Shown here in pieces: positions 1 through 64,000 of a stretch of DNA of 64,000 nt. A program made the position numbers and the translations under genes. The notes under the pieces are model-generated. The model searched no databases and was not told the DNA's origin. It was given only the letters and a program-made list of their open reading frames with translations. Source of the stretch: Actinomyces procaprae (GTDB taxonomy: Bacteria; Actinomycetota; Actinomycetes; Actinomycetales; Actinomycetaceae); the NCBI RefSeq assembly GCF_004798665.1, contig NZ_CP039292.1, forward strand, positions 496,001 to 560,000. Direction: 5' to 3'. The number at the start of each line of letters is the position of its first letter. The stretch's first letter is position 1.

Positions 1-774
1 AGCGCCGGCGAGCTCACCCTGGGCCAGGCCGACGGCTTCGAGAAGGCGCTGCGCGCCTATGTGGAGGACTGCCTCGCCGGCGACAACTGTCCTCTGAGCG
101 GTGGCGTGGACGGCGGTGTCTCCCAGATCCGGGACTTTCTCCAAGTCACCGCCGACGCGCCGATCCCCACCTCCGATCCCGACCGCCCGCTTACGTACTC
201 GCTGGCCGAGTCCGCGGTCCTGGGCATCCTGTACCAGTCCGAGTCCTGGCACGTGCTGACCCAGGGCCTGGACCAGGCGATGAACCAGGACGACGGCTCC
301 GTGCTGTTGCGTGTGGCCGACCTGTTCGCCTCCCGGGAGGGCGACGGCTCGTACAGCGGCAACGGCAATGAAGCCATCAATGCGATCAACTGTTTGGACT
401 ATCCGGTGGTCGGTGACGCCGACAGCTGGGAGGAGGAGCGGGAGGCGCTTGAGGAGGTATCGCCGACCTTCGGCGCGGACCTGGGCTACTCCGACCTGTT
501 CTGCCAGGCCTGGGGGCACGAGTCCACGCGAGAGCGCACGGAGATTCACGCCTCCGGCGCCGCCCCGATACTGGTGGTCGGCACCACCGGCGACCCCGCG
601 ACTCCGTACGCCTGGTCGCAGGCGCTCGCGGAGCAGCTCGACGACGCCCGCCTGGTGACCTGGAGGGGTAATGGGCACACCGCTTATGGGCGCTCGGACG
701 CGTGCGTGAGCGACGCCGTCGACGACTACCTGCTGGCCGGCGTGCTGCCGGAGGCGGGACTCACCTGCGGCTGA
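1..774 (+). CDS. Secreted alpha/beta-hydrolase, TAP-like C-terminal part (5' truncated by window)
   Basis: The reading frame is open from base 1, so the N-terminus and the nucleophile serine lie outside the window. The visible 257 residues match the C-terminal half of tripeptidyl-aminopeptidase-like hydrolases (SlpD/SlpE, TAP_C domain). The stretch VGTTGDPATPY carries the expected catalytic Asp, and GNGHTAYG carries the expected His. Paired cysteines and the ending GLTCG suit an exported protein. Members of this family remove N-terminal peptides or hydrolyse esters outside the membrane; the substrate here is unknown. A GTG at 61 is an internal codon rather than the true start, because similarity-like sequence continues upstream of it. 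Confidence 0.8.
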   Translation, partial: SAGELTLGQADGFEKALRAYVEDCLAGDNCPLSGGVDGGVSQIRDFLQVTADAPIPTSDPDRPLTYSLAESAVLGILYQSESWHVLTQGLDQAMNQDDGSVLLRVADLFASREGDGSYSGNGNEAINAINCLDYPVVGDADSWEEEREALEEVSPTFGADLGYSDLFCQAWGHESTRERTEIHASGAAPILVVGTTGDPATPYAWSQALAEQLDDARLVTWRGNGHTAYGRSDACVSDAVDDYLLAGVLPEAGLTCG

Positions 775-809
775 AGGTGCGCCGTCGGGCGGGCGAGGGG
801 CCGGCCGCC

Positions 810-1883
810 TCAGCGCTCGGTCGGCTCTGTGAGCTCTCCGGCCAGGTTCCGCCCCATCCAGGTCCCGAGCTCGGCCCCACGCATTCCCTGTGAGGCCAGG
901 AACTGTAGTTTCGCGTAGGTGGCCTCCAACGTCATGTCGTGGCTGCCCACGGCACCCGCTTCGGCGGCTCCGGCTCCGGCGGCGTAGCGGCCAAGTGCGA
1001 CCTCCGCCTGGAGGCACTGGGAGGCGACCACTACGGTGACGCCTGCCCGTGCCGCGCGGGACAGCGCGGACAGTGGGCCGTCGTCGGCCGCGGGCAGGTT
1101 GCCGACGCCGAAGGCCCGCAGGATCACAGCCACCGGTGCAGGAGTCAGCGCGGCCTCCAGGCGGGCGGCGGTCAGTCCGGGCACCAGGTCGATTACGACG
1201 ACGTCGTGGCGGGTGTAAGGCGCCGGCGCGGGGCGCCCGGTGCTCGCGTCGTGCTCCGCGCGCTGCGCCGACCAGTGCCAGGGGGCGCCGGCGGTGGCGA
1301 GCGGGGGGATTGCGGGGGAGTCGAATCCCTGGAGGTCCCAGGTGGAGGTCTTGGTCGCCCGGTTGCCGGCCAGTAGGCGGCCGCCGAAGAACAGGTGCAC
1401 TCCGCGCGGCGCACCGTGAGTAAGCGCGTAGACGGCGCCGGTGACGTTGGCGGCGGCGTCGGAGTGGGCGGCGCCCAGCGGCAGTTGGGAGCCGGTGACC
1501 ACGACCGGCCGGTTGAGATCGGTCAGTGCGTAGGACAACGCGGCGGCCGTGTAGGCCATGGTGTCGGTGCCGTGCAGCACCACGAACGCGTCGGCCCGAT
1601 CCGCGTGTCGGCGTATCTCGTCGATGATCGTCTGCCAGGTCTCAGGGGTGGTGTCTGAGGAATCGAGCAGCGGGCTCAGGGTCGTGAGCGTGTAAGTTGC
1701 ACCGGACGACGACGCCTCCCGTGGCGAAGAGCCGGCAGGGCGCTGCGCCTTGGATATCGGGCGTGTGGGAGCGGGCGGGACCAGCCGGGACAACCAGCTG
1801 TCAAGGTCGGCGCCGGGGCGGAGTCCGCGGGGCGAATCGACCATGCCGATGGTGCCGCCGGCGTAGATGAAGTGGATGTGCAT
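810..1883 (-). CDS. L-asparaginase
   Basis: This 357-residue protein hydrolyses L-asparagine to aspartate and ammonia. The N-terminal YAGGTIGM supplies the first catalytic Thr and VVLHGTDTMAYTAAALSYAL the second Thr-Asp pair, both diagnostic of the asparaginase/glutaminase fold. I chose the ATG at 1883 because the family starts only a few residues before the GGTIG motif; an upstream ATG at 1925 would add 14 unconserved residues. No signal peptide is seen, so it is probably cytoplasmic (type I). It is convergent with the upstream hydrolase and has no operon partner. Confidence 0.9.
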   Translation of the reverse strand: MHIHFIYAGGTIGMVDSPRGLRPGADLDSWLSRLVPPAPTRPISKAQRPAGSSPREASSSGATYTLTTLSPLLDSSDTTPETWQTIIDEIRRHADRADAFVVLHGTDTMAYTAAALSYALTDLNRPVVVTGSQLPLGAAHSDAAANVTGAVYALTHGAPRGVHLFFGGRLLAGNRATKTSTWDLQGFDSPAIPPLATAGAPWHWSAQRAEHDASTGRPAPAPYTRHDVVVIDLVPGLTAARLEAALTPAPVAVILRAFGVGNLPAADDGPLSALSRAARAGVTVVVASQCLQAEVALGRYAAGAGAAEAGAVGSHDMTLEATYAKLQFLASQGMRGAELGTWMGRNLAGELTEPTER

Positions 1884-2005
1884 AAGTCCAGGGTACGCAG
1901 CTCTTGGCCCGGCATTGTGCTCCAAACCACCGTCCGGGATTGGGGTGGCGGATTGCGCGGCGCGGCCGTCAGGCGGTAACGTGCGTCTCGCCGCTTTGGC
2001 GGCAG

Positions 2006-2078
2006 GCCACCTTAGCTCAGTCGGCAGAGCGATTCACTCGTAATGAATAGGTCGTGGGTTCGATTCCCACAGGTGGCT
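2006..2078 (+). tRNA. tRNA-Thr (anticodon CGT)
   Basis: The sequence folds as a full cloverleaf. The 7-bp acceptor stem is GCCACCT with AGGTGGC, the D-arm is TAGCTCAGTCGGCAGAGC, and the anticodon stem ATTCA/TGAAT closes the loop CTCGTAA. The T-arm GTGGG/CCCAC carries the TTCGATT loop. The anticodon CGT at 2039-2041 reads ACG (Thr). CCA is not encoded; TCC follows the acceptor stem. Confidence 0.95.
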
Positions 2079-2242
2079 CCGTCAATCGTTGGACCGAGGG
2101 TTTGTTCGATGATAGAACTAGCCCCGCCATGCCGTAATTTCCGATTTCCTTGCTTCAATTGGCTGGTTATGTCTATCCTGTTACCCGGGATGATCCCGCA
2201 CCAGAGGTGGGACCCGCATGATCTGTGGCAAGGAGGACCAAT

Positions 2243-2575
2243 ATGGCACAGAAGACCCAGATTGTTCTTGTGGATGACATCGACGGCTCTGAGGCGACTC
2301 AGACCATTACCTTCGCTCTCGATGGTGTCACTTACGAGATCGACCTCAACGAGGAGCACGCGGCCGCATTGCGCGAGTCGATCGAGGAATGGACGGTGAA
2401 GGCCCGCCGCCGTGGCGGTCGCCGCACGCTCCGTCGTCGCCCGCCTACGGGCGTCACCCAGAAGATTCGTGAGTGGGCCCGTGCCAACGGCTATGAGGTC
2501 TCTGACCGTGGGCGCATTCCTGCTCCGGTGCGCGAGGCCTACATGGCGGCCAACAACCCCAGCAACAACGGCTGA
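2243..2575 (+). CDS. lsr2: Lsr2 nucleoid-associated protein / xenogeneic silencer
   Basis: This 110-residue protein binds the minor groove of AT-rich DNA and silences horizontally acquired genes in actinobacteria. The N-terminal dimerisation part (residues 4-50, QIVLVDDIDGSEA and the beta hairpin ITFALDGVTYEIDL) and the C-terminal DNA-binding part (IREWARANGYEVSDRGRIP, RGR at 89-91) both match the family in order and length. AGGAGG at 2231-2236 fixes the start at 2243. The gene stands alone and is followed by a long hairpin. The linker (residues 52-68) is unusually rich in arginine. Confidence 0.96.
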   Translation: MAQKTQIVLVDDIDGSEATQTITFALDGVTYEIDLNEEHAAALRESIEEWTVKARRRGGRRTLRRRPPTGVTQKIREWARANGYEVSDRGRIPAPVREAYMAANNPSNNG

Positions 2576-2648
2576 GGCGAGCACGCGGCCGCCCCGGGGC
2601 GGCCGTGCGCGGCCGCGGCGGAATCGCGCGGCGCGGAACCGTCCGTGT

Positions 2649-2690
2649 CACCAGGCCCCTGGATCCGATTTAGGACCCAGGGGCCTGGTG
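2649..2690 (+). terminator. 14-bp perfect hairpin after lsr2
   Basis: The arms CACCAGGCCCCTGG (2649-2662) and its exact complement (2677-2690) enclose a 14-base loop. There is no U-tract. It lies between lsr2 and gpmA and probably ends the lsr2 transcript. Confidence 0.6.
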
Positions 2691-2721
2691 ACGTCTGCCC
2701 GGGCCTGGCACAATGTGCCCC

Positions 2722-3459
2722 ATGGCTTACACCCTTGTGCTGCTCCGCCACGGCGAGAGCGAATGGAACGCTAAGAACCTGTTCACCGGCTGGGTGGACG
2801 TCGCGCTGTCTGAGAAGGGGCGTGCCGAGGCCGTCCACGGCGGTGAACTCCTCAAGGAGGCCGGCGTCCTGCCCGACAAGCTATTCACCTCCACGCTGCG
2901 GCGCGCCATCATGACCGCGAACCTGTCCCTGGACGCGGCCGACCGCCACTGGATCCCGGTGGAGCGGCACTGGCGGCTCAACGAGCGCCACTACGGCGCT
3001 CTCCAGGGCAAGAACAAGAAGGAGATCCGCGACCAGTACGGTGACGAGCAGTTCATGCTGTGGCGCCGCTCCTACGACGTTCCGCCGCCGGCCATTGAGC
3101 TCGGCTCGGAGTTCTCCCAGGACGCCGATCCGCGCTACGCCGGCGAGCCGATTCCCGCCACCGAGTGCCTGAAGGACGTCCTGGAGCGGCTGCTGCCGTA
3201 CTGGGAGGAGACCATCGTCCCGGAGATCAAGACGGGCAAGACGGTCATGATCGCCGCTCACGGCAACTCTCTGCGTGCCATCGTCAAGCACCTCGATGAG
3301 ATCTCCGACGACGACATCGCCGGTGTCAACATTCCCACCGGCATTCCGCTCGTCTACGAGCTCGATGAGGAGACCCTCAAGCCCATCAAGAAGGGTGGTC
3401 GCTACCTGGACCCCGACGCCGAGGCGAAGATCGCCGCGGTCGCGAACCAGGGCAAGTGA
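2722..3459 (+). CDS. gpmA: 2,3-bisphosphoglycerate-dependent phosphoglycerate mutase
   Basis: This 245-residue enzyme interconverts 3-phosphoglycerate and 2-phosphoglycerate in glycolysis. The motif [12 protein letters not shown] holds the phosphorylated His (residue 10), and [10 protein letters not shown] holds the second active-site His. [12 protein letters not shown] is a hallmark of the dPGM family, and length is normal. The ATG at 2722 puts the RHG motif at the usual distance from the start; the ATG at 2713 would add only three residues. The neighbouring phoU and senX3-regX3 repeat the gpm/senX3/regX3/phoU gene neighbourhood known from other actinobacteria. Confidence 0.96.
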
Positions 3460-3532
3460 CTTGCTGATTCGCTGAGCAGGGCGCGCGCTGCGCCGGAGTT
3501 CACGCTCCGGAGTCGTGCGCAGTGATGGACAC

Positions 3533-3573
3533 GGCGGGGCGGGACGACGATTCATGAGTCGTCCCGCCCCGCC
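3533..3573 (+). terminator. 16-bp perfect GC-rich hairpin after gpmA
   Basis: GGCGGGGCGGGACGAC (3533-3548) pairs perfectly with 3558-3573 across a 9-base loop. It sits between the convergent genes gpmA and phoU and can terminate both transcripts. Confidence 0.65.
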
Positions 3574-3707
3574 CCGTATGCCGCACGAGCGCATCCGACG
3601 GCTCGCGGCCGGGCACAACCGGGTTACGCCTGGTCACGAGCACCGCTCGCGGGGGCTATGGCCGCAGTTCCGGGAGGTGGCGGGGTCCGCGTGTGGCGGC
3701 GCCGCGG

Positions 3708-4367
3708 TCAGGACTCATTCGGGCCGGGCACGGTAATGCCCGAGACCAGGTAGGCCATGCGGCGAGCGACCGACGTCGAGTGATCGCCGAATCGTTCCAG
3801 GAAGCGCCCCATGAGTACTGCATCGACGACTTGCTGACGGGTGAGCTCGATTTCCGGGTCGAGGATCATCTGGAAGGACTGCCGGTGCAGCGCATCCAGC
3901 TCGGCGTCGCGGCGCTGGATCTCAGCGGCGAGCTCCAGGTCCTGGGTGTCGATCAGGGTGCGCACATCGCGGCCGGCCTGCACCGCCGCGTCAGCCATTT
4001 TCACCATGAGGCCGAAGATCGGCTCTGGCGCCGGCGGGAGCGGGTAGCGTCCCCGGGCGATGGCCGCGACGTGGCGGGCGAGGTCCCCCTGCCGTTCCAG
4101 GGTCTGGGCCATGCGTAGTGCGGAGATGACGTTGCGCAGGTCGCGGTCCACGGGCTGCTGACGCGCGAGCAGCATGACGCACATGTCGTCGATGTCGCGT
4201 TGGAGGTCGTTGATGCGCTCATCGGCGTCGATCACCTGCTCGGCGACGATGATGTCCCCGGTGCGCAGGGACTCGGCGGCACGCTCAATGGCGGTGGCCA
4301 CCTGCGCCGCCATTGACGCCAGGTCGGTTCCCAGCTGTTTCAGCTCCTGGTTGAAGATGTCGCGCAC
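3708..4367 (-). CDS. phoU: PhoU phosphate-signalling regulator
   Basis: This 219-residue all-helical protein has two PhoU repeats (about residues 8-100 and 115-205). Each carries the family's metal-site region: ADERINDLQRDID in the first, RRDAELDALHRQ in the second. PhoU couples the PstSCAB phosphate transporter to the sensor kinase and restrains phosphate uptake. Here it is transcribed away from senX3, sharing a 72-bp divergent promoter region. No pst genes lie in the window. Confidence 0.95.
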   Translation of the reverse strand: MRDIFNQELKQLGTDLASMAAQVATAIERAAESLRTGDIIVAEQVIDADERINDLQRDIDDMCVMLLARQQPVDRDLRNVISALRMAQTLERQGDLARHVAAIARGRYPLPPAPEPIFGLMVKMADAAVQAGRDVRTLIDTQDLELAAEIQRRDAELDALHRQSFQMILDPEIELTRQQVVDAVLMGRFLERFGDHSTSVARRMAYLVSGITVPGPNES

Positions 4368-4439
4368 GGTGAGCCTCCCAAGTCGCTGGCGCGGCGCCGG
4401 GCTCGCGGATCACCCGGGCACAGCTCTACCCTAGGGGGC

Positions 4440-5741
4440 GTGGGAACCGTTTGGTTGATCATCGCCGTGGCCGTAGCGGGTGTCGCCGCCGGCGCGGCGG
4501 CAGGACTCGCCCTCGGGCACGCCACTCGCGATGCCCGTGGCAACGGGATAGTAGCCGGGTCCACGCTCGAGCGCGATGGGCTGATCCCGATTCTCGCCGC
4601 GCTGAGCTCGACCGTCGTACTGCTCGACGACGACGGCGAGGTCCTGCGGGCCTCCGCGGCCGCCTACACCTACAACATCGTGCGCGACGACGAGGTCAGC
4701 GAGCCGCAGGTCGCCGCGATGATCGAGCGCGTACGCGCCACCGGCAGGGCGGAGGACGCCGAGATCACCGTGGCGCGGGGGCGCGTTGCGGGCGCCGGCA
4801 ACTTCCACTTGCAGATCCGTGTGGCAGGCATCGGCCGCGGGCGCGTCCTGGTGCTCATCGAGGATCGCACCGCCGCCCGACGCGTGGAGGACATGCGCCG
4901 CGACTTCGTTGTCAACGCCTCCCACGAGCTCAAGACTCCGGTCGGCGCGATTTCGCTGCTGGCTGAGACCGTGCGCGAGAACGCCGACGATCCCACGCTG
5001 GTCGCCGACTACGCCGCGCGCATGAACCGGGAGTCGCACCGCCTGGAGCTGCTGGTGGGGGACATCATCGAGCTCTCCCGCCTGCAGGACGGGGATGCGC
5101 TGGTGGAACCGGAGGACGTGAGCGTCGACGACGTCGTCGTCGACGCCCTGGACCGGGTACGGGTGGAGGCGGATGCCAAGGAGGTCGCGCTGGTGTCCGG
5201 CGGCACCGAGGACCTGCACGTGCTGGGTGACGCCTCCCTGCTGGTCACCGCCGTCAGCAACCTGCTGGACAACGCCATCCGCTACTCCGACCCGCGCACG
5301 CGCGTCAGCGTGGGGCTGAGCACGGACGCCGACGACCCGGAACTGGTGCGCATCGCCGTCGTCGACCAGGGGATCGGCATCCCCAAGGACGCGCAGTCCC
5401 GCGTATTCGAGCGCTTCTACCGGGTGGACAAGGCGCGCTCGCGGGCCACCGGCGGCACCGGGCTGGGCCTGTCGATCGTCAAGCACGTGGCCGCCGACCA
5501 CGGCGGCACCGTGGAGCTCTGGTCCACACCCGGGCGGGGGAGTACCTTCACTCTGGTGCTGCCCAGGCACCGTACCGCGGCGGACCAGTCGGCCCCCGAC
5601 CTCGAGGCGGTCCAGGCGGTGGCCAGCGGCGCCGCCGGCGCCTCATTCGCCGCCATAGCCGCCATCTCCGATGCACCGGATCAGCGTGCCGAGCAGAGCA
5701 CGCGCCTCCCGGGGCCGGACCCGGAGGAGGAACAGCCATGA
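4440..5741 (+). CDS. senX3: Two-component sensor histidine kinase SenX3 (phosphate sensing)
   Basis: This 433-residue membrane kinase has one N-terminal transmembrane helix (about 4-26) and a PAS-like region (about 45-145). The HisKA motif NASHELKTPVGAI carries His162. The ATPase domain shows NLLDNAIRYSDP (N box), DQGIGIP (G1) and GTGLGLSIVKHV (G2). It phosphorylates RegX3 and signals phosphate starvation. The start is GTG at 4440. Its stop overlaps the regX3 start (ATGA), which indicates translational coupling. A low-complexity tail of about 55 residues follows the kinase core. Confidence 0.94.
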   Translation: MGTVWLIIAVAVAGVAAGAAAGLALGHATRDARGNGIVAGSTLERDGLIPILAALSSTVVLLDDDGEVLRASAAAYTYNIVRDDEVSEPQVAAMIERVRATGRAEDAEITVARGRVAGAGNFHLQIRVAGIGRGRVLVLIEDRTAARRVEDMRRDFVVNASHELKTPVGAISLLAETVRENADDPTLVADYAARMNRESHRLELLVGDIIELSRLQDGDALVEPEDVSVDDVVVDALDRVRVEADAKEVALVSGGTEDLHVLGDASLLVTAVSNLLDNAIRYSDPRTRVSVGLSTDADDPELVRIAVVDQGIGIPKDAQSRVFERFYRVDKARSRATGGTGLGLSIVKHVAADHGGTVELWSTPGRGSTFTLVLPRHRTAADQSAPDLEAVQAVASGAAGASFAAIAAISDAPDQRAEQSTRLPGPDPEEEQP

Positions 5742-6460
5742 CTCGCATCCTGCTGGTGGAGGACGAGGAGAACTACCGTGAGCCGCTGGCACTGAACCTG
5801 CGGCGTGACGGCTTCGACGTCGTCGAGGCGCAGGACGGCGCGGCCGCCATCCATCGGTTCGAGGCCTCCACCGCACCGGATGGCCCCGGCTCCATCGACC
5901 TGGTACTGCTGGACCTGATGCTGCCACGCATGTCGGGTGCCGAGGTGTGTCGCCGCATCCGCCGCTCCTCCCGCGTACCGGTCATCATGCTCACGGCGCG
6001 TGACGCGGAGATGGACAAGATTGCGGGACTGGAGCTCGGTGCTGATGACTATGTCACCAAGCCCTACTCATACCGCGAGCTCGTCGCCCGGGTGCATGCC
6101 GTGCTGCGTCGCACCGTGGAGGAGGTGCCCGAGGAATCGGTGCTGACTGCGGGGAGGGTGAGCATGGATGTGGCCCGTCACGAGGTGAGCGTGGACGGAC
6201 AGGTCATCGCCATGCCCAAGCGCGAGTTCGAGCTGCTGGAGCTGTTCCTGCGGCACCCCGACCACGTGCTCACCCGCGGCCAGATCATTGAGCGCCTGTG
6301 GGGCGCCAACTACGTGGGTGATACCAAGACGCTCGACGTACACGTCAAGCGCATCCGCGCCAAGATCGAGGTCGACCCGAGCTCCCCGAAGCTGCTGACC
6401 ACCGTGCGCGGCGTGGGCTACCGGCTGGTGACCGCGCCTGACCCCGGGCCTGCCGTGTGA
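5738..6460 (+). CDS. regX3: Response regulator RegX3 (OmpR/PhoB family)
   Basis: This 240-residue regulator has a receiver domain (1-125), with the acidic pair EDE at 8-10, phospho-acceptor Asp59 in VLLDLMLP and Lys in TKPYSYRELVAR. A winged-helix DNA-binding domain follows (about 140-232, ending KIEVDPSSPKLLTTVRGVGY). It is the DNA-binding partner of SenX3 and controls phosphate-regulated genes. The start overlaps the senX3 stop by 4 nt. Confidence 0.95.
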   Translation: MTRILLVEDEENYREPLALNLRRDGFDVVEAQDGAAAIHRFEASTAPDGPGSIDLVLLDLMLPRMSGAEVCRRIRRSSRVPVIMLTARDAEMDKIAGLELGADDYVTKPYSYRELVARVHAVLRRTVEEVPEESVLTAGRVSMDVARHEVSVDGQVIAMPKREFELLELFLRHPDHVLTRGQIIERLWGANYVGDTKTLDVHVKRIRAKIEVDPSSPKLLTTVRGVGYRLVTAPDPGPAV

Positions 6461-6534
6461 GCTAGCTCCCCGGCCTTCCGGCGTCATTTCCTGATAAACT
6501 AGTACCCCGCGACAAATCTGGAGTGACCTCACAC

Positions 6535-7029
6535 ATGACATTTGAAGTCGGCGAGACCGTTGTCTATCCCCACCACGGAGCCGCCCGGATCATTGACATC
6601 CGGCAGCGCAAGGTCAGGGGTGAGGAGAAGACCTACTTGCAGCTCGAGGTCGCGCAGGGCGACCTGACGATTCTGGTTCCGGCAGACAGCGTCGACCTCA
6701 TCGGGGTGCGCGACGTCGTTGACGAGTCCGGGCTTGAGCGCGTCTTCGAGGTTCTGCGCGCGCCGCTGACGGAGGAACCCACCAACTGGTCGCGGCGCTT
6801 CAAGGCGAACCAGGAGAAGATCGCCTCCGGTGACGTCATCAAGGTCGCCGAGGTCGTGCGCGACCTGTCCCGTCGTGACACCGACAGGGGCCTGTCCGCG
6901 GGGGAGAAGCGCATGCTGGCCAAGGCCCGGCAGATCCTCGTCTCTGAGCTCGCGCTCGCGCAGAAGACCGCCGAGGAGGAGGCTGAAAGCACGCTCGATG
7001 AGGTGCTGGCCTCCGGCACGGCGGCCTGA
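6535..7029 (+). CDS. carD: CarD RNA-polymerase-binding transcription regulator
   Basis: This 164-residue essential actinobacterial factor stabilises the open promoter complex. The N-terminal RNAP-interaction domain begins [19 protein letters not shown], matching the family from residue 1. The C-terminal helical DNA-binding domain includes [18 protein letters not shown] chose ATG 6535 because it aligns with the conserved family start; a GTG at 6523 would add four residues. ispD follows after 95 bp. Confidence 0.95.
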
Positions 7030-7124
7030 AGGCATCCACCCCGGTTCCCGTTGTCTTGACACTCGTCGCGGCCTGAAACCCGGCTGCGGCCGCGCGGTCC
7101 CGCGACACTGGTAAGGTCCCGCGC

Positions 7125-7877
7125 ATGTCGGATAAGACCGCTGGGATCGCCGTCGCCGTACTCACTGCTGCCGGCTCCGGCACCAGGCTCGGCGCCCGGT
7201 GCCCCAAGGCGTTGGTGGAGGTTGGCGGCGAGTCCCTGCTGCACCGGGCCGCCCGCGGCCTGCTCGCCTCCGGCGTCATCGACCACATCACCATCACCGC
7301 TCCCGGCCCCGAGGTCGACCGTTTCACCGCGGAGGTTGTCGACCTCGCGGGTGAAGGGGCTGTCGCCGTCGTTGCCGGCTCGCCGGACTCCCGGCAGGCC
7401 TCGGTCGCCCTGGGACTGGACGCCGCGCTGAAAGCACGCCCCGAGGCTGAAGTGGTGTTGGTGCACGACGCCGCGCGCGCCCTGACCCCGCCCGACCTGA
7501 TCCGGCGCATCGTCGCCGCCGTGCGCGCGGGGCACGACGCCGTCGTCCCCGGGCTGCCCGTGGTCGACACCGTCAAGGAGGTGACCGACGAGGGGGAGCG
7601 GGTGGAGCGAGTGGTGGGCACCCCGGACCGTGCACGGCTGCGGGCGATCCAGACCCCGCAGGGCTTCGCCCGCGCCACACTCGAGGCCGCGCACCAACTG
7701 GGGGCGCTCCGCGCCGCCGATGAGGCCCAGGCCGCCAGGGACGACGCCGCTCTGGTGGAGGCGATGGGCGGCCGGGTCGTCGTCGTCGCCGGGGACCCGC
7801 TTGCCCTGAAGGTGACTACGCCACTGGACCTGGCTCTCGCCGAGGTACTCGCCCGCCGGGAGGGCATTCGGTCTTAG
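7125..7877 (+). CDS. ispD: 2-C-methyl-D-erythritol 4-phosphate cytidylyltransferase
   Basis: This 250-residue enzyme joins CTP to MEP in the third step of the non-mevalonate isoprenoid pathway. The N-terminal LTAAGSGTRLGARCPKAL is the nucleotide-binding signature, and VHDAARALTPPDLI holds the family's conserved metal-binding Asp. IQTPQGFARATL and DDAALVEAMGGRVVVV fit the conserved C-terminal part. The usual partner ispF is absent downstream; a broken transporter follows 10 bp later. Confidence 0.94.
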   Translation: MSDKTAGIAVAVLTAAGSGTRLGARCPKALVEVGGESLLHRAARGLLASGVIDHITITAPGPEVDRFTAEVVDLAGEGAVAVVAGSPDSRQASVALGLDAALKARPEAEVVLVHDAARALTPPDLIRRIVAAVRAGHDAVVPGLPVVDTVKEVTDEGERVERVVGTPDRARLRAIQTPQGFARATLEAAHQLGALRAADEAQAARDDAALVEAMGGRVVVVAGDPLALKVTTPLDLALAEVLARREGIRS

Positions 7878-7887
7878 GCTCTAGGCC

Positions 7888-9367
7888 ATGAGGCCACATA
7901 TTCCGGGACGGGATGCCGAGTTCACCCCGGCCGGGGCGGCGGACGGTGACCGCGCCGCGCCGACGCGCGGCAAGCTGCTGACCTGGCCGGTCCTCGCCTG
8001 GGGGTTGTGGGACTGGGGCTCGGCGGCCTTCAACGCGGTGATCACCACCTTCGTCTTCTCGGTCTACCTCACCAGTTCAGCGTTCGGCGATCCCGCCGCC
8101 AACGGAGTCGGCCCTCTCGGTGGGGCTTGCCCTCGCGGGGGCATGCATTGCCCTGCTCGCCCCGGTCACCGGGCAGCGCGCCGACCGTGCCGGCAGCACC
8201 GTGTTTTGGCTGGGGGTGTACACGGCGATCGTGGTCGCTGTCAGCGCGGCTCTGTACTTCGTGCTGCCCGAGCCCGGCTACCTGTGGCTGGGAATCACGC
8301 TGCTCGGGATCGGCAATGTGTTCTTCGAACTGGCATCCGTCAACTACAACGGGCTGCTGTCCCGCCTGGCCACCAAGGACCGGGTGGGCGCCGTGTCCGG
8401 GCTCGGCTGGGGCATGGGCTACCTCGGCGGCATCGTGCTGCTGCTGATCCTGTACGTCGGCTTCATCAACCCGGAGGTCGGCTGGTTCGGGGTGACGGAC
8501 GAGAACCGCATGGATATCCGTGTTTCCATGCTGGTGTCCGCCGGCTGGTTCGGTCTGTGCGCGATCCCCGTGCTGGTCACCCAGTCCGGCAAGCACGCCT
8601 GGCGGCGGTGGGCCGCGATCGAGGCCGCCGCCGGTGGGGACGACCGCGCCCTGGCCGGGTTGGAGAGCGAGCCCGTGGATCCGGTTGAGGCGCCGGCGCG
8701 GATCATGCGCCACGAGCCCCTGGCCGCCTCCTACAAGCACCTGTGGCGCACGCTCGTGGGACTGTATCGCACCCATCCGGAGGTGCTGTGGTTCCTGCTG
8801 GCGGCGGCGGTATTCCGCGACGGGCTGGCCGGGGTGTTCACCTACGGCGGGATCATCGCCCAGAACACCTTCGGCTTCACCTCCGGCGAGGTGATCGTCT
8901 TCGCCGTTGCCGCCAACGTGGTTGCCGGCGTCGCCACCATTGCCGCCGGACGGCTGGACGACCTGCTCGGCCCCCGCCGAGTCATCCTGGGCGCGCTGAC
9001 GGTGCTGGTAGTGGCCGGCCTACTCGTGTTCGTCCTGCACACGGCGGGCGCACGAGTCTTCTGGATACTGGGCCTGGTGCTGTCCGGTTGTGTGGGGCCC
9101 GCCCAGTCCGCGGCCCGCTCCTATCTGGCCCGGCTGGCACCGCAGGGGCGTGAGGGCGAGATCTTCGGCCTGTACGCCACGACCGGGCGGGCCGTGTCAT
9201 TCATGGCGCCCATGATGTACGGAGCATCCATTTGGGTGGGCACGCACATGGTAGGCGCCGGTGCCGGCTACTGGGGCATTCTCGGGATCGTGACGGTGCT
9301 CGCCGTCGGCCTGCTGCTCATGCTGCGGGTCCAGGACCCCGCCGGACGCATCATCGTTGGCGAGTGA
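7888..9367 (+). pseudogene. MFS transporter, UMF1/Atg22-like, split by a frameshift
   Basis: Two frames together encode one MFS protein of about 490 residues with about 12 membrane helices. The first frame (from ATG 7888) gives TM1, with WGLWDWGSAAFNAVITTFVF, and reaches ANGV near 8109. The reading then continues in the +1 frame as ALSVGLALAGACIALLAPV through to the stop at 9367. Removing one G of the GG at about 8110-8111 restores a single frame, so a one-base insertion or a sequencing error is likely. The N-terminal motif and gapped helix pattern match UMF1-type (Atg22-related) permeases whose substrates are mostly unknown. If the shift is real, the protein lacks its first helix and is probably dead. 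Confidence 0.75.
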
Positions 9368-9586
9368 GGCCCCGCGCGTTTACATGAGCGCGGGCAGAGG
9401 CAGCGGCACTGTTCCAGGCTGGCATGCGGGCCCCGCCGCACACATAGGAGTGCAGCAGCGGACTCAGCGGCGCTGCTCCCGGCCGACGTGCGTGCCCCCG
9501 CCGCACGCTTACGAGCATGACCTGCTCCGAGCGAAGAGGCTTTTCGCCCGTCATTTCAACGTTCTCGTATTTCGGACGAAAATGTG

Positions 9587-9635
9587 GATGTGCTCCTGCG
9601 TGCGCCGAGGAGCTCGGCGCACGCAGGAGCACATC
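9587..9635. terminator. 23-bp perfect hairpin with 3-base loop
   Basis: Positions 9587-9609 are exactly complementary to 9613-9635, with loop GAG. It lies in the 348-bp gap between the convergent MFS gene and ohr, about 220 bp past the MFS stop. A bidirectional terminator is the simplest role, although the stem is longer than needed. Nothing else was seen in this gap. Confidence 0.55.
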
Positions 9636-9715
9636 GACGCTGCTAGCGTGATCGAGTTTTCCGCGGAATCTCGCGGATCTTGCAATCGGTCCCGATGGTT
9701 GAGCGTGCGGCGGTC

Positions 9716-10153
9716 TCAGTCGTCGGAGACGGTGATGGTCACCGGGATGTTGCCGCGGGTGGCATTGGAGTAGGGGCACATCTGGTGAGCGGCCTCTGCC
9801 AGCGCCTGCGCCGCATCATGCGGCTGCGCGGGAATGACAACCTCCAACTCGACGGCCAGGCCGAAACCGCCCTCGCCGTTGGAGCCGATGGATACCCGGG
9901 CGCCGACACTGGAGTCACCCAGTTCAGCCTTCTGCATGCGGGCCACACCCTGCAGGGCGGAGTGGAAGCAGGCGGCGTAACCGGCGGCGAACAGCTCCTC
10001 CGGGTTGGGCAGGTTCGCGCCGGAGCCGCCCATCTCCTTCGGCACGGCCAGGTCGGTGTCGATGCGGCCGGTGGAGGAGGCGACGTGACCGTTGCGGCCG
10101 TCACCGGAGGCCAGGGCTTCGATGGTGTAAATGGGAGTGATGGCGTCGGGCAT
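9716..10153 (-). CDS. ohr: Organic hydroperoxide resistance protein Ohr
   Basis: This 145-residue thiol peroxidase of the OsmC/Ohr family reduces organic hydroperoxides. The peroxidatic Cys62 lies in FAAGYAACFHSAL and the resolving Cys126 in HQMCPYSNAT, both typical of Ohr rather than OsmC. The N-terminal IYTIEALASGDGRNGHV also fits Ohr. No OhrR regulator is adjacent. The next upstream gene, a DUF2218 protein, starts 600 bp away. Confidence 0.93.
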   Translation of the reverse strand: MPDAITPIYTIEALASGDGRNGHVASSTGRIDTDLAVPKEMGGSGANLPNPEELFAAGYAACFHSALQGVARMQKAELGDSSVGARVSIGSNGEGGFGLAVELEVVIPAQPHDAAQALAEAAHQMCPYSNATRGNIPVTITVSDD

Positions 10154-10282
10154 GGTGGACCTTCTTATGCTGTGCGGTTACGTAGTGCTGATGTCTGTCC
10201 GTACAGGGCCGGCATCCGATTGGACGGCCGGCCCAGCACGGACGTCCGACGGGGGACAGGATTGCGTGTATCGGTAGCTTTG

Positions 10283-10759
10283 TCAGCCCCGCAGGTCCGG
10301 GAAGTCCTCGGCGGCGTCGGACTCGCCCTCGCGCGCTGCGTGCTCCTCGTACTCTGCGCGCAGGCGGTCCAGGTCCTCCTTGGTCAGCGGGCCCTGCGTG
10401 GTACCGGCGGAACCGTCCTGGCGCGTCCAGGAGACGACTAAGCCGTCCTCGTAGCCGAAGCGCGCCAGGTGCCGACCGGCGACCTCCTCCAGGCGCGGCA
10501 GCTCCTGCGCGGAAGCCGACAGGGTCAGGACGAGTGCGTCGTCCTCGCAGGCCAGGTCCGCCACGCCGGTCACGGCCCCGTCGCGGTTGAAGACCAGGTG
10601 ACCGGTGGACTCGGCCCCATTCCACTCGCCGTCGATCCTGCGGCTCATGTGGCTGACAAGGCGGCGCCCGTAGTCGGCCGGCTTGACGGTCGCCACGCGG
10701 GCCACCGAGCGGGAGCCGAAGTCCGGAGTCTCATTCGCATTTGCTGAACTTGTGGTCAT
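10283..10759 (-). CDS. DUF2218-family protein
   Basis: This 158-residue protein resembles DUF2218. The core runs from ARVATVKPADYGRRLVSHMSRR through a small beta sheet containing GHLVFNRDGAV and LVLTLSAS, to an acidic C-terminal helix with LTKEDLDRLRAEYEEHAAREG. The start is ATG 10759. DUF2218 proteins have no established function; they are often found near siderophore or metal genes, which is not the case here. It lacks a signal peptide and is probably cytoplasmic. Confidence 0.7.
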   Translation of the reverse strand: MTTSSANANETPDFGSRSVARVATVKPADYGRRLVSHMSRRIDGEWNGAESTGHLVFNRDGAVTGVADLACEDDALVLTLSASAQELPRLEEVAGRHLARFGYEDGLVVSWTRQDGSAGTTQGPLTKEDLDRLRAEYEEHAAREGESDAAEDFPDLRG

Positions 10760-10855
10760 GTAATGAGGCTAGCGTCGTGATTGAGGCCCGCCTAGCCTTA
10801 TCGCCCATGGCTGAGTACCCGGGATATCGCCCGCATCGGGAATACGACGAGTGCC

Positions 10856-12919
10856 TCAGGCGGGTCGCCCCATGGGCGCCGCGGGTCGGTTGCTGAGCCC
10901 GATGACGACGGTCTCACTGTTACCGGAACTCCCGGAGCCGAAGGAGACCCGGGCGGAGCCATCCGGGTCTTCGGCGGTGGCCGAGCGCGAGCACGCCAGG
11001 GCGATGATGCCGGGCGCCGGCACCAGGTAACCGTCGTCGAGGTAACGCTGGTCGGCCGCGGAGACCGCGGTGTGGCCCTCAATAGCGTCGCGGTCCAGGT
11101 GTACGGCGGTGGCGCCGTCCGGGGCGACGATGTCGAAGCCGACGTCGTCTGGGGAAGAAGTGCTTCCGGAGCGCCTGGTGGTGAGGATGTCGAGGTACCC
11201 GCGGCCGGAGGCCCGCTCGGTCAGCGCCTGGACGGCGCTGACCTGCCCGGTAGCGGGATCGAAGACGGCGTCGGTGGAGTCGGCCGAGGAACCGGCTTGG
11301 ACGCGCAGCGTCCTGGCGGCGTGGTTCTGTACCGGTGCCGTGAAGTCACCCAGGGGCACGACGGATGTGGGCGTGGCGCCGGATAGGGCGTCGAGGTTGA
11401 CGGCATCCAGGGGGTGGACGGTTGTCTCGGCGGTGTCCTGGCTCTGGTCCGCGAGCTTCTGGTAGACGGTGTCGGGGGCGTGGTAGCGCACGGTCCACCC
11501 GTCGACCACGACCGGGCCGCCATGGCGTCCGGCGGGGACGATGCCGTCGACGGTGGTGATGGCGGTGGGGTCATCATCGGGCGCGAGGGTCAGCTCGCAC
11601 CATCCCTCCCGGTCGCTCGGGCAGTAGGTGCCCAGGATGAGGGTCGAATGCCCGCCCTGGAAGAACGAGGCGGGCTCCCAGCCGGAGATCGCGCAGCCCC
11701 AGTCGTCCTCGCAGACCGGGAGACGTGTCTCCGGCACTGTGGTCAGGAGGGAACCATCCGTCAGCGACAACACGTCGTCGTCGACCATGAGCACGTGGTC
11801 GGTGATCTGTAGGTGGTTCTCGGTGCCTGACCAATCAGGATTGGAGTGGTGGTGCATGTGTTCGAAGGCGATGCGCCCGGTGGCGGTGTCGATGCCCACG
11901 AGCAGGGTGCGGGTCGGGCCGGCGCCGTAGGCGACGACCAGGTGTGCGCGGTTCGGGCTGAGGGCCGCGTAGCAGGACGCCTCCCGCTGGTCGCCGTCGC
12001 AGTCGCCGATCGCAATGGTTGACGCCGCGCGGGTTTGGATCCAATCGGTGTAGCCGCTGTTGGGATCGAGTCCGAGAACGCCGTGGTCGGTGATGACCAT
12101 GGGGGTGAACGCTCCCGCCACGACGCCTCGGACGGGCTCGGTCTCGTCGAACACCCGCTGCCAAGCGACGTCGTCGTCGATCGTGTCGGGGACCGTCACC
12201 GGGCGCACGGCGGTCAGCCACACGGACCGGGCGCGGTCCGGGAAGGACAGGTACGGGACGATGACCGTGGAGGCGGCGATGACCAGCGTGAGAACTGCGG
12301 CGGCCAGCGCTGTCGGCGTGGGGCGCAGGCGGCGTTGGAGCGGTCGGGGCGCCGCTGGGTGCCGCTGTCGGGTCAGGCGCAGCAGGACGTCGGCGGTGAC
12401 GGTCAGGGCCAGCCCCGCGGCGGTGATGGTGAGTGGGAACAGCGTCGGATAATTCATGCCGATCTCCCCGGACTGTTGCAGCCACAGTCTGCCGAGGAGG
12501 ACCGTCATAGTGAATGCCGGCACGATGACCAGGAGCAGCACGAGCAGAGTGACGACCCGGGTGCGGTGATGACGGGGGCGTACGCCGACCAGGCGCGTAT
12601 AGCACACCCAGACCAGTATGGCCACGGGCATCAGTAGGGCGAGACCGAGGATGAGCACGTCGGCCGCGGCCTCCAGCATGCCGGGGTTGCGTGATGCCTG
12701 GCTCATGGCCCGGGCTCCGGCCACGACGGCGGTGATCGCTCCTCCTGCGCGCAGACCGCATAGGACCTCGAAGGTGCTCCGGGTCTCGGTGGCGGCTTCA
12801 CGCATGGACGACGGCGGAGGGGGCGGGACCTCCGGGGCGGGGCGGGTGCCGTAATCGGCGGATCGAGCGCCTGAGGACGGTGCTGCGTCGTGGGAGGTGG
12901 AGCCGTGGGAGGGACACAT
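10856..12919 (-). CDS. Large membrane-anchored protein, unknown function
   Basis: This 687-residue protein is not assigned to a family. A Pro-rich cytoplasmic N-terminus (1-50) is followed by four clear membrane helices (about 85-108, 121-145, 158-181, 203-226). The remaining 450 residues form a probable extracellular beta-rich domain with repeated hydrophobic/Gly/Asp strands such as ITDHGVLGLDPNSGYTDW. These look like a PQQ/WD-type propeller, but this is a weak inference. The cysteines in GDCDGDQREASCYAA and LPVCEDDWGCAI could form disulfides outside the cell. Part of a paralogue lies just upstream, cut by an IS element. Confidence 0.6.
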   Translation of the reverse strand: MCPSHGSTSHDAAPSSGARSADYGTRPAPEVPPPPPSSMREAATETRSTFEVLCGLRAGGAITAVVAGARAMSQASRNPGMLEAAADVLILGLALLMPVAILVWVCYTRLVGVRPRHHRTRVVTLLVLLLVIVPAFTMTVLLGRLWLQQSGEIGMNYPTLFPLTITAAGLALTVTADVLLRLTRQRHPAAPRPLQRRLRPTPTALAAAVLTLVIAASTVIVPYLSFPDRARSVWLTAVRPVTVPDTIDDDVAWQRVFDETEPVRGVVAGAFTPMVITDHGVLGLDPNSGYTDWIQTRAASTIAIGDCDGDQREASCYAALSPNRAHLVVAYGAGPTRTLLVGIDTATGRIAFEHMHHHSNPDWSGTENHLQITDHVLMVDDDVLSLTDGSLLTTVPETRLPVCEDDWGCAISGWEPASFFQGGHSTLILGTYCPSDREGWCELTLAPDDDPTAITTVDGIVPAGRHGGPVVVDGWTVRYHAPDTVYQKLADQSQDTAETTVHPLDAVNLDALSGATPTSVVPLGDFTAPVQNHAARTLRVQAGSSADSTDAVFDPATGQVSAVQALTERASGRGYLDILTTRRSGSTSSPDDVGFDIVAPDGATAVHLDRDAIEGHTAVSAADQRYLDDGYLVPAPGIIALACSRSATAEDPDGSARVSFGSGSSGNSETVVIGLSNRPAAPMGRPA

Positions 12920-13032
12920 GAGTTAAGGATGACAGCTGACGGCGGAGTAGGGGGCACTTCGTGGTGGCGTTGTCATCGGCCGATCGCGGTGAGTTCCTAG
13001 CCGAGGCCGACCACCACGGTTTGGTGGTTGCT

Positions 13033-13321
13033 GGAGGGTTATTCATGGGGTGTATGTGAAGGTGAGTGCGAGTATGGCGGTGACGGTTGTTGGGAAGGTT
13101 TGTATGGGTCCTCTGTAGCCGGTGTGCAGGGTGCGCCAGGTCTTGAGGTTGGCGACGGCTCTCTCGGCGACATAGCGGATGCGGTTGATCGAGGTGTTGC
13201 GGCCTGTTTTCCGAGAAGCTTGGACTACGACACCCAAAGCCTCTCAGGAGCAGGCCGTCCTAACCCCCACCCGCCACACGCGCGTGTCGACAATCCCCCA
13301 CACCCCCATGAATAACCCTCC
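13033..13321 (-). mobile_element. Internally deleted IS5-family element with intact inverted ends
   Basis: The ends are an exact 18-bp inverted repeat (13033-13050 and 13304-13321, GGAGGGTTATTCATGGGG). Between them only about 250 bp remain. The minus strand at 13043-13210 encodes the C-terminus of an IS5-type DDE transposase (RYVAERAVANLKTWRTLH, then GYRGP and TVTAILALTF). The 5' two thirds of the transposase are missing, so it could move only with help in trans. No target duplication is obvious. The element cuts the reading frame at 13322-13528. Confidence 0.75.
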
Positions 13322-13528
13322 CGCGAGCACGTGGTAGTAGTGGCCGGCCTGCTGCCAGGCCCAGACGCCGGTGATCACTGCGATGACCAGGGCGCCGAAG
13401 CGCAGACCGCGCAGCGCCTCTGTGCTGCGACGCCGGGCCGAGGTGACCGGGGCGGACGCGGGCGCAGCGTCGTCGTCGGGGGAAGCATCCACGATCCCAG
13501 GGCGACATACGGTGCCGCGCCTGGCCAT
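13322..13528 (-). pseudogene. N-terminal fragment of a paralogue of the 687-aa membrane protein
   Basis: The frame from ATG 13528 reads a polar N-terminus, then RRRSTEALRGLRFGALVIAV and a hydrophobic helix. This parallels residues 47-75 of the neighbouring 687-residue protein (RSTFEVLCGLRAGGAITAV). The frame runs directly into the IS end at 13321 and stops inside it. The IS insertion, or a deletion at its edge, has removed the rest of the gene. Confidence 0.6.
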
Positions 13529-13625
13529 GGGAAGTGCTGCCGAGATACCACGACGCGCCCCACAGCCTCCTGCCGGAGATTGTGGGGCGCGGCGTCGTCG
13601 GGTGCGTGCCGATGCTCTCCCCGGA

Positions 13626-14627
13626 TCAGCGGTTGTCGAAGTGGGAGTCGAAGGCGGCGTCGGGCAGGTCATAGACGTGCTCGCGCGCGAACTTCAGGGC
13701 CATCGGGGCGCCGTGGAGGCGGTCCATGCCGGAGTCCTCCCATTCGATCGAGATGGGGCCCTCGTAGCCGATCTGGTTCAGTGTGCGGAAGTAGCCGTCC
13801 AGGTCGGCCTCGCCCAGGCCGGCGGAGACGAAAGTCCAGCCACGGCGCGGGTCGTCCCAGGGCAGGTGGCTGGACAGCCGGCCGTTGCGCCCGTCGAAGT
13901 GGGTCTTGGTGTCCTTGCAGTGGACGTGGTAGATGCGGTCGGCGAAGTCGGTGAGGAAGACGGCCGGGTCGATCTGCTGCCAGATCATGTGGGAGGGGTC
14001 CCAGTTGATGCCGAAGGCCTCACGGTTGTCGATGGCGTCCAGGGTGGCCTTGGTGGTCCAGTAGTCGTAGGCGATCTCGCTGGGGTGGACCTCAAGGGCG
14101 AACTTGACTCCCTCGGAGTCGAAGACGTCGATGATGGGGTTCCAGCGGCGGGCGAAGTCCTCATAACCGTCGGCGATCACGTCGGCTCCCACCGGCGGGT
14201 ACATGGCCACGTACTTCCAGATCTTGGAGCCGGTGAAGCCGGTCACGACCTTGGCGCCGAGCTTGGCGGCCACCTTGGCGGTGAGCCTCAGCTCCTCGGC
14301 AGCGCGCTCGCGCACACCCTCCGCATCGCCGTCGCCCCAGACACGATCGGACAGCAGGCCGCGGTGGCGGAAGTCGATGGGGTCGTCGCAGATGCACTGG
14401 CCGGTGGAGTGGTTGGAGATGGCGTACACGCTCAGGTTGTGGCGGGCCAGCGTGTCCTTCCACTGCTGGCAGTAGGCGTCATCCTCGGCGGCGCGGTAGA
14501 CGTCCAGGTGGTCGCCGGCCACGGGGACCTCCAGGCCGTCGAAGCCCCACTGCTCCGCCAGGGTGCACACCTCCTCGAAGGGCAGATCCACCCACTGGCC
14601 GGTGAACAGGTTGATGGGACGCGGCAT
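13626..14627 (-). CDS. Sugar phosphate isomerase/epimerase family protein (xylose-isomerase-like TIM barrel)
   Basis: This 333-residue protein has the AP-endonuclease-2-like TIM barrel. Probable metal ligands are visible in order: E179 (FALEVHPSEIAY), D210 (INWDPSHM), H236 (YHVHCKD) and E295 or E297 (ISIEWEDSG). Such proteins isomerise or epimerise sugars or keto-sugars and often work beside Gfo/Idh/MocA dehydrogenases. The start at 14627 follows AAGGAG at good spacing; a start at 14681 is not supported. It is transcribed in the same direction as the second isomerase at 15080-15871, with a repeat array between them. The substrate is unknown; processing of a 3-keto-sugar would fit the island. 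Confidence 0.85.
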   Translation of the reverse strand: MPRPINLFTGQWVDLPFEEVCTLAEQWGFDGLEVPVAGDHLDVYRAAEDDAYCQQWKDTLARHNLSVYAISNHSTGQCICDDPIDFRHRGLLSDRVWGDGDAEGVRERAAEELRLTAKVAAKLGAKVVTGFTGSKIWKYVAMYPPVGADVIADGYEDFARRWNPIIDVFDSEGVKFALEVHPSEIAYDYWTTKATLDAIDNREAFGINWDPSHMIWQQIDPAVFLTDFADRIYHVHCKDTKTHFDGRNGRLSSHLPWDDPRRGWTFVSAGLGEADLDGYFRTLNQIGYEGPISIEWEDSGMDRLHGAPMALKFAREHVYDLPDAAFDSHFDNR

Positions 14628-14859
14628 GGCGAAGCTCCTTTGCAAACGTATGGTCGTCCGGAGGCTGACGCGGCGGCGCACGACCGGAGCCCCCCGACGA
14701 ATGCGAAGCTACCGATCTCGGGCGGGGTACGGACAGAGCCAGGGGCCCGCCTTCTGCGCGCAAGGTGCAGAAGGTCGGTGCTGTGCGCTCTTAGGTCATG
14801 TCGTGTTGTTCGTTTGCGGTTGTGGGTCGGTACTGGTGATGTGGGAGGTGGCCTGGTCG

Positions 14860-15078
14860 CCGGCGGTCGGCGGGGCGAGTGGGCCTTGCGCCGCCCCGTT
14901 GGACCGCTCACGCCCCGTTGGACCGCTCACTTCCCGTTGGACCGCTGTAACCGGCGGCTACGGCGGTCCAACGGGGGCACAGGGGTCCAACGGGGGGACA
15001 GCGGTCCAACCAGGCCCGACCGGCCACGCACACGGGCACCCGACCGCGCACCGCCGCCCAAGCACTCGGACAACCGGA
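14860..15078. repeat. Palindromic array A: GTTGGACCGC x3 then inverted x3
   Basis: GTTGGACCGC occurs at 14898, 14917 and 14936. Its inverse occurs at 14963 and 15001, and with one change at 14982. Every step is 19 nt. The two halves can pair as a long stem with regular internal loops. Flanks on both sides are near-identical to array B at 24150-24422. It lies 3' of the isomerase gene that stops at 15080. Confidence 0.85.
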
Positions 15079-15079
15079 C

Positions 15080-15871
15080 CTAGGCGTCGTGCTCGCGCAG
15101 CCAGGCCAATGAGGCCGCGATGCCCTCGAAGACGTCGCCCGCATAGTCATCGAACTCGACCACGCGCAGTGCCCGCGGCGCCGCACGCAGCGACGCGGCG
15201 ACGTCGACCTCGCCGCTGCCGGCCGGCCGCTGCTGGGCCGTGTACTGCGCCATGACGGCGGTGATTGCCTCGCTGCCGTCGGGAAGTCGCGGGGGAGTGG
15301 AGGGCAGGACGCCGTCCTTGACGTGGATCGCCCTGACCCGGTCGCCCAGGCGCCGCAGCAGCGCCGGTGCGTCCGCGCCGCCGAACGCGGCCCAGAACGC
15401 GTCCACTTCCAGGGCCACACCCGGCTCGAGGGCGTCGGCGAACACCTCAAGCGCGTGCCGGTCGTTGATCAGCGTGGACGTCTCCCAGGCGTGGTTGTGG
15501 TAACCGAGTGTTATCCCGGCCTGTGCGGCAAGGGCTGCCACCGCATTTGTCTTCTCCGCCAGTCGGGCGACGTCATCGGCGGTCCGCCAGCGGTCTGGCG
15601 GCAGGTACGGGTCGATGAGCAGCTCGACGCCGATCTCCTGCGCCGCCGCGAGGGTCGGCTCGGGGTCCTCGGCCTCGATGACTGAGGCGTGCGCGGTCGG
15701 GGCGGCGAGCCCGGCGGCGTCCAGGGCACCGCGCAGCCGCTCCGCCTGCTCGACGAAGGCGAAGGCCTCGACGCGGGTGTAGCCGATCTCGGCGATACGG
15801 GCGAGGGCGCCCTCCAGGTCTGCGGTGAGGGCGTCGCGGACGGTGTAGAGCTGGACGCTTGGAGCTGACAT
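15080..15871 (-). CDS. Sugar phosphate isomerase/epimerase (IolE-like TIM barrel)
   Basis: This 263-residue TIM-barrel protein of the AP_endonuc_2 family opens PSVQLYTVRDALTADLEGAL. Family-type ligand positions are visible: GITLGYHNHAW, VALEVDAFWAAFGG, VRAIHVKDG and LRVVEFDDYAGD, with the terminal Glu in the last. Such proteins act on keto-sugars or inositol derivatives. A strong RBS (AAGGAGG) precedes ATG 15871. It is oriented like the isomerase downstream and may belong to the same sugar pathway. Confidence 0.85.
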   Translation of the reverse strand: MSAPSVQLYTVRDALTADLEGALARIAEIGYTRVEAFAFVEQAERLRGALDAAGLAAPTAHASVIEAEDPEPTLAAAQEIGVELLIDPYLPPDRWRTADDVARLAEKTNAVAALAAQAGITLGYHNHAWETSTLINDRHALEVFADALEPGVALEVDAFWAAFGGADAPALLRRLGDRVRAIHVKDGVLPSTPPRLPDGSEAITAVMAQYTAQQRPAGSGEVDVAASLRAAPRALRVVEFDDYAGDVFEGIAASLAWLREHDA

Positions 15872-16027
15872 GGCGGGATCCTCCTTGACCGGTTCCCGCT
15901 ATCCTCCCGCGGGCGTGCCGGAATCGCCAGGTCGGGGCGGTGCGCAACTGCACGTCCTGGGCGGAAGGGTCCTGCAAATCCCTACCTTCGGAGTCTGCGG
16001 ATCCCTACCTTCAGCCATGCTGTGGGC

Positions 16028-16660
16028 ATGGATACGGCACAGGAAGTGGGTATTGCCGACCTCCCGCGCGCCGTGGATGCGGCGGTCAGCAAAGCCCTCG
16101 AGTCCGTCGGGACCGTTGCGTTGTAGGGGCCGCGGGGATGCGGAAAGACCATGACCGGCCTGCATCACGCCGGATCGTACGTTCTGCTCGACGTCCCCGA
16201 GGCGCAGGCCGCCGCCGACGTCGACCCGCGCATATTGCTCGAGGGCGAGACGCCACGGCTGCTCGATGAGTGGCAGACCGTCCCGCAGGTCTGGAACCTT
16301 GCTCGCCGGGCGGTCGACTTCTCGAACCAGCCTGGGCGTTTCATCCTCACCGGTTCGGCTGTGCCTACCGCTGGCTCGGTAAAGGCACACCGGCGCGAGC
16401 CGATTCATCCGTATACGTCAGCGCACCATGACCTGGGCGGAGAAGACCGATGAACTGGCAACTCCAGGCATCGGGCTGCAAGACCTCTTTTCCGGCTCGC
16501 AGCTGACACCGTCAATGCGCACCAGCCCACTCGCCGATGTAGTCAACAATGTGCTCACTCCGGGCTTCCCTGCCTTGCGCGCAGCCGGCGCGCAGGTGCG
16601 GACCCGTGCGTTGAACGGCTATCTTCAGGACATCGCTACCACCTACTTGTTTACGCCGAG
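16028..16660 (+). pseudogene. Broken AAA ATPase with DUF4143-type C-terminus
   Basis: From ATG 16028 the frame reads an N-terminal helix (DLPRAVDAAVSKALESVG), then an in-frame TAG at 16124-16126 directly before the P-loop GPRGCGKT. It continues through LLDEWQTVPQVWNLARRAVD and FILTGSAVP (the family's sensor region), shifts frame near 16375, and resumes as TWAEKTDELATPGIGLQDLF and ALNGYLQDIATTYL. These are the hallmarks of the prokaryotic AAA_14/DUF4143 ATPases. At least one stop and one frameshift make it non-functional. It fills most of the gap between the isomerase and the next gene. Confidence 0.75.
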
Positions 16661-17013
16661 GCGGTGGGCGGCCGCGTGCATCGCCACCGGCGTTCCGGGC
16701 CGTCATCACCAGAATCGTCGTGACCCTTGCGACGGCCGTCCTCACTTTCTGGCTGATCGTGCGAAAGCCGGTCTCCGTTGCCTGGCCCGGAAGCGGCGCG
16801 GACCGTAGCGTAGTGGGCGTTCGGCGTCGACGGCGTCGGGGTGATCCCGCCCCGGACCGGTGACGACCGGGCTGGCCGGGAGCCGACGCAGACTCCCGGG
16901 TACCGGGGTTGAAAGGGCTATTCCCCCGGAACTGTGCGGTCGTCCGCGCTCGCAGTTCCGCGCGCCCGGCCCCGACCGCCTTACTTCCCACATGCAGAAG
17001 AAAGGACGGAAAC

Positions 17014-18048
17014 ATGGCACTCAAACGCGGAGTGACGCTGTACGCGCTCCAGGACGCCTACGGCCGGGGTGGCCTCGGGCTGGAGGGGTGCGTCAGTCTG
17101 GTTGAGAACATGGGCGCCCAGGGCATTGAGTTTCTCAGCGACCAGATGCTCAAAGGCGCCCAGAATGCCGGCGATGCCGCTATCGATGAGTTCAACGCGA
17201 TCATGGAGCGACACCCGCTGGAGCGCGTTGCCAACGACATCTTCATCAATTCCTCCCTGTTCAGAAATCGGTGGCTGACCCTGGAGGAGCAGGTGGCCTC
17301 CCTTCAGGCGGATCTGCGGCTGGCGAAGCGACTCGGCTTCCCGCTCGTGCGCCTGGTCTCCCGAACCGACCCGGCCGTGGTACCGCCCGCGCTGCCGCTG
17401 GCGGAGAAGCTGGGCATCACCATGGCGGTCGAGGTACACGCAGGTATGAGCTTCGACCACCCCCTCACCGCCGCCTGGATCGGGCAGATGCGGGATCTGG
17501 ACAACCCGCACGTCGGACTCGTGGTCGACTTCGGCATCTACTGCCACCGCTACCCCGAAATCGCTACGAACTACTTCCGTGTACAAGGGGTCAGCGAAGA
17601 TGTGGTTGCGTACATCGCCGACATCTACGCCTCCGGATCCGACGGTCGCCGAGCCTTCCCGCGCGCTACTAAGGAGGGGAACCGGGACGTCTACGAGTTC
17701 CCCGAGGAGCTCACGCGCCTGTTCAAGTCGCCGGTGGATGAGGTGTACGCGACCAACGCCTCCGGCTATGAGAACACGTCCCTGGACACCTTGGACGAGT
17801 ACCTGCCGTGGATCAAGTCCTTCCACGCCAAGTTCTGGGAAATGGTTCCCGACGGCGTCGGCGGCTACCAGGAGGCCTCCATCGACTACCCGGCCGTTGT
17901 CGCTCGCCTGAAGCAGCTCGACTACGACGGCTACCTGTGCAGTGAGTACGAGGGGCAGCGCTTCATCATCCCCGGGGACCCGATTCCCGACGTCGAGCAG
18001 TTGACCCGCCACCAGCAGATGCTCCAGGCACTGATCAGCGGAGAATGA
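17014..18048 (+). CDS. C-glycoside deglycosidase alpha-subunit-like TIM-barrel protein (paralogue 1)
   Basis: This 345-residue protein of the sugar isomerase/epimerase superfamily is closely similar to the 20190-21248 product along its whole length. Metal ligands expected for the fold are present: E140 (AVEVHAGMSFDHP), D172 (VVDFGIYCH), H271 (KSFHAKFWEM) and E311 (CSEYEGQRF). In CarC/DgpC/DfgA-type enzymes such a subunit, with a DUF6379 beta subunit, breaks the C-C bond of 3-oxo-C-glycosides. No beta gene adjoins this copy; the nearest is at 21258. The start at ATG 17014 follows AGAAAGGAC; an upstream GTG at 16909 adds 35 unrelated residues. Other isomerase functions remain possible. Confidence 0.75.
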   Translation: MALKRGVTLYALQDAYGRGGLGLEGCVSLVENMGAQGIEFLSDQMLKGAQNAGDAAIDEFNAIMERHPLERVANDIFINSSLFRNRWLTLEEQVASLQADLRLAKRLGFPLVRLVSRTDPAVVPPALPLAEKLGITMAVEVHAGMSFDHPLTAAWIGQMRDLDNPHVGLVVDFGIYCHRYPEIATNYFRVQGVSEDVVAYIADIYASGSDGRRAFPRATKEGNRDVYEFPEELTRLFKSPVDEVYATNASGYENTSLDTLDEYLPWIKSFHAKFWEMVPDGVGGYQEASIDYPAVVARLKQLDYDGYLCSEYEGQRFIIPGDPIPDVEQLTRHQQMLQALISGE

Positions 18049-18108
18049 GGCAGCCGGAACCGTCACGCCCTCAAGCCGGAACAGCCGCGTTTCCCGGGGC
18101 GATGGAGA

Positions 18109-18393
18109 TCAGGTCGGCTCGTATTGGACGATCGCCGGAGCGCCGGTGGACAGGGCGAGCAGCTGGGGAATGATCGTTGTGAAGTGCGCCGAGGCGTTGT
18201 GCGTCTCAATGGCGTCGTCGTCGGCCCATGCCTCCAGGAAGGTGAGGGTCGCGGCGTCGTCGCGGGCGCGCAGCAGTTCGTAGGAGATGTTGCCGGACTC
18301 AGCGCGCGAGGCCTCCACCAGCTGACGCGCCGCGGCGGTGAACTCTGCGACGGCGTCGGGACGGACGGTGAATGTGGCGATGATGCGGATCAT
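18109..18393 (-). CDS. ABM-domain putative quinol monooxygenase (YgiN-like)
   Basis: This 94-residue protein has the antibiotic-biosynthesis-monooxygenase fold: IRIIATFTVRPDAVAEFTAA, the central ESGNISYELLRARDD and the ending FTTIIPQLLALS. Small ABM proteins oxidise quinols or act as dimeric ligand-binding proteins. GAAGGAG precedes ATG 18393. It lies downstream of the ROK gene in the same direction, separated by the 23-nt repeat. Action on a phenolic aglycone released by the neighbouring enzymes is a guess from context. Confidence 0.75.
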   Translation of the reverse strand: MIRIIATFTVRPDAVAEFTAAARQLVEASRAESGNISYELLRARDDAATLTFLEAWADDDAIETHNASAHFTTIIPQLLALSTGAPAIVQYEPT

Positions 18394-18447
18394 GGGAACT
18401 CCTTCGTGCAGGGGCGTGGCTGCCGGCGGTGCGGCTGCGGCATTACA

Positions 18448-18550
18448 ACCGACCTCGGCATGTAACTTCTACCGACCTCGGTACGTAAGATCAACCGACC
18501 TCGGCATGTAACTTCTACCGACCTCGGTACGTAAGATCTACCGATCTCGG
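18448..18550 (-). repeat. 23-nt tandem repeat, 5 copies, after the ROK gene
   Basis: Copies of CCGAGGTCGGT (read on the minus strand) recur with a 23-nt period; plus-strand starts are 18448, 18471, 18494, 18517 and 18540. The copy nearest the gene has the variant CCGAGATCGGT. It lies about 40 bp past the ROK stop, in sense orientation. Confidence 0.9.
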
Positions 18551-18588
18551 TGAGAGAAGGGGCGGGACGGGTGCGGGGTCAGGCGGGG

Positions 18589-19854
18589 TCAGGCGGTGGC
18601 GGCGGTGAACACCGAGTCGACGGCCAGCAGGGCGCAGCCGCGCAGCTCGTCGTCCAGTCCGCTGGCGGCGGGCAGGATCTCCAGGTCCGTGGTGGCCAGG
18701 GACAGCGCGCGCTCATCCACGATGCGCCTGATTACGTCCAGGAACATGGGGCACCCCTGCGGCATCGGCCCGGCCAGCACTACCCGTCCGGGGTTGAAGA
18801 AGCTGACGAGCATGGCCAGGGCGTCCCCGACGGCGGTCGCGGAGCGCACCATCAAGGTGACGCACTCGGTGTCGCCGGCATTCACGCCGACGACGATGTC
18901 CTCAATCGTCAGCTCGCCGCGTTGATCCAGGCATTCCTTCAAATGCGGGCTCAGCCCCTCGACTGCGGCCCGGCGGGCGTCACGCAGAAGCGCCCAGCCC
19001 CCCGCCACCGCCTCCAGGCAGCCGGTGCGCCCACAGCGGCAGATCACCGAGTCCACCCCGGACACCTGGACGTGCCCGATGTCGCCGGCGGCCCCCGCGG
19101 CCCCCAGGTGCAGGTGCCCGTTTGACATGATCCCCACCCCGATGCCGGTTCCCACCTGCAGGTAGAGGATATTGCCGGGCTCCCGGCTGGCCTGGTCGGG
19201 GAGTGCCGAGGCGTAGCCCAACAGCATGATGTTGACGTCATTGCCCGTACTCACCGGTACGTTCAGGGCCGCCTCAAGGGCGCCGACGACGTCGTAATTG
19301 TCCCAGCCCGGCATGATTGGGGGACTCGATGGCCGACCGGTGTCCTGATCGATCGGGCCGGGGAGCGAGACGCCGGCCGCCCACGCGGGTGGCTCGTGCC
19401 CGCGCGCCATCTCCTGCAACTCCGCGGCGGCGCGCGCCAGCGTGGCCTCAGGGCCGCGGGTGATGGGCCAGTTCAGGGTACGGTGCTCGAGCGGGTGCCC
19501 GGCCAGGTCCGTCACCGCCAGGCGCAGAGTCGAGGTGTGTACTCCCACGGTCAGCACCAGCCCGGACTCCTGCCGGAATCGCCAGGTGGCCGGGGCGCGG
19601 CCCCCGGTGGACGGTGCTGAGCCGTTCGGTGCGATCAGCCCGGCAGCGATCGCGGTGTTGATCAGGGCGGAGATGGTGTTGCGGCCCATCCCGGTGGAGC
19701 GTGCCAGCTGCTGCCGGGTAATCGCATGGCCAGTGCGGATGAGGTTGACGGTGGTGAGCACATCGGTGTCAATTGCGGCGATGGGACTGGACACGGCTGC
19801 CTCCCGGGATGAATGACCGCGGCGCCGCTGCGGGATGGGGCGTCGACCTGACAT
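18589..19854 (-). CDS. ROK-family transcriptional repressor 1
   Basis: This 421-residue protein has an N-terminal winged helix (about 30-85, RTGHAITRQQLARSTGMGRN) and a ROK sugar-kinase-like domain. The ROK zinc motif reads CRCGRTGCLEAVAGG and the glycine-rich stretch LYLQVGTGIGVGI is present. Such proteins (NagC/XylR/Mlc type) sense a sugar and repress transport or catabolic genes. It is divergent from the 20190 alpha-subunit gene across a 335-bp region, so it probably controls that operon. The first 22 residues are unconserved; a GTG start further in is possible. Confidence 0.9.
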   Translation of the reverse strand: MSGRRPIPQRRRGHSSREAAVSSPIAAIDTDVLTTVNLIRTGHAITRQQLARSTGMGRNTISALINTAIAAGLIAPNGSAPSTGGRAPATWRFRQESGLVLTVGVHTSTLRLAVTDLAGHPLEHRTLNWPITRGPEATLARAAAELQEMARGHEPPAWAAGVSLPGPIDQDTGRPSSPPIMPGWDNYDVVGALEAALNVPVSTGNDVNIMLLGYASALPDQASREPGNILYLQVGTGIGVGIMSNGHLHLGAAGAAGDIGHVQVSGVDSVICRCGRTGCLEAVAGGWALLRDARRAAVEGLSPHLKECLDQRGELTIEDIVVGVNAGDTECVTLMVRSATAVGDALAMLVSFFNPGRVVLAGPMPQGCPMFLDVIRRIVDERALSLATTDLEILPAASGLDDELRGCALLAVDSVFTAATA

Positions 19855-20189
19855 CAGCCTAATTCAGGCGTTAGCACAACCGCGCCCGCGCCGGCTGTGC
19901 TCGTGGCCTGCGGTGGCCCGCCGGCTCGCGCCCTCCGCTGTCACCAGCCCGCCGCATCGTGACCAGGGCGGGCTTCGACGTCGTCGCCGGGGCTAATGCC
20001 GTGATCGTGCAAAAGCCGCATCCGGGCGTCTGGCCGCCGGGAGCCGCCGCGCCATAGCCTCGGTGCATCCGGGGAATCCCGAGACAGTAGCGGCTATCAA
20101 CCACGGGCAATCCCGCCCGCGGCGCCTGCCGGCCGCACGTGAACTCAGACCCTCCAGGAACCCTCCAAGGACGGAGAGAGGACGGATAC

Positions 20190-21248
20190 ATGACTATCAA
20201 GAAGGGCGTCTCCCTGTACTCACTGCAGGACGCCTACGGACGCGGCGGCCTCGGGCTCGAGGGCACCGTCGCTGCCGTCGAGGAAATGGGGACGCAGGGC
20301 ATCGAGATCCTCTCCGACGAGATGATCCGCGGCGCCGCGCGCGCCAGCGAGGAGACCCTCACCGAGTGGGAGGCGATCATGGAGCGCCATCCGCTCGAGC
20401 GCGTCTCCAACGACATCTTCATCAACTCATCCCTGTACAAGAACCGCTGGCTGACACTTGAGGAGCAGGTCGAGCTGCTCAGCGCGGACCTGCGCCTGAC
20501 TCACCGCCTGGGCTTCCCGCTGGTGCGCATCGTCTCCCAGACGGACCCGGCGGTCATCCGCCCGACCCTGCCGCTGGCGGAGAAGCTGGGCATCACCATG
20601 GCGGTCGAGGTACACGCCGGCATGAGCTTCGACCACCCGATGACGGAGGCCTGGATCAAGGAGATGAAGGAGGTCGACAACCCGCACGTCGGGCTCGTGG
20701 TCGACTTCGGCATCTACTGCCAGCGGCACCCGCGCGTGTCCACCAACTACTTCCGTGAGACGCTCGGGGTCAACGAGGACGTCATCAAGTACATCGACGA
20801 CATCTTCGCCCGCGGTACCGACCCGCGCCAGTTCTTCCCCCGCAACCCGGAAAACCCGGACGACTACCTGTTCCCGGAGGAGCTGACCCGGCACTTCCGC
20901 ACCTTCCAGGACCGCTTCTACGCCATGATGTCCACCGGGTATGAGAACACCCCGCTGGACACCCTGGACGAGTACCTGCCCTACATCAAGTCCTTCCACG
21001 GCAAGTTCTGGGAGGTCACCGATGAGGGCGAGGAGTACTCCATCGACTACGGCCGCATCTTCACCCGGCTGAACCAGCTGGGCTTCGACGGCTACGTGTG
21101 CTCCGAGTACGAGGGGCAGCGCTTCGTACTGCCGGGCGAGCCCATCGCCGACCTCGAGCAGGTGCGCCGTCACCAGGAGCTCATGGAACGGCACATAAGC
21201 GACGGCAAGGACGACGGCGCCGACGCCGCCCAGAACGACGGAAAGTGA
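20190..21248 (+). CDS. C-glycoside deglycosidase alpha-subunit-like TIM-barrel protein (paralogue 2)
   Basis: This 352-residue TIM-barrel protein has metal ligands E140 (AVEVHAGMSFDHP), D172 (VVDFGIYCQ), H270 (KSFHGKFWEV) and E306 (CSEYEGQRF). Nine bases downstream starts a DUF6379-type protein, the arrangement seen for the alpha and beta subunits of C-deglycosylation enzymes (CarBC, DgpBC, DfgAB). These cleave the C-C bond of a 3-oxo-C-glucoside to aglycone and an anhydro-keto-sugar. The start at 20190 follows a GGAGAGAGGA purine tract. A GH35-like gene follows. The exact substrate, and whether O-glycosides are also cut, cannot be read from sequence. Confidence 0.82.
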   Translation: MTIKKGVSLYSLQDAYGRGGLGLEGTVAAVEEMGTQGIEILSDEMIRGAARASEETLTEWEAIMERHPLERVSNDIFINSSLYKNRWLTLEEQVELLSADLRLTHRLGFPLVRIVSQTDPAVIRPTLPLAEKLGITMAVEVHAGMSFDHPMTEAWIKEMKEVDNPHVGLVVDFGIYCQRHPRVSTNYFRETLGVNEDVIKYIDDIFARGTDPRQFFPRNPENPDDYLFPEELTRHFRTFQDRFYAMMSTGYENTPLDTLDEYLPYIKSFHGKFWEVTDEGEEYSIDYGRIFTRLNQLGFDGYVCSEYEGQRFVLPGEPIADLEQVRRHQELMERHISDGKDDGADAAQNDGK

Positions 21249-21257
21249 GCAGCACTC

Positions 21258-21650
21258 ATGTTCGACGGATACATTTTCACTGAGAACTCTCTGGCCAACG
21301 TCGTGGAGGACGGCAAGACCGCCGGCTTCCAGATGCGTACCCGCATCCCCTACTACCGGGGCATTCCGCTGTCCATGGTGCACGACGTCGAGGTCGAGGT
21401 GGATGGCGAGGCCGTGCCCCGCGAGGACATCCGCTTCACCGCCGACGACGGCGAGCACTGGTTCACCCTGGAGGAGATGGAGACGGTCACCTTCTTCCGC
21501 TGGGAGTACGCCGACGAGGCCACCGTGCGCGTGCTGCGCGAGGGCGGGCTCGCCCCCGGCGAGCACGAGGTACTGCTGCGGGTCTCGGCGCGCGTGGCCT
21601 ACATTCCCGTGCCCTTCTCCGGCGAGATGAAGCGCACGGTCACCGTCTGA
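21258..21650 (+). CDS. C-glycoside deglycosidase beta-subunit-like protein (DUF6379)
   Basis: This 130-residue beta-sandwich protein starts MFDGYIFTENSLANV and carries the family-typical IPYYRGIPLSMVHDVEVEVDG and a terminal strand region with VSARVAYIPVPFSGEMK. The same skeleton recurs in the products at 44272 and 44727. In characterised complexes this subunit packs on the TIM barrel and closes the active site. The close spacing to the alpha gene supports co-translation. Confidence 0.82.
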   Translation: MFDGYIFTENSLANVVEDGKTAGFQMRTRIPYYRGIPLSMVHDVEVEVDGEAVPREDIRFTADDGEHWFTLEEMETVTFFRWEYADEATVRVLREGGLAPGEHEVLLRVSARVAYIPVPFSGEMKRTVTV

Positions 21651-21787
21651 GGCCACCTCAGGCACATCCCGACGACGGCGGCCCGGTTGGCTCCTCGCCA
21701 CCGGACCGCCGTCGTCGGACACCGGTTCCGCAACCGCCCACAACCGCCACAGCCCCGACCATTCCGAAAGCCGAAGGAGACGTTCCC

Positions 21788-23377
21788 ATGAACCGTATCG
21801 ACAGCCGCCACCTGGTGGTCGGGGGACACCCCCGGCTGCTGGTGGGCGGGCAACTGCACAACTCCACCAGCTCCGACATCGAGCTCGCCCGCGTCGCCTT
21901 CGACCGGGTGGTTGAGCTCGGCGGGAACGCCGTCACCGCCACCGCCAGCTGGCACCTGGTGGAGCCCCGCGAGGGCGACTTCGACTTCACGGGCGTGGAC
22001 GCGCTGATCGGCCTGGCGCGCGAGCGCGGCCTGGCGCTGACCCTGCTGTGGTTCGGGGCGTTCAAGAACGCCGCCTCCACCTACGCGCCCCGCTGGGTGC
22101 GTGCCGACGCCGGGCGCTTCCCGCGTGCGGAGGCCGGCGCCGACGGCGCCACCGGTGCCTTCACCCGACCGGGCACCCCCGTGCTGTCGGTGTTCTCTCC
22201 CGCTTTGCTGGAGGCCGACCGGCGCGCCTTCACCGCCCTGGCCCGCCACATCGCCGAAGTGGACGCCGACGGCACCGTGGTCATGGTGCAGGTGGAGAAC
22301 GAGACCGGCCTGCTGGGCGCCTCCCGCGATCATGCGGCCGACGCCGAGGCCGCCTGGTCCGCCCCGGTGCCGACGGCGCTGCTGGACTGGCTCGCCGCGC
22401 ACCCCGAGGCCACCGGCACCGCCTCGCGGCTGTGGCGCGAGCAGGGAGCGCCCGCCTCGGGCACGTGGACCCAGGTGTTCGGAGCCGGTCCGGGCGCCGA
22501 CGAGGTCTTCATGGCCTGGGGCTTCGCCTCCTACTGCGAGGCGCTGGCCGCCGCCGCGGCCGAGCACCTGGACGTCGCCTACTACGCCAACGCCTGGCTG
22601 GGCCCCCAGCCGGGGCAGGAGCTGCCGGGCCAGTACCCCAGCGGTGGGCCCGTGGCCGGCGTCGTGGACGTGTGGAAGGCGGCGGCGCCGACGCTCGCCC
22701 TGCTCGGCCCCGACATCTACGTCGACGACGTCAAGGGCGCCGTGGCCGGATACGTGCGGGAGGACAACGCGCTGCTGGTGCCCGAGTCGCGGGTGGCCGT
22801 CGGCAACGTCTTCTGGGCCGTCGGCTCGGGGGCGGTCGGCTTCAACGTCTTCGGGGTGGACGACCTGCGCCCCGACGGACAGTTCGCCGCCGCCTACCAC
22901 CTGCTCACCGGGGCGGAGGACGTGATCGTGGCGGCGCAGCGCGACGGCCGTATCCGGCCGGTGCTGCTGGAGGCGGATGAGACCGCCGTCGTCGAGCTGG
23001 GCGGCCTGACCTGGACCATGCGCGGCGCCGCCGACGTGCTGAGCAGAATCTTCCTCGATGCCGGCGTACAGGTGCGCACGCAGGCCCGCGGCGAGCAGGA
23101 GAACCTGGAGGAGGCGCTCATGCCCGCCCCGGCGGACACGCGCGCCATGGGCGTGCTGATCGACCTGGGAGAGGACGAGGTGCTGGTGATCGGCCAGGGA
23201 CTCATGCTGGAGGCGGCCGGTGCCCCGGGCGAGATCGTGGAGATCGACGACGCCGTCGAGGGCCGCTACGAGGCGGGGGAGTGGGTGAGTGGTCGCAACC
23301 TCAACGGCGACGAGCGCCTGAACCTGCTGCCGCTGGACCGCCTGGCTGCCGTGCGGGTGCGCGTGCTGCGGCGCTGA
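21788..23377 (+). CDS. GH35/GH42-like beta-galactosidase-type hydrolase (DUF5597 class)
   Basis: This 529-residue TIM-barrel hydrolase is similar to GanA-type beta-galactosidases. ASWHLVEPREGDFDF is the family's substrate-entry strand and MVQVENETGLLG holds the probable acid/base Glu. The C-terminal beta domain (from about residue 395) fits DUF5597. There is no signal peptide, so it would act on imported glycosides. It follows the alpha/beta pair by 137 bp with AAGGAGA before ATG 21788, probably in the same operon. The sugar it removes is uncertain. Confidence 0.75.
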   Translation: MNRIDSRHLVVGGHPRLLVGGQLHNSTSSDIELARVAFDRVVELGGNAVTATASWHLVEPREGDFDFTGVDALIGLARERGLALTLLWFGAFKNAASTYAPRWVRADAGRFPRAEAGADGATGAFTRPGTPVLSVFSPALLEADRRAFTALARHIAEVDADGTVVMVQVENETGLLGASRDHAADAEAAWSAPVPTALLDWLAAHPEATGTASRLWREQGAPASGTWTQVFGAGPGADEVFMAWGFASYCEALAAAAAEHLDVAYYANAWLGPQPGQELPGQYPSGGPVAGVVDVWKAAAPTLALLGPDIYVDDVKGAVAGYVREDNALLVPESRVAVGNVFWAVGSGAVGFNVFGVDDLRPDGQFAAAYHLLTGAEDVIVAAQRDGRIRPVLLEADETAVVELGGLTWTMRGAADVLSRIFLDAGVQVRTQARGEQENLEEALMPAPADTRAMGVLIDLGEDEVLVIGQGLMLEAAGAPGEIVEIDDAVEGRYEAGEWVSGRNLNGDERLNLLPLDRLAAVRVRVLRR

Positions 23378-23413
23378 GAACGGCGACGCGCCGTCTTCAC
23401 CACCGTCGACAGC

Positions 23414-23963
23414 TAGGGCGTGAAGGACAGTCCCCAACCGGTGGACGGGGGAGCCTGAGGACCACGTCCTGGGGACCTCCCGGGGCGGGTGGTCGACCAA
23501 GGTCCACGCCGCCGCCGATGCCGCCTGCGGGGTCCTGACACGTCTCCTGACTGCCGGTCAGGCGGCCGACTGCCCGATGATGATCCCCGTCCTAGACAAG
23601 ATATGTGTCCAGCGCCCTGCCGGTGGGCGGCCCCGCACGCGCCCGCAGATGATGCTGGCCGACAGGGCCTACTCCTCACGCGCGAATCGTGACTGGTTGC
23701 GCGCCCACCACATCGCAGCGACCATCCCCGTCAAGGCAGACCAGGCCGAAAACCGCCGCGCCAAGGGATCCCGAGGCGGGCGCCCTCCCGCCTTCGACCC
23801 TACGGCGTACAAGGACCGCAACGCTGTGGAACGCTGCTTCGGCCAACTCAAGCAGAACCGGGCCATGGCCACCAGGCACGACAAACTCGCCGTCCGCTAC
23901 CAAGCCACCACCCACATCGCCAGCATCGGCCACTGGCTCAAACGACTTACATAACACGCCCTA
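23414..23963 (+). mobile_element. Truncated IS5-family element
   Basis: Short inverted ends TAGGGCGTG (23414) and CACGCCCTA (23955) bracket 550 bp, about half the usual IS5 size. The transposase inside lacks its N-terminal half. It sits directly behind the GH35-like operon, about 40 bp after the stop codon. Confidence 0.7.
23424..23954 (+). pseudogene. IS5-type transposase, 5' truncated
   Basis: The frame opens after a TGA at 23421 and has no start codon. It reads LGTSRGGWSTKVHAAADA (catalytic core), LADRAYSSRANRDWLR (second catalytic Asp region), and DRNAVERCFGQLKQNRAMATRHDKLA (the Y-R-E region around the catalytic Glu). The stop at 23954 is natural. The first catalytic Asp region is lost, so the enzyme is inactive. 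Confidence 0.8.
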
Positions 23964-24149
23964 TTTGAGTGGGCTGCGTGCGCCCGTGGGGGACGCGGAG
24001 TCGCCTTCGTGAGCACGCTGGCGCTGTTGGGAGCGTCGTCCCGGAGCCGGGTTGTCGACGTGGGTGCCTGTGGGCGGGCCGGTTGTGTGCTTAGCGAGGA
24101 TTGGTGTGCGCAGTCAGGCGCGTAGGGCGTTCTCGCGGTGTCGGGGGCC

Positions 24150-24422
24150 TGGTTGCCGACAGTCGAAGGGGGCGAGTGGGTCTTGTACCGCCCCGGTTGG
24201 ACCGCCCACGCCCCGGTTGGACCGCTCACGCCCCGGTTGGACCGCTCACGCCCCGTTGGACCGCTCACGCCCCGTTGGACCGCTGTAACCAGCGGCTACG
24301 GCGGTCCAACCGGGGAACAGGGGTCCAACGGGGGAACAGCGGTCCAACCGACAGGCTCAACGGCCACGTACACAGACACCCAACCGCGCACCGCCACCCA
24401 AGCACTTACACAACAGGACCAA
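24150..24422. repeat. Palindromic array B: GTTGGACCGC x5 then inverted x3
   Basis: Direct copies begin at 24196, 24216, 24236, 24255 and 24274. Inverted copies end the array at 24301, 24320 (one change) and 24339. Steps are 19-20 nt. Both flanks match array A at 14860-15078 closely, so A and B are copies of one element about 220-270 bp long, expanded by two units here. It lies between the IS remnant and the Phd gene, 3' of both. Confidence 0.85.
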
Positions 24423-24458
24423 ATGCGGGCGTGACGAACGGTGGTGTCAGCTACGCAC

Positions 24459-24776
24459 TCATGCTTCTGTTTCGATGGGGTGCGACGTGCTGGCCTGTCT
24501 GGATTCGTCGGCGTTGTCGATCGCGGCGAGTGCGCACGCGAGCACTTCCTCCGAGGTGAAACGCTCCGTGGTTGTCTCCATCTCGACTTCCGCCGCGGCC
24601 AGCGCCTCGGTGATCTCCCGGTTGAGCGCGAGCGCCTCGTAGTGCTCGATGCTCATCACCACCATGTCACCAACCCCATTGCGGGTCAGGAAGACCGGGC
24701 GATTGTCCTCATGGACGGTTGCGGAGATCTCCGTGAATTTGTTGCGCAGGTCCGAGAGCGGGCGGATGACGGGCAC
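24459..24776 (-). CDS. Phd/YefM-family antitoxin, no adjacent toxin
   Basis: This 105-residue protein has the Phd/YefM DNA-binding N-terminus (IRPLSDLRNKFTEIS, then RPVFLTRNGVGDMVVMSIEHYEAL) and an acidic flexible tail that in the family wraps the toxin. The start is GTG 24776 with GAGAGAAG upstream. The expected RelE/YoeB or Doc toxin is missing: downstream lies only repeat array B. The tail reaches further than usual, ending in a polar stretch after LACALAAIDNADE. Confidence 0.85.
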   Translation of the reverse strand: MPVIRPLSDLRNKFTEISATVHEDNRPVFLTRNGVGDMVVMSIEHYEALALNREITEALAAAEVEMETTTERFTSEEVLACALAAIDNADESRQASTSHPIETEA

Positions 24777-24802
24777 GGGTGTCTTCTCTCATCAGCGACG
24801 AT

Positions 24803-24820
24803 CTATCATGAAGATGATAG
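24803..24820. promoter_or_regulatory. Palindrome upstream of the Phd antitoxin gene
   Basis: CTATCAT-GAAG-ATGATAG is a perfect 7-bp inverted repeat 27 bp before the GTG start. Phd/YefM antitoxins autorepress by binding such palindromes. Confidence 0.5.
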
Positions 24821-24927
24821 TAAGCTGGCGAGGTCGGGGTGGTTTGGCTCGTGACAACGCACGGTTTCGGTGCGTCACTGGTTCCGGTCTTGATGAAATG
24901 GGGCGGGAAGCGGTAGGCGAAAGGCGG

Positions 24928-26301
24928 TCACGCGTCCTGACGGCGGTGGGTGACCAGCTCCTGCACCCCCACCGGGGAGCCGTGGGGGAGCCAGACGTGC
25001 ATGACGTGAGCGGATAGCAGGCGGTCGGTGACCATGCGGCAGGCACCTGCCAACGCGTCGTCGCCGTTGCCCATGCGTACGCGCAGGCGCTCGGAGGTGG
25101 CCGGCAGGACGCGACGCCGCAGAGCCTGACCGACCGCGCGGGAGAAGAAGCCGCCGGCCTCGGCCACGCCACCGCCCAGCACGACCTCCCCGGGGTTGTA
25201 GGTGGTGGTCAGTACCGCCAGCACCACCGAGAGCCGGTCCGCGGCCTCGGTCAGCAGTCGCATGCATACGGGGTCGCCCTCCGCTGCGCCGCGGAAGACG
25301 TGTTCGCAGCGGATGCCTCCGGATTCGTCGAGTCGGCGCAGATAGGAGGAGCGCTTCAGGGCCTGCGCGGTGACGGCCGCCTCCTCCATGGCGCCGCCGG
25401 ATAGCGTCGTCTCCAGGCACCCCTTGCGTCCGCAGCGGCAGGCGCGTCCCCCCGATCCCGTCATCTGGATGTGGGCGATCTCCCCGGAGGCCGCGGCGGC
25501 GCCCCGGTGCACCTGCCCGCGGGAGACGATGCCCATGCCGAGCCCCAGGCTGAGGCGGACATATAGAAGGTCCTGGGGGGCGCCGATGCGCTTCGCGGCG
25601 GCCAGCGCCAGGACGTTGACCTCGTCGTCGACCCACACCGGTAGGCCCAGCGCCTGCGCCAGGCGGCTGCGCAGCGGGAAGCCGGTCCAGCTGAGGGTGT
25701 CCGAGGCGCCGCCGGTCCTGGCCGTGGCCGGGGCGATCAGGCTCCCGTCGCGGAAGTCCACGGTGGTCGGGATGCAGGCGCCCACGCCCCAGGTAGGTGG
25801 AAGCTCGGGGTGGCGGTCACGCAGCGCGGTGAGGTGCTCCAGGGCGTGCCGGGTGACCGTCTGCGGATCGCTGAGAATGCCCTCCTCCCAGCTGGCCCGA
25901 TCGATGATTGCGCCGTTCAGGTCCGTCAGTGCGGCGGTGCTGGAACGGTAGGAGATCGACAGGGCCAGGATTGTGGCCGCGGACGGATTGAACCGCCACA
26001 TCTCCGGGGCGCGGCCGCCGGTGGACACGCCCCGGCCGGCGGGGGAGAGCAGCCCGAGCTCGACGGCGGTCTTGAGCCGCCGGTCGACGGCGTTCCGGCC
26101 CAGCGTCAGGGTCTCGGACAGGTCGGCGCGGGAGACTCCCTGGGGATACTGCCGTGCCTCAGCGACGAGGTCGGCCAGTTGGGATACGTGGGCGAAGGAG
26201 GGGCTGCGGGGCTGCGTGGCAGCGCGCGTGGGAGTCCCCTGCGGGGACGATGAGGAGTTGGGCGGCCGCAGCTCGTCATGCCTGCTACGTTGGGGCGTCA
26301 C
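24928..26301 (-). CDS. ROK-family transcriptional repressor 2
   Basis: This protein of about 457 residues has an N-terminal winged helix (QYPQGVSRADLSETLTLGRN) and a ROK domain with CRCGRKGCLETTLSGGAM (zinc site) and LLYVRLSLGLGMGIV. The frame stays open to 26517, but sequence before the GTG at 26301 has no family character, so I take 26301 as the likely start; this is uncertain. It is divergent from the GPH symporter operon and probably represses it in response to an imported sugar. The TTTTGC-N9-GCAAAA palindrome between them is a candidate operator. Confidence 0.85.
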   Translation of the reverse strand: MTPQRSRHDELRPPNSSSSPQGTPTRAATQPRSPSFAHVSQLADLVAEARQYPQGVSRADLSETLTLGRNAVDRRLKTAVELGLLSPAGRGVSTGGRAPEMWRFNPSAATILALSISYRSSTAALTDLNGAIIDRASWEEGILSDPQTVTRHALEHLTALRDRHPELPPTWGVGACIPTTVDFRDGSLIAPATARTGGASDTLSWTGFPLRSRLAQALGLPVWVDDEVNVLALAAAKRIGAPQDLLYVRLSLGLGMGIVSRGQVHRGAAAASGEIAHIQMTGSGGRACRCGRKGCLETTLSGGAMEEAAVTAQALKRSSYLRRLDESGGIRCEHVFRGAAEGDPVCMRLLTEAADRLSVVLAVLTTTYNPGEVVLGGGVAEAGGFFSRAVGQALRRRVLPATSERLRVRMGNGDDALAGACRMVTDRLLSAHVMHVWLPHGSPVGVQELVTHRRQDA

Positions 26302-26363
26302 ACGGGCAGTGTCCGCCGCGCTTCGGTGCGCGTCAACCGAAATCAGGGCATCAATGCTGCGAC

Positions 26364-26384
26364 TTTTGCCTCTAACGTGCAAAA
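26364..26384. promoter_or_regulatory. Candidate operator TTTTGC-N9-GCAAAA
   Basis: This perfect 6-bp inverted repeat with 21-bp span stands out in GC-rich DNA. It lies in the divergent region between ROK 2 and the symporter operon. A related half-site, CGTGCAAAA, occurs near 20006 in the other ROK-controlled divergent region. Confidence 0.4.
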
Positions 26385-26671
26385 CATTCGGATTATCGTC
26401 TGGGCTCCAACTCTTTTGCTGCATGGGTGGCGAGAGTCCCCTGAGCGGGGGCGATGGGTTGCGAGGGAGGCGATGTGGGGTATGCGATGCGGGCGGGGCA
26501 TACCTGGCCTTATGCACGGGGAGTGCGAAAGTGTGGCCTGCTCCACTTGTTGGTCGTCGTGGGTGCGCGTTGACTGGCTGTCAGAACGCAACGAGGTGCG
26601 GACGTCGCAGTCCCTGGCCTCGGGAGTTCCGGGCAGAGCAGCCCGCACTTCGCATCACAGAAAGGCCCGTC

Positions 26672-28162
26672 ATGACGACGCAGTCTGCGGCACCCGCCAA
26701 GAAGGGGGCCCAGGTCCCCCTCAAGGAGAAGATCTCCTACGGCTTCGCCGAGTTCGGCTCCCAATTCATCTGGACCACAGTCGGCTCCTACCTCATCACC
26801 TTCTACACCGACATCGCGCTCATCCCAGCGGCGGCGGCGGCGAACATCCTGCTCGTCGCCCGTGTTCTGGACGGCTTCCAGGACCTCGCCTTCGGCTACG
26901 TGGCCGAGCGCACGAAGAGCCGCTGGGGCCGCTTCCGTCCCTACGTGATCTTCGGTGCCCCGCTGCTGTCGATCAGCATGATCCTGGCGTTCTGGATGCC
27001 GTTCCACGGCGGTAACGGCGCCAAGATCGCCTGGGCGGGCATCGCCTACGTGCTCCTGTGCTTCCTCTACACCGTCGCCAACATGTCCTACGGCTCACTG
27101 GCCGGCGTCATGACCACCGACTCCGGCGAGCGCGTCATCCTCAACTGGGTCCGTAACATCGGCTCTCAGGCGGCCGGGCTGATCCTGGACGTGGCCACCC
27201 CCTTCCTCCTGGTCTCCCTGGTTGCCTCCGAGGCCGCCAAGGATCGCGGCTTCGATAACCGCTCCTACTTCCTGACGATGCTCATCTTCGCGCTTATCGC
27301 CTTGCCGGCCTTCCTCATCACGGGTCTCAACGTTCGCGAGCGCATCACCATGACCCCCGAGCAGCAGAAGGTTCCCTTCAGCCGGACTGTTAAGGCGGTC
27401 GTGACCAACGATCAGCTCATGGTCGTCTTCTTCACGCTGCTGTTCCAGCTGTTCGGCCTCTTCGGCCGTATCGGCATCATGTTCTACTACTGCCGCTGGA
27501 TCCTGGGTAACCCGCTCCTCATGGCCGGTGTCATGCTCGCCTTCCGAGTCGGCACGATCATCGGTAGTGTCACCCTGCCGCCCTTCGCCCTCAAGCTGGG
27601 CAAGCGCAACATGATGATGGCCTCGGTGCTCTCAGGCGGACTTATCCTCCTGCTCATCTTCTTCTTTGGGCAGACCAACATCACGGTGCTCCTCGCGCTG
27701 CAGTTCCTTTACGGCCTGTCCGGCTTCGCCTCTCCGATCGCCCTTTCCATGGTGCCCGACGCCGTCGACTACTACGAGCACAAGACCGGCATCCGCGCCG
27801 ATGGCACCTCCTACGCGACCGTCTCCCTGTCCACCAAGTTCGCCAACGCGATCGGTGGCGCCGCCGCCCTGTACATCATGGGCTGGTTCGGTTACAACGG
27901 GGCCCTTGAGGTGCAGAGCGCCAGCGCGCTCACGGGCATCAATATCGCCGCCAACCTGGTGCCGGCCATCATGGCCTTCCTCGCCTTTGTCCCGCTCCTG
28001 TTCTGGAAGCTGGACACCAAGACGATGGCCAAGATCTCCGCTGAGCTCGAGGTCAAGCGCGCCGCCCGGGCGGAGGCCCTCGCCGAGGGAGTCAGCCGTG
28101 AGGAGGCCGAGCGCCTCGCCGAGGCGGCCGAGCGCGCCGCCGCGGAACGCGGCGAGATCTGA
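26672..28162 (+). CDS. GPH-family glycoside/pentoside/hexuronide:cation symporter
   Basis: This 496-residue permease has about 12 membrane helices. KISYGFAEFGSQFIWTTVGS, then ARVLDGFQDLAFGYVAERTKSRWGRFRPYVIF, is the GPH signature of helices 1-4 with the conserved Asp and the R-x-G-x-x-R loop. The C-terminal tail is charged and rich in Ala/Glu (residues 450-496). It imports glycosides with a cation. AGAAAGG precedes ATG 26672; the frame is open far upstream without meaning. It heads an operon with GH3, esterase, GH43 and GH106-like genes, so these enzymes probably act on sugars imported intact. Confidence 0.92.
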   Translation: MTTQSAAPAKKGAQVPLKEKISYGFAEFGSQFIWTTVGSYLITFYTDIALIPAAAAANILLVARVLDGFQDLAFGYVAERTKSRWGRFRPYVIFGAPLLSISMILAFWMPFHGGNGAKIAWAGIAYVLLCFLYTVANMSYGSLAGVMTTDSGERVILNWVRNIGSQAAGLILDVATPFLLVSLVASEAAKDRGFDNRSYFLTMLIFALIALPAFLITGLNVRERITMTPEQQKVPFSRTVKAVVTNDQLMVVFFTLLFQLFGLFGRIGIMFYYCRWILGNPLLMAGVMLAFRVGTIIGSVTLPPFALKLGKRNMMMASVLSGGLILLLIFFFGQTNITVLLALQFLYGLSGFASPIALSMVPDAVDYYEHKTGIRADGTSYATVSLSTKFANAIGGAAALYIMGWFGYNGALEVQSASALTGINIAANLVPAIMAFLAFVPLLFWKLDTKTMAKISAELEVKRAARAEALAEGVSREEAERLAEAAERAAAERGEI

Positions 28163-28285
28163 TTACGCCGCGGGCGGGCGCAGGCGGATGATCGGTCCCA
28201 GGACCGGCACCCTCCTGCGCCCGCCCGACCCAACTCAAAGCCGCCCGCCCCATCCACCGCCGAACCGCTCAACGAGGAGCCCCAC

Positions 28286-30583
28286 ATGAACGCCGCCGCA
28301 GCCGTCAACTCCGCCGACCACGCCGACACCAGCCCGAAGAGCCCCGCCGCCCAACTCACCGACGCCCAGCGCGAGCGCATCGAGTCCATCCTCGCCTCCC
28401 TCACCTGGGAGGAGAAGCTGGCGCAGGCACAGGTCACCTTCAAGATGACCACCGAGGAGTGCCTGGAGGCGGCGCGTGCCGGTATCGGCGCCCTGTTCTG
28501 GCCCGGCAACGCGGCCGACGCCAATGCGATCCAGCGCGCCGCGGTGGAGGAGACCCCGCACGGCATCCCCCTGCTCATCGGCCTGGACGTCATCCACGGC
28601 CAGCGCACCATCTTCCCCACCCCGCTGGCCATGGGGGCGTCCTTCTCCACCGCCGTCGCCCGCTCCTGCGCCGCCGTCTCCGCCGTCGAGGCCCGCTCCG
28701 GCGGCGTCACCTGGACCTACTCGCCCATGGTGGACGTCGCCCGCGACCCGCGCTGGGGCCGCGTCGCCGAGGGCTTCGGGGAGGACCCCCTGCTGACCGG
28801 CGAACTCGGCGCCGCCATGGTTGCGGGCTACCAGCACGAGCGCCTGGACGAGCCCGGCACCATGGTGGCCACCGCCAAGCACTTCATCGGCTACGGCGCC
28901 GTCGAGGGCGGTCGCGACTACAACACCGTGGACATGTCCGACCAGCGGCTCCACTCCGTGTACCTGCCACCCTTCGCCGCCTGCGTGGACGCCGGCGTCG
29001 GCTCCGTCATGGCCTCCTTCAACACCGTGAACGGCCGCCCTGTGCACGCCAACCGCCGCCTGCTCACCGACCTCCTCAAGGACGAGCTCGGCTTCACCGG
29101 TGCGATCGTCGGCGACGCCTCCGGCGTGGAGAACCTCATCCCCCACGGTGTGGCCGCCGACCTGCGCGACGCCGCCCGCATGTCGCTGTTCGCCGGGCTC
29201 GACATCGAAATGGGCGGGCACCTGCACGACCCGGCCGCCCGCCCCGACCACCCCGCCCTCCTGGACGGTGACGACCCGGCCCTGGTGGCCCGCGTCGACG
29301 ACGCCGTCCGCCGCGTTCTGGCCCTCAAGCTGGCCCTCGGCCTGTTCGACAACCCCTACGTGGACCCCGCCGCCGAGATCACCGCCCCCACCCCGCAGCA
29401 CCTGGCCGCCGCCCGCGCCGCCGCCGAGAAGTGCCCCGTGCTGCTCACTAACGACGGCTCCCTGCCGATCGCCCCCACCGCCCGCCGCATCCTGCTGGCC
29501 GGCCCGGCCGCCACCCACACCGACCACCTGGGCGCCTGGGTGCAGCACTTCGCCGCCCCACCCACCCGCTCTCTCGCGGACGCGCTGGCCGCGGCCCTGG
29601 AGGCCCGCGCCGCCGACGCCGGCACGCCCGCCCCCGAGCTGACGGTGCTGGGTGGGCAGGACCCGCTCGGCGTCACCGGGGAGGAGGTCGACGCCGTCGC
29701 CGCGGCCGCCGCCGACGCCGACCTGGTGATCCTCGCCCTGGACGAACCCAGCCAGCTCACCGGCGAGGCCACCTCCCGCGCCGACCTGCACCTGCCCGGC
29801 GACCAGGCCGCCCTCGTCCACGCCGTCGCCGCCACCGGCACGCCCCTGGCCGTGGTGCTCGTGGCCGGGCGCCCGCTGGTCGTGGAGGACTGGATCGAGG
29901 AGCCGGGCGCCGTCCTGGCCGCCTGGCACCTGGGCACCACCGGCCCGGAGGTCATCGCCGACGTCCTGACCGGCGCCATCAACCCCTCCGGTCGCCTGCC
30001 CATCGGCTTCCCCCGCCACTCCGGGCAGCTCCCCGCCACCTATGACGCCCACGAGAACACCGGCCGCCCCGCCACCCGCGGCGGGGAGATGATCAAGCCC
30101 GTCTTCGACATGGGCCTGGACGGCCCCGCCAACCTCCAGGAGTTCTTCACCTCCAAGTACCGCGACCTGCCGCTCGGCCCGCGCTTCCACCTCGGCCACG
30201 GCCTGTCCTACACGAGCTTCGCCTACCGCGACGCCGCCCTGAGTCGCGCCACCATCTCCCGGGCCGAGCTCGACGCCGGCGCTACCGTGGAGGTCACGGC
30301 CGCGGTCGCCAACACCGGGGAGCGGGACGGTGAGGACGTGGTGCTGCTGTTCACCCGCGACGTGCTCGCCTCGCTCGCCCCCGCCGTGCGCAGGCTCGCC
30401 GGCTTCCAGCGCGTCACTGTTCCCGCCGGCGGCAGTCAGGCGGTCTCCTTCCGGCTGGACCGCAGCCACCTGGCGCTGTGGGATGACGACGGGGAGGGCT
30501 GGCGCGTCGAGCCCGGCGATTTCGAGATCCGCCTCGGGGACGACCCCGACGCCGAGCCCCTGCTGCTGACCGTCACCGACTGA
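28286..30583 (+). CDS. GH3 beta-glucosidase / beta-xylosidase
   Basis: This 765-residue enzyme has the GH3 N-terminal barrel with GLDVIHGQRTIFPTPLAMG and KHFIGYGAVEGGRDYNTVDM, and the probable nucleophile Asp277 in TGAIVGDASG. The (alpha/beta)6 domain contains LVILALDEPSQLTGEA, and a C-terminal fibronectin-III-like domain with EDVVLLFTRD and LAGFQRVTVPAG follows. There is no signal peptide, which suggests intracellular hydrolysis of beta-glycosides brought in by the GPH symporter 124 bp upstream. Glucose versus xylose specificity is open. Confidence 0.93.
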   Translation: MNAAAAVNSADHADTSPKSPAAQLTDAQRERIESILASLTWEEKLAQAQVTFKMTTEECLEAARAGIGALFWPGNAADANAIQRAAVEETPHGIPLLIGLDVIHGQRTIFPTPLAMGASFSTAVARSCAAVSAVEARSGGVTWTYSPMVDVARDPRWGRVAEGFGEDPLLTGELGAAMVAGYQHERLDEPGTMVATAKHFIGYGAVEGGRDYNTVDMSDQRLHSVYLPPFAACVDAGVGSVMASFNTVNGRPVHANRRLLTDLLKDELGFTGAIVGDASGVENLIPHGVAADLRDAARMSLFAGLDIEMGGHLHDPAARPDHPALLDGDDPALVARVDDAVRRVLALKLALGLFDNPYVDPAAEITAPTPQHLAAARAAAEKCPVLLTNDGSLPIAPTARRILLAGPAATHTDHLGAWVQHFAAPPTRSLADALAAALEARAADAGTPAPELTVLGGQDPLGVTGEEVDAVAAAAADADLVILALDEPSQLTGEATSRADLHLPGDQAALVHAVAATGTPLAVVLVAGRPLVVEDWIEEPGAVLAAWHLGTTGPEVIADVLTGAINPSGRLPIGFPRHSGQLPATYDAHENTGRPATRGGEMIKPVFDMGLDGPANLQEFFTSKYRDLPLGPRFHLGHGLSYTSFAYRDAALSRATISRAELDAGATVEVTAAVANTGERDGEDVVLLFTRDVLASLAPAVRRLAGFQRVTVPAGGSQAVSFRLDRSHLALWDDDGEGWRVEPGDFEIRLGDDPDAEPLLLTVTD

Positions 30584-30628
30584 CCTCGCGCACAAGCACC
30601 CGTAAGTACGTACGAGGAGGTACGACCC

Positions 30629-31669
30629 ATGCGCTTCAACTCGATCCACGACCCCGTCGTCGTCACCGCGGGCCCCGAGAAGGTCGGCCGCGTCGCCGGC
30701 GTCCACGGCGAGCGGATTCACGTCCTGGACGGCCTGCCCCCGCGCGGCCCCGGATTCACCGCCGAGCATCAGGCCCAGGCGGCCCGCTACGACCTGCCGG
30801 TCGAGCCGGTCGACCTGCCCGAAGTGGACCGCCGGGACGATGCGGCCCCCGGCCCGCACGGGGACGTGCCCGTGCGCGTGTACACCCCGCACGGGCTCGC
30901 CGCCCCCGACGCCGCCGGCTGCCGCGGCGCCGTCGTCTGGATTCACGGGGGCGCCTTCATCTTCGGCGACCTGGACATGCCCGAGGCCGACCACACCGCC
31001 GCCCGCCTGGCCGAGGCCACCGGGCTGCCCGTGATCAGCGTCGACTACCGGCTCGCCGTCGACGGCGTCACCCATCCCGTCCCGCACGACGACTGCTGGG
31101 CCGCCTACCAGTGGGTGCGCGCCGGCGGGCATGGACTGCCCACCGACCCGGCCAGGGTGGCCGTCGGCGGCGGCAGTGCCGGAGCCTGCCTGGCGGCCTC
31201 GGTCGGCTTGCACGGGCGCGACGCCGGGCAGGCCCCCGTCGGCGTCTTCCTCGCCTACCCGCTGGTGCACTACCCGCTGCCGGAGCCATCCGCCGAGCTT
31301 GCCGCCGTGCTCGCGACTCTCCCTCCTCTACTGTGGGCCGGCCGTGAGGCCGCTGTCGCCCAGAACGACTACCTCATCGGGCAGCTCCTCGGACCCGAGA
31401 TGACCGGCGTCGAGCACTTCGACTACGCCATGCCCGGGAACGCCGAGTCCCTGGCCGGCTACCCGCGCACCTACATCGAGAACTGCGAGGCTGACGACCT
31501 GCGCGCCTCCGGGGAGCGCTTCGCCGAGCAGCTCGCCCAGGCGGGCGCCGACGTGGAGCAGCACACCGTGCCGGGGGAGACCCACGGGCACCTGTCCGTG
31601 CCCGGCCTGCCCACCGCCAAGGCCACCTGCGCCCACTTCGCCGCCTTCATCGGCGACGTGCTGCGCTGA
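30629..31669 (+). CDS. Alpha/beta-hydrolase, HSL-type esterase
   Basis: This 346-residue esterase has the oxyanion-hole motif HGGAFIFGD (106-114), nucleophile Ser183 in GGGSAGAC, and the distal ECEADDLRA-like Asp and GETHGHLS His regions. The family hydrolyses short acyl esters, including acetyl groups on glycans and phenolics. GAGGAGG precedes ATG 30629. Its place between GH3 and GH43 in one operon suggests it deacylates plant glycosides. Confidence 0.88.
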   Translation: MRFNSIHDPVVVTAGPEKVGRVAGVHGERIHVLDGLPPRGPGFTAEHQAQAARYDLPVEPVDLPEVDRRDDAAPGPHGDVPVRVYTPHGLAAPDAAGCRGAVVWIHGGAFIFGDLDMPEADHTAARLAEATGLPVISVDYRLAVDGVTHPVPHDDCWAAYQWVRAGGHGLPTDPARVAVGGGSAGACLAASVGLHGRDAGQAPVGVFLAYPLVHYPLPEPSAELAAVLATLPPLLWAGREAAVAQNDYLIGQLLGPEMTGVEHFDYAMPGNAESLAGYPRTYIENCEADDLRASGERFAEQLAQAGADVEQHTVPGETHGHLSVPGLPTAKATCAHFAAFIGDVLR

Positions 31670-31738
31670 GCCCCACCCCACCTCCCCCGACCACCCGAAT
31701 GCTGTACACAACCGCCGTCGCACCACCGGAGTAACCAA

Positions 31739-33304
31739 ATGACTACCACCGACATCCCGTCCGTCGCCCCCGCCTGGGGGCGTGGCATCGAGAACCAGCG
31801 CCGCGCCAACCTCGGCGACGGCACCTACCGCAACCCCGTCATGGGCGGCGACTACCCCGACCCCACCGTCCTGCGGGTGGGGGACCGGTACTACCTGACC
31901 TACTCCTCCTTCGAGTCCAGCCCCGGCATCGTGCTGTGGCGCTCGGAGAACCTGGTGGACTGGGAGCCGGTCGGCCCCACCTGCCCGGAGCCCTGGGGCA
32001 GCGTCTTCGCCATCGACCTGGTTGAGCACGCCGGCCGCTACTACATGTACATCCCCTTCATGCCCACCTCCTGGTCGCGCGTGGACGCCCCCACCATCGC
32101 GGTGATGTGGGCCGACGACGTCGAGGGGACCTGGCACGGCCCCATCGACCTGGGCCTGCGCGGCTACATCGACCCCGGGCACGCCGTCGGGGAGGACGGC
32201 GAGCGCTACCTGTTCTTGAACGGCGTCGCCCGGGTCCGGCTCACCCCCGACGGCCTGGGAACCGTCGGCGAGGTGGAGCACGTCTACGACGGCTGGCACT
32301 ACCCGGAGGACTGGGTGGTGGAGGCCTACTCCCTGGAGGGCCCCAAGCACGTGCAGCGGGACGGCTGGCACTACCTGGTCTCCGCCGTCGGCGGCACCGC
32401 CGGCCCGGCCACCGGGCACATGGTCATCGTGGCCCGCTCCCGCAGCATCGACGGCCCCTGGGAGAACATGCCCACCAACCCGCTGGTGCGCTGCACCGAC
32501 GCCGCCCAGCCCTGGTGGTCCCGGGGCCACGGCACCCTGCTGGAGGGACCCGGCGGGCAGTGGTACGTCATCTACCACGCCTACGAGCGGGGCGCGCAGG
32601 GGCTGGGTCGGCAGATCCTGCTGGAACCGGTCGACTGGACCGACGACGGCTGGCCCGTCGCCCGCGGCGGCGACCTCACCGCGCCCCTGCCCCTGCCCGG
32701 TGGCGGCAGCGAGCAGCGCCCCCACGGCGTCGCCCTGTCCGACGACTTCCACGCCCCGGCCTGGGGCTGGCGCTGGACCTTCGACCGGCCGGGTGCCGAC
32801 GAGACCGCCCGCGCCGCCTTCACCGAGGCGGGCCTGGTGCTGGCCGGGAAGGGCCAGGACCCGGCGTCGGCCTCACCCATGACCGTGCGCGCCCCCGACC
32901 GCTCCTTCCGCGTTGAGGTGGGCGTCGAACTGCTGGACGGCGCCGGCACCGGGGACGAGCCGACGGCGGGCCTGCTGCTGTTCTTCAACCACCGGCTCTT
33001 CCTCGGGCTGGAGCTGGCCGCCGGGCGCCTGCAGGCCTGGACCGGCGGCACCCGCACCTGGGGGAGCCAGCCGCTGCCGGAGGGCACCCGCGCTCTGGAA
33101 CTCGCCCTGGAGAAGCGCGAGCACATCGTGCAGATGTACTACCGCAGCCCCGGGCACACGGAGTGGACCCACTACCCGCTCACCCTGGAGTGCTCCGGCT
33201 ACCACGCCAACACCGCGAACGACCTGGTCTCGCTGCGGCCCGCCGTCTTCGCCGCCGGACCCGGCAGCGCCCGCATCACCGACTTCCGCTACCGGGCCCT
33301 GTAA
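31739..33304 (+). CDS. GH43 beta-xylosidase / alpha-L-arabinofuranosidase
   Basis: This 521-residue enzyme has a five-bladed propeller. The general-base Asp41 lies in GGDYPDPTVLRVGD, the pKa-modulating Asp in GYIDPGHAVGEDG, and the acid Glu in VVEAYSLEGPKHV. The C-terminal beta-sandwich (from about residue 330, SDDFHAPAWGWRWTF) is the GH43 accessory domain. It is likely cytoplasmic and co-transcribed with the symporter operon. It would remove arabinose or xylose. Confidence 0.92.
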   Translation: MTTTDIPSVAPAWGRGIENQRRANLGDGTYRNPVMGGDYPDPTVLRVGDRYYLTYSSFESSPGIVLWRSENLVDWEPVGPTCPEPWGSVFAIDLVEHAGRYYMYIPFMPTSWSRVDAPTIAVMWADDVEGTWHGPIDLGLRGYIDPGHAVGEDGERYLFLNGVARVRLTPDGLGTVGEVEHVYDGWHYPEDWVVEAYSLEGPKHVQRDGWHYLVSAVGGTAGPATGHMVIVARSRSIDGPWENMPTNPLVRCTDAAQPWWSRGHGTLLEGPGGQWYVIYHAYERGAQGLGRQILLEPVDWTDDGWPVARGGDLTAPLPLPGGGSEQRPHGVALSDDFHAPAWGWRWTFDRPGADETARAAFTEAGLVLAGKGQDPASASPMTVRAPDRSFRVEVGVELLDGAGTGDEPTAGLLLFFNHRLFLGLELAAGRLQAWTGGTRTWGSQPLPEGTRALELALEKREHIVQMYYRSPGHTEWTHYPLTLECSGYHANTANDLVSLRPAVFAAGPGSARITDFRYRAL

Positions 33305-33333
33305 GGGCCGCACGTCACAGCCAGGAGCACACC

Positions 33334-36300
33334 ATGACCGCGCCCGCCGACCTGCGCCGACCCGCCACCCGTGCCGCCCTGACCCGGGCGCGCTTCGCCA
33401 CCCCGGAGATGACCGACCGGCCCGGCATCCGCTGGTGGTGGCAGCAGCCGGTTCCGGTTGAGGAGCTGCTCGAGGAGCTGCGGGCCATCGCCGCCGCCGG
33501 CTTCGGGGAGGTGGAGATCGCCTTCTCGCCCGGCTTCTGGGCCGACGCCGCCCAGCGTGAGGCGCTGGCGGCCGTCCTGGCCGAGGCCCGGCAGCTGGGG
33601 GTGGGGGTGGCCATGACGCTCGGCGCCGCCTGGCCGCTGCAGACCCCCAACACCACCCGCGGCACCGCCTACGCCGCCCAGGAGCTCCAGTACGGGGTGA
33701 GGTGGGTTGAGGGCGAGGGCCGGGCGGAAATCCGGGGCGACGCCGGCCGGGCAGGCGCCGAGGAGTCCGCCGAGACTCATGGGCCCGGCGGTGGCCGTGG
33801 CGGCGCGGTCACCACCCCCGTCCCCACCCCCTTCGACGACGCGGAACTGACGCGCGGCGGGAGGCTGGTCGCCGTCGTCGCCGCCCGGGTGGTCCGACGC
33901 GGCACACCACCGCGGGTGGTGGACTCCGGCAACCCCTGGGGCAAGCCGACCAAGATCATCGCGCCCGAGCACTCCACCCTCCTGGACGAGACCACCCTGA
34001 CCGACCTGACCGGGCAGGTGCGCGGGGAGGGGGCCGGCGCCGTCGTCGACTGGGAGCCCGGGCCGGCGCAGTGGGCGCTCATGGCCTTCTGGAGCCGCGA
34101 CAGCGAGCAGGGGGTGACCAGCTTCCTGGACGGTGCCGCCGCCCGCGCCGCCCTGACCTACCTGGACGAGCACCAGCTCGGGCCGGAGGGTGCTGCCGCC
34201 CTGGGGGCGGAGGGGGCCACCGGCACCGAGCTGTTCGAGGACTCCCTGGAGCTGAACGCCGACTGCCTGTTCTGGAGCCCCGACCTGCATGAGCGCTTCC
34301 GGGCCCGGCGCGGCTACGACCCCACCCGCTACCTGCCGCTCCTGATCGCCCACGGCCAGTGCCGGTACTGGGTGCCCGAGGCGCCCCCGCGTCCCGACTT
34401 CGACTCCGCCGACCCCGACGGCGCCCCGACCTCGCTGGGGCGGCGCGTGCGCGCGGACTACGACCGCACCGTCACCGACCTGTACGTCACCGACCACCTG
34501 GCCCTGATCCAGGACTGGGCCGTCGGGCACGGCATGCGGCACAAGGCGCAGGCCGCCTACGGGCAGAACCTGGAACCGGTCCGCTCCTTCCGGGAGCTGG
34601 TGCGCTGCGGCGGGCGCGCGGAGGTGGAGTCCCTGAACTCCGGGGACCGTGTGCCCATCAGTATGGGCCACCCGAACTGGCGCTTCGCCCTGGACTGGCA
34701 GCGCAGCTGCGTGGCCGGCGCCCACCAGGGCGGGGCCGTGCGCGTGTCCACCGAGCTCGGCGCCCAGATGGACAAGTGCTACGACTTCTCCCTGGCCGAC
34801 TACCGGCACATGCTGGACAAGGAGTGGGCGGTGGGCATCACCAAGCCCTTCGTGCACGGCTTCGCCGCCCAGGATGGCGAGGCGCCCTGGCCCACCCGCG
34901 GCCGATTCGGCACGGTGGTCTCCGAGTCCTGGAACCACCGGCACTTCCCCCAGTGGGAGCACTGGAAGGGCCTGACCGACTACTGGGCGCGCGGCACCGC
35001 CGTGCTGGAGACCGGCACGCCCCGAGCGGATGTGGCCGTCTACCGGGACGGCTTCCTGACCACCGCCGCCCGCGGCAACGCCGAGGCCGACGCCACCGCC
35101 CCCGGCCGGCTCATCGACGCCGAGCCCCTGGAGCGCGCCGGCTACAACGTGCAGATCCTCGACCCGGTCGGTCTGGCCGAGGAGGGCGCGATCGGCGTCG
35201 GACGTGACACGGAAGCCGGTGGGACGGTGCTCTTCCCCGGCGGGCCCGCCTACCGGGCGCTGGTACTGGATGCCGCGCTTCAGGGCGGCGCGATCCCGTT
35301 GGATGCGGCCCGCGCGCTGGCGCGCGCCGCCGCGGCGGGACTGGCGATTGTGCTCGTTGGTCGGCCGCCCACCGGGGATGCCGGCTGGGGTGGCGCCGAC
35401 GCCGACGCGGCGGTGCGTGAGGCGGTCGCTCCGTGCTCGCGGGGCCGCGCGTGCAGCGGGTGGACGCCTGGGCGCAGGTGCCCGGGGCGCTCGTGGCACT
35501 CGGGGTGCGGCCTCGCGTGGCCTGGAACGGGCCGGTGCTACTGACCCAGGTGCGTGACGCCGCCGAGGGCCGCTACGTGCTCGTCTACAACCCCGCCGCG
35601 CAGGCGGTGGCGCTGCCGCTGGAGATCGAGGGGACCGGGCGCATGGAGGTGTTGGACCTGGACACCGGCGAGATCACACCGGTGGGTGCCGAGGCGGCCG
35701 CCGGGTGCACGCGGGTGGAGGCCTGCCTGGAGCCGCTCGGCTTGGCGATGCTGCGATTGGTATCCGCGCAGCCCGGGCCGGGTACCGGTGAAGTTGCGGG
35801 GGCGGGCGGGGCCTGTGCCGTTGCCGGGGCCGTCGTCGGTGCGGGTGCGGCCGGGCCCGGGCGGCGAACCGGAAGCGGCGGCGGGGAGTTCGTGCTGACG
35901 GACTGGAGCCTGACCGTCATAAGTGAGGAGCCCGCCGGGCCCCGCACCATCGTCCTGCCCGGGCAGGGACCCGGCGACTGGCGCGACATCGCGGTGCTGA
36001 AGGACATCTCTGGAACCGGCGTGTACCGGGCGCGCGTGGAAGTCGGTAGTGGCGCCGACGCTGGCCGGGCTGCGCTCGCGGATGCGGTGCTGACGCTCGG
36101 GGAGCTGGGCGGAAGCGCCCTGGTGCGGGTGGGCGACCGGGTCTTCGGGCCGGTGCTGCGCGATGACGCGGCCGTCGCGATCGGGGGCGCGCTGGCGGCG
36201 GCCGTGGCCGCGGGCCGCGAGCCGATCATTGAGATCGAGGTGCGCACGACGCTGCGCAACGCCACCCTCGCGGCCGACGCCTACATGACCGGCCCCTGGG

Positions 36301-36377
36301 CGGTCGAGCACCCAAGCAGCCCCCACGGCCTCCTCGGCCCCGTCCACCTCCACTACCCCCTTCGCCGAGGTCGGTAG
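33334..36377 (+). pseudogene. GH106-like alpha-L-rhamnosidase-type hydrolase, frameshifted
   Basis: Two overlapping frames make one protein of about 1,015 residues. The first (ATG 33334, RBS CAGGAG) reads GIRWWWQQPVPVEELLEELR and AAGFGEVEIAFSP, typical of GH106 and related hydrolases, through LEDSLELNA-type barrel motifs. Near 35420-35435 coding shifts to the -1 frame and continues as SVLAGPRVQRVDAWAQVPGA through a C-terminal beta domain to 36377. One missing base explains the shift. Downstream codon use stays strong, so decay is recent or the change is a sequencing error. The first 23-nt repeat copy supplies the last codons and the stop. Rhamnosidase activity would fit rutinoside or neohesperidoside substrates. 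Confidence 0.7.
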
Positions 36378-36536
36378 ATCTTACGTACCGAGGTCGGTAG
36401 ATCTTACGTACCGAGGTCGGTAGATCTTACGTACCGAGGTCGGTAGATCTTACGTACCGAGGTCGGTAGATCTTACGTACCGAGGTCGGTTGATCTTACG
36501 TACCGAGGTCGGTAGATCTTACGTACCGAGGTCGGT
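36365..36536 (+). repeat. 23-nt tandem repeat, 8 copies
   Basis: CCGAGGTCGGT recurs at 36365, 36388, 36411, 36434, 36457, 36480, 36503 and 36526, an exact 23-nt period. The linker is AGATCTTACGTA (TGATCTTACGTA in one copy) and contains the palindromes AGATCT and TACGTA. The array starts inside the end of the GH106-like gene and is in sense orientation. Confidence 0.95.
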
Positions 36537-36783
36537 TGCTATAACGGCTGCTGCCGGGTTGTGCCCTCCGGGCGGGCCGGCCGGCACAGGAGACGGCGCG
36601 CTGCGCGATGCGGGCCGGCGGTGGGAAGTCGATGAGAGCGGTGCTCGTGGAGGACCAAATGGCGGCCCCGGCGTGCCCGCGACATATTCAGTGTCGCAGG
36701 CACGCCGGGGCCGTCTCTTCCCTGCCGATACCGGGCGAGCCAACTCGCGGATCGGGTACTCCCGCACCCAGACTGGGGCGGCG

Positions 36784-39198
36784 TCAGACGTTGGTTATGC
36801 CCAGGTGGTCCAGTAGGCCGGGCACGTTGATGCCAACCCCGTCCGCGGGGGTGCGCACCACATACTCGGCGATGGCGGCCAGCGGGTCCGGGCCGAGCGC
36901 GGCCTGCACGTGGGCGAACTCATCGGGCAGGCCGGTCTGCGCTCCGGCGTAGATCCGCTCCAGCGCGCTGCGCAGCCGACGGCGGGTGCGGTACTGGTCG
37001 TACTTGACCTTGACCATGTGCTGACGGGCGTCAGTGAGCACCACGCCTTCCACGGGACGGTCCTGGCTTGCCAGCGCATCGTCGTGGAGCACCCGGTCCA
37101 GCTCGACGCGGGACCCCACAGTGGCCAGCACCTCCACGCATGCCAGGCCGAGCCCGGCCAGCTCAGCCAACAGCTCGTCGCGACGGCGGAAGGCGAAGCT
37201 GTTGTCAATGACAGCTAGGGCCGTGACCTCGGGACGGTGTGACTCGTCCACGAGGTGGGGGTCGCAGGGCAGCGTGACCTCGAGGGCCACTGACACGTCG
37301 TGGTCGGACAGGAAGCTCATGAGTAGTCGGCGCGCCTCACCGGCTACTGCCCGCTCCACCGCCTGGGCTGCGGCCTGACCGTGGCCGGTGTCCCCGGCCT
37401 TGGTCCACACGTGAAGATCTCCGTCCAGGGCGAACATGATGCCGAGGAACCCGTTGACCTTGCGGGTCAGGGTCACGGGGTAGGTGAGTTCGTCCAGGGT
37501 GGTGCCGCGCTCACCGACGTTGAAGAACTTGTCGAACCCGCGGCCCACGACCTTCCCATCGCGCACGAACAGCCCGCGGGCGGTGGTGGTCAGCTCATCC
37601 CAGTTGCCCTTGAAGAAGGCTCGCCGGGTGAACATGTAGGACACCACCCCGTCAGGTCCCTCGCGTCGACGGATATCCGGGTGGGCGTCCAGGCGGGCGA
37701 CGACGTCGGAGCCGGAGTCGGCAACGTCGCAGGCGCCCCCGTCGTCGCGGTACTCCTGGACACGGACCTCCAGGGCGCCACCCTTACCGGCCCGCAGGCG
37801 GGCCACGCGCAGCGCGCCGCCATCCTCCACCTGGTTCTCCAGGTTGTAGACGCCCGCCACGGCGTCGGCAGGGGCGGGGTGGCTGTGATGCGTACCGTTG
37901 CGGTGACCGTGGAGCTGGACCACCTGCCCGTCGTCCAGGACCAGGAGCTCGTCGACGTGGTCATAGGTGGAGCGCCCCGAGTAGGTCAGGGCACGCCGGG
38001 AGGTGCCGTACATGAACTCGTGGTCAACCAGGTGCGCCAGGCCGCAGCCCGACTGCCGCCCGGCCAGGGCACGCTCCAGCGCCGCCTGAGTGACGCCCCC
38101 GTGAGTAACCACGCACACGGTGTCACAGCCGTGGACCTGGAAGGTACACAGCGGCACAGTACGCCGCAGCAGGCCCAGGATGTCGCGGTCGCTGTAGCGG
38201 GTCCTGATCTGGTCACGGCTCGTGCTGGTCTGTTCGGACGGCCGACCGATACGGCGGATGAGCTGCAGCATTCGCAGCTCGTGGTTTCCCTGGATCAGCA
38301 CCACGCGGGTGGGATCAAGGGCACGCACCTGTTCGAATACGCCCAGCGCGTCGGGCCCGCGATCGAATAGGTCACCTGCGAACACGATCACGTCACCGTC
38401 GGGGGTGTCGGCCAGCGCCTGGGACAGTGCATGGGAGCACGACTGGACGTCACCGATGACCGTCACGCCCTGGGTGGTGAGCATGACGTCCTCGGCGGAG
38501 AACAGGCTGGTGCCGGTGGCTGCGGCCGCGGAGGTGCCAGCGGCAGGGGCGCCGTCGATCGACGGGGCGTCGTCGATCGGCGAGGCCGTGCCATCCGCAC
38601 AGGGTGCGGCGACAGGCGCTGCGTCGGCGTCGGCCCCTGGCGCGCCGGCAAGCGGTTCGTCAGACGCACCGGCGGCCACGTCTGCCACGGTGTCCGCGTA
38701 GGAGAAGAACCTGGCCACAGCGGCCGGGTCGGTGGGGCTGATCCTCTCTACGGACCCCACCACGGCATTGGCCTGGGCGCGCTGGAGCATACGCTCCAGG
38801 GCGGCCTCGTCCAGCCTGTCGGGACCACGGGTGATGTTTCGCCGACGCAGTTCGGCGTCGCTGATGCCCTCCTGGCAGTCCACCAGGCCCACCCGGTAGT
38901 GGTAGCGCATCGCCAGCTCACGCCACTGGTTCTGCTCCTTGGGGGTGAGATTGGTGGAGTCGACGACGACAGTGGCTCCGCGGCCCATGCGCGCCTCGGC
39001 GGCGTCGAACACCATCCGCCAGATCATCTTTTCCGCGCCGCCCAGCAGCGAGGTGGCGCCGTCCAGGGTCATGGCGCGCGGGTACACGAGTTCACGAAAC
39101 TGGTCGGCAGAGACCACTAGGTTCTCCAGCCCATGGCGACGTATCCAGGTGGTCTTGCCACTCCCGGGCGCCCCTCTCATCAGCAGTAACCGACGCAT
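36784..39198 (-). CDS. Polynucleotide kinase - phosphatase - RNA ligase fusion (Pnkp-like RNA repair enzyme)
   Basis: This 804-residue protein has three domains in the Pnkp order. The 5'-kinase (1-175) has P-loop GAPGSGKTT (9-17). A low-complexity Ala/Asp linker follows (178-232). The metallophosphatase (240-440) has GDVQSC (249-254), FAGDLFDRGPD, GNHE (304-307), THGGV and LHGHRNG. The ligase (about 530-800) shows ARGLFV, KFFNVGE and TRKVNGFLG with probable nucleophile Lys580. It would heal and seal broken RNA ends, such as tRNAs cut by anticodon nucleases. Two deviations: GDVQSC replaces the usual GDVHGC, and the ligase motif is KxNG, as in fungal Trl1, rather than KxDG. No Hen1 methyltransferase adjoins. 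Confidence 0.85.
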   Translation of the reverse strand: MRRLLLMRGAPGSGKTTWIRRHGLENLVVSADQFRELVYPRAMTLDGATSLLGGAEKMIWRMVFDAAEARMGRGATVVVDSTNLTPKEQNQWRELAMRYHYRVGLVDCQEGISDAELRRRNITRGPDRLDEAALERMLQRAQANAVVGSVERISPTDPAAVARFFSYADTVADVAAGASDEPLAGAPGADADAAPVAAPCADGTASPIDDAPSIDGAPAAGTSAAAATGTSLFSAEDVMLTTQGVTVIGDVQSCSHALSQALADTPDGDVIVFAGDLFDRGPDALGVFEQVRALDPTRVVLIQGNHELRMLQLIRRIGRPSEQTSTSRDQIRTRYSDRDILGLLRRTVPLCTFQVHGCDTVCVVTHGGVTQAALERALAGRQSGCGLAHLVDHEFMYGTSRRALTYSGRSTYDHVDELLVLDDGQVVQLHGHRNGTHHSHPAPADAVAGVYNLENQVEDGGALRVARLRAGKGGALEVRVQEYRDDGGACDVADSGSDVVARLDAHPDIRRREGPDGVVSYMFTRRAFFKGNWDELTTTARGLFVRDGKVVGRGFDKFFNVGERGTTLDELTYPVTLTRKVNGFLGIMFALDGDLHVWTKAGDTGHGQAAAQAVERAVAGEARRLLMSFLSDHDVSVALEVTLPCDPHLVDESHRPEVTALAVIDNSFAFRRRDELLAELAGLGLACVEVLATVGSRVELDRVLHDDALASQDRPVEGVVLTDARQHMVKVKYDQYRTRRRLRSALERIYAGAQTGLPDEFAHVQAALGPDPLAAIAEYVVRTPADGVGINVPGLLDHLGITNV

Positions 39199-40135
39199 TT
39201 TCTTATTCTCCTTCCTGTCAGTACCTCGTTTCAGCTTTCCGTTATCCGTCGACTCGTTCGCAGTCGTTTGCCAGCACGCGTGCGCTCATGCTCCCTCACA
39301 GTCGGAGTGGTCTGCGGTCCGACGGCGACTGGGCCAGGCCACCGGGTCGAGCTGCCGCGGGGGAGTCGTGGGCTTAGCGCCCTGGCGTTTTTTGGCGGGG
39401 AGCAGGCCCGACGACGCCGGTGTGCGTAGCGCGGGTCCGTACCGCGGCTCCTAACGCTCCTACGGGGCTGATTGACGTCACAGTCCCGGCCGCGAGACCC
39501 TTGCGAAAGGGAGGGCCTGCGGGCTACCCGGAGCCGTAGCGCGAGCGCTCACCGCCATTCCTGGAACGGCAGTTACCCGCGGAACCCGGAACGCCCTGAG
39601 GTCCTGCTTTTCAAGAGCAGCCAGCCATTCGCGCGCAATGCCGCGAGGTGCGGGCACCACCCGTGCCGGAGCTAGGGACGGCTCAACTGAGCTTTCGTCG
39701 TGGACTCAACTGCTCTCGCCCCCGCGTGGCTGCAATGCGCACGTCACTCTGGTGCCGTTTGACATGAAGCAACGACACTGGAGGCATTGAGGATGAGGAC
39801 AGCACGGGCCATTTATACATCCTTGATGGCTCGCTGGCAAGACGTGCTCCTGGGGCGGGGTGTCCGCGCGGACCCCGGCAGGCCTCGGCGCCGTCGGCCT
39901 CGCGGCTTGACAGGCCAGGTCGTTTCCGGGGTGATCGTAGGACTGAGCTAGCCGGGGGAGGGCGGTGAGGCGGCGGTGGTGCAGGGGTCAGACGCCGGTT
40001 CTGTGGTGGGTTTTCCACAGGCGCTGACTCCGGGGTGGCGCCACCGCGCTGGTCTCGGTACGGTTGCGGGCGTCGGTGACAAGCCGGCATCCCAGCTAGT
40101 CCCATCCGGGTCCTCACTGAGGAGGCCGCCCTCTC
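39199..40135. other. 937-bp intergenic region without a recognised gene
   Basis: This is the divergent region between the RNA-repair gene and the lipoprotein gene. Open frames here are short, rich in Arg/Pro and show no family character. The first 150 bp upstream of the RNA-repair gene are less GC-rich than their surroundings and probably hold its promoter. I see no repeat array, tRNA or strong hairpin. Confidence 0.5.
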
Positions 40136-40801
40136 ATGTCCGCTACTCCCGCAACCCGCTCATCCCGCCGGCGCCGCAGACCACTGTCCACTGTTTCCCT
40201 GGCCCGGCTCGCCGCCGCGCTCGGCCTGGTTCTCCTCGGGGCCGGCTGCTCGCACGACAGCGGGGCGAGTGGCCTGCCCACCCCTGCCTGGACCCCCTCG
40301 CCCACCGCCAGCGCCACGCCCACGCTCCCGCCCGAGCAGGCCGAGGCCAGGGCCACCGCCCTGGCCATGGAGCCCCCGGACCCCTACACCCCGGAGTTCA
40401 CCCCCACCGGCGCAGCCGACGCAGCCACATACTTCTTCGAGCTGTTCCCGTACGTATTCGCGACAGGCGACCTGGACGCCTGGAAGAACATGAGCGAGGA
40501 CAACTGTTCCTATTGCGTAACCGTATCCGACAATGTCAAAGAACTACACGATTCGGGCGGCTGGGCCGATCCCTGGGAGCAGGAGATCACGCCGCTGGAG
40601 TGGTGGACCGACCAGGAGGACCCCAACCGCTACGTCGTACGAGCAGACGTCACCTCACATGCCCACACCGAACATCCGGGAAACAACAATCCCCCAAGAA
40701 CAGTCGAAGAGTCTCGCGGCGTTTTTCTGTTGCAGGCATATTGGACCGACGGCTGGAAAGTAGAAGCAGTTCAGCTTGAGGAAGAGGATGACTCAGAATG
40801 A
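40136..40801 (+). CDS. DUF6318-type lipoprotein
   Basis: This 221-residue exported lipoprotein has a long Arg-rich n-region, a hydrophobic segment and the lipobox LLGAGC, so the mature protein starts at Cys. A Pro/Thr/Ser/Ala-rich spacer follows. The globular domain with AADAATYFFELFPYVFATGDLDAW and a Cys pair in DNCSYC fits the DUF6318 lipoproteins of Actinomyces relatives. Its function is unknown. GAGGAGG lies 11-17 bp before ATG 40136. Its stop overlaps the next start (ATGA), so the following broken gene was once its operon partner. Confidence 0.8.
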   Translation: MSATPATRSSRRRRRPLSTVSLARLAAALGLVLLGAGCSHDSGASGLPTPAWTPSPTASATPTLPPEQAEARATALAMEPPDPYTPEFTPTGAADAATYFFELFPYVFATGDLDAWKNMSEDNCSYCVTVSDNVKELHDSGGWADPWEQEITPLEWWTDQEDPNRYVVRADVTSHAHTEHPGNNNPPRTVEESRGVFLLQAYWTDGWKVEAVQLEEEDDSE

Positions 40802-41617
40802 GGCTGGTTTGCACAATGCGCAGGACTGCCTGGGCCTCGGCATTGCTACTACTTATCTGGTTTGTCGCCCCGAGCGTGAATGCCGACGAGCCCCCGCTGA
40901 GTGACGTCAAAGCTGGCGCGCATGGTAATTCTGTGACTGTTTCTGGTGGGCGGTCGCAAGAGGTGGTGGAGTCGGTTCCGGGCGCGCCGGTCCCCGGGGG
41001 CGGCTACCCCGGAGGCGCGCAGCAGCCAAGCGCCGAGGGCGTGCGCTACAAGTACGGGCCACCCACCCCCAGTGCCCCTACGGCACCATCTCCTCCCCAG
41101 CGGCGTACGCCCCATCTGGCTAAAGTGCCTGGACGCCCCCCAGCACCGCCGGAGGCACAGTAGTAGTCACGTCACCGCCACCGACGCCGCCACCCTCCTG
41201 GCCGACGGCTCGGGCATCACCGCCAGCCCCCGGGCGACCAGGTCCTGATCAGCAAGGACTTCATCGTCTACACCAGCCCCGACACCCAGGTACTGACCAC
41301 CACCGTCGCCGGCACCCCGGTAACCATCCACGCCACCCCCACCAGCTACACCTGGGACTGGGGCGACGGCACCACCACCACAACCACCACCCCCGGAGCC
41401 CCGTGGCCCAACCAGACCGTCACCCACGCTACACCCACACCGCCCAAGACGTAACACCACCCTGACCACCACCTGGAAAGCCACCTACACCCCCGCCGGA
41501 GGCACCACCACCCCCATCACCGGAACCATCACCACCACCAACACCACCACCCCCTACGACCTCGTACGCACCCTCACCTACCTCACCGACCAAGCCGAAA
41601 CCCAACAAGGACACTGA
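40798..41617 (+). pseudogene. Secreted PKD-like protein, several frameshifts
   Basis: The start (ATG 40798) encodes a signal peptide (SALLLLIWFVAPSVNADEP) and a Pro-rich segment. Coding then continues in other frames: near 41240-41430 as QVLISKDFIVYTSPD and SYTWDWGDGTTTTTTTPG (a PKD domain core), and near 41440-41617 as LTTTWKATYTPAGGTTTPI, ending in LTYLTDQAETQQGH. At least three shifts are needed to join them. The intact gene would have been a surface protein translated with the lipoprotein. Confidence 0.7.
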
Positions 41618-41864
41618 CACCACCACCCACACACCACCCACACACCACGCCGGAACCGAACCCTCCCCAGACCGCCACCACGGCGCGTCCCAGGACACCG
41701 GTCCGACGTCGTCCGTCACTTATGCACGCACAGGGCGTAAGCCTGTGCGGTTGGCCTTGGGTTCGGCCACGCTTGCCGAGTTGAATCGATCCTGTGAGGC
41801 GGGAACGCATCCTGCCGGGCCCAGCCACCGCCGGCGGGCTCAACCCGAACACAGGAGTTCAGAC

Positions 41865-42989
41865 ATGAGCAAGAAGCTTCGCATCGGCATCGTGGGCCTG
41901 GGATTCATCGGAACCCAGAAGCACCTGGTGGGCCTGGCGCAGCACAAGGACAAGTGCGAGATCGTCGCCTTCTGCGACTTCGACATTGAGCGCGCCGAGG
42001 CCGGCAAGGCCCAGTGGGGCAACGAGGACGCCTACACCACCACCGATTACAAGGACCTCGTGAACGACGACTCCATCGACGTCATCCACGTGTGCACCTG
42101 GAACGCGAACCACTGCGAGATCACCTGCGCCGCCCTGGAGGCCGGCAAGCACGTCATGGTGGAGAAGCCCATGGCCGTCACCGGCGAGGACGCCCGCAAG
42201 ATGCGCGACACAGCCAAGCGCACCGGCAAGAAGCTCACCGTCGGCTTCCAGTACCGCCAGCGCGAGGAGTACCAGTTCCTCAAGGCCCTGGCCGACGAGG
42301 GCAAGTTCGGCGAGATCTACGCCGCCAAGGCCCACGCCACCCGCCGCCGCGGCGTGCCGATCTGGGGCGTGTTCACCGACAAGACCAAGCAGGGCGGCGG
42401 CCCCCTCATCGACCTGGGCGGCCACTCCATCGACGTCGCCCTGTGGCTGATGAACAACTACGAGGTCGCCTCCGTCACCGGCGTGGTCAACTACAAGCTG
42501 GCCGACAAGCCCGCCGGCAACATCGGCGGCGAATGGGACCCGGCCACCTACGAGGTTGAGGACTCCGCCTTCGGCTTCGTCACCTTCAAGAACGGCGCCT
42601 CCCTGTTCGTCGAGGCCTCCTGGGCCCTGAACATCAAGGCCGCCCGCGAGGGCTGCATCACCATCATGGGCACCGAGGCCGGCGCCGAGACCATCCAGGA
42701 CCCGGCCGGCTCGGCCAACCTGGTCGTCGACGTCAACTCCATCGAGGGCGGCAAGCAGGTCAACACCGGCTTCGGTGAGGGCGGTGCCTACTTCTCCGCC
42801 GGTGCCGCCGGCGGCGCCCAGACCGGCTTCTCCTACATGGGCGGCCTGGAGGCCGGCCTGTGGCTCGACGCCATCCTGAATGACACCGAGCCCTACGTGA
42901 CCGCCGACCAGGCCGTCGTCGTCACCGAGATCCTCGACGGCATCTACAAGTCCGCGGCCCAGGGCGGCAAGCCCGTCTACTTCGACTGA
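41865..42989 (+). CDS. Gfo/Idh/MocA-family oxidoreductase (DgpA-like sugar dehydrogenase)
   Basis: This 374-residue protein has an N-terminal NAD(P)-binding fold (IGIVGLGFIGTQKHLVGL) and the signature VMVEKPMAVTGEDARKM with the catalytic Lys of the EKP motif. The C-terminal sheet contains GGGPLIDLGGHSIDVALWLM, whose Asp/His pair is typical of the family. In C-glycoside pathways a DgpA-type enzyme of this family oxidises C3 of the sugar to a ketone, which activates the bond for the alpha/beta complex. It precedes two alpha and two beta genes here, which supports that role. ACAGGAG lies before ATG 41865. Confidence 0.88.
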   Translation: MSKKLRIGIVGLGFIGTQKHLVGLAQHKDKCEIVAFCDFDIERAEAGKAQWGNEDAYTTTDYKDLVNDDSIDVIHVCTWNANHCEITCAALEAGKHVMVEKPMAVTGEDARKMRDTAKRTGKKLTVGFQYRQREEYQFLKALADEGKFGEIYAAKAHATRRRGVPIWGVFTDKTKQGGGPLIDLGGHSIDVALWLMNNYEVASVTGVVNYKLADKPAGNIGGEWDPATYEVEDSAFGFVTFKNGASLFVEASWALNIKAAREGCITIMGTEAGAETIQDPAGSANLVVDVNSIEGGKQVNTGFGEGGAYFSAGAAGGAQTGFSYMGGLEAGLWLDAILNDTEPYVTADQAVVVTEILDGIYKSAAQGGKPVYFD

Positions 42990-42990
42990 C

Positions 42991-43075
42991 GGCCCGACGG
43001 CGTCGCTCGCCCGGCCCGACGGCGTCGCCCGCCCGGCCCGACGGCGTCGCCCGCCCGGCCCGACGGCGTCGCCCC
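42991..43075 (+). repeat. 22-nt GC-rich tandem repeat, 4 copies
   Basis: GGCCCGACGGCGTCG recurs at 42991, 43013, 43035 and 43057 with an exact 22-nt period and a linker of CCCGCCC type. Each copy contains the near-palindrome GACGGCGTC. It starts directly after the dehydrogenase stop. Confidence 0.85.
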
Positions 43076-43152
43076 TGCCGCAGTCCTAATCCATCAATAC
43101 CCGCCGCACCGTCCCGGCCGCGCCCTCGGGCGCAGCCTGACGGACAGCAACA

Positions 43153-43192
43153 GGTTCGGCCCCGGTCCCCACCGCGGGGCCGGGGCCGAACC
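43153..43192 (+). terminator. GC-rich hairpin before the alpha/beta operon
   Basis: GGTTCGGCCCCGG (43153-43165) pairs exactly with 43180-43192. CCCC/GGGG inside the loop extends the stem. It probably ends or attenuates the dehydrogenase transcript before the genes at 43254 onward. Confidence 0.5.
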
Positions 43193-43253
43193 GCACCGCG
43201 GCCGGTTCCCGGCCGCACCAACCTGCAAACCGCACTCAGAGAGGAGCGCATCA

Positions 43254-44270
43254 ATGACCTCGCAAATCAAACGCGGAGTCAGTCTGTACTCATATCAGCA
43301 CGAATACGTTCACGGCACCATGGACCTCGAGGATTGCGTCGCCGCAGCCGCCAAGGAGGGTGCGCTGGGGATCGAGACCCTCGGCGAGCAGATGATCCCC
43401 GGTTTCCCCTTCCCCGGGCAGGCGGATCTGCCGGACTCCTTCTACTCCTGGTGGCAGGACCTCATGGCGAAGTACGGCACCACGCCGACCGTCCACGACA
43501 TGTTCCTGGACACCAAGCGCTACCGCGGCCGCCTGCTCAACCACTCCGAAATGGTCGACTCCCTCAAGCGGGACATCCGGCACACCGCCAAGCTCGGCGC
43601 CAAGGGCATCCGCATCATCGTCAACACCCCGCCCGAGGTCGTCGAGTCCGCGGCCCCCTATGCGCGCGACCACGGCGTGTGGATGGGCGTGGAGGTCCAC
43701 TCGCCATACTCCTTCGAGGACGACTGGATCAAGCGGCACCTGGAGGTCGCCGCGCGCGTGGGCTCCGACGTCGTCGGCTGCGTACCGGACATGGGCATCT
43801 TCGTCCACAAGCTGCCGCGCGTCGTCGTCGACCGGGCCCTGCGCGACGGCGCCGACCCGGAGCTGGCCCACGAGATCGTGAACACCTACAACTCCCACGG
43901 CGACACCCAGGCCCTCTTCGACCGCCTGGAGCGGCAGGGAGTCGACGGCGTCACCCTGGGCCTGGCCCGCAATGGCATCCACATGATCGCCCAGCCCGTG
44001 GACTGCCTGCGCGACCACGCCGAGTTCATCAAGCACATCCACGCCAAGTTCTACGAGATGCACCAGGTGGAGGGCTTCGACTACTGGCACGAGTACTCCA
44101 TCCCCTACCACGAGATCGTCCCCGTCCTGGAAGAGATCGGCTACGACGGCTACCTCTCCAGCGAGTACGAGGGAAACCGCCACATCGAGGACGCCGAGCC
44201 CGTCGACTCCGTCACGCAGGTCGCCGCCCACCAGAACATGCTCAAGGCACTGATCGGGAAGGAGAACTGA
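43254..44270 (+). CDS. C-glycoside deglycosidase alpha-subunit-like TIM-barrel protein (paralogue 3)
   Basis: This 338-residue protein has the same fold as the 17014 and 20190 products but is divergent. Ligand positions are E147 (GVEVHSPYSFEDD), D179 (VPDMGIFVHK), H263 (KHIHAKFYEM) and E304 (SSEYEGNRH). The N-terminus KRGVSLYSYQHEYVHGTMDLEDC aligns with the others. The matching beta gene starts one base after the stop. GAGAGGAG precedes ATG 43254. It most likely cleaves an oxidised glycoside made by the dehydrogenase upstream. Confidence 0.82.
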   Translation: MTSQIKRGVSLYSYQHEYVHGTMDLEDCVAAAAKEGALGIETLGEQMIPGFPFPGQADLPDSFYSWWQDLMAKYGTTPTVHDMFLDTKRYRGRLLNHSEMVDSLKRDIRHTAKLGAKGIRIIVNTPPEVVESAAPYARDHGVWMGVEVHSPYSFEDDWIKRHLEVAARVGSDVVGCVPDMGIFVHKLPRVVVDRALRDGADPELAHEIVNTYNSHGDTQALFDRLERQGVDGVTLGLARNGIHMIAQPVDCLRDHAEFIKHIHAKFYEMHQVEGFDYWHEYSIPYHEIVPVLEEIGYDGYLSSEYEGNRHIEDAEPVDSVTQVAAHQNMLKALIGKEN

Positions 44271-44271
44271 C

Positions 44272-44664
44272 ATGTTCGACGAGATGATCATTCGCGAGGG
44301 AAGCGTCCGCAACGTCACCGGCCCCGACGGCGAGGCGGTGGGCTTCTCCTTCGAGGCCCACATCCCCTACTACCGCGGCCTGGGACTGTCCATGATCGAG
44401 ACGCCCGACGTCGTCGTCGACGGCGAGGCGGTGCCCGCGGAGGACCTGCGCTTCACCTACGACGGCGTGACCCGCACCTTCGCCGAGCTAGCCGACGTCT
44501 CGGACGTGCGCTGGGAGCTGCGCACCTTCGCGACCATCACCGTCCTGCGGCCCGGCGGCCTGGCCCCCGGCGAGCACGACGTGCACGTGAACCTGCGCCT
44601 GCGCGTGTCCTACCTGCCGTTCGTCTCCGAGAACCGCTTCACCCGCAGGGTCGCGGTGGCCTAA
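44272..44664 (+). CDS. C-glycoside deglycosidase beta-subunit-like protein (DUF6379)
   Basis: This 130-residue protein begins MFDEMIIREGSVRNV and contains HIPYYRGLGLSMIETPDVVVDG and LRVSYLPFVSENRF. These are position-for-position equivalents of the 21258 product. It overlaps almost directly with the alpha gene (1-bp gap), so it should be made in equal amounts. Confidence 0.82.
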   Translation: MFDEMIIREGSVRNVTGPDGEAVGFSFEAHIPYYRGLGLSMIETPDVVVDGEAVPAEDLRFTYDGVTRTFAELADVSDVRWELRTFATITVLRPGGLAPGEHDVHVNLRLRVSYLPFVSENRFTRRVAVA

Positions 44665-44726
44665 ACAGTGTCACCTCACTGCTGCCTCACTAGCTACCAA
44701 ACTCGAACCAACCGAAGGAATCACCC

Positions 44727-45149
44727 ATGCCCACCAAATTCATGAAGCTCGGCTTCGACGAGCAGGTGCTGCGCCGGCTCGCCAACGACTCCGACGGCTA
44801 CGTCCTCGACGTCGGCCTCAACTACTACCGCGGCACCCCGATCTCCGCCGTCGAGCGGATGGAACTGAGCGTCGACGGCGAGCGGGTCGACGACGACCGC
44901 ATCCTGGTGGAGATCAACGGTAAGTTCCTGCGCCTGAAGCAGGTGCCGCTGGCATTCACCGAGTACTGGGGCGTCAAGACCCCGATCCGCCTGCACGTGA
45001 CCGGCGAGCCGCTGGCGGCCGGGCCGCACCACGTCGACTTCGTGTGCGAGGCGCGCGTCGTCTACATGCAGTTCGCCCCCGGCGTCTACGGAATGTTCGA
45101 CGCCTCCGCATCCGCCACCCTCGCCGTCGCCGAGAACTCTGAGAACTGA
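44727..45149 (+). CDS. Divergent DUF6379-type beta-subunit-like protein
   Basis: This 140-residue protein has the family core LNYYRGTPISAVERMELSVDG and a last strand VVYMQFAPGVYGMFD. The N-terminus (FMKLGFDEQVLRRLANDSDG) differs from the other two, and the tail is acidic. It precedes its alpha partner, the reverse of the other two pairs. It may serve a different substrate class. Confidence 0.75.
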   Translation: MPTKFMKLGFDEQVLRRLANDSDGYVLDVGLNYYRGTPISAVERMELSVDGERVDDDRILVEINGKFLRLKQVPLAFTEYWGVKTPIRLHVTGEPLAAGPHHVDFVCEARVVYMQFAPGVYGMFDASASATLAVAENSEN

Positions 45150-45163
45150 GGAGCAAGACCACC

Positions 45164-46165
45164 ATGGCAACGATCAACGGCATTGAACAGGGCATTTCCT
45201 GCTACAGCTACACCCAGGAGTTCATTGAGAACGACGACTGGAGCATCAACACGATCTTCGAGCATGTCGCCGCCAAGGGCGTCAGCAAGGTGGAGCTGGT
45301 CGGTGCCCAGACCTTCCAGCAGTACCCCACCCCGCGGCCCGAGGAGATCGACGCAGTGCTGGCCGCCGGCGCCAAGCACGGCGTGGAGGTCTTCTCCTAC
45401 GGCGGTTACGTGGACCTGGGGCGCATCACGGGCTACCGGATGAGCCGGGAGGACATCCTCTCCGACATCCGCCTGGACATCATGACCGCCCGCAGTCTCG
45501 GCGCGAAGTATCTGCGCGCCACCGGCTTCGAGCCGGAGCTCGCCCCCGCCGTCAACGACCTGGCCGAGCGCTACGGCGTGCAGATCGGCTTCGAGATCCA
45601 CGCCCCGCACACCCCGGCCGACGCCACCACCCGCGGCTTCATGGAGACGATCGAGAAGAATCAGCTCGGGTGCTTCGGACTGGTGCCCGACTTCGGCATG
45701 TTCATTGAGCGGCCCACCGAGATCGCCATCAACCGCTACGTGGGCCTGGGCGCCAAGCGGGAGACCCTCGACTGGATCATTGCCAACCGCCACAACGGCA
45801 TGACCGAGGAGGAGATGCAGGAGCACGTCGCCAAGAACATGGGCGGCGGCGAGGGGGAGAAGGTCGCCATCTCCGAATGGTTCGGCTACCTGTCCTTCGC
45901 GCCGGCGGAGCTCGACTCCTTCGCCGCGATGGTGCCGTATGTGAAGTACGTGCACGGCAAGTTCTACCACCTGGAACTCGACGCGGATGGCAAGGTCTTC
46001 GAGCCGACGATCCCGTATGAGAAGGCACTGTCCATACTGGCCGACGGCGGCTTCCAGGGCGCCTTCATCTCCGAGTATGAGGGCCACGCCTTCTACCTCA
46101 ACGACGCCGACGAGCAGCTCGACCGCCACCTGGCTCTCGGGAAGAGCATCCTCGAGAGCCTGTGA
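45164..46165 (+). CDS. C-glycoside deglycosidase alpha-subunit-like TIM-barrel protein (paralogue 4)
   Basis: This 333-residue protein is the most divergent of the four. Ligand positions are E144 (GFEIHAPHTPAD), D176 (VPDFGMFIE), H264 (KYVHGKFYHL) and E304 (ISEYEGHAF). It starts MATINGIEQGISCYSYTQEF and lies 14 bp after the third beta gene. The 23-nt repeat follows the stop by 27 bp. It could instead be an isomerase that handles the keto-sugar product. Confidence 0.78.
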   Translation: MATINGIEQGISCYSYTQEFIENDDWSINTIFEHVAAKGVSKVELVGAQTFQQYPTPRPEEIDAVLAAGAKHGVEVFSYGGYVDLGRITGYRMSREDILSDIRLDIMTARSLGAKYLRATGFEPELAPAVNDLAERYGVQIGFEIHAPHTPADATTRGFMETIEKNQLGCFGLVPDFGMFIERPTEIAINRYVGLGAKRETLDWIIANRHNGMTEEEMQEHVAKNMGGGEGEKVAISEWFGYLSFAPAELDSFAAMVPYVKYVHGKFYHLELDADGKVFEPTIPYEKALSILADGGFQGAFISEYEGHAFYLNDADEQLDRHLALGKSILESL

Positions 46166-46192
46166 CGGGACGGACCGGCCCCGCCCCTCTCG

Positions 46193-46300
46193 CCGAGATC
46201 GGTAGATCTTACGTACCGAGGTCGGTAGATCTTACGTGCCGAGGTCGGTAGGTGTTACGTGCCGAGGTCGGTAGTTGTTACCGTACCAACGTCGGTTGAA
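46193..46300 (+). repeat. 23-nt tandem repeat, 5 degrading copies
   Basis: Copies begin at 46193 (variant CCGAGATCGGT), 46216, 46239, 46262 and 46286 (diverged). It is in sense orientation after the alpha gene. Copies become less exact with distance from the gene. Confidence 0.85.
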
Positions 46301-46474
46301 AAGGGCGGCTGCTCTGGCAATTGGGGCGGTGAAAACGGGCTCTTCCGGTTCGAGGGGGTGGTGGTTCCAGCTTGGGTTGCGCGGTGTGGGTTAGTGGTTG
46401 GGGCGATGAGGTAATCGTCGGGCCGACGAGGACGACCCCGCTGCAGGCAGGACGGTCGTCGATGGGATCATCTG

Positions 46475-46562
46475 CAACGCCACTTCGGGGTTAACAACGC
46501 TACTTGACGGTCTGCTGAAGGGCACTGAGGTGTACAACAGACGGTTAAGTAGCGTTGTTAAC
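46475..46562. repeat. Palindromic array D: CAACGCYACTT
   Basis: Direct copies start at 46475 and 46495 (20-nt step) and an inverted copy at 46547. The arms 46490-46514 and 46538-46562 pair over 25 bp with two mismatches. It lies between convergent transcripts. Confidence 0.75.
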
Positions 46563-46663
46563 GTCCAACCGGCGCAGCAGACACCCAGCCCGGCGCCATC
46601 ACCACACCCACAAACCGAAAGCGCCGGTTTTGGTCGATATGGCTCATCCCCGTAACCATATCT

Positions 46664-46697
46664 ACCGACCTCGGTACGTAAGATCTACCGACCTCGG
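46664..46697 (-). repeat. 23-nt repeat, 2 copies, after the ABC gene
   Basis: Two copies (plus-strand starts 46664 and 46687) lie just past the stop of the minus-strand ABC gene. Orientation is again sense with respect to the upstream gene. Confidence 0.85.
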
Positions 46698-46713
46698 CGG
46701 CGGGGAAGCGGGA

Positions 46714-48735
46714 TCACTCCAGCTCGAAGGCGCCGGTGTAGAGCTGGTAGTAGGTACCGCGCTGCTCGATCAGCTGGTCGTGGCTGCCGCGCTCGATGAT
46801 GCGACCGTGGTCCAGCACCATGATCGCGTCCGAGTTGCGCACCGTGGACAGCCGGTGGGCGATCACGAACACCGTCCGGCCCCGCATCAGGTTGTCCATG
46901 CCGGCCTGCACCAGTGCCTCGGTGCGGGTGTCGATGGAGCTGGTCGCCTCGTCCAGGATCATCACCGGCGGGTCGGCGACGGCGGCGCGCGCGATCGACA
47001 GCAGCTGCGCCTGCCCCTGGGACAGGCTCGAGCTGTCGCCCGAGATCACCGTCTGATACCCGTGCGGCAGACGGCGGATGAAACCGTCGGCATTCGCCAG
47101 CTTCGCCGCCGCGATGCACTCCTCATCGGTGGCGTCCAGGCGCCCGTAACGGATGTTGTCCATGACCGTGCCGGTGAACAGGCGCACGTCCTGCAGCACC
47201 ACGCCCAGTGAGCGGCGCAGGTCCGCCTTGGCGATCTTGTTGATGTTGATGCCGTCGTAGCGGATCTTGCCGTCGTCGATGTCGTAGAAGCGGTTGATCA
47301 GGTTGGTGACCGTGGTCTTCCCGGCGCCGGTGGCGCCCACAAAGGCGATCTTCTGCCCGGGCTCGGCCCACAGGGAGACGTCGTGGAGAACCTCCTTGAC
47401 GCCGTCGTAAGAGAAGTCGACGTGCTTCATGACGATCTCACCGCGCAGCCGCGTGTAGGTGACCGTGCCGTCCGCCTGGTGGGGGTGACGCCAGGCCCAC
47501 ACGTCGGTCTTGTGATCGGCGGGCTGAACACCGCCGTCGGGCGTCTCGACGGCGTCGACCAGACCCACATAACCGCCGTCCTGCTCGGGCTGCTCGTCGA
47601 TCAGGGCGAAGACGCGGCCGGCACCCGCCAGGCCCATGGCGATCAGCGCGACCTGCTGGGAGGCCTGGTTGATGGTCTGGGACAGCTGCCGCACCATCGT
47701 CAGGTAGGAGACGATGATGCCGACGGTGATCGTGCCCATGCCGGCGAAGCCGATGTTGGTGACCTGCAACTGAATGAGCAGACCACCCACCATGGCGACC
47801 AGCACATACAGCAGGTTGCCAAGATTACCCATGACGGGCCCGAGGATATTGCCGTACTGGTTGGCCTTCTCCGAGTCGGAGAACAGCTGCCGGTTAAGGG
47901 CGTCGAAGTCGGCCTTCGCGGCCTCCTCGTGGTTGAAGACCTGGACCACCTTCTGCCCGCCCATGATCTCCTCGATGAAGCCCTCCTCGGTGGCCAGCGA
48001 CTGCTGCTGGGCAACCATGTAGCGCGATGACTTCCCGCCGAGGTTGCGGGTGGCGCCGACCATGATCGCTGCCACCGCCAGCACCAGGATCGTCAGCCAC
48101 AGGCTGTAGTAGAGCATCATCGCCAGCATGGCGCCCAGTGTCAGACCGGACTGGATCAGGGTCGGCACCGACTGACCGATCAGCTGGCGCACGGCGTCGG
48201 TGTCATTGGTGTAGGTCGACATGATCGCGCCGTGCGCGTGGGTGTCGAAGTACTTGATCGGCAGGGACTGCATGCGGTCGAACATGTCGTCACGCATGTG
48301 CTTGAGCGAGCCCTGCGTTACCACCGCCATGATCCGCGAGTACAGGAAGCTGGTGATCACACCGAGTGCGTAAACCACCCCCATGGCGGTGATGATCCGC
48401 ACAAGCGTCGGCATGACGGCGTCCAGCCCCATGCTCAGGCCGGGGGTGATCACCTCGTCGACCACCCGCTGCATGAAGATCGAGGCGATGGTGGAGGCCA
48501 CCGAGGCGATCACGATGCTGACGGCGACGATGATCAGTTGCCACGGGTAGTAGTGGAATACGTAGGCGAGCAGGCGGCGTGCCGGGTGCTCGATATGCGG
48601 CAGGTCGTGCGGGTCGGGCTGCTCGTTCCGGCTCGGCGCGGACCGGTCGGCTTCGGCTGGGGAGGTGCCGACGACGGCGGTCGCCTCACCGGAGCCGGGG
48701 CGCTCCTCGGGCTGGTGCTTGCGGTTGGGCGCCAT
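46714..48735 (-). CDS. ABC exporter half-transporter (consensus ATP site partner)
   Basis: This 673-residue protein has six membrane helices after a polar N-terminus (1-50). The ATPase domain has Walker A GATGAGKTT, signature LSQGQAQ and Walker B VMILDEATSSID with the catalytic Glu. The start at ATG 48735 lies 2 bp after the stop of the partner gene. It would form a heterodimer that exports a drug, lipid or peptide. The frame is open to 49041, but that part lies inside the partner gene. Confidence 0.92.
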   Translation of the reverse strand: MAPNRKHQPEERPGSGEATAVVGTSPAEADRSAPSRNEQPDPHDLPHIEHPARRLLAYVFHYYPWQLIIVAVSIVIASVASTIASIFMQRVVDEVITPGLSMGLDAVMPTLVRIITAMGVVYALGVITSFLYSRIMAVVTQGSLKHMRDDMFDRMQSLPIKYFDTHAHGAIMSTYTNDTDAVRQLIGQSVPTLIQSGLTLGAMLAMMLYYSLWLTILVLAVAAIMVGATRNLGGKSSRYMVAQQQSLATEEGFIEEIMGGQKVVQVFNHEEAAKADFDALNRQLFSDSEKANQYGNILGPVMGNLGNLLYVLVAMVGGLLIQLQVTNIGFAGMGTITVGIIVSYLTMVRQLSQTINQASQQVALIAMGLAGAGRVFALIDEQPEQDGGYVGLVDAVETPDGGVQPADHKTDVWAWRHPHQADGTVTYTRLRGEIVMKHVDFSYDGVKEVLHDVSLWAEPGQKIAFVGATGAGKTTVTNLINRFYDIDDGKIRYDGININKIAKADLRRSLGVVLQDVRLFTGTVMDNIRYGRLDATDEECIAAAKLANADGFIRRLPHGYQTVISGDSSSLSQGQAQLLSIARAAVADPPVMILDEATSSIDTRTEALVQAGMDNLMRGRTVFVIAHRLSTVRNSDAIMVLDHGRIIERGSHDQLIEQRGTYYQLYTGAFELE

Positions 48736-48737
48736 GG

Positions 48738-50531
48738 TCAGGCCACCTCCTGTTCCTGACTGGTGCGGTTCTGCGAGGCGTAGATCTGCTGGTACTCCCC
48801 GCCGGCCGCCATGAGCTCGGCGTGCGTGCCGCGCTCCAGGATGTGGCCGTCGTCGAGCACGATGATCTGGTCGGCATGCTCCACTGAACTCAGGCGCTGG
48901 GCGATGATGATCTTGGTGGTGTCCGGGATCTGCTCGGCGAAGGCGCGGCGGATGAGTGCGTCGGTGCGCGTGTCGACGGCGGAGGTGGAGTCGTCCAGGA
49001 TCAGGATCTGCGGCTTCTTCAGCAGGGCGCGGGCGATGCACAGCCGCTGCTTCTGGCCGCCGGAGACGTTGGTGCCTCCCTGCTCGATGCGAGTGTCGTA
49101 GCCGTCGGGGAACTGGCGGACGAACTCGTCGGCCTGGGCGAGCTCGCAGGCGTGGATGAGCTCGGCGTCGGTGGCGTCGGGGTCGCCCCAGCGCAGGTTC
49201 TCCTTGATGGTGCCGGCGAACAGGACGTTCTTCTGCAGGACGACGGCGACGGCGTCGCGCAGGGTCTCCAGGTCGTAGTCGCGCACATCCACGCCACCCA
49301 CGGTCACCCGGCCGGAGGTGGTGTCATACAGGCGGGAGATGAGCTGGATGAGGGTGGTCTTGGCCGAGCCGGTTCCGCCCACGATTCCGAGGGTGGATCC
49401 CGACGGGATCGTCAGGTCGATGCCGTGCAGGACGTCGGACTCGGCGTCGTCGGAGTAGCGGAAGGAGACGCCCTCGAAGCGGACCTCGCCGTCGGGAACC
49501 GAGGTGCGTCCGTCGGCGGGAGAGGTGAGGCTGGGACGGTGCTCGATGACCTCGGCGATGCGGTTGGCGGACTCCACCGACATCGACACCATAACGAAGA
49601 TGAACGCGAGCATCATCATGGAGGCGAGGATCTGCACGCCGTAGGTCATCAGGGAGGAGAACTCGCCTGTGGTCAGCTCGGTCGCGCCGCTGGCCACAAC
49701 CACGCGCGCGCCCAGGTAGTTGACCAGCATCAGTGCCACGTAAATGAAGAAGACCATGATCGGGCCGTTGAGGGCGAGGATCTTCTCGGCGTAGGTGAAG
49801 TCCTTGCGGACCTGTTGGGAGGCGGCGCGGAACTTCGTCTTCTCGTGCTCCTCGGTGACGAAGGACTTGACCACCCGGATGGCGGAGACGTTCTCCTGCA
49901 CGGAGTTGTTCAGGGCGTCGTACTTCTTGAAGATCCGCCGGAAGATTGGGAACACGTAGGCGGCCAGGCCGATAAGTGCGCCTCCGAGCAGCGGCAGCAT
50001 GATGATGAAGATCAGCGCCAGGCGCGCGTTGATCGTGAGCGTCATGATGATGGAGAAGACCACCATCAGCGGCACGCGCACGGCCACGCGGATGATCATC
50101 TGGTAGGCGTTCTGTACGTTGGTGACGTCGGTGGTCATGCGGGTCACCAGCGACGACGTCGAGAAGTGGTCGATGTCCGCGAAGGAGAAGTCCTGCACCC
50201 GGTAGAACAGGTCCTGGCGCAGGTTGCGGGCGAGGCCGGCGGCGGCTGTGGCGGCGCGCACGCCGGACATGACGCCGCAGGCGAGCGAGATGAGCGCCAT
50301 GACCACGAGTGCCAGGCCTATGCGCAGGATGGGGCCCATGGAGCTGCCGGTGAGTGTGTCGATGAGCTCGGCCATCATCAGGGGCAGGATGCACTCGAGC
50401 CCGGCCTCGCCCACCATGAACAGCGGCGCCTGCAGCGACGGCTTGCGGTACTCACGCAGGCTGCGCATGAGTGTGCGTACGGTCTTCACAGAGGTCTTCC
50501 ACCAATTGTTCGGGCGGTTGGATGGCGGCAT
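48738..50531 (-). CDS. ABC exporter half-transporter (degenerate ATP site partner)
   Basis: This 597-residue protein has six helices and an ATPase domain with Walker A GGTGSAKTT, signature VSGGQKQ and Walker B ILILDDSTSAVD. Asp replaces the catalytic Glu. This combination is typical of one half of heterodimeric exporters such as TM287/288 and EfrCD. It lies first in a two-gene operon, just downstream of the broken AraC gene. Confidence 0.92.
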   Translation of the reverse strand: MPPSNRPNNWWKTSVKTVRTLMRSLREYRKPSLQAPLFMVGEAGLECILPLMMAELIDTLTGSSMGPILRIGLALVVMALISLACGVMSGVRAATAAAGLARNLRQDLFYRVQDFSFADIDHFSTSSLVTRMTTDVTNVQNAYQMIIRVAVRVPLMVVFSIIMTLTINARLALIFIIMLPLLGGALIGLAAYVFPIFRRIFKKYDALNNSVQENVSAIRVVKSFVTEEHEKTKFRAASQQVRKDFTYAEKILALNGPIMVFFIYVALMLVNYLGARVVVASGATELTTGEFSSLMTYGVQILASMMMLAFIFVMVSMSVESANRIAEVIEHRPSLTSPADGRTSVPDGEVRFEGVSFRYSDDAESDVLHGIDLTIPSGSTLGIVGGTGSAKTTLIQLISRLYDTTSGRVTVGGVDVRDYDLETLRDAVAVVLQKNVLFAGTIKENLRWGDPDATDAELIHACELAQADEFVRQFPDGYDTRIEQGGTNVSGGQKQRLCIARALLKKPQILILDDSTSAVDTRTDALIRRAFAEQIPDTTKIIIAQRLSSVEHADQIIVLDDGHILERGTHAELMAAGGEYQQIYASQNRTSQEQEVA

Positions 50532-50604
50532 AGTCTACCGAGCCGCGGTTCCCGGGCACAATGTGCACCGGCGCAGTATTGGTGATATGCGGTTGAGGGT
50601 GGCC

Positions 50605-50804
50605 TCAGTCGCCGTCGAGTGCGCGCACGACCCTGGCGGGTATACCCCGGCGACGACGCTCCCGCCGGGCACGTCCTTGGTGACGACGGCGCCTGCGGCC
50701 ACGACGACGCTGCTGTCGATGGTCACGCCCGGCAGCACGGTGACGTTGCCGCCCAGCCACACGTGGTACTCCAGGCCGACCTCGAGCCTGTCGAGCTCGC
50801 TCAT
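50605..50804 (-). pseudogene. Hexapeptide-repeat acetyltransferase, C-terminal fragment
   Basis: The frame reads LEVGLEYHVWLGGNVTVLPG and VVVAAGAVVTKDVPGGSVVAG, the left-handed beta-helix end of maltose/galactoside O-acetyltransferases. It then shifts frame into IPARVVRALDGD and stops at 50605. The N-terminal two thirds are absent and the fragment abuts the AraC remnant, so a deletion joined two genes. Confidence 0.75.
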
Positions 50805-51740
50805 TGACTCCGGGGGAATGCCCGAAATAGCCCTGGTAGGCCCGGTAGAAGTTGCTCGTGCTGGAGTAGCCCACGGTCCGGGTGATCTCCTCCACCGGCA
50901 ACGTGGTCCGCTCCACCAGCAGGGCGGCTCGTTCCACGCGCAACTGGAGGACCAGTTGGGAGAAGTTCTTGCCGGTCTCCTTACGAATCAGCGTGCTCAG
51001 GTAGTTGGGGTGGTAGCCCAGGCGGTCGGCCAGCACCCGCAAGCTTGCCCTGCCCAGGTCCCGGGATTGCGTGTCGGACGTGCTCTGCCCGCCATTCCCG
51101 GGCCACGAGCTCCACCAGCGCCAGTGCCAGCGGCTTGAGCACCTGCTGGGAGTCGCCGCGGCAGTTGGCGTATTCCACCATCATGATCTCCAGCAGCCCG
51201 TGCACGGGGGAGGAGGCGGGGATGGTGACGTGCCGGAAGGCGTCACTGAAGGTGTCGTCGCGCAGACCCAGATAGAGGTCCAATAGCTCGGCGTCGGCCA
51301 TGACCGGTGGGAGGAAGTCCCGGTAGAAGGCCTGGGCGCGCACCAGCACGCCCACAGTGGTGCACTGGTCTCCCGCGCTGGAAGCGCAGCGCGTAGCCGT
51401 TGAAGGGCTGCCCGGCGTACATCTGGCCCCCGTGGACGGTCACCAGGTTCCCGGGCCGGTGGCTGAGCGCCCGGTAATCGCCCTGGTAGGCGTAATTGAG
51501 GAAGAAGAACCCGTGGCGGTGGAAACGCTCACCAATGCTGCTGCCGCGGAAGGCACAGACCATGACGTCCTCGTCGTCCCCGCCGAACCACTCGAAGCCG
51601 ACCTCGGCGCCGTCGGTTCCGGGTACCTCCCGGATGGAGAAGTGTCCAAATCCGGCATAAACGAGTCGGCGAGGGCGGTGCTCGTTTCGCAGATCGTTGG
51701 AATTACACCATTCCTCCAGCCACCATAAGACGCACCGGTG
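50805..51740 (-). pseudogene. AraC-family regulator broken by two frameshifts
   Basis: The sensor half reads FGHFSIREVPG and YRALSHRPGNLVTVHGGQMY in one frame to about 51370. The middle, VGVLVRAQAFYRDFLPP to WRAEHVRHAIPG, is in a second frame to about 51065. The DNA-binding half, LGYHPNYLSTLIRKETG and TRTVGYSSTSNFYRAYQGYF, is in a third. The joined protein is about 310 residues. It lies upstream of the ABC exporter operon, which it may once have controlled. The 5' limit is approximate. Confidence 0.8.
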
Positions 51741-51891
51741 GTGTTCGTGCCGAATCTGGACAGCACGCGGGGCGTTCACTGGGAGTGGGCGTGGACGGGT
51801 TCGCGCTGGGGCTGTGCGCCGCAGCCGGGGCGGAGGCGACGGGAGCGTCGGTGGGTCGGCCCGGAGGCGCGGCAAGGCGAGCGGGATGGCT

Positions 51892-51999
51892 TACTACGCC
51901 GATTCGCCGTCTACTACGCCGGTCAGCGGTCGGTTGAACGCCTGACAGGTACACAACCGACCGCTAACCGGCGTACCCAACGCCGAAGTGGCGTAGTAG
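51892..51999. repeat. Palindromic array E: TACTACGCCG
   Basis: Direct copies start at 51892 and 51912 (20-nt step); the inverted core starts near 51969 and 51989 (20-nt step). The inner arms 51915-51936 and 51954-51975 pair over 22 bp with one mismatch. The rest of the gap up to 52288 shows no gene. Confidence 0.75.
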
Positions 52000-52287
52000 A
52001 AACGGCCGACTATGAGCAACGACGACCTCGTATAGCCCCCCGTGATAGCAGAACTGCTGCAGCAGCTGGTTGACTGCGGACCGCGGAAGCACCGGGGCGT
52101 TTAGAAGGAGGTGTCGAAGGCCGAACCCAGTCGGCGCGACGCAGATGCCTCCGGCAAGCGCACTCCCAACAACACTTCAAACCCGGAGGACTAACGAAGC
52201 CTCCTCCTAGCTATACCGGCAGCGGTAAGGGGCACAGGTCGGAATCGGCATGGCGCGCTCAGCCACCAACCATTGAGGGCGCGCCAC

Positions 52288-52330
52288 TGCCATATCGACC
52301 GACCTCAATGGTTATAGCGAACGACCTCGA
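52288..52330 (-). repeat. Degenerate 23-nt repeat copies after the TSUP gene
   Basis: Two weak copies, with GAGGTCGG and GAGGTCG cores on the minus strand, lie just past the stop at 52341. Between them is GCTATAAC, which also follows the last copy of the array at 36536. Confidence 0.55.
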
Positions 52331-52340
52331 CGAGAGAGGG

Positions 52341-53122
52341 CTAGGCGGTCAGTCCGGCGGTCAGGTTGCGGGCGGAGACGGCTAGTAGCGCCGCCATGAG
52401 CACAATGTAGAAGCGGCGCACCGCGGCGTTTGAGCAGCGGCGGTTGATCCGTGTGCCCACCAGCCCGCCGACGACGGCCGCAGCCACCACCACCGGCAGG
52501 GCCCGGAACGTGAAGTCGGCGGGCACGCCACTGATGGCCACCGCGGCCAGCTTGGTGATCTGGGAGAAGAAGATCGTCGCCAGCGAGTAGACGGTCGCCT
52601 CCTTCATCTCGAAGGAGAACAGCAGTGTCAGCAGGGCGATGTTCAACGGCCCGCCGCCGATCCCGAGGAACACCGAGATCGCCCCCAGGAACACCCCGAC
52701 CGCGGCCACCGCCGCCGCATTGCGCAGCCGCCAGTGCGGCAGGCGCTGCGCCGCCAGCGTGTAGGCGAGGATGCCCAGCAGGGTGACGCCCAGCAGGCCC
52801 GCCTGGACCGCCTTGATCCGTCCCTCGCCCAGCGAGTCCGCGGCCAGGTTGAACAGCCGTTCGCCGATCCAGCCGCCGGCCATGGACCCCGCCGACACCG
52901 ATATGACCAGGCGCGCCTCGAAGCGGAAGCCCGCCCGCAGCTGGGCCGCGATCGAGACCAGGCACATGGCGAATACCGCCACCGCCGAGTACACGCCGAT
53001 GGAGGCGGCCCCGTGCACGCCCATGAGGTCGAGCAGGGGCTTGATGATGACGCCGCCGCCCAGGCCGGCCACCGCTCCCGCGGTGGTGGCGGCCAGGACG
53101 ACGACGGCGTACAGGGCCTCGG

Positions 53123-53126
<4 letters not shown>
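52341..53126 (-). CDS. TSUP-family (TauE/SafE) membrane transporter
   Basis: This 261-residue membrane protein has about eight helices in two repeats: GAVAGLGGGVIIKPLLDLMG in the first and FLGAISVFLGIGGGPLNIAL in the second. TSUP proteins export sulfite, sulfoacetate or other small organic anions. I took GTG 53126, which overlaps the stop of the upstream kinase-like gene (GTGA). The frame is open to 53225, but that part is antisense-like in composition and inside the neighbour. The substrate is unknown. Confidence 0.85.
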
Positions 53127-55571
<2,445 letters not shown>

Positions 55572-57482
55572 TCAGGTGGTCAGGACGAGCACGTCGTCGC
55601 CGGCCGCGACCGGCCCGGAGGCGGCCGGGCGCACCGAGGAGTACTGGGCGGTGTTGGTGACGACGACGGGCGTGGTCACCTCGTAGCCGGCGGCCTTGAT
55701 GGCCTCCACGTCGAACTCCACGAGCAGGTCCCCGCGCTTGACCGCGGCGCCCTGCGCCACGTGGGTGGTGAAGTGCTCCCCGTCCAGGGAGACGGTGTCG
55801 AAGCCGATGTGCATGAGCAGCTCGGCGCCCGCAGCCGTGGTCATGCCGACGGCGTGGCCGGTGGGGAACATGACCGTGACGGTGCCGTCGGCGGGGGCCA
55901 CCAGGCGCCCGGAGGCGGGGACGATGGCGATGCCCTCGCCGAGCGCGCCCCCGGAGAACACCGGGTCGGACACCTCCGCCAGTGCGATCGCCTCCCCGTC
56001 CAGGGGCGCGTGAATCTCCTCGTCGACGATGGTCACGTCCTTCTGGTTGCCCAGGTCGTCTGCGCCGTTAGCGGGCGCCGCAGCACCTTCGACGTTGGCG
56101 GCGTCGGCCTGCTCGTCGATGCCCCAGGCCAGGGAGATGACGAAGGCGGTCAGGAAGGCGATGACGACGGCGACGATCGCCCAGATGAGAACGGACAGGT
56201 TGCCGGGCTCCTCGGGGTTGATGTAGGAGGGCAGGGCGAGCAGGCCGGGGGCCACCTGGGCGAAGCGGCCCACACCCATGACGCCCACGACCAGGCCGCC
56301 CACGCCGCCGCCGATCATGGCGGCGATCAGCGGCCGCTTGAAGCGCAGGTTGATGCCGTACAGGGCCGGCTCGGTGATGCCCAGGACGGCGGTGAACCCG
56401 GTGGAGGCGGCCACGGAGCGGGTGTTGACGTCCTTGGCGCGCAGGGCCACCCCCAGGGCGGCGCCGCCCTGGGCGACGTTGGACACGAGCATGCCGGGGC
56501 CGACGAAGGGGTCGCGGTGGGTGGTGGCCAGCAGGTTGATGCCGATGGGAATGATCGCGTAGTGCATGCCCACCATGACCAGCAGCGGAGTGAGCGCGCC
56601 CATGAGCGTGGGCACGAGCCAGGGCGCCACCCCGGAGATCGCGTTCACGCCGGCGGCCAGTCCCTGCCCGGCCCAGTTGCCCAGCGGCGCCAAGACCACG
56701 AATCCGGTCACGCCCACCACCAGCGAGGTGATCAGCGGCGTGGAGACCATGTGGACGGCACTGGGCATGATCCGCTTGGCCAGCGGCTCCACGTAGGACT
56801 GGAGCCAGACCATCAGGAAGATGGGGATGACCGAGGAGGAGTAGGTGCCGGCCTGCACGGGCAGGCCGAACAGGCTCAGGGACGGACCCCCGTCTTGGGC
56901 GGCACCGGCCAGGGACACGAAGGTCGGGTGGATGAGCATGGCCCCCAGGGCGGCGGAGACATACGGGTTGACCTGGAACTTGTGGGCGGCCGACACCCCG
57001 ATCAGCACCGGCAGGAAGTAGAAGGCGGCATCCCCCATGAAGGTGAGGAACTGGTAGCTCATCGACTCGGCGTCGAGCAGGTGGGCGGCCAGCAGGATGG
57101 CGGCGATGGCCTTGAGCATGCCCCCGCCCACGATGGCCGGAATGATGGGGAAGAAGGACCCGGCGATCATGTCCAGGGCACGCGCCAGCAGGTTCTTGTC
57201 CTCCTGCGGGCCCGCCCCGTCGGCGGGTGCGGTCGCGAAGGACGCCTGGGAGTTGATGTCCTGGTAGACGTCGGCGACGCCGGGGCCGATGACCACCTGG
57301 TACTGGCCGCCCTTGGCGACGACGTCGATCACCCCCTTGGTGGTTTTCAGGGCGGCGGTGTCCGCCAGGGACTCGTCCTTGAGAACGAAGCGCAGGCGGG
57401 TGGCGCAGTGGCCGAGGCTGGAGACGTTGTCCTGGCCACCGACCTTCTCCAGAATCGTGGAGGCGAGCTGGGAGTCAGCCAT
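55572..57482 (-). CDS. PTS beta-glucoside permease EIIBCA
   Basis: This 636-residue fused permease has EIIB (1-85) with phospho-Cys26 in LGHCATRLRF, EIIC (about 110-460) with ten or so helices, and EIIA (about 490-636) with phospho-His558 in LLMHIGFDTVSLDG. It imports and phosphorylates beta-glucosides. It is first in an operon with GH1 and lies downstream of the RpiR regulator. Confidence 0.94.
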   Translation of the reverse strand: MADSQLASTILEKVGGQDNVSSLGHCATRLRFVLKDESLADTAALKTTKGVIDVVAKGGQYQVVIGPGVADVYQDINSQASFATAPADGAGPQEDKNLLARALDMIAGSFFPIIPAIVGGGMLKAIAAILLAAHLLDAESMSYQFLTFMGDAAFYFLPVLIGVSAAHKFQVNPYVSAALGAMLIHPTFVSLAGAAQDGGPSLSLFGLPVQAGTYSSSVIPIFLMVWLQSYVEPLAKRIMPSAVHMVSTPLITSLVVGVTGFVVLAPLGNWAGQGLAAGVNAISGVAPWLVPTLMGALTPLLVMVGMHYAIIPIGINLLATTHRDPFVGPGMLVSNVAQGGAALGVALRAKDVNTRSVAASTGFTAVLGITEPALYGINLRFKRPLIAAMIGGGVGGLVVGVMGVGRFAQVAPGLLALPSYINPEEPGNLSVLIWAIVAVVIAFLTAFVISLAWGIDEQADAANVEGAAAPANGADDLGNQKDVTIVDEEIHAPLDGEAIALAEVSDPVFSGGALGEGIAIVPASGRLVAPADGTVTVMFPTGHAVGMTTAAGAELLMHIGFDTVSLDGEHFTTHVAQGAAVKRGDLLVEFDVEAIKAAGYEVTTPVVVTNTAQYSSVRPAASGPVAAGDDVLVLTT

Positions 57483-57741
57483 TGAGAACTCCTTGGTGCG
57501 AGGCGGGAATGCGAGGCGCTCTCAGTTTGCGTTGGTTTTCCGGCTATATGTGGGTCGGGGTCGATTCCTCGAACAGTGTTTCGCCGCGGCGGGATCGAGC
57601 AGACGTCGGCGCTGGAACAGTGTTGCGGCCGTGGGACGGGGAGCCGACGGGGCCGTAACGGCGTCGGCGGGTCAGGGGAGGCGGCGACGGCGGGGTGGGA
57701 GGTGACGACGGCGAGGAGCAGCGGGGGACGCCGTCGTCGGG

Positions 57742-58653
57742 TCAGAGGGTTCCGGCGTCGTCGTCCCGGCGGCTCCAGCGGTCGCGCAGCACCGGGTTGG
57801 TAGAGCCGCGCCGGAACTCATAACCGTGGACGAGCGCAGTGCGGTGACGCAGATTCGCGTCGTGATCCAGGTTGAAGACCGCCGAGTACAGGGAGTCGAG
57901 GAGGAACAGCGTGGACAGGGACATGGCGTAGCCGCCGAGCTTCTCCACCAGGCGCTCGCGGGTGGACACGTGCAGCACCAGGTCGGCCAGATCCGCCAGG
58001 CGGCTGCGGCCGTAGGAGGTGATGGCGATGAGTGCGGCGCCGCGACGGGTGGCCATGGCGACGGCCCGCAGAGTGCCCGCGGTCTCGCCCGAGTAGGAGA
58101 TGGCCAGCGCCAGGTCCTCCTTAGCCAGCGTCGAGGCGGTGTAGAAGCCGCGGTCCGCCAGGGGGTGGACGGTCACCTGCCGGCCGATGCGACTCATCTT
58201 GTCGGCGAAGTCGGCGGCGACGTCGGCCTGCACGCCCTGGGAGAAGACGTGGACGGTGCGGGCGGCGGCAATGCGCGCGGCCGCCGCAGTGAGGACGGCC
58301 GGGTCCAGCAGCCCGGCGGTGTCGTCGATCGTCTCGTGGTAGAGGACGGTGAGCTTCCCGGCGAGGGACGCGTCGTCGTCGGCCGCGGTGAAGGGGTGGT
58401 TGGCGTCGATATCGGTGAAGGCGCTGGACAGGTAGCGCAGTTCATCCAGGTAGGCGTCTCGGAAGTCCGGGTAGCCCTCGAAGCCGAGGCGCTGGCACAG
58501 ACGGACCACGGTGGAGGGGGCGGTGTGCACCTGCCGGGCGATGGCCCGGGCCGATAGTCCGCGGATGGCGGCACCGAGCTGGAGCAGGTGGTCGGCCACG
58601 GCGCTCTCCGCCGCCGAGAACCCGGTTTTGTCCTGCAGATCCTCCCTGATCAT
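57742..58653 (-). CDS. MurR/RpiR-family transcriptional regulator
   Basis: This 303-residue protein has an N-terminal HTH (LSARAIARQVHTAPSTVVRLCQ) and a SIS domain (about 125-260) with RTVHVFSQGVQADVAADFAD and ALAISYSGETAGTLRAV. It senses a sugar phosphate and most likely controls the PTS/GH1 operon 259 bp downstream. Confidence 0.92.
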   Translation of the reverse strand: MIREDLQDKTGFSAAESAVADHLLQLGAAIRGLSARAIARQVHTAPSTVVRLCQRLGFEGYPDFRDAYLDELRYLSSAFTDIDANHPFTAADDDASLAGKLTVLYHETIDDTAGLLDPAVLTAAAARIAAARTVHVFSQGVQADVAADFADKMSRIGRQVTVHPLADRGFYTASTLAKEDLALAISYSGETAGTLRAVAMATRRGAALIAITSYGRSRLADLADLVLHVSTRERLVEKLGGYAMSLSTLFLLDSLYSAVFNLDHDANLRHRTALVHGYEFRRGSTNPVLRDRWSRRDDDAGTL

Positions 58654-58844
58654 TCAGTCATGGTAGCGGGTGGGCGGGGCCGGGGGATGAGTCTCATCGC
58701 GGCCTTGACGGCCCCGTTTGGCCGGGTAGATGGAGGACTGGCCGTCTTCCGGGTGTGGTTCCTGGCATGGCGCGGTGGCCGGCAAGGGATGCTCAGGCAG
58801 CCCCGGCCGGTGGACGGCTGGTGGACGGCTGGTGTGCTTCGGTT

Positions 58845-59038
58845 GACGGTTCGTGGGTTTCGACGACGGTTCATCACTTGGCACCAACGGTTCGCCACTT
58901 GTTGCGACGGTTCGCGGGGTAGACACACGAACCGTCGCAGTTCCTGACGAATCGTCGACCCGAACACACGAACCGTCACCGGAGATGACGAACCGTCAAC
59001 CGGAAGGCACGAACCGTCGTCGTAAGAGACGAACCACC
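58845..59038. repeat. Palindromic array F: GACGGTTCG x4 then inverted x6
   Basis: Direct copies begin at 58845, 58865, 58886 and 58906. Inverted copies CGAACCGTC begin at 58928, 58948, 58969, 58989, 59010 and 59030, some with one or two changes. Spacing alternates 20 and 21 nt, i.e. two helical turns. Spacers of 11-12 nt vary freely. No gene is seen in 58654-59309. Confidence 0.85.
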
Positions 59039-59309
59039 GCGAGACGACCCACCCGGACCGCCACGCGCAAGCAGGAGGACCATGCGCCCAAACCCCACAC
59101 ACTCACACCGATAACCCGCGGTGTCCGGGCGTACGTCCGCGGGGGCCGTAGCAGGGATACGGGCCGACGGCGCCTGCGGCGGGTGCAACAAAGGCCGGAG
59201 ACCTCGCTGTCTCCGGCCCGAATGCGTTGGCCTCGTCCTGCACGTGCAGGGGGCGTGATTGCTCGTGATCGCTACTGACGCGGCGCGTCGGCCGGTCAGG
59301 GGTGAGTGG

Positions 59310-59405
59310 TCACTGCTGCTCGTCGGTGGTCTTCTCGGTGAGGCGGTCGTTGACGGCCTCGGCGATGGCGCGAGCGGTGTTGGCGTCGATGGCGCTGAAG
59401 AACAT
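59310..59405 (-). CDS. 31-residue micro-ORF with strong RBS
   Basis: ATG 59405 is preceded by AAAGGAG at ideal spacing. The peptide starts MFFSAIDANTARAIAEAV, is predicted helical and amphipathic, and ends in a polar DEQQ tail. It has no homologue that I recognise. It could be a small regulatory protein, a peptide precursor or a leader peptide. The 523 bp upstream hold no other clear gene. Confidence 0.5.
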   Translation of the reverse strand: MFFSAIDANTARAIAEAVNDRLTEKTTDEQQ

Positions 59406-59928
59406 GTGTTGCTCCTTTAGAAGAGTTGAATCGGTGTTGTTTGTACCGCCGAGCTGACCCAATCGGATCGCCCGGGCATTCGGGCCATCCGAGCCGGTTA
59501 CCTGCTCGGTGGCTGGTGGCATCACGCTATCAACGCCGGTGGCGCACAAATGCGCCCTGATCGCGGTGACCCGCGCCACCGGCTCCATGATCAGGTGTTG
59601 TGGGGCTTGGAATTTCAACGAAAAACAGCATCGTGTCGGGGTGCTTGCGCGGCCGTGCGCTTCTGCCCGCACCGGGCATTTCGGGGGACCCGGGTCACCC
59701 TGGGGCCGTGGCCGATACTCCGGTGCGAGGCGGTGCGGCGTCGGCCCCGGGACGGCCCCGGAAATGGGGGTGGCGCGGGCCCAGGGCGGTCCGGGACCGG
59801 GCGCGGCGCGGGTCTCGGGCGGCCCCGGCGCCAGGTGCGTCGTCGAACCCCGGGCGGCCCGGGAACGGGTCGTGTCGCCGCGACACGTCGGATCGGAAGC
59901 CCGCCCGGTGCACGCCGTTTGCGCAGGG
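59406..59928. other. 523-bp intergenic region without a recognised gene
   Basis: It lies upstream of the micro-ORF and downstream of the GMC gene. Open frames are Arg/Pro/Gly-rich with no family character. The part near 59420-59560 is less GC-rich and may hold the micro-ORF promoter. Confidence 0.5.
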
Positions 59929-61659
59929 CTAAAGCGTCACGTCCTGGGTGGGGCGGGACAGCTCCCCGGCCGCGTGCGCGCGAGCGATGTAGTCGCAGGC
60001 GCGGGCGGTGACCGCCATGATCGTCAGCGCCGGCCCCTCCGTGGAGCCGGTGGGGAAGGAGGCGGCGTCCGTGACGAACAGGTTGGGAACGTCCCAGGCC
60101 TGGGCGACGCCGTTCAGCACGCTGGTGGCCGGGTCGTGGCCCATGCGGGCCCCGCCCGCCTCATGGATGGAGACCCCCATCATCAGACTCATACGGATCC
60201 CGACCCGGAACATGGCGCGCTGGGCGGGGTTGAAGTCCGGCCACACCTGCTTGGAGTGCACCCCGAAGGTCGAGGCCACGAAGTTGGTCCGGTAGCCGCC
60301 GGCCTGCATCATCTCGGTGACGTCCCGAACCGCGGCGGCGACCATGGTGCGGTCGTTGTCGTCCGGGCGGCACACGATGTGCGCCGCGGGAATGCCCCAC
60401 TTGTCCTTCACTCGCCGCGAGAGGGTCACATGGTTGCCGTACTGGGGCAGCATCTCGCCGCCGGCGCCGAAGCCGAACATGGCGGGGGAGTCCTCCGGCA
60501 CCGGCACCCGCCCGGCCAGCCCCTGGAAGGAGTAGCCGCGCTTGTAGGCCTCGGTCTGGCCGTGCAGGTTCTGGTAGCGGGGGATCAGGAAGCCGCCGGA
60601 GTTGCCGTAGAAGGGATCCTCCTCGCACTGTGAGGAGGGACCGAAGTAGCCGGGGCGACGGGCGTCGTCGCCGAAGCCCAGCGTCATGGACTGCTCCATG
60701 AGGTAGCGCCCCACCAGCCCGTTGGAGTTCGCCAGCCCGCCCGGGTGGCGGCTGGACCCGGAGTTCAGCAGCAGCCGCACCGACTCGATCGCCGAGGCGC
60801 ACAGCATGACCACATCGCCGGTCACCCGGTGCTCGCGCCTGGTGCGGGCATCGATGAAAACAGCGCCGGTGGCCAGGCCGGTGCGGGCATTGGTGGTGAT
60901 GCGGGAGACGACCGCGCCGGTGCGGATGGTCAGGCGGCCGGTCTTGCGGGCCTCGCGGATGCCCGGGGGGACGCGGTCCAGGAAGGGGGCCTGGAAGCGC
61001 CAGGAGATCACATGGCGGTCGGGCCACCGGGATTCAACAACCTGCTTGAACTCCTGCTCCATGTCATTGAGGTGTCCGGGGCCCACATACCTGCCGGCGG
61101 GAGGGTGCTCCACCCCGGGGTCGGCGTCGCCGTAAACGCCGACCAGCTCCTCCACCCGGTCGTAGTAGGGGGCCAGGTCCGCGTACTCGAAGGGCCAGTC
61201 GATGCCGACGCCGTCGAGGCTGGCGGCCTTGAAATCGACGTCGCTCATGCGCTGGAGCACCCGGCCGTAGGCGTGCATGCGCCCGCCCAGCAGCCGGGAG
61301 CGCACCCACAGGTAGGGGGCGTCTAGGGGGTAGGTGTAGGGGTTGGACACGTCGTCGACCAGGAACCGGGAGGAGGAGTCGGAATAGAAGGAACGGCGGG
61401 CCTGGTTGAACTGGCGGCTGCCGAGCATGCGCTTGGCGCGGGTCATAATGTCCATGCCCATCGGCTTGGGCTTGCCGTACACCGGCGGTGTGAAGTCCTC
61501 CTCGGTCAGCTCGCGGCCGGCCTCGAGCAGGAGCACGTCCATGCCGGCGGCGGTCAGCTCGCGCACCGCCGTCGAGCCGGCGGGGCCGGAGCCGATGACG
61601 ATGGCGTCGAAGCGGCGGTCGATGTTGGGGGATGCGTTCTCCTGGTCCAGGTTGCTCAT
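59929..61659 (-). CDS. GMC-type FAD oxidoreductase (CarA-like C-glycoside 3-oxidase candidate)
   Basis: This 576-residue flavoprotein has the FAD-binding motif VIGSGPAGSTAVREL (about 21-35), LLLEAGRELTEEDF, the substrate-domain region SWRFQAPFLDRVPPG, and the C-terminal SIHEAGGARMG with the probable catalytic His plus LFVTDAASFPTG. It groups by motif with pyranose-oxidase/gluconate-dehydrogenase-like enzymes. FAD-dependent CarA enzymes of this family oxidise C3 of C-glycosides ahead of CarBC cleavage. The usual Asn-Pro near the C-terminus reads Gly-Pro (TEGPALTIMA), so the second catalytic residue is unclear. ATG 61659 follows AAAGGAC. Confidence 0.8.
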   Translation of the reverse strand: MSNLDQENASPNIDRRFDAIVIGSGPAGSTAVRELTAAGMDVLLLEAGRELTEEDFTPPVYGKPKPMGMDIMTRAKRMLGSRQFNQARRSFYSDSSSRFLVDDVSNPYTYPLDAPYLWVRSRLLGGRMHAYGRVLQRMSDVDFKAASLDGVGIDWPFEYADLAPYYDRVEELVGVYGDADPGVEHPPAGRYVGPGHLNDMEQEFKQVVESRWPDRHVISWRFQAPFLDRVPPGIREARKTGRLTIRTGAVVSRITTNARTGLATGAVFIDARTRREHRVTGDVVMLCASAIESVRLLLNSGSSRHPGGLANSNGLVGRYLMEQSMTLGFGDDARRPGYFGPSSQCEEDPFYGNSGGFLIPRYQNLHGQTEAYKRGYSFQGLAGRVPVPEDSPAMFGFGAGGEMLPQYGNHVTLSRRVKDKWGIPAAHIVCRPDDNDRTMVAAAVRDVTEMMQAGGYRTNFVASTFGVHSKQVWPDFNPAQRAMFRVGIRMSLMMGVSIHEAGGARMGHDPATSVLNGVAQAWDVPNLFVTDAASFPTGSTEGPALTIMAVTARACDYIARAHAAGELSRPTQDVTL

Positions 61660-61946
61660 GTTGTCCACGTCCTTTGTGGGCCCGGATGGGAGCCCGCGGT
61701 GGCTCCAATCCGGTGCTGGTTGATGCGTGCAGCGCCCGCTCAGCGGGAGTACCGCCCGCGGCGCAGCGCGCCACGGCGCTGCGGGCCGACTGAAGCCACC
61801 GTATGAATCCGCCCCGATGACGGACAATGTCGCGGCCCCGGGCTTTTGCCCCGAGCGGGCGAAAGCCGTTCTCAAGTCGACGAGAATCGGATGAAAGGCC
61901 CGGTAATGTGCGGTTTGCCGTCAGGTACAGGACAAGGAGGTGCCAC

Positions 61947-62612
61947 ATGGACGATCAGGACGCCCGCGCCCGCGCCGGCCTGCTGTTCGACGCCGCCTGG
62001 CCTCCCTACCGCACGCTCAAGGCCCGCGCCCACGACCTGTGCCGCCGCTACAACGCGCTGGACGAGCTGGACCCCGCCCGCGCCGAAATCCTGCCGCAGC
62101 TCTTCGCCGGCCTCGGCCCGGAGGCGTACGTGCGCGGTCCGCTGTACGTCAACTGCGGTTTCCACACGACCATCGGCGCGCGCTTCTTCGCCAACTTCAA
62201 CCTCACCCTGCTCGACGACGTGCCCGTGACCATCGGCGACGACGTTCAGCTCGGCCCCGGCGTCACCATCGTCGCCGGCACCCACCCCCTGATCGCCTCC
62301 GAGCGCCGGCACCTGACCTACCCCGACGGGCACAGCGGCGGCGCCGAGTACGGCGACCCCGTCGTCATTGAGGACCGCGTCTGGCTCGGCGCCAATGTCA
62401 CCGTCATGCCGGGCGTCACCATCGGACACGACGCCGTCGTCGGTGCCGGCAGCCTGGTCACCCACGACGTGCCCGCAGGCTGGCTCGCCTTCGGCACTCC
62501 GGCCCGACCGGTCCGCGAGATCACCGACGCCGACTCCGTGCACAGCCCCACCTCCGCCGTCTATGGGCGCCTGAGCTCGCAGCGCCGCCCGGCCGGAGCC
62601 GACGGGCATTGA
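61947..62612 (+). CDS. Maltose/galactoside O-acetyltransferase (hexapeptide repeat)
   Basis: This 221-residue enzyme has the Mac N-terminal domain (ARAGLLFDAAWPPY, CRRYNALDELDPARAEIL) and a left-handed beta-helix with NCGFHTTIGARFFANFN, GTHPLI (catalytic His) and WLGANVTVMPGVTIGHDAVV. It moves acetyl from acetyl-CoA to sugars, perhaps to detoxify non-metabolised ones. AAGGAGG precedes ATG 61947. It is divergent from the GMC gene. Confidence 0.92.
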   Translation: MDDQDARARAGLLFDAAWPPYRTLKARAHDLCRRYNALDELDPARAEILPQLFAGLGPEAYVRGPLYVNCGFHTTIGARFFANFNLTLLDDVPVTIGDDVQLGPGVTIVAGTHPLIASERRHLTYPDGHSGGAEYGDPVVIEDRVWLGANVTVMPGVTIGHDAVVGAGSLVTHDVPAGWLAFGTPARPVREITDADSVHSPTSAVYGRLSSQRRPAGADGH

Positions 62613-62743
62613 CCGCCGGGACGGTGCGCCTGCCCGGCCCGCCCGGCGTACCGCCCCTCAACGCGCACCACCCCTCCCACCCGGGCGGCTTCGTGCAGTG
62701 CGCAGCTCGGACCTCAAAGCCCGCCGTGAAGAAAGCAGTACCC

Positions 62744-64000
62744 GTGTCCGCACAATCCCCAGTCGCCCCCGGCAAGACCATGCCCAGTCCTTACCGGGTC
62801 GCCGCCGTCGTCATGATCGGCTCATTCATGTCCGTCCTGGACGGCACCATCATCAACGTCGCCATCCCCGCACTGCAACGCCACTTCGCCGCGCCCGACG
62901 GCGTCCTGCCCGCATACTCGACGGTGGCCTGGACCGTGACCGGCTACGCGCTCGCGGTGGCGGCAATCATCCCGCTGACCGACTGGGGCCTGAAGCGCAT
63001 CGGCGCCCGGTGGATGTACATCGGCTCGATCACCCTGTTCACAATCGCCTCCGTGCTGTGCGCCCTCTCCCCGAGCCTCGCCTTCCTGATCGTCATGCGG
63101 GTGGTGCAGGGCCTGTGCGGCGGCTGCATCATGCCCGTGGGCACCACGCTGGTCGCTCGCGCCGCCGGCCCGAACAACCTCGGCCGCATGATGAGCCTGA
63201 TGGGCATCCCCATGTTGATCGCACCCGTGATGGGGCCGATCCTGGGAGGCTGGCTGGTGGAGGCGGCCTCTTGGCAGTGGGTGTTCCTCATCAACCTGCC
63301 CTTCGGGGCGGCGGCCGCCGGGCTTGGGCTGGTCCTGCTCCCGCGCGACGACGAGCGCGGCACCGTCCGCCTGGATGTCCCGGGCGTGGTGCTGATGTCC
63401 CCCGGCCTGGCCCTGACCCTGTGGGGCGTGTCGAATGCGGGCGGCGGCGCGGCCGTCACTGCACCGGTGGTATGGGTGCCGCTGGTGCTGGGCCTGGTGA
63501 TGGTGGCTGCATTCGTGCGCCGGAGCCTGCGCGCCGAGCATCCGCTGCTGGATCTGACCGTCCTGCGCCTTGGCGGATATCGCAATGCCATTGTCCTGGC
63601 GATCTTCTTCCAGGCGGGATTCACCGCGGACCTACTGCTTCTGCCCGCCTACTTCCAGCAGGTGCGTGGTCTGGGCGCCATGGCGGCCGGTTTCTTCATC
63701 GCCCCTACTGGTCTAGGGGCACTCATCTCGATGCCCATCGCCTCCAACCTTGTGGACCGGCTGCCCGCTGGGCGGGTGGTGCCCTTCGGTATGGCGGCCA
63801 TGTTCGCCTCCGTGCTTGCGTTGACTCAGGTTGGAGCGGACACGAGTCTGTGGTGGCTGGGGGTCGTGCTTTCGGTGCAGGGCTTGGGGATCGGCGGCAC
63901 CATGATGCCGGTGTCGACGGCGGCCCTGCAGGCGGTCGACCGCGAGGAGGTCGGCAACGCCACCACGCTGTTCAACATCGGGCAGCAGGTTTTCGGCGCC
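62744..64000 (+). CDS. DHA2-family MFS multidrug exporter (3' truncated by window)
   Basis: The frame runs off the window end (419 codons visible). Helix 1 reads VVMIGSFMSVLDGTIINVAI with the family motif D1 (LDGTIINVAIP), and motif C (PVMGPILGGWL) follows in helix 5. This fits 14-helix EmrB/QacA-type proton antiporters. The start is GTG 62744; an in-frame GTG at 62726 is also possible. Confidence 0.9.
   Translation, partial: MSAQSPVAPGKTMPSPYRVAAVVMIGSFMSVLDGTIINVAIPALQRHFAAPDGVLPAYSTVAWTVTGYALAVAAIIPLTDWGLKRIGARWMYIGSITLFTIASVLCALSPSLAFLIVMRVVQGLCGGCIMPVGTTLVARAAGPNNLGRMMSLMGIPMLIAPVMGPILGGWLVEAASWQWVFLINLPFGAAAAGLGLVLLPRDDERGTVRLDVPGVVLMSPGLALTLWGVSNAGGGAAVTAPVVWVPLVLGLVMVAAFVRRSLRAEHPLLDLTVLRLGGYRNAIVLAIFFQAGFTADLLLLPAYFQQVRGLGAMAAGFFIAPTGLGALISMPIASNLVDRLPAGRVVPFGMAAMFASVLALTQVGADTSLWWLGVVLSVQGLGIGGTMMPVSTAALQAVDREEVGNATTLFNIGQQVFGA

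Follow-up and report, generated by a model that had tools for sequence, protein, structure and literature searches.

We analysed a 64,000-nucleotide stretch (hereafter the window) of the complete 3.6-Mb chromosome of an Actinomyces strain. Between 17.0 and 46.2 kb this window carries four alpha genes of C-glycoside deglycosidases (CGDs) and three beta genes of family CGDB (PF19906), in the following setting.

13626..14681, minus strand: probable 2-hydroxy-3-keto-glucal hydratase (AP_endonuc_2; 2zds 448 bits, 8ro4 139 bits)
15080..15871, minus strand: second AP_endonuc_2 TIM barrel (PF01261, 54.9 bits)
17014..18048, plus strand: orphan CGD alpha (alpha4), its beta deleted here (start 17014 likely)
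18049..18108, no strand: deletion scar at the place occupied by beta4 in Actinomyces ruminis (alignment to G028)
18589..19854, minus strand: ROK family regulator or sugar kinase (PF00480, 162.5 bits; recurs in relatives' clusters)
20190..21248, plus strand: CGD alpha1, DgpC1 type (9m3b_A 308.6 bits, next 161.7)
21258..21650, plus strand: CGD beta1 (PF19906, 135.7 bits)
21788..23377, plus strand: GH35-like/DUF5597 glycosidase (PF18120, PF01301; NF051902 at 450 bits, short of its 500-bit cut-off)
24928..26517, minus strand: second ROK family protein (PF00480, 133.2 bits)
25973..28162, plus strand: MFS_2 sugar transporter (PF13347, 286.9 bits, matching from residue 255 onwards; the gene probably starts near 26.7 kb)
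28286..30583, plus strand: GH3 beta-glycosidase (PF00933, PF01915, PF14310)
30629..31669, plus strand: alpha/beta-hydrolase esterase (Abhydrolase_3; PF07859, 133.6 bits)
31739..33304, plus strand: GH43 glycosidase (PF04616, 254.3 bits)
33163..35544, plus strand: GH106-like alpha-L-rhamnosidase, front part (PF17132, 60 bits)
35433..36377, plus strand: GH106-like rhamnosidase, rear part in another frame (the C-terminal third of a single GH106 ORF in six relatives)
41865..42989, plus strand: predicted DgpA-type Gfo/Idh/MocA glycoside 3-oxidoreductase (7xr9 DgpA 369.5 bits, 9m3d DgpA1 365.7, next solved family 93.4)
43254..44270, plus strand: CGD alpha2 (8qvc_A, Deinococcus aerius CGD, 307.5 bits)
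44272..44664, plus strand: CGD beta2 (PF19906, 125.6 bits; 8qvc_B 94.5 bits)
44727..45149, plus strand: CGD beta3 (PF19906, 67.7 bits; 9m3a_B 69.4 bits)
45164..46165, plus strand: CGD alpha3 (9m3a_A 119.3 bits; DgpC 7bvr_A 110.9 bits)
59929..61875, minus strand: GMC oxidoreductase, candidate second sugar oxidiser (PF05199, 76.6 bits; start probably near 61659)

The original prediction proposed a two-subunit C-deglycosylation system built from three alpha/beta gene pairs, and both the gene pairing and the assignment are supported: the genes starting at 20190/21258, 43254/44272 and 44727/45164 adjoin, all three small genes match PF19906 above its cut-off of 27.6 bits, and the best PDB match of every one of the four alphas is a CGD. 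PF19906 corresponds to the former DUF6379, the family to which the small genes had been provisionally referred, as judged from PDB molecule names (beta chains are entered as “DUF6379 domain-containing protein”); a genome-wide family search returned these three genes only. The YYRG core proposed for the betas is present in all three, and its second tyrosine (Tyr39 in PuCGE numbering, the position counted by hand on 7bvr_B) is likewise retained in each. According to an excerpt of PMC10628242, exchange of this residue for phenylalanine leaves PuCGE with effectively no C-glucoside cleavage and with most of its O-glucoside cleavage.

All four alpha TIM barrels keep the metal set Glu/Asp/His/Lys/Glu together with the catalytic base His. 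The Glu-Asp-His-Glu positions highlighted earlier are indeed conserved in every copy, although the numbering E140/D172/H271/E311, originally attached to the first alpha, is that of the solo gene (the remaining three have E140/D172/H270/E306, E147/D179/H263/E304 and E144/D176/H264/E304). An extended E/H/D/H/K/E/E set is invariant across all 42 alphas that we chose to align, 34 of them taken from 120 listed homologues and eight from the window and its relatives. By eye, the hydratase-like gene at 13626 displays the same E-x-H, H-x-K and E-x-E spacings, so we rejected the metal residues alone as diagnostic of CGDs. The three pairs represent three alpha lineages, which would probably divide their work by C6/C8 position or by aglycone.

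The solo alpha exists as predicted (likely 17014–18048) but falls outside 20190..46165, the interval first assigned to the locus; that interval is too short, and the start of the locus should be placed near 13.6 kb. With no beta of its own beside it, this gene is an alpha of the CGD family and not a complete CGD. The dehydrogenase gene expected beside the pairs is present at 41865–42989, as is the glycoside-hydrolase island, whose GH35-like/DUF5597, GH3, Abhydrolase_3 esterase, GH43 and GH106 genes accompany the CGD pairs. The front and rear of the GH106 gene form one ORF in six relatives and are split in the window strain by a frame change; the conserved ORF of 314 residues at 35433 is thus the rear of the rhamnosidase, and we do not count it as a separate new gene. 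The GH35-like gene has no match in the examined stretches of relatives G028 and G012, and comparison of the regions upstream of the cluster genes yielded no convincing common operator motif.

A synteny comparison of relatives found the core again in nine further Actinomyces genomes (three with rumen-derived names), and this recurrence, together with family scores far above cut-off, makes chance an inadequate explanation of the CGD assignment. Nor is the presence of several copies exceptional, multi-copy loci being the rule among the CGDB carriers seen: at least three CGDB genes occur in 12 of the 14 carriers found by searching 213 Actinomycetaceae genomes, and in four of the five other carriers of a 393-genome class sample (in each of these four within 7–26 kb of one contig).

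Co-occurrence was gauged against nine non-carriers, all from the genus Actinomyces and hand-picked without a rule from 38, none of which matched any of three genes of the window. Fisher values for the co-occurrence take no account of relatedness. The Gfo gene, nearest to DgpA among solved Gfo/Idh/MocA enzymes, is found at E 1e-70 in 14/14 Actinomycetaceae CGD carriers; the hydratase gene at E 1e-50 in 18/19 CGD carriers (G019 counted on a match with an in-frame stop), the link outside the genus thus resting on carriers; and the GMC gene in 10/11 CGD-carrying Actinomyces (counting G028 and G019, whose matches each contain a single in-frame stop). The five CGD carriers from the rest of the class sample lack a DgpA-type Gfo at E 1e-70 and have GMC genes that share a contig with their CGDs; the redox partner therefore varies. 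The Actinomyces route suggests that whether C3 is oxidised by a DgpA-type enzyme or by a FAD oxidase tracks lineage below the phylum, and perhaps habitat. A PF00732 search of the window genome gave a single GMC, nearest to glucose/fructose dehydrogenases. We rejected it as a CarA/PurA-type C-glycoside oxidase, as it scores 112.9 bits against the glucose dehydrogenase 6a2u and 30.3 and 31.6 bits against 7dve and 7qf8, which we take to be C-glycoside oxidases.

The presumed hydratase matches AtHYD (8ro4, “2-hydroxy-3-keto-glucal hydratase”) at 139.4 bits (E 1.4e-39); its closest solved match is 2zds, an entry without stated function. The association of CGDs with this single hydratase family, drawn from the examined carriers, could serve as a marker for complete pathways. 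A search of open-licence papers found no literature on 2-hydroxy-3-keto-glucal hydratase. The neighbouring TIM barrel gene (15080..15871) is matched in five of ten relatives' examined stretches, twice near full length.

We then considered the orphan alpha4. The window aligns with G028 up to 18049 and resumes at 18109, G028 carrying 416 bases between these points, beta4 included. Beta4 sits beside alpha4 in A. ruminis, A. howellii and sp. AC-20-1, and is cleanly missing after the alpha4 stop in the window strain, A. glycerinitolerans and A. succiniciruminis; on a tree of five cluster genes (not core genes), the deletion would fall in the common ancestor of the latter three. Retention of the beta in three relatives led us to reject alpha4 as an ancient single-subunit enzyme. 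Purifying selection acts on the orphan of the window strain and on that of A. glycerinitolerans: dN/dS between the two is 0.10 (0.08 for alpha1), pairwise values that can mask recent relaxation. Neither alpha4 breaks any of 31 clade-invariant columns, in a comparison that counts 34 database alphas as paired by assumption. The A. succiniciruminis alpha4 is a broken gene.

Most likely the orphan would either borrow beta1 or be on its way out. That beta loss gave rise either to a free-standing O-glycoside eliminase still kept by selection, or to a combinatorial two-alpha, one-beta system in which alpha4 and alpha1 share beta1, we put at slightly short of an even chance. Functionless decay is rather unlikely: the beta is gone in three species, with alpha4 broken in one of them, and alpha4 was not found in the examined stretches of G024, G027, G026 and G007 (genomes with three CGDB genes each and no more), but the gene stays intact with low dN/dS in the two other species. 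Less probable still is the specific proposal that alpha4 became a new single-subunit O-glycoside beta-eliminase, a counterpart of alpha-only PuCGE and functional analogue of AtOGE. The shared deletion followed by constraint like that of alpha1, and the unbroken columns, would fit such an enzyme; the broken copy in A. succiniciruminis and the CGD-like fold retained by alpha4 speak against it, and sharing of beta1 accounts for the constraint equally well. PuCGE alpha alone, in an excerpt of PMC10628242, keeps ~1.4% of the 3-keto-phlorizin activity and no C-glucoside activity, a precedent that lends the proposal some weight. The beta4 deletion has created natural matched pairs (alpha4 with and without beta4), and hence a natural experiment on the contribution of the beta subunit. 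Were alpha4 free-standing, it would be a natural, evolutionarily tested case of an alpha-only eliminase, otherwise known to us only as a laboratory construct.

For each of the four steps (oxidation, elimination, hydration, reduction) the window encodes a candidate, and we consider it about 85% probable that the locus is a C-glycoside utilisation kit of a host that is probably a gut-living Actinomyces of plant eaters. The esterase, GH106, GH43, GH3 and GH35-like enzymes would remove the acyl and O-linked groups that decorate plant C-glycosides, and the DgpA-type Gfo enzyme would oxidise C3 of the C-linked sugar. Any one of the three CGD pairs would then break the C-C bond by metal-assisted beta-elimination, releasing aglycone and 2-hydroxy-3-keto-glucal, which the AP_endonuc_2 enzyme at 13.6 kb would hydrate to 3-keto-glucose. 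The Gfo enzyme would finally reduce 3-keto-glucose to glucose, re-oxidising its NAD, and the cycle would thus have no need of oxygen.

Several observations weigh against this reading: the redox partner varies among CGD carriers and a GMC is linked here too, the solved structure closest to the presumed hydratase carries no stated function, the rhamnosidase gene is split, and alpha4 is broken in a sister species. The main substrate may also be something other than C-glycosides, since PuCGE also cleaves the O-glucoside 3-keto-phlorizin (excerpt of PMC10628242). That the locus degrades O-glycosides through 3-keto beta-elimination, with C-glycoside cleavage incidental, nevertheless strikes us as improbable: it would suit the many O-glycosidase genes and the oxidation of O-glycosides by the DgpA homologue D3dgpA (excerpt of PMC11239390), but the tyrosine vital for C- and minor for O-cleavage is kept in all three betas, and 3-oxo O-glycosides break down non-enzymatically (same excerpt), which would render three dedicated pairs superfluous. 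Ordinary sugar epimerases or isomerases, the other identity raised for the alphas, can be virtually discounted, for although all fall in PF01261, a family covering many isomerases, CGDB betas adjoin them and CGD structures rank first for all four (in a structure-database sequence search, the 13 highest entries for alpha4 are all CGDs, above every isomerase).

C-glycosyl flavonoids withstand ordinary glycosidases, and the route proposed for Actinomyces would be conserved, complete and apparently oxygen-independent. Gut C-deglycosylation is credited almost wholly to Bacillota in an excerpt of PMC12724307; the route would add an actinobacterial lineage, some of whose species are rumen-named. Our search of open-licence papers found none on C-deglycosylation in Actinomyces, none on DUF6379 by name and nothing relevant for DgpC1/DgpB1/DgpC2 or for four PDB codes.

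Among known systems, DgpABC of Dorea strain PUE (PuCGD/PuCGE) likewise combines a DgpA-type Gfo enzyme with an alpha-beta CGD, and alpha3-beta3 has the DgpB2/C2 complex 9m3a as its closest solved structure, followed by DgpB/DgpC; the window differs in its actinobacterial host, its three pair types in one locus, and the O-glycosidases and esterase alongside. CarABC and PurABC of soil Actinomycetota share actinobacterial alpha-beta pairs but use FAD oxidases (excerpt of PMC12724307), whereas the window has a DgpA-type enzyme beside its pairs and its genome's one PF00732 GMC belongs nearest the glucose/fructose dehydrogenases. The Agrobacterium GlycDH-AtOGE-AtHYD-Gfo operon presents the same sequence of oxidation, elimination, hydration and reduction, with a homologous hydratase; AtOGE, however, has no sequence similarity to CGDs and is inactive on the C-glycosides tested (excerpt of PMC10628242). 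The Microbacterium testaceum CGD (8qrz/8un2) joins the same alpha and beta module families in one 435-residue chain, in place of the separate genes seen here. Closest in copy number are Catenibacillus scindens and C. decagia, with four and six dgpBC pairs, for which, as in the original prediction for the window, a broad substrate range was suggested (excerpt of PMC11170127). Multi-copy CGDs having thus been published, the present locus adds a member to a known kind; in Catenibacillus dgpA is reported apart from dgpBC (same excerpt), whereas the window holds pairs, DgpA-type gene and hydratase in one conserved locus.

The original prediction placed three alpha/beta pairs and one solo alpha gene of C-glycoside deglycosidase (CGD) type in a single multi-copy locus, next to a Gfo/Idh/MocA dehydrogenase. 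The genes considered here are as follows:

13626-14681 (-), hydratase-like gene (AP_endonuc_2 protein)
17014-18048, alpha4, solo alpha gene (beta4 deleted)
20190-21248 and 21258-21650, alpha1 and beta1
41865-42989, DgpA-type Gfo/Idh/MocA dehydrogenase (Gfo gene)
43254-44270 and 44272-44664, alpha2 and beta2
44727-45149 and 45164-46165, beta3 and alpha3
59929-61875, GMC oxidoreductase gene

All three small genes exceed the 27.6-bit cut-off of PF19906, the "C-glycoside deglycosidase beta subunit" profile (beta1 135.7, beta2 125.6, beta3 67.7 bits), confirming their proposed family membership; a family search of the whole genome found no further copy. The alphas all match PF01261, and for each of the four, CGD alphas rank first among solved chains, in keeping with their predicted identity. 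DgpC1 (9m3b) is the best solved match of both alpha1 (308.6 bits) and alpha4 (248.6 bits), the Deinococcus aerius CGD 8qvc that of alpha2 (307.5 bits), while alpha3 matches 9m3a (119.3 bits) and DgpC 7bvr (110.9 bits). In the alpha tree, alpha1 and alpha4 form adjacent groups within one lineage and alpha2 and alpha3 occupy long separate branches; the locus therefore holds three CGD lineages rather than recent copies of one.

The catalytic residues are retained throughout. AgCGD2 is described as binding metal through E147, D179, H269, K271 and E305, while H149 serves as base and E307 assists (PMC8563793). The corresponding E-x-H, H-x-K and E-x-E spacings occur in all four window alphas, and all these residues are invariant in the 42 alphas of our chosen alignment. 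For the beta subunit of PuCGE, Tyr39 to Phe is reported to lower C-glucoside cleavage about 12,000-fold and O-glucoside cleavage only 2.4-fold (PMC10628242); counted along the 7bvr_B sequence, this residue is the second Tyr of YYRG. The motif is present in 33 of 35 beta-like stretches from the window and its relatives, and the other two (NYRG and WYRS) keep the second Tyr. Actinomyces sp. AC-20-1 carries an additional diverged alpha-beta pair (L027:11295-12637) with WYRS replacing YYRG.

The Gfo gene is a DgpA homologue (7xr9 DgpA 369.5, 9m3d DgpA1 365.7, next solved match 93.4 bits). At E 1e-70 or better it is found in all 14 Actinomycetaceae carriers, i.e. genomes with PF19906 genes (47-51% identity in two), in none of nine Actinomyces non-carriers, and in none of the five carriers outside Actinomycetaceae in the class sample. 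These five all have GMC oxidoreductases, lying ≤0.3 kb from a PF19906 gene in four; in the fifth (G477) the two genes share a contig at a distance of about 12 kb. Close Gfo homologues occur in further actinobacteria, including Raineyella, Demequina and Actinotalea (among the best 120 of 6416 matches), so this split of redox partner between carrier groups is a trend, not a law.

The window's own GMC gene is closest to glucose and fructose dehydrogenases rather than C-glycoside oxidases. It may encode a second sugar oxidiser. It is present in 10 of 11 CGD-carrying Actinomyces (absent from G024) and 0/9 non-carriers of the genus; by coordinates, its distance from alpha3 is 1-21 kb in eight of the ten, and it is on a separate contig in G019 and A. 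ruminis. Between alpha3 and this gene is a GH1, PTS EIIABC and RpiR-type regulator block (53973-58653, -), without a match in the relatives' fetched stretches.

The hydratase-like gene falls beyond the interval first proposed (20190-46165), and extends an interpretation that is supported. Its closest match is 2zds (SCO6571, 448 bits); next comes 8ro4, the 2-hydroxy-3-keto-glucal hydratase of A. tumefaciens (139 bits). Of the 19 carriers examined, 18 have the gene at E 1e-50, the one without it being a draft of 85% completeness, and none of nine same-genus non-carriers has it; by coordinates it lies ≤8 kb from a PF19906 gene in 16 of the 18 (not G585 or G173). These findings fit the oxidation-elimination-hydration-reduction scheme set out in PMC10628242. 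We infer the mechanism of the locus with good support, and further infer that the reaction cycle closes in this strain.

The genome is one contig of 3,600,355 bases, and its relatives are Actinomyces: A. glycerinitolerans, A. succiniciruminis, A. ruminicola, A. ruminis, sp. AC-20-1, A. howellii and A. faecalis. The names of three relative species, the sole hint, suggest a rumen origin. Gfo-alpha2-beta2-beta3-alpha3, alpha1-beta1, GH3, esterase, GH43 and GH106 are each matched in nine of ten relatives fetched, the core being split over two contigs in A. succiniciruminis and some of its frames broken in the 82%-complete A. ruminis draft; the tenth (G019) has a single distant pair. Synteny joins family matches in confirming the predicted multi-copy locus.

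Several further features lie in or near it. A GH106-like rhamnosidase occupies two overlapping frames (33163-36377), whereas six relatives (A. glycerinitolerans, A. ruminicola, A. howellii, sp. AC-20-1, G026 and A. faecalis) encode it in a single ORF of about 1010-1190 codons; the split is either a true lesion or a sequence error. An 804-residue kinase-phosphatase-ligase protein (36784-39198, -; AAA_33, Metallophos, RNA_lig_T4_1) resembles an RNA repair enzyme and is encoded within the locus; none of the stretches fetched from the ten relatives matches it. A transposase fragment (DDE_Tnp_1_2, 23577-23954) separates the second ROK gene from the GH35-like gene. Immediately after the beta4 deletion site is an ABM-family monooxygenase gene (18109-18393, -), which we guess could act on released phenolics; similar DNA occupies the equivalent site in A. 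ruminis, A. glycerinitolerans and A. succiniciruminis. Past it are short imperfect tandem repeats (18440-18560, accgacctcgg...), whose copy number apparently differs in A. succiniciruminis and A. glycerinitolerans.

A published survey assigned DgpABC homologues to Bacillota and Pseudomonadota and PurABC mainly to Actinomycetota (PMC12724307), a taxonomic split with which the present locus is at odds, although that survey used joined queries and strict cut-offs. PF19906 occurs in 11 of 49 genus members, and clustered multiple CGD copies are the norm among carriers. Catenibacillus, like the window strain, has more than one CGD pair per genome; PMC11170127 describes several, with the same suggestion of broad substrate range. 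The main idea of the original prediction is thus right but, given this norm and precedent, not new in kind.
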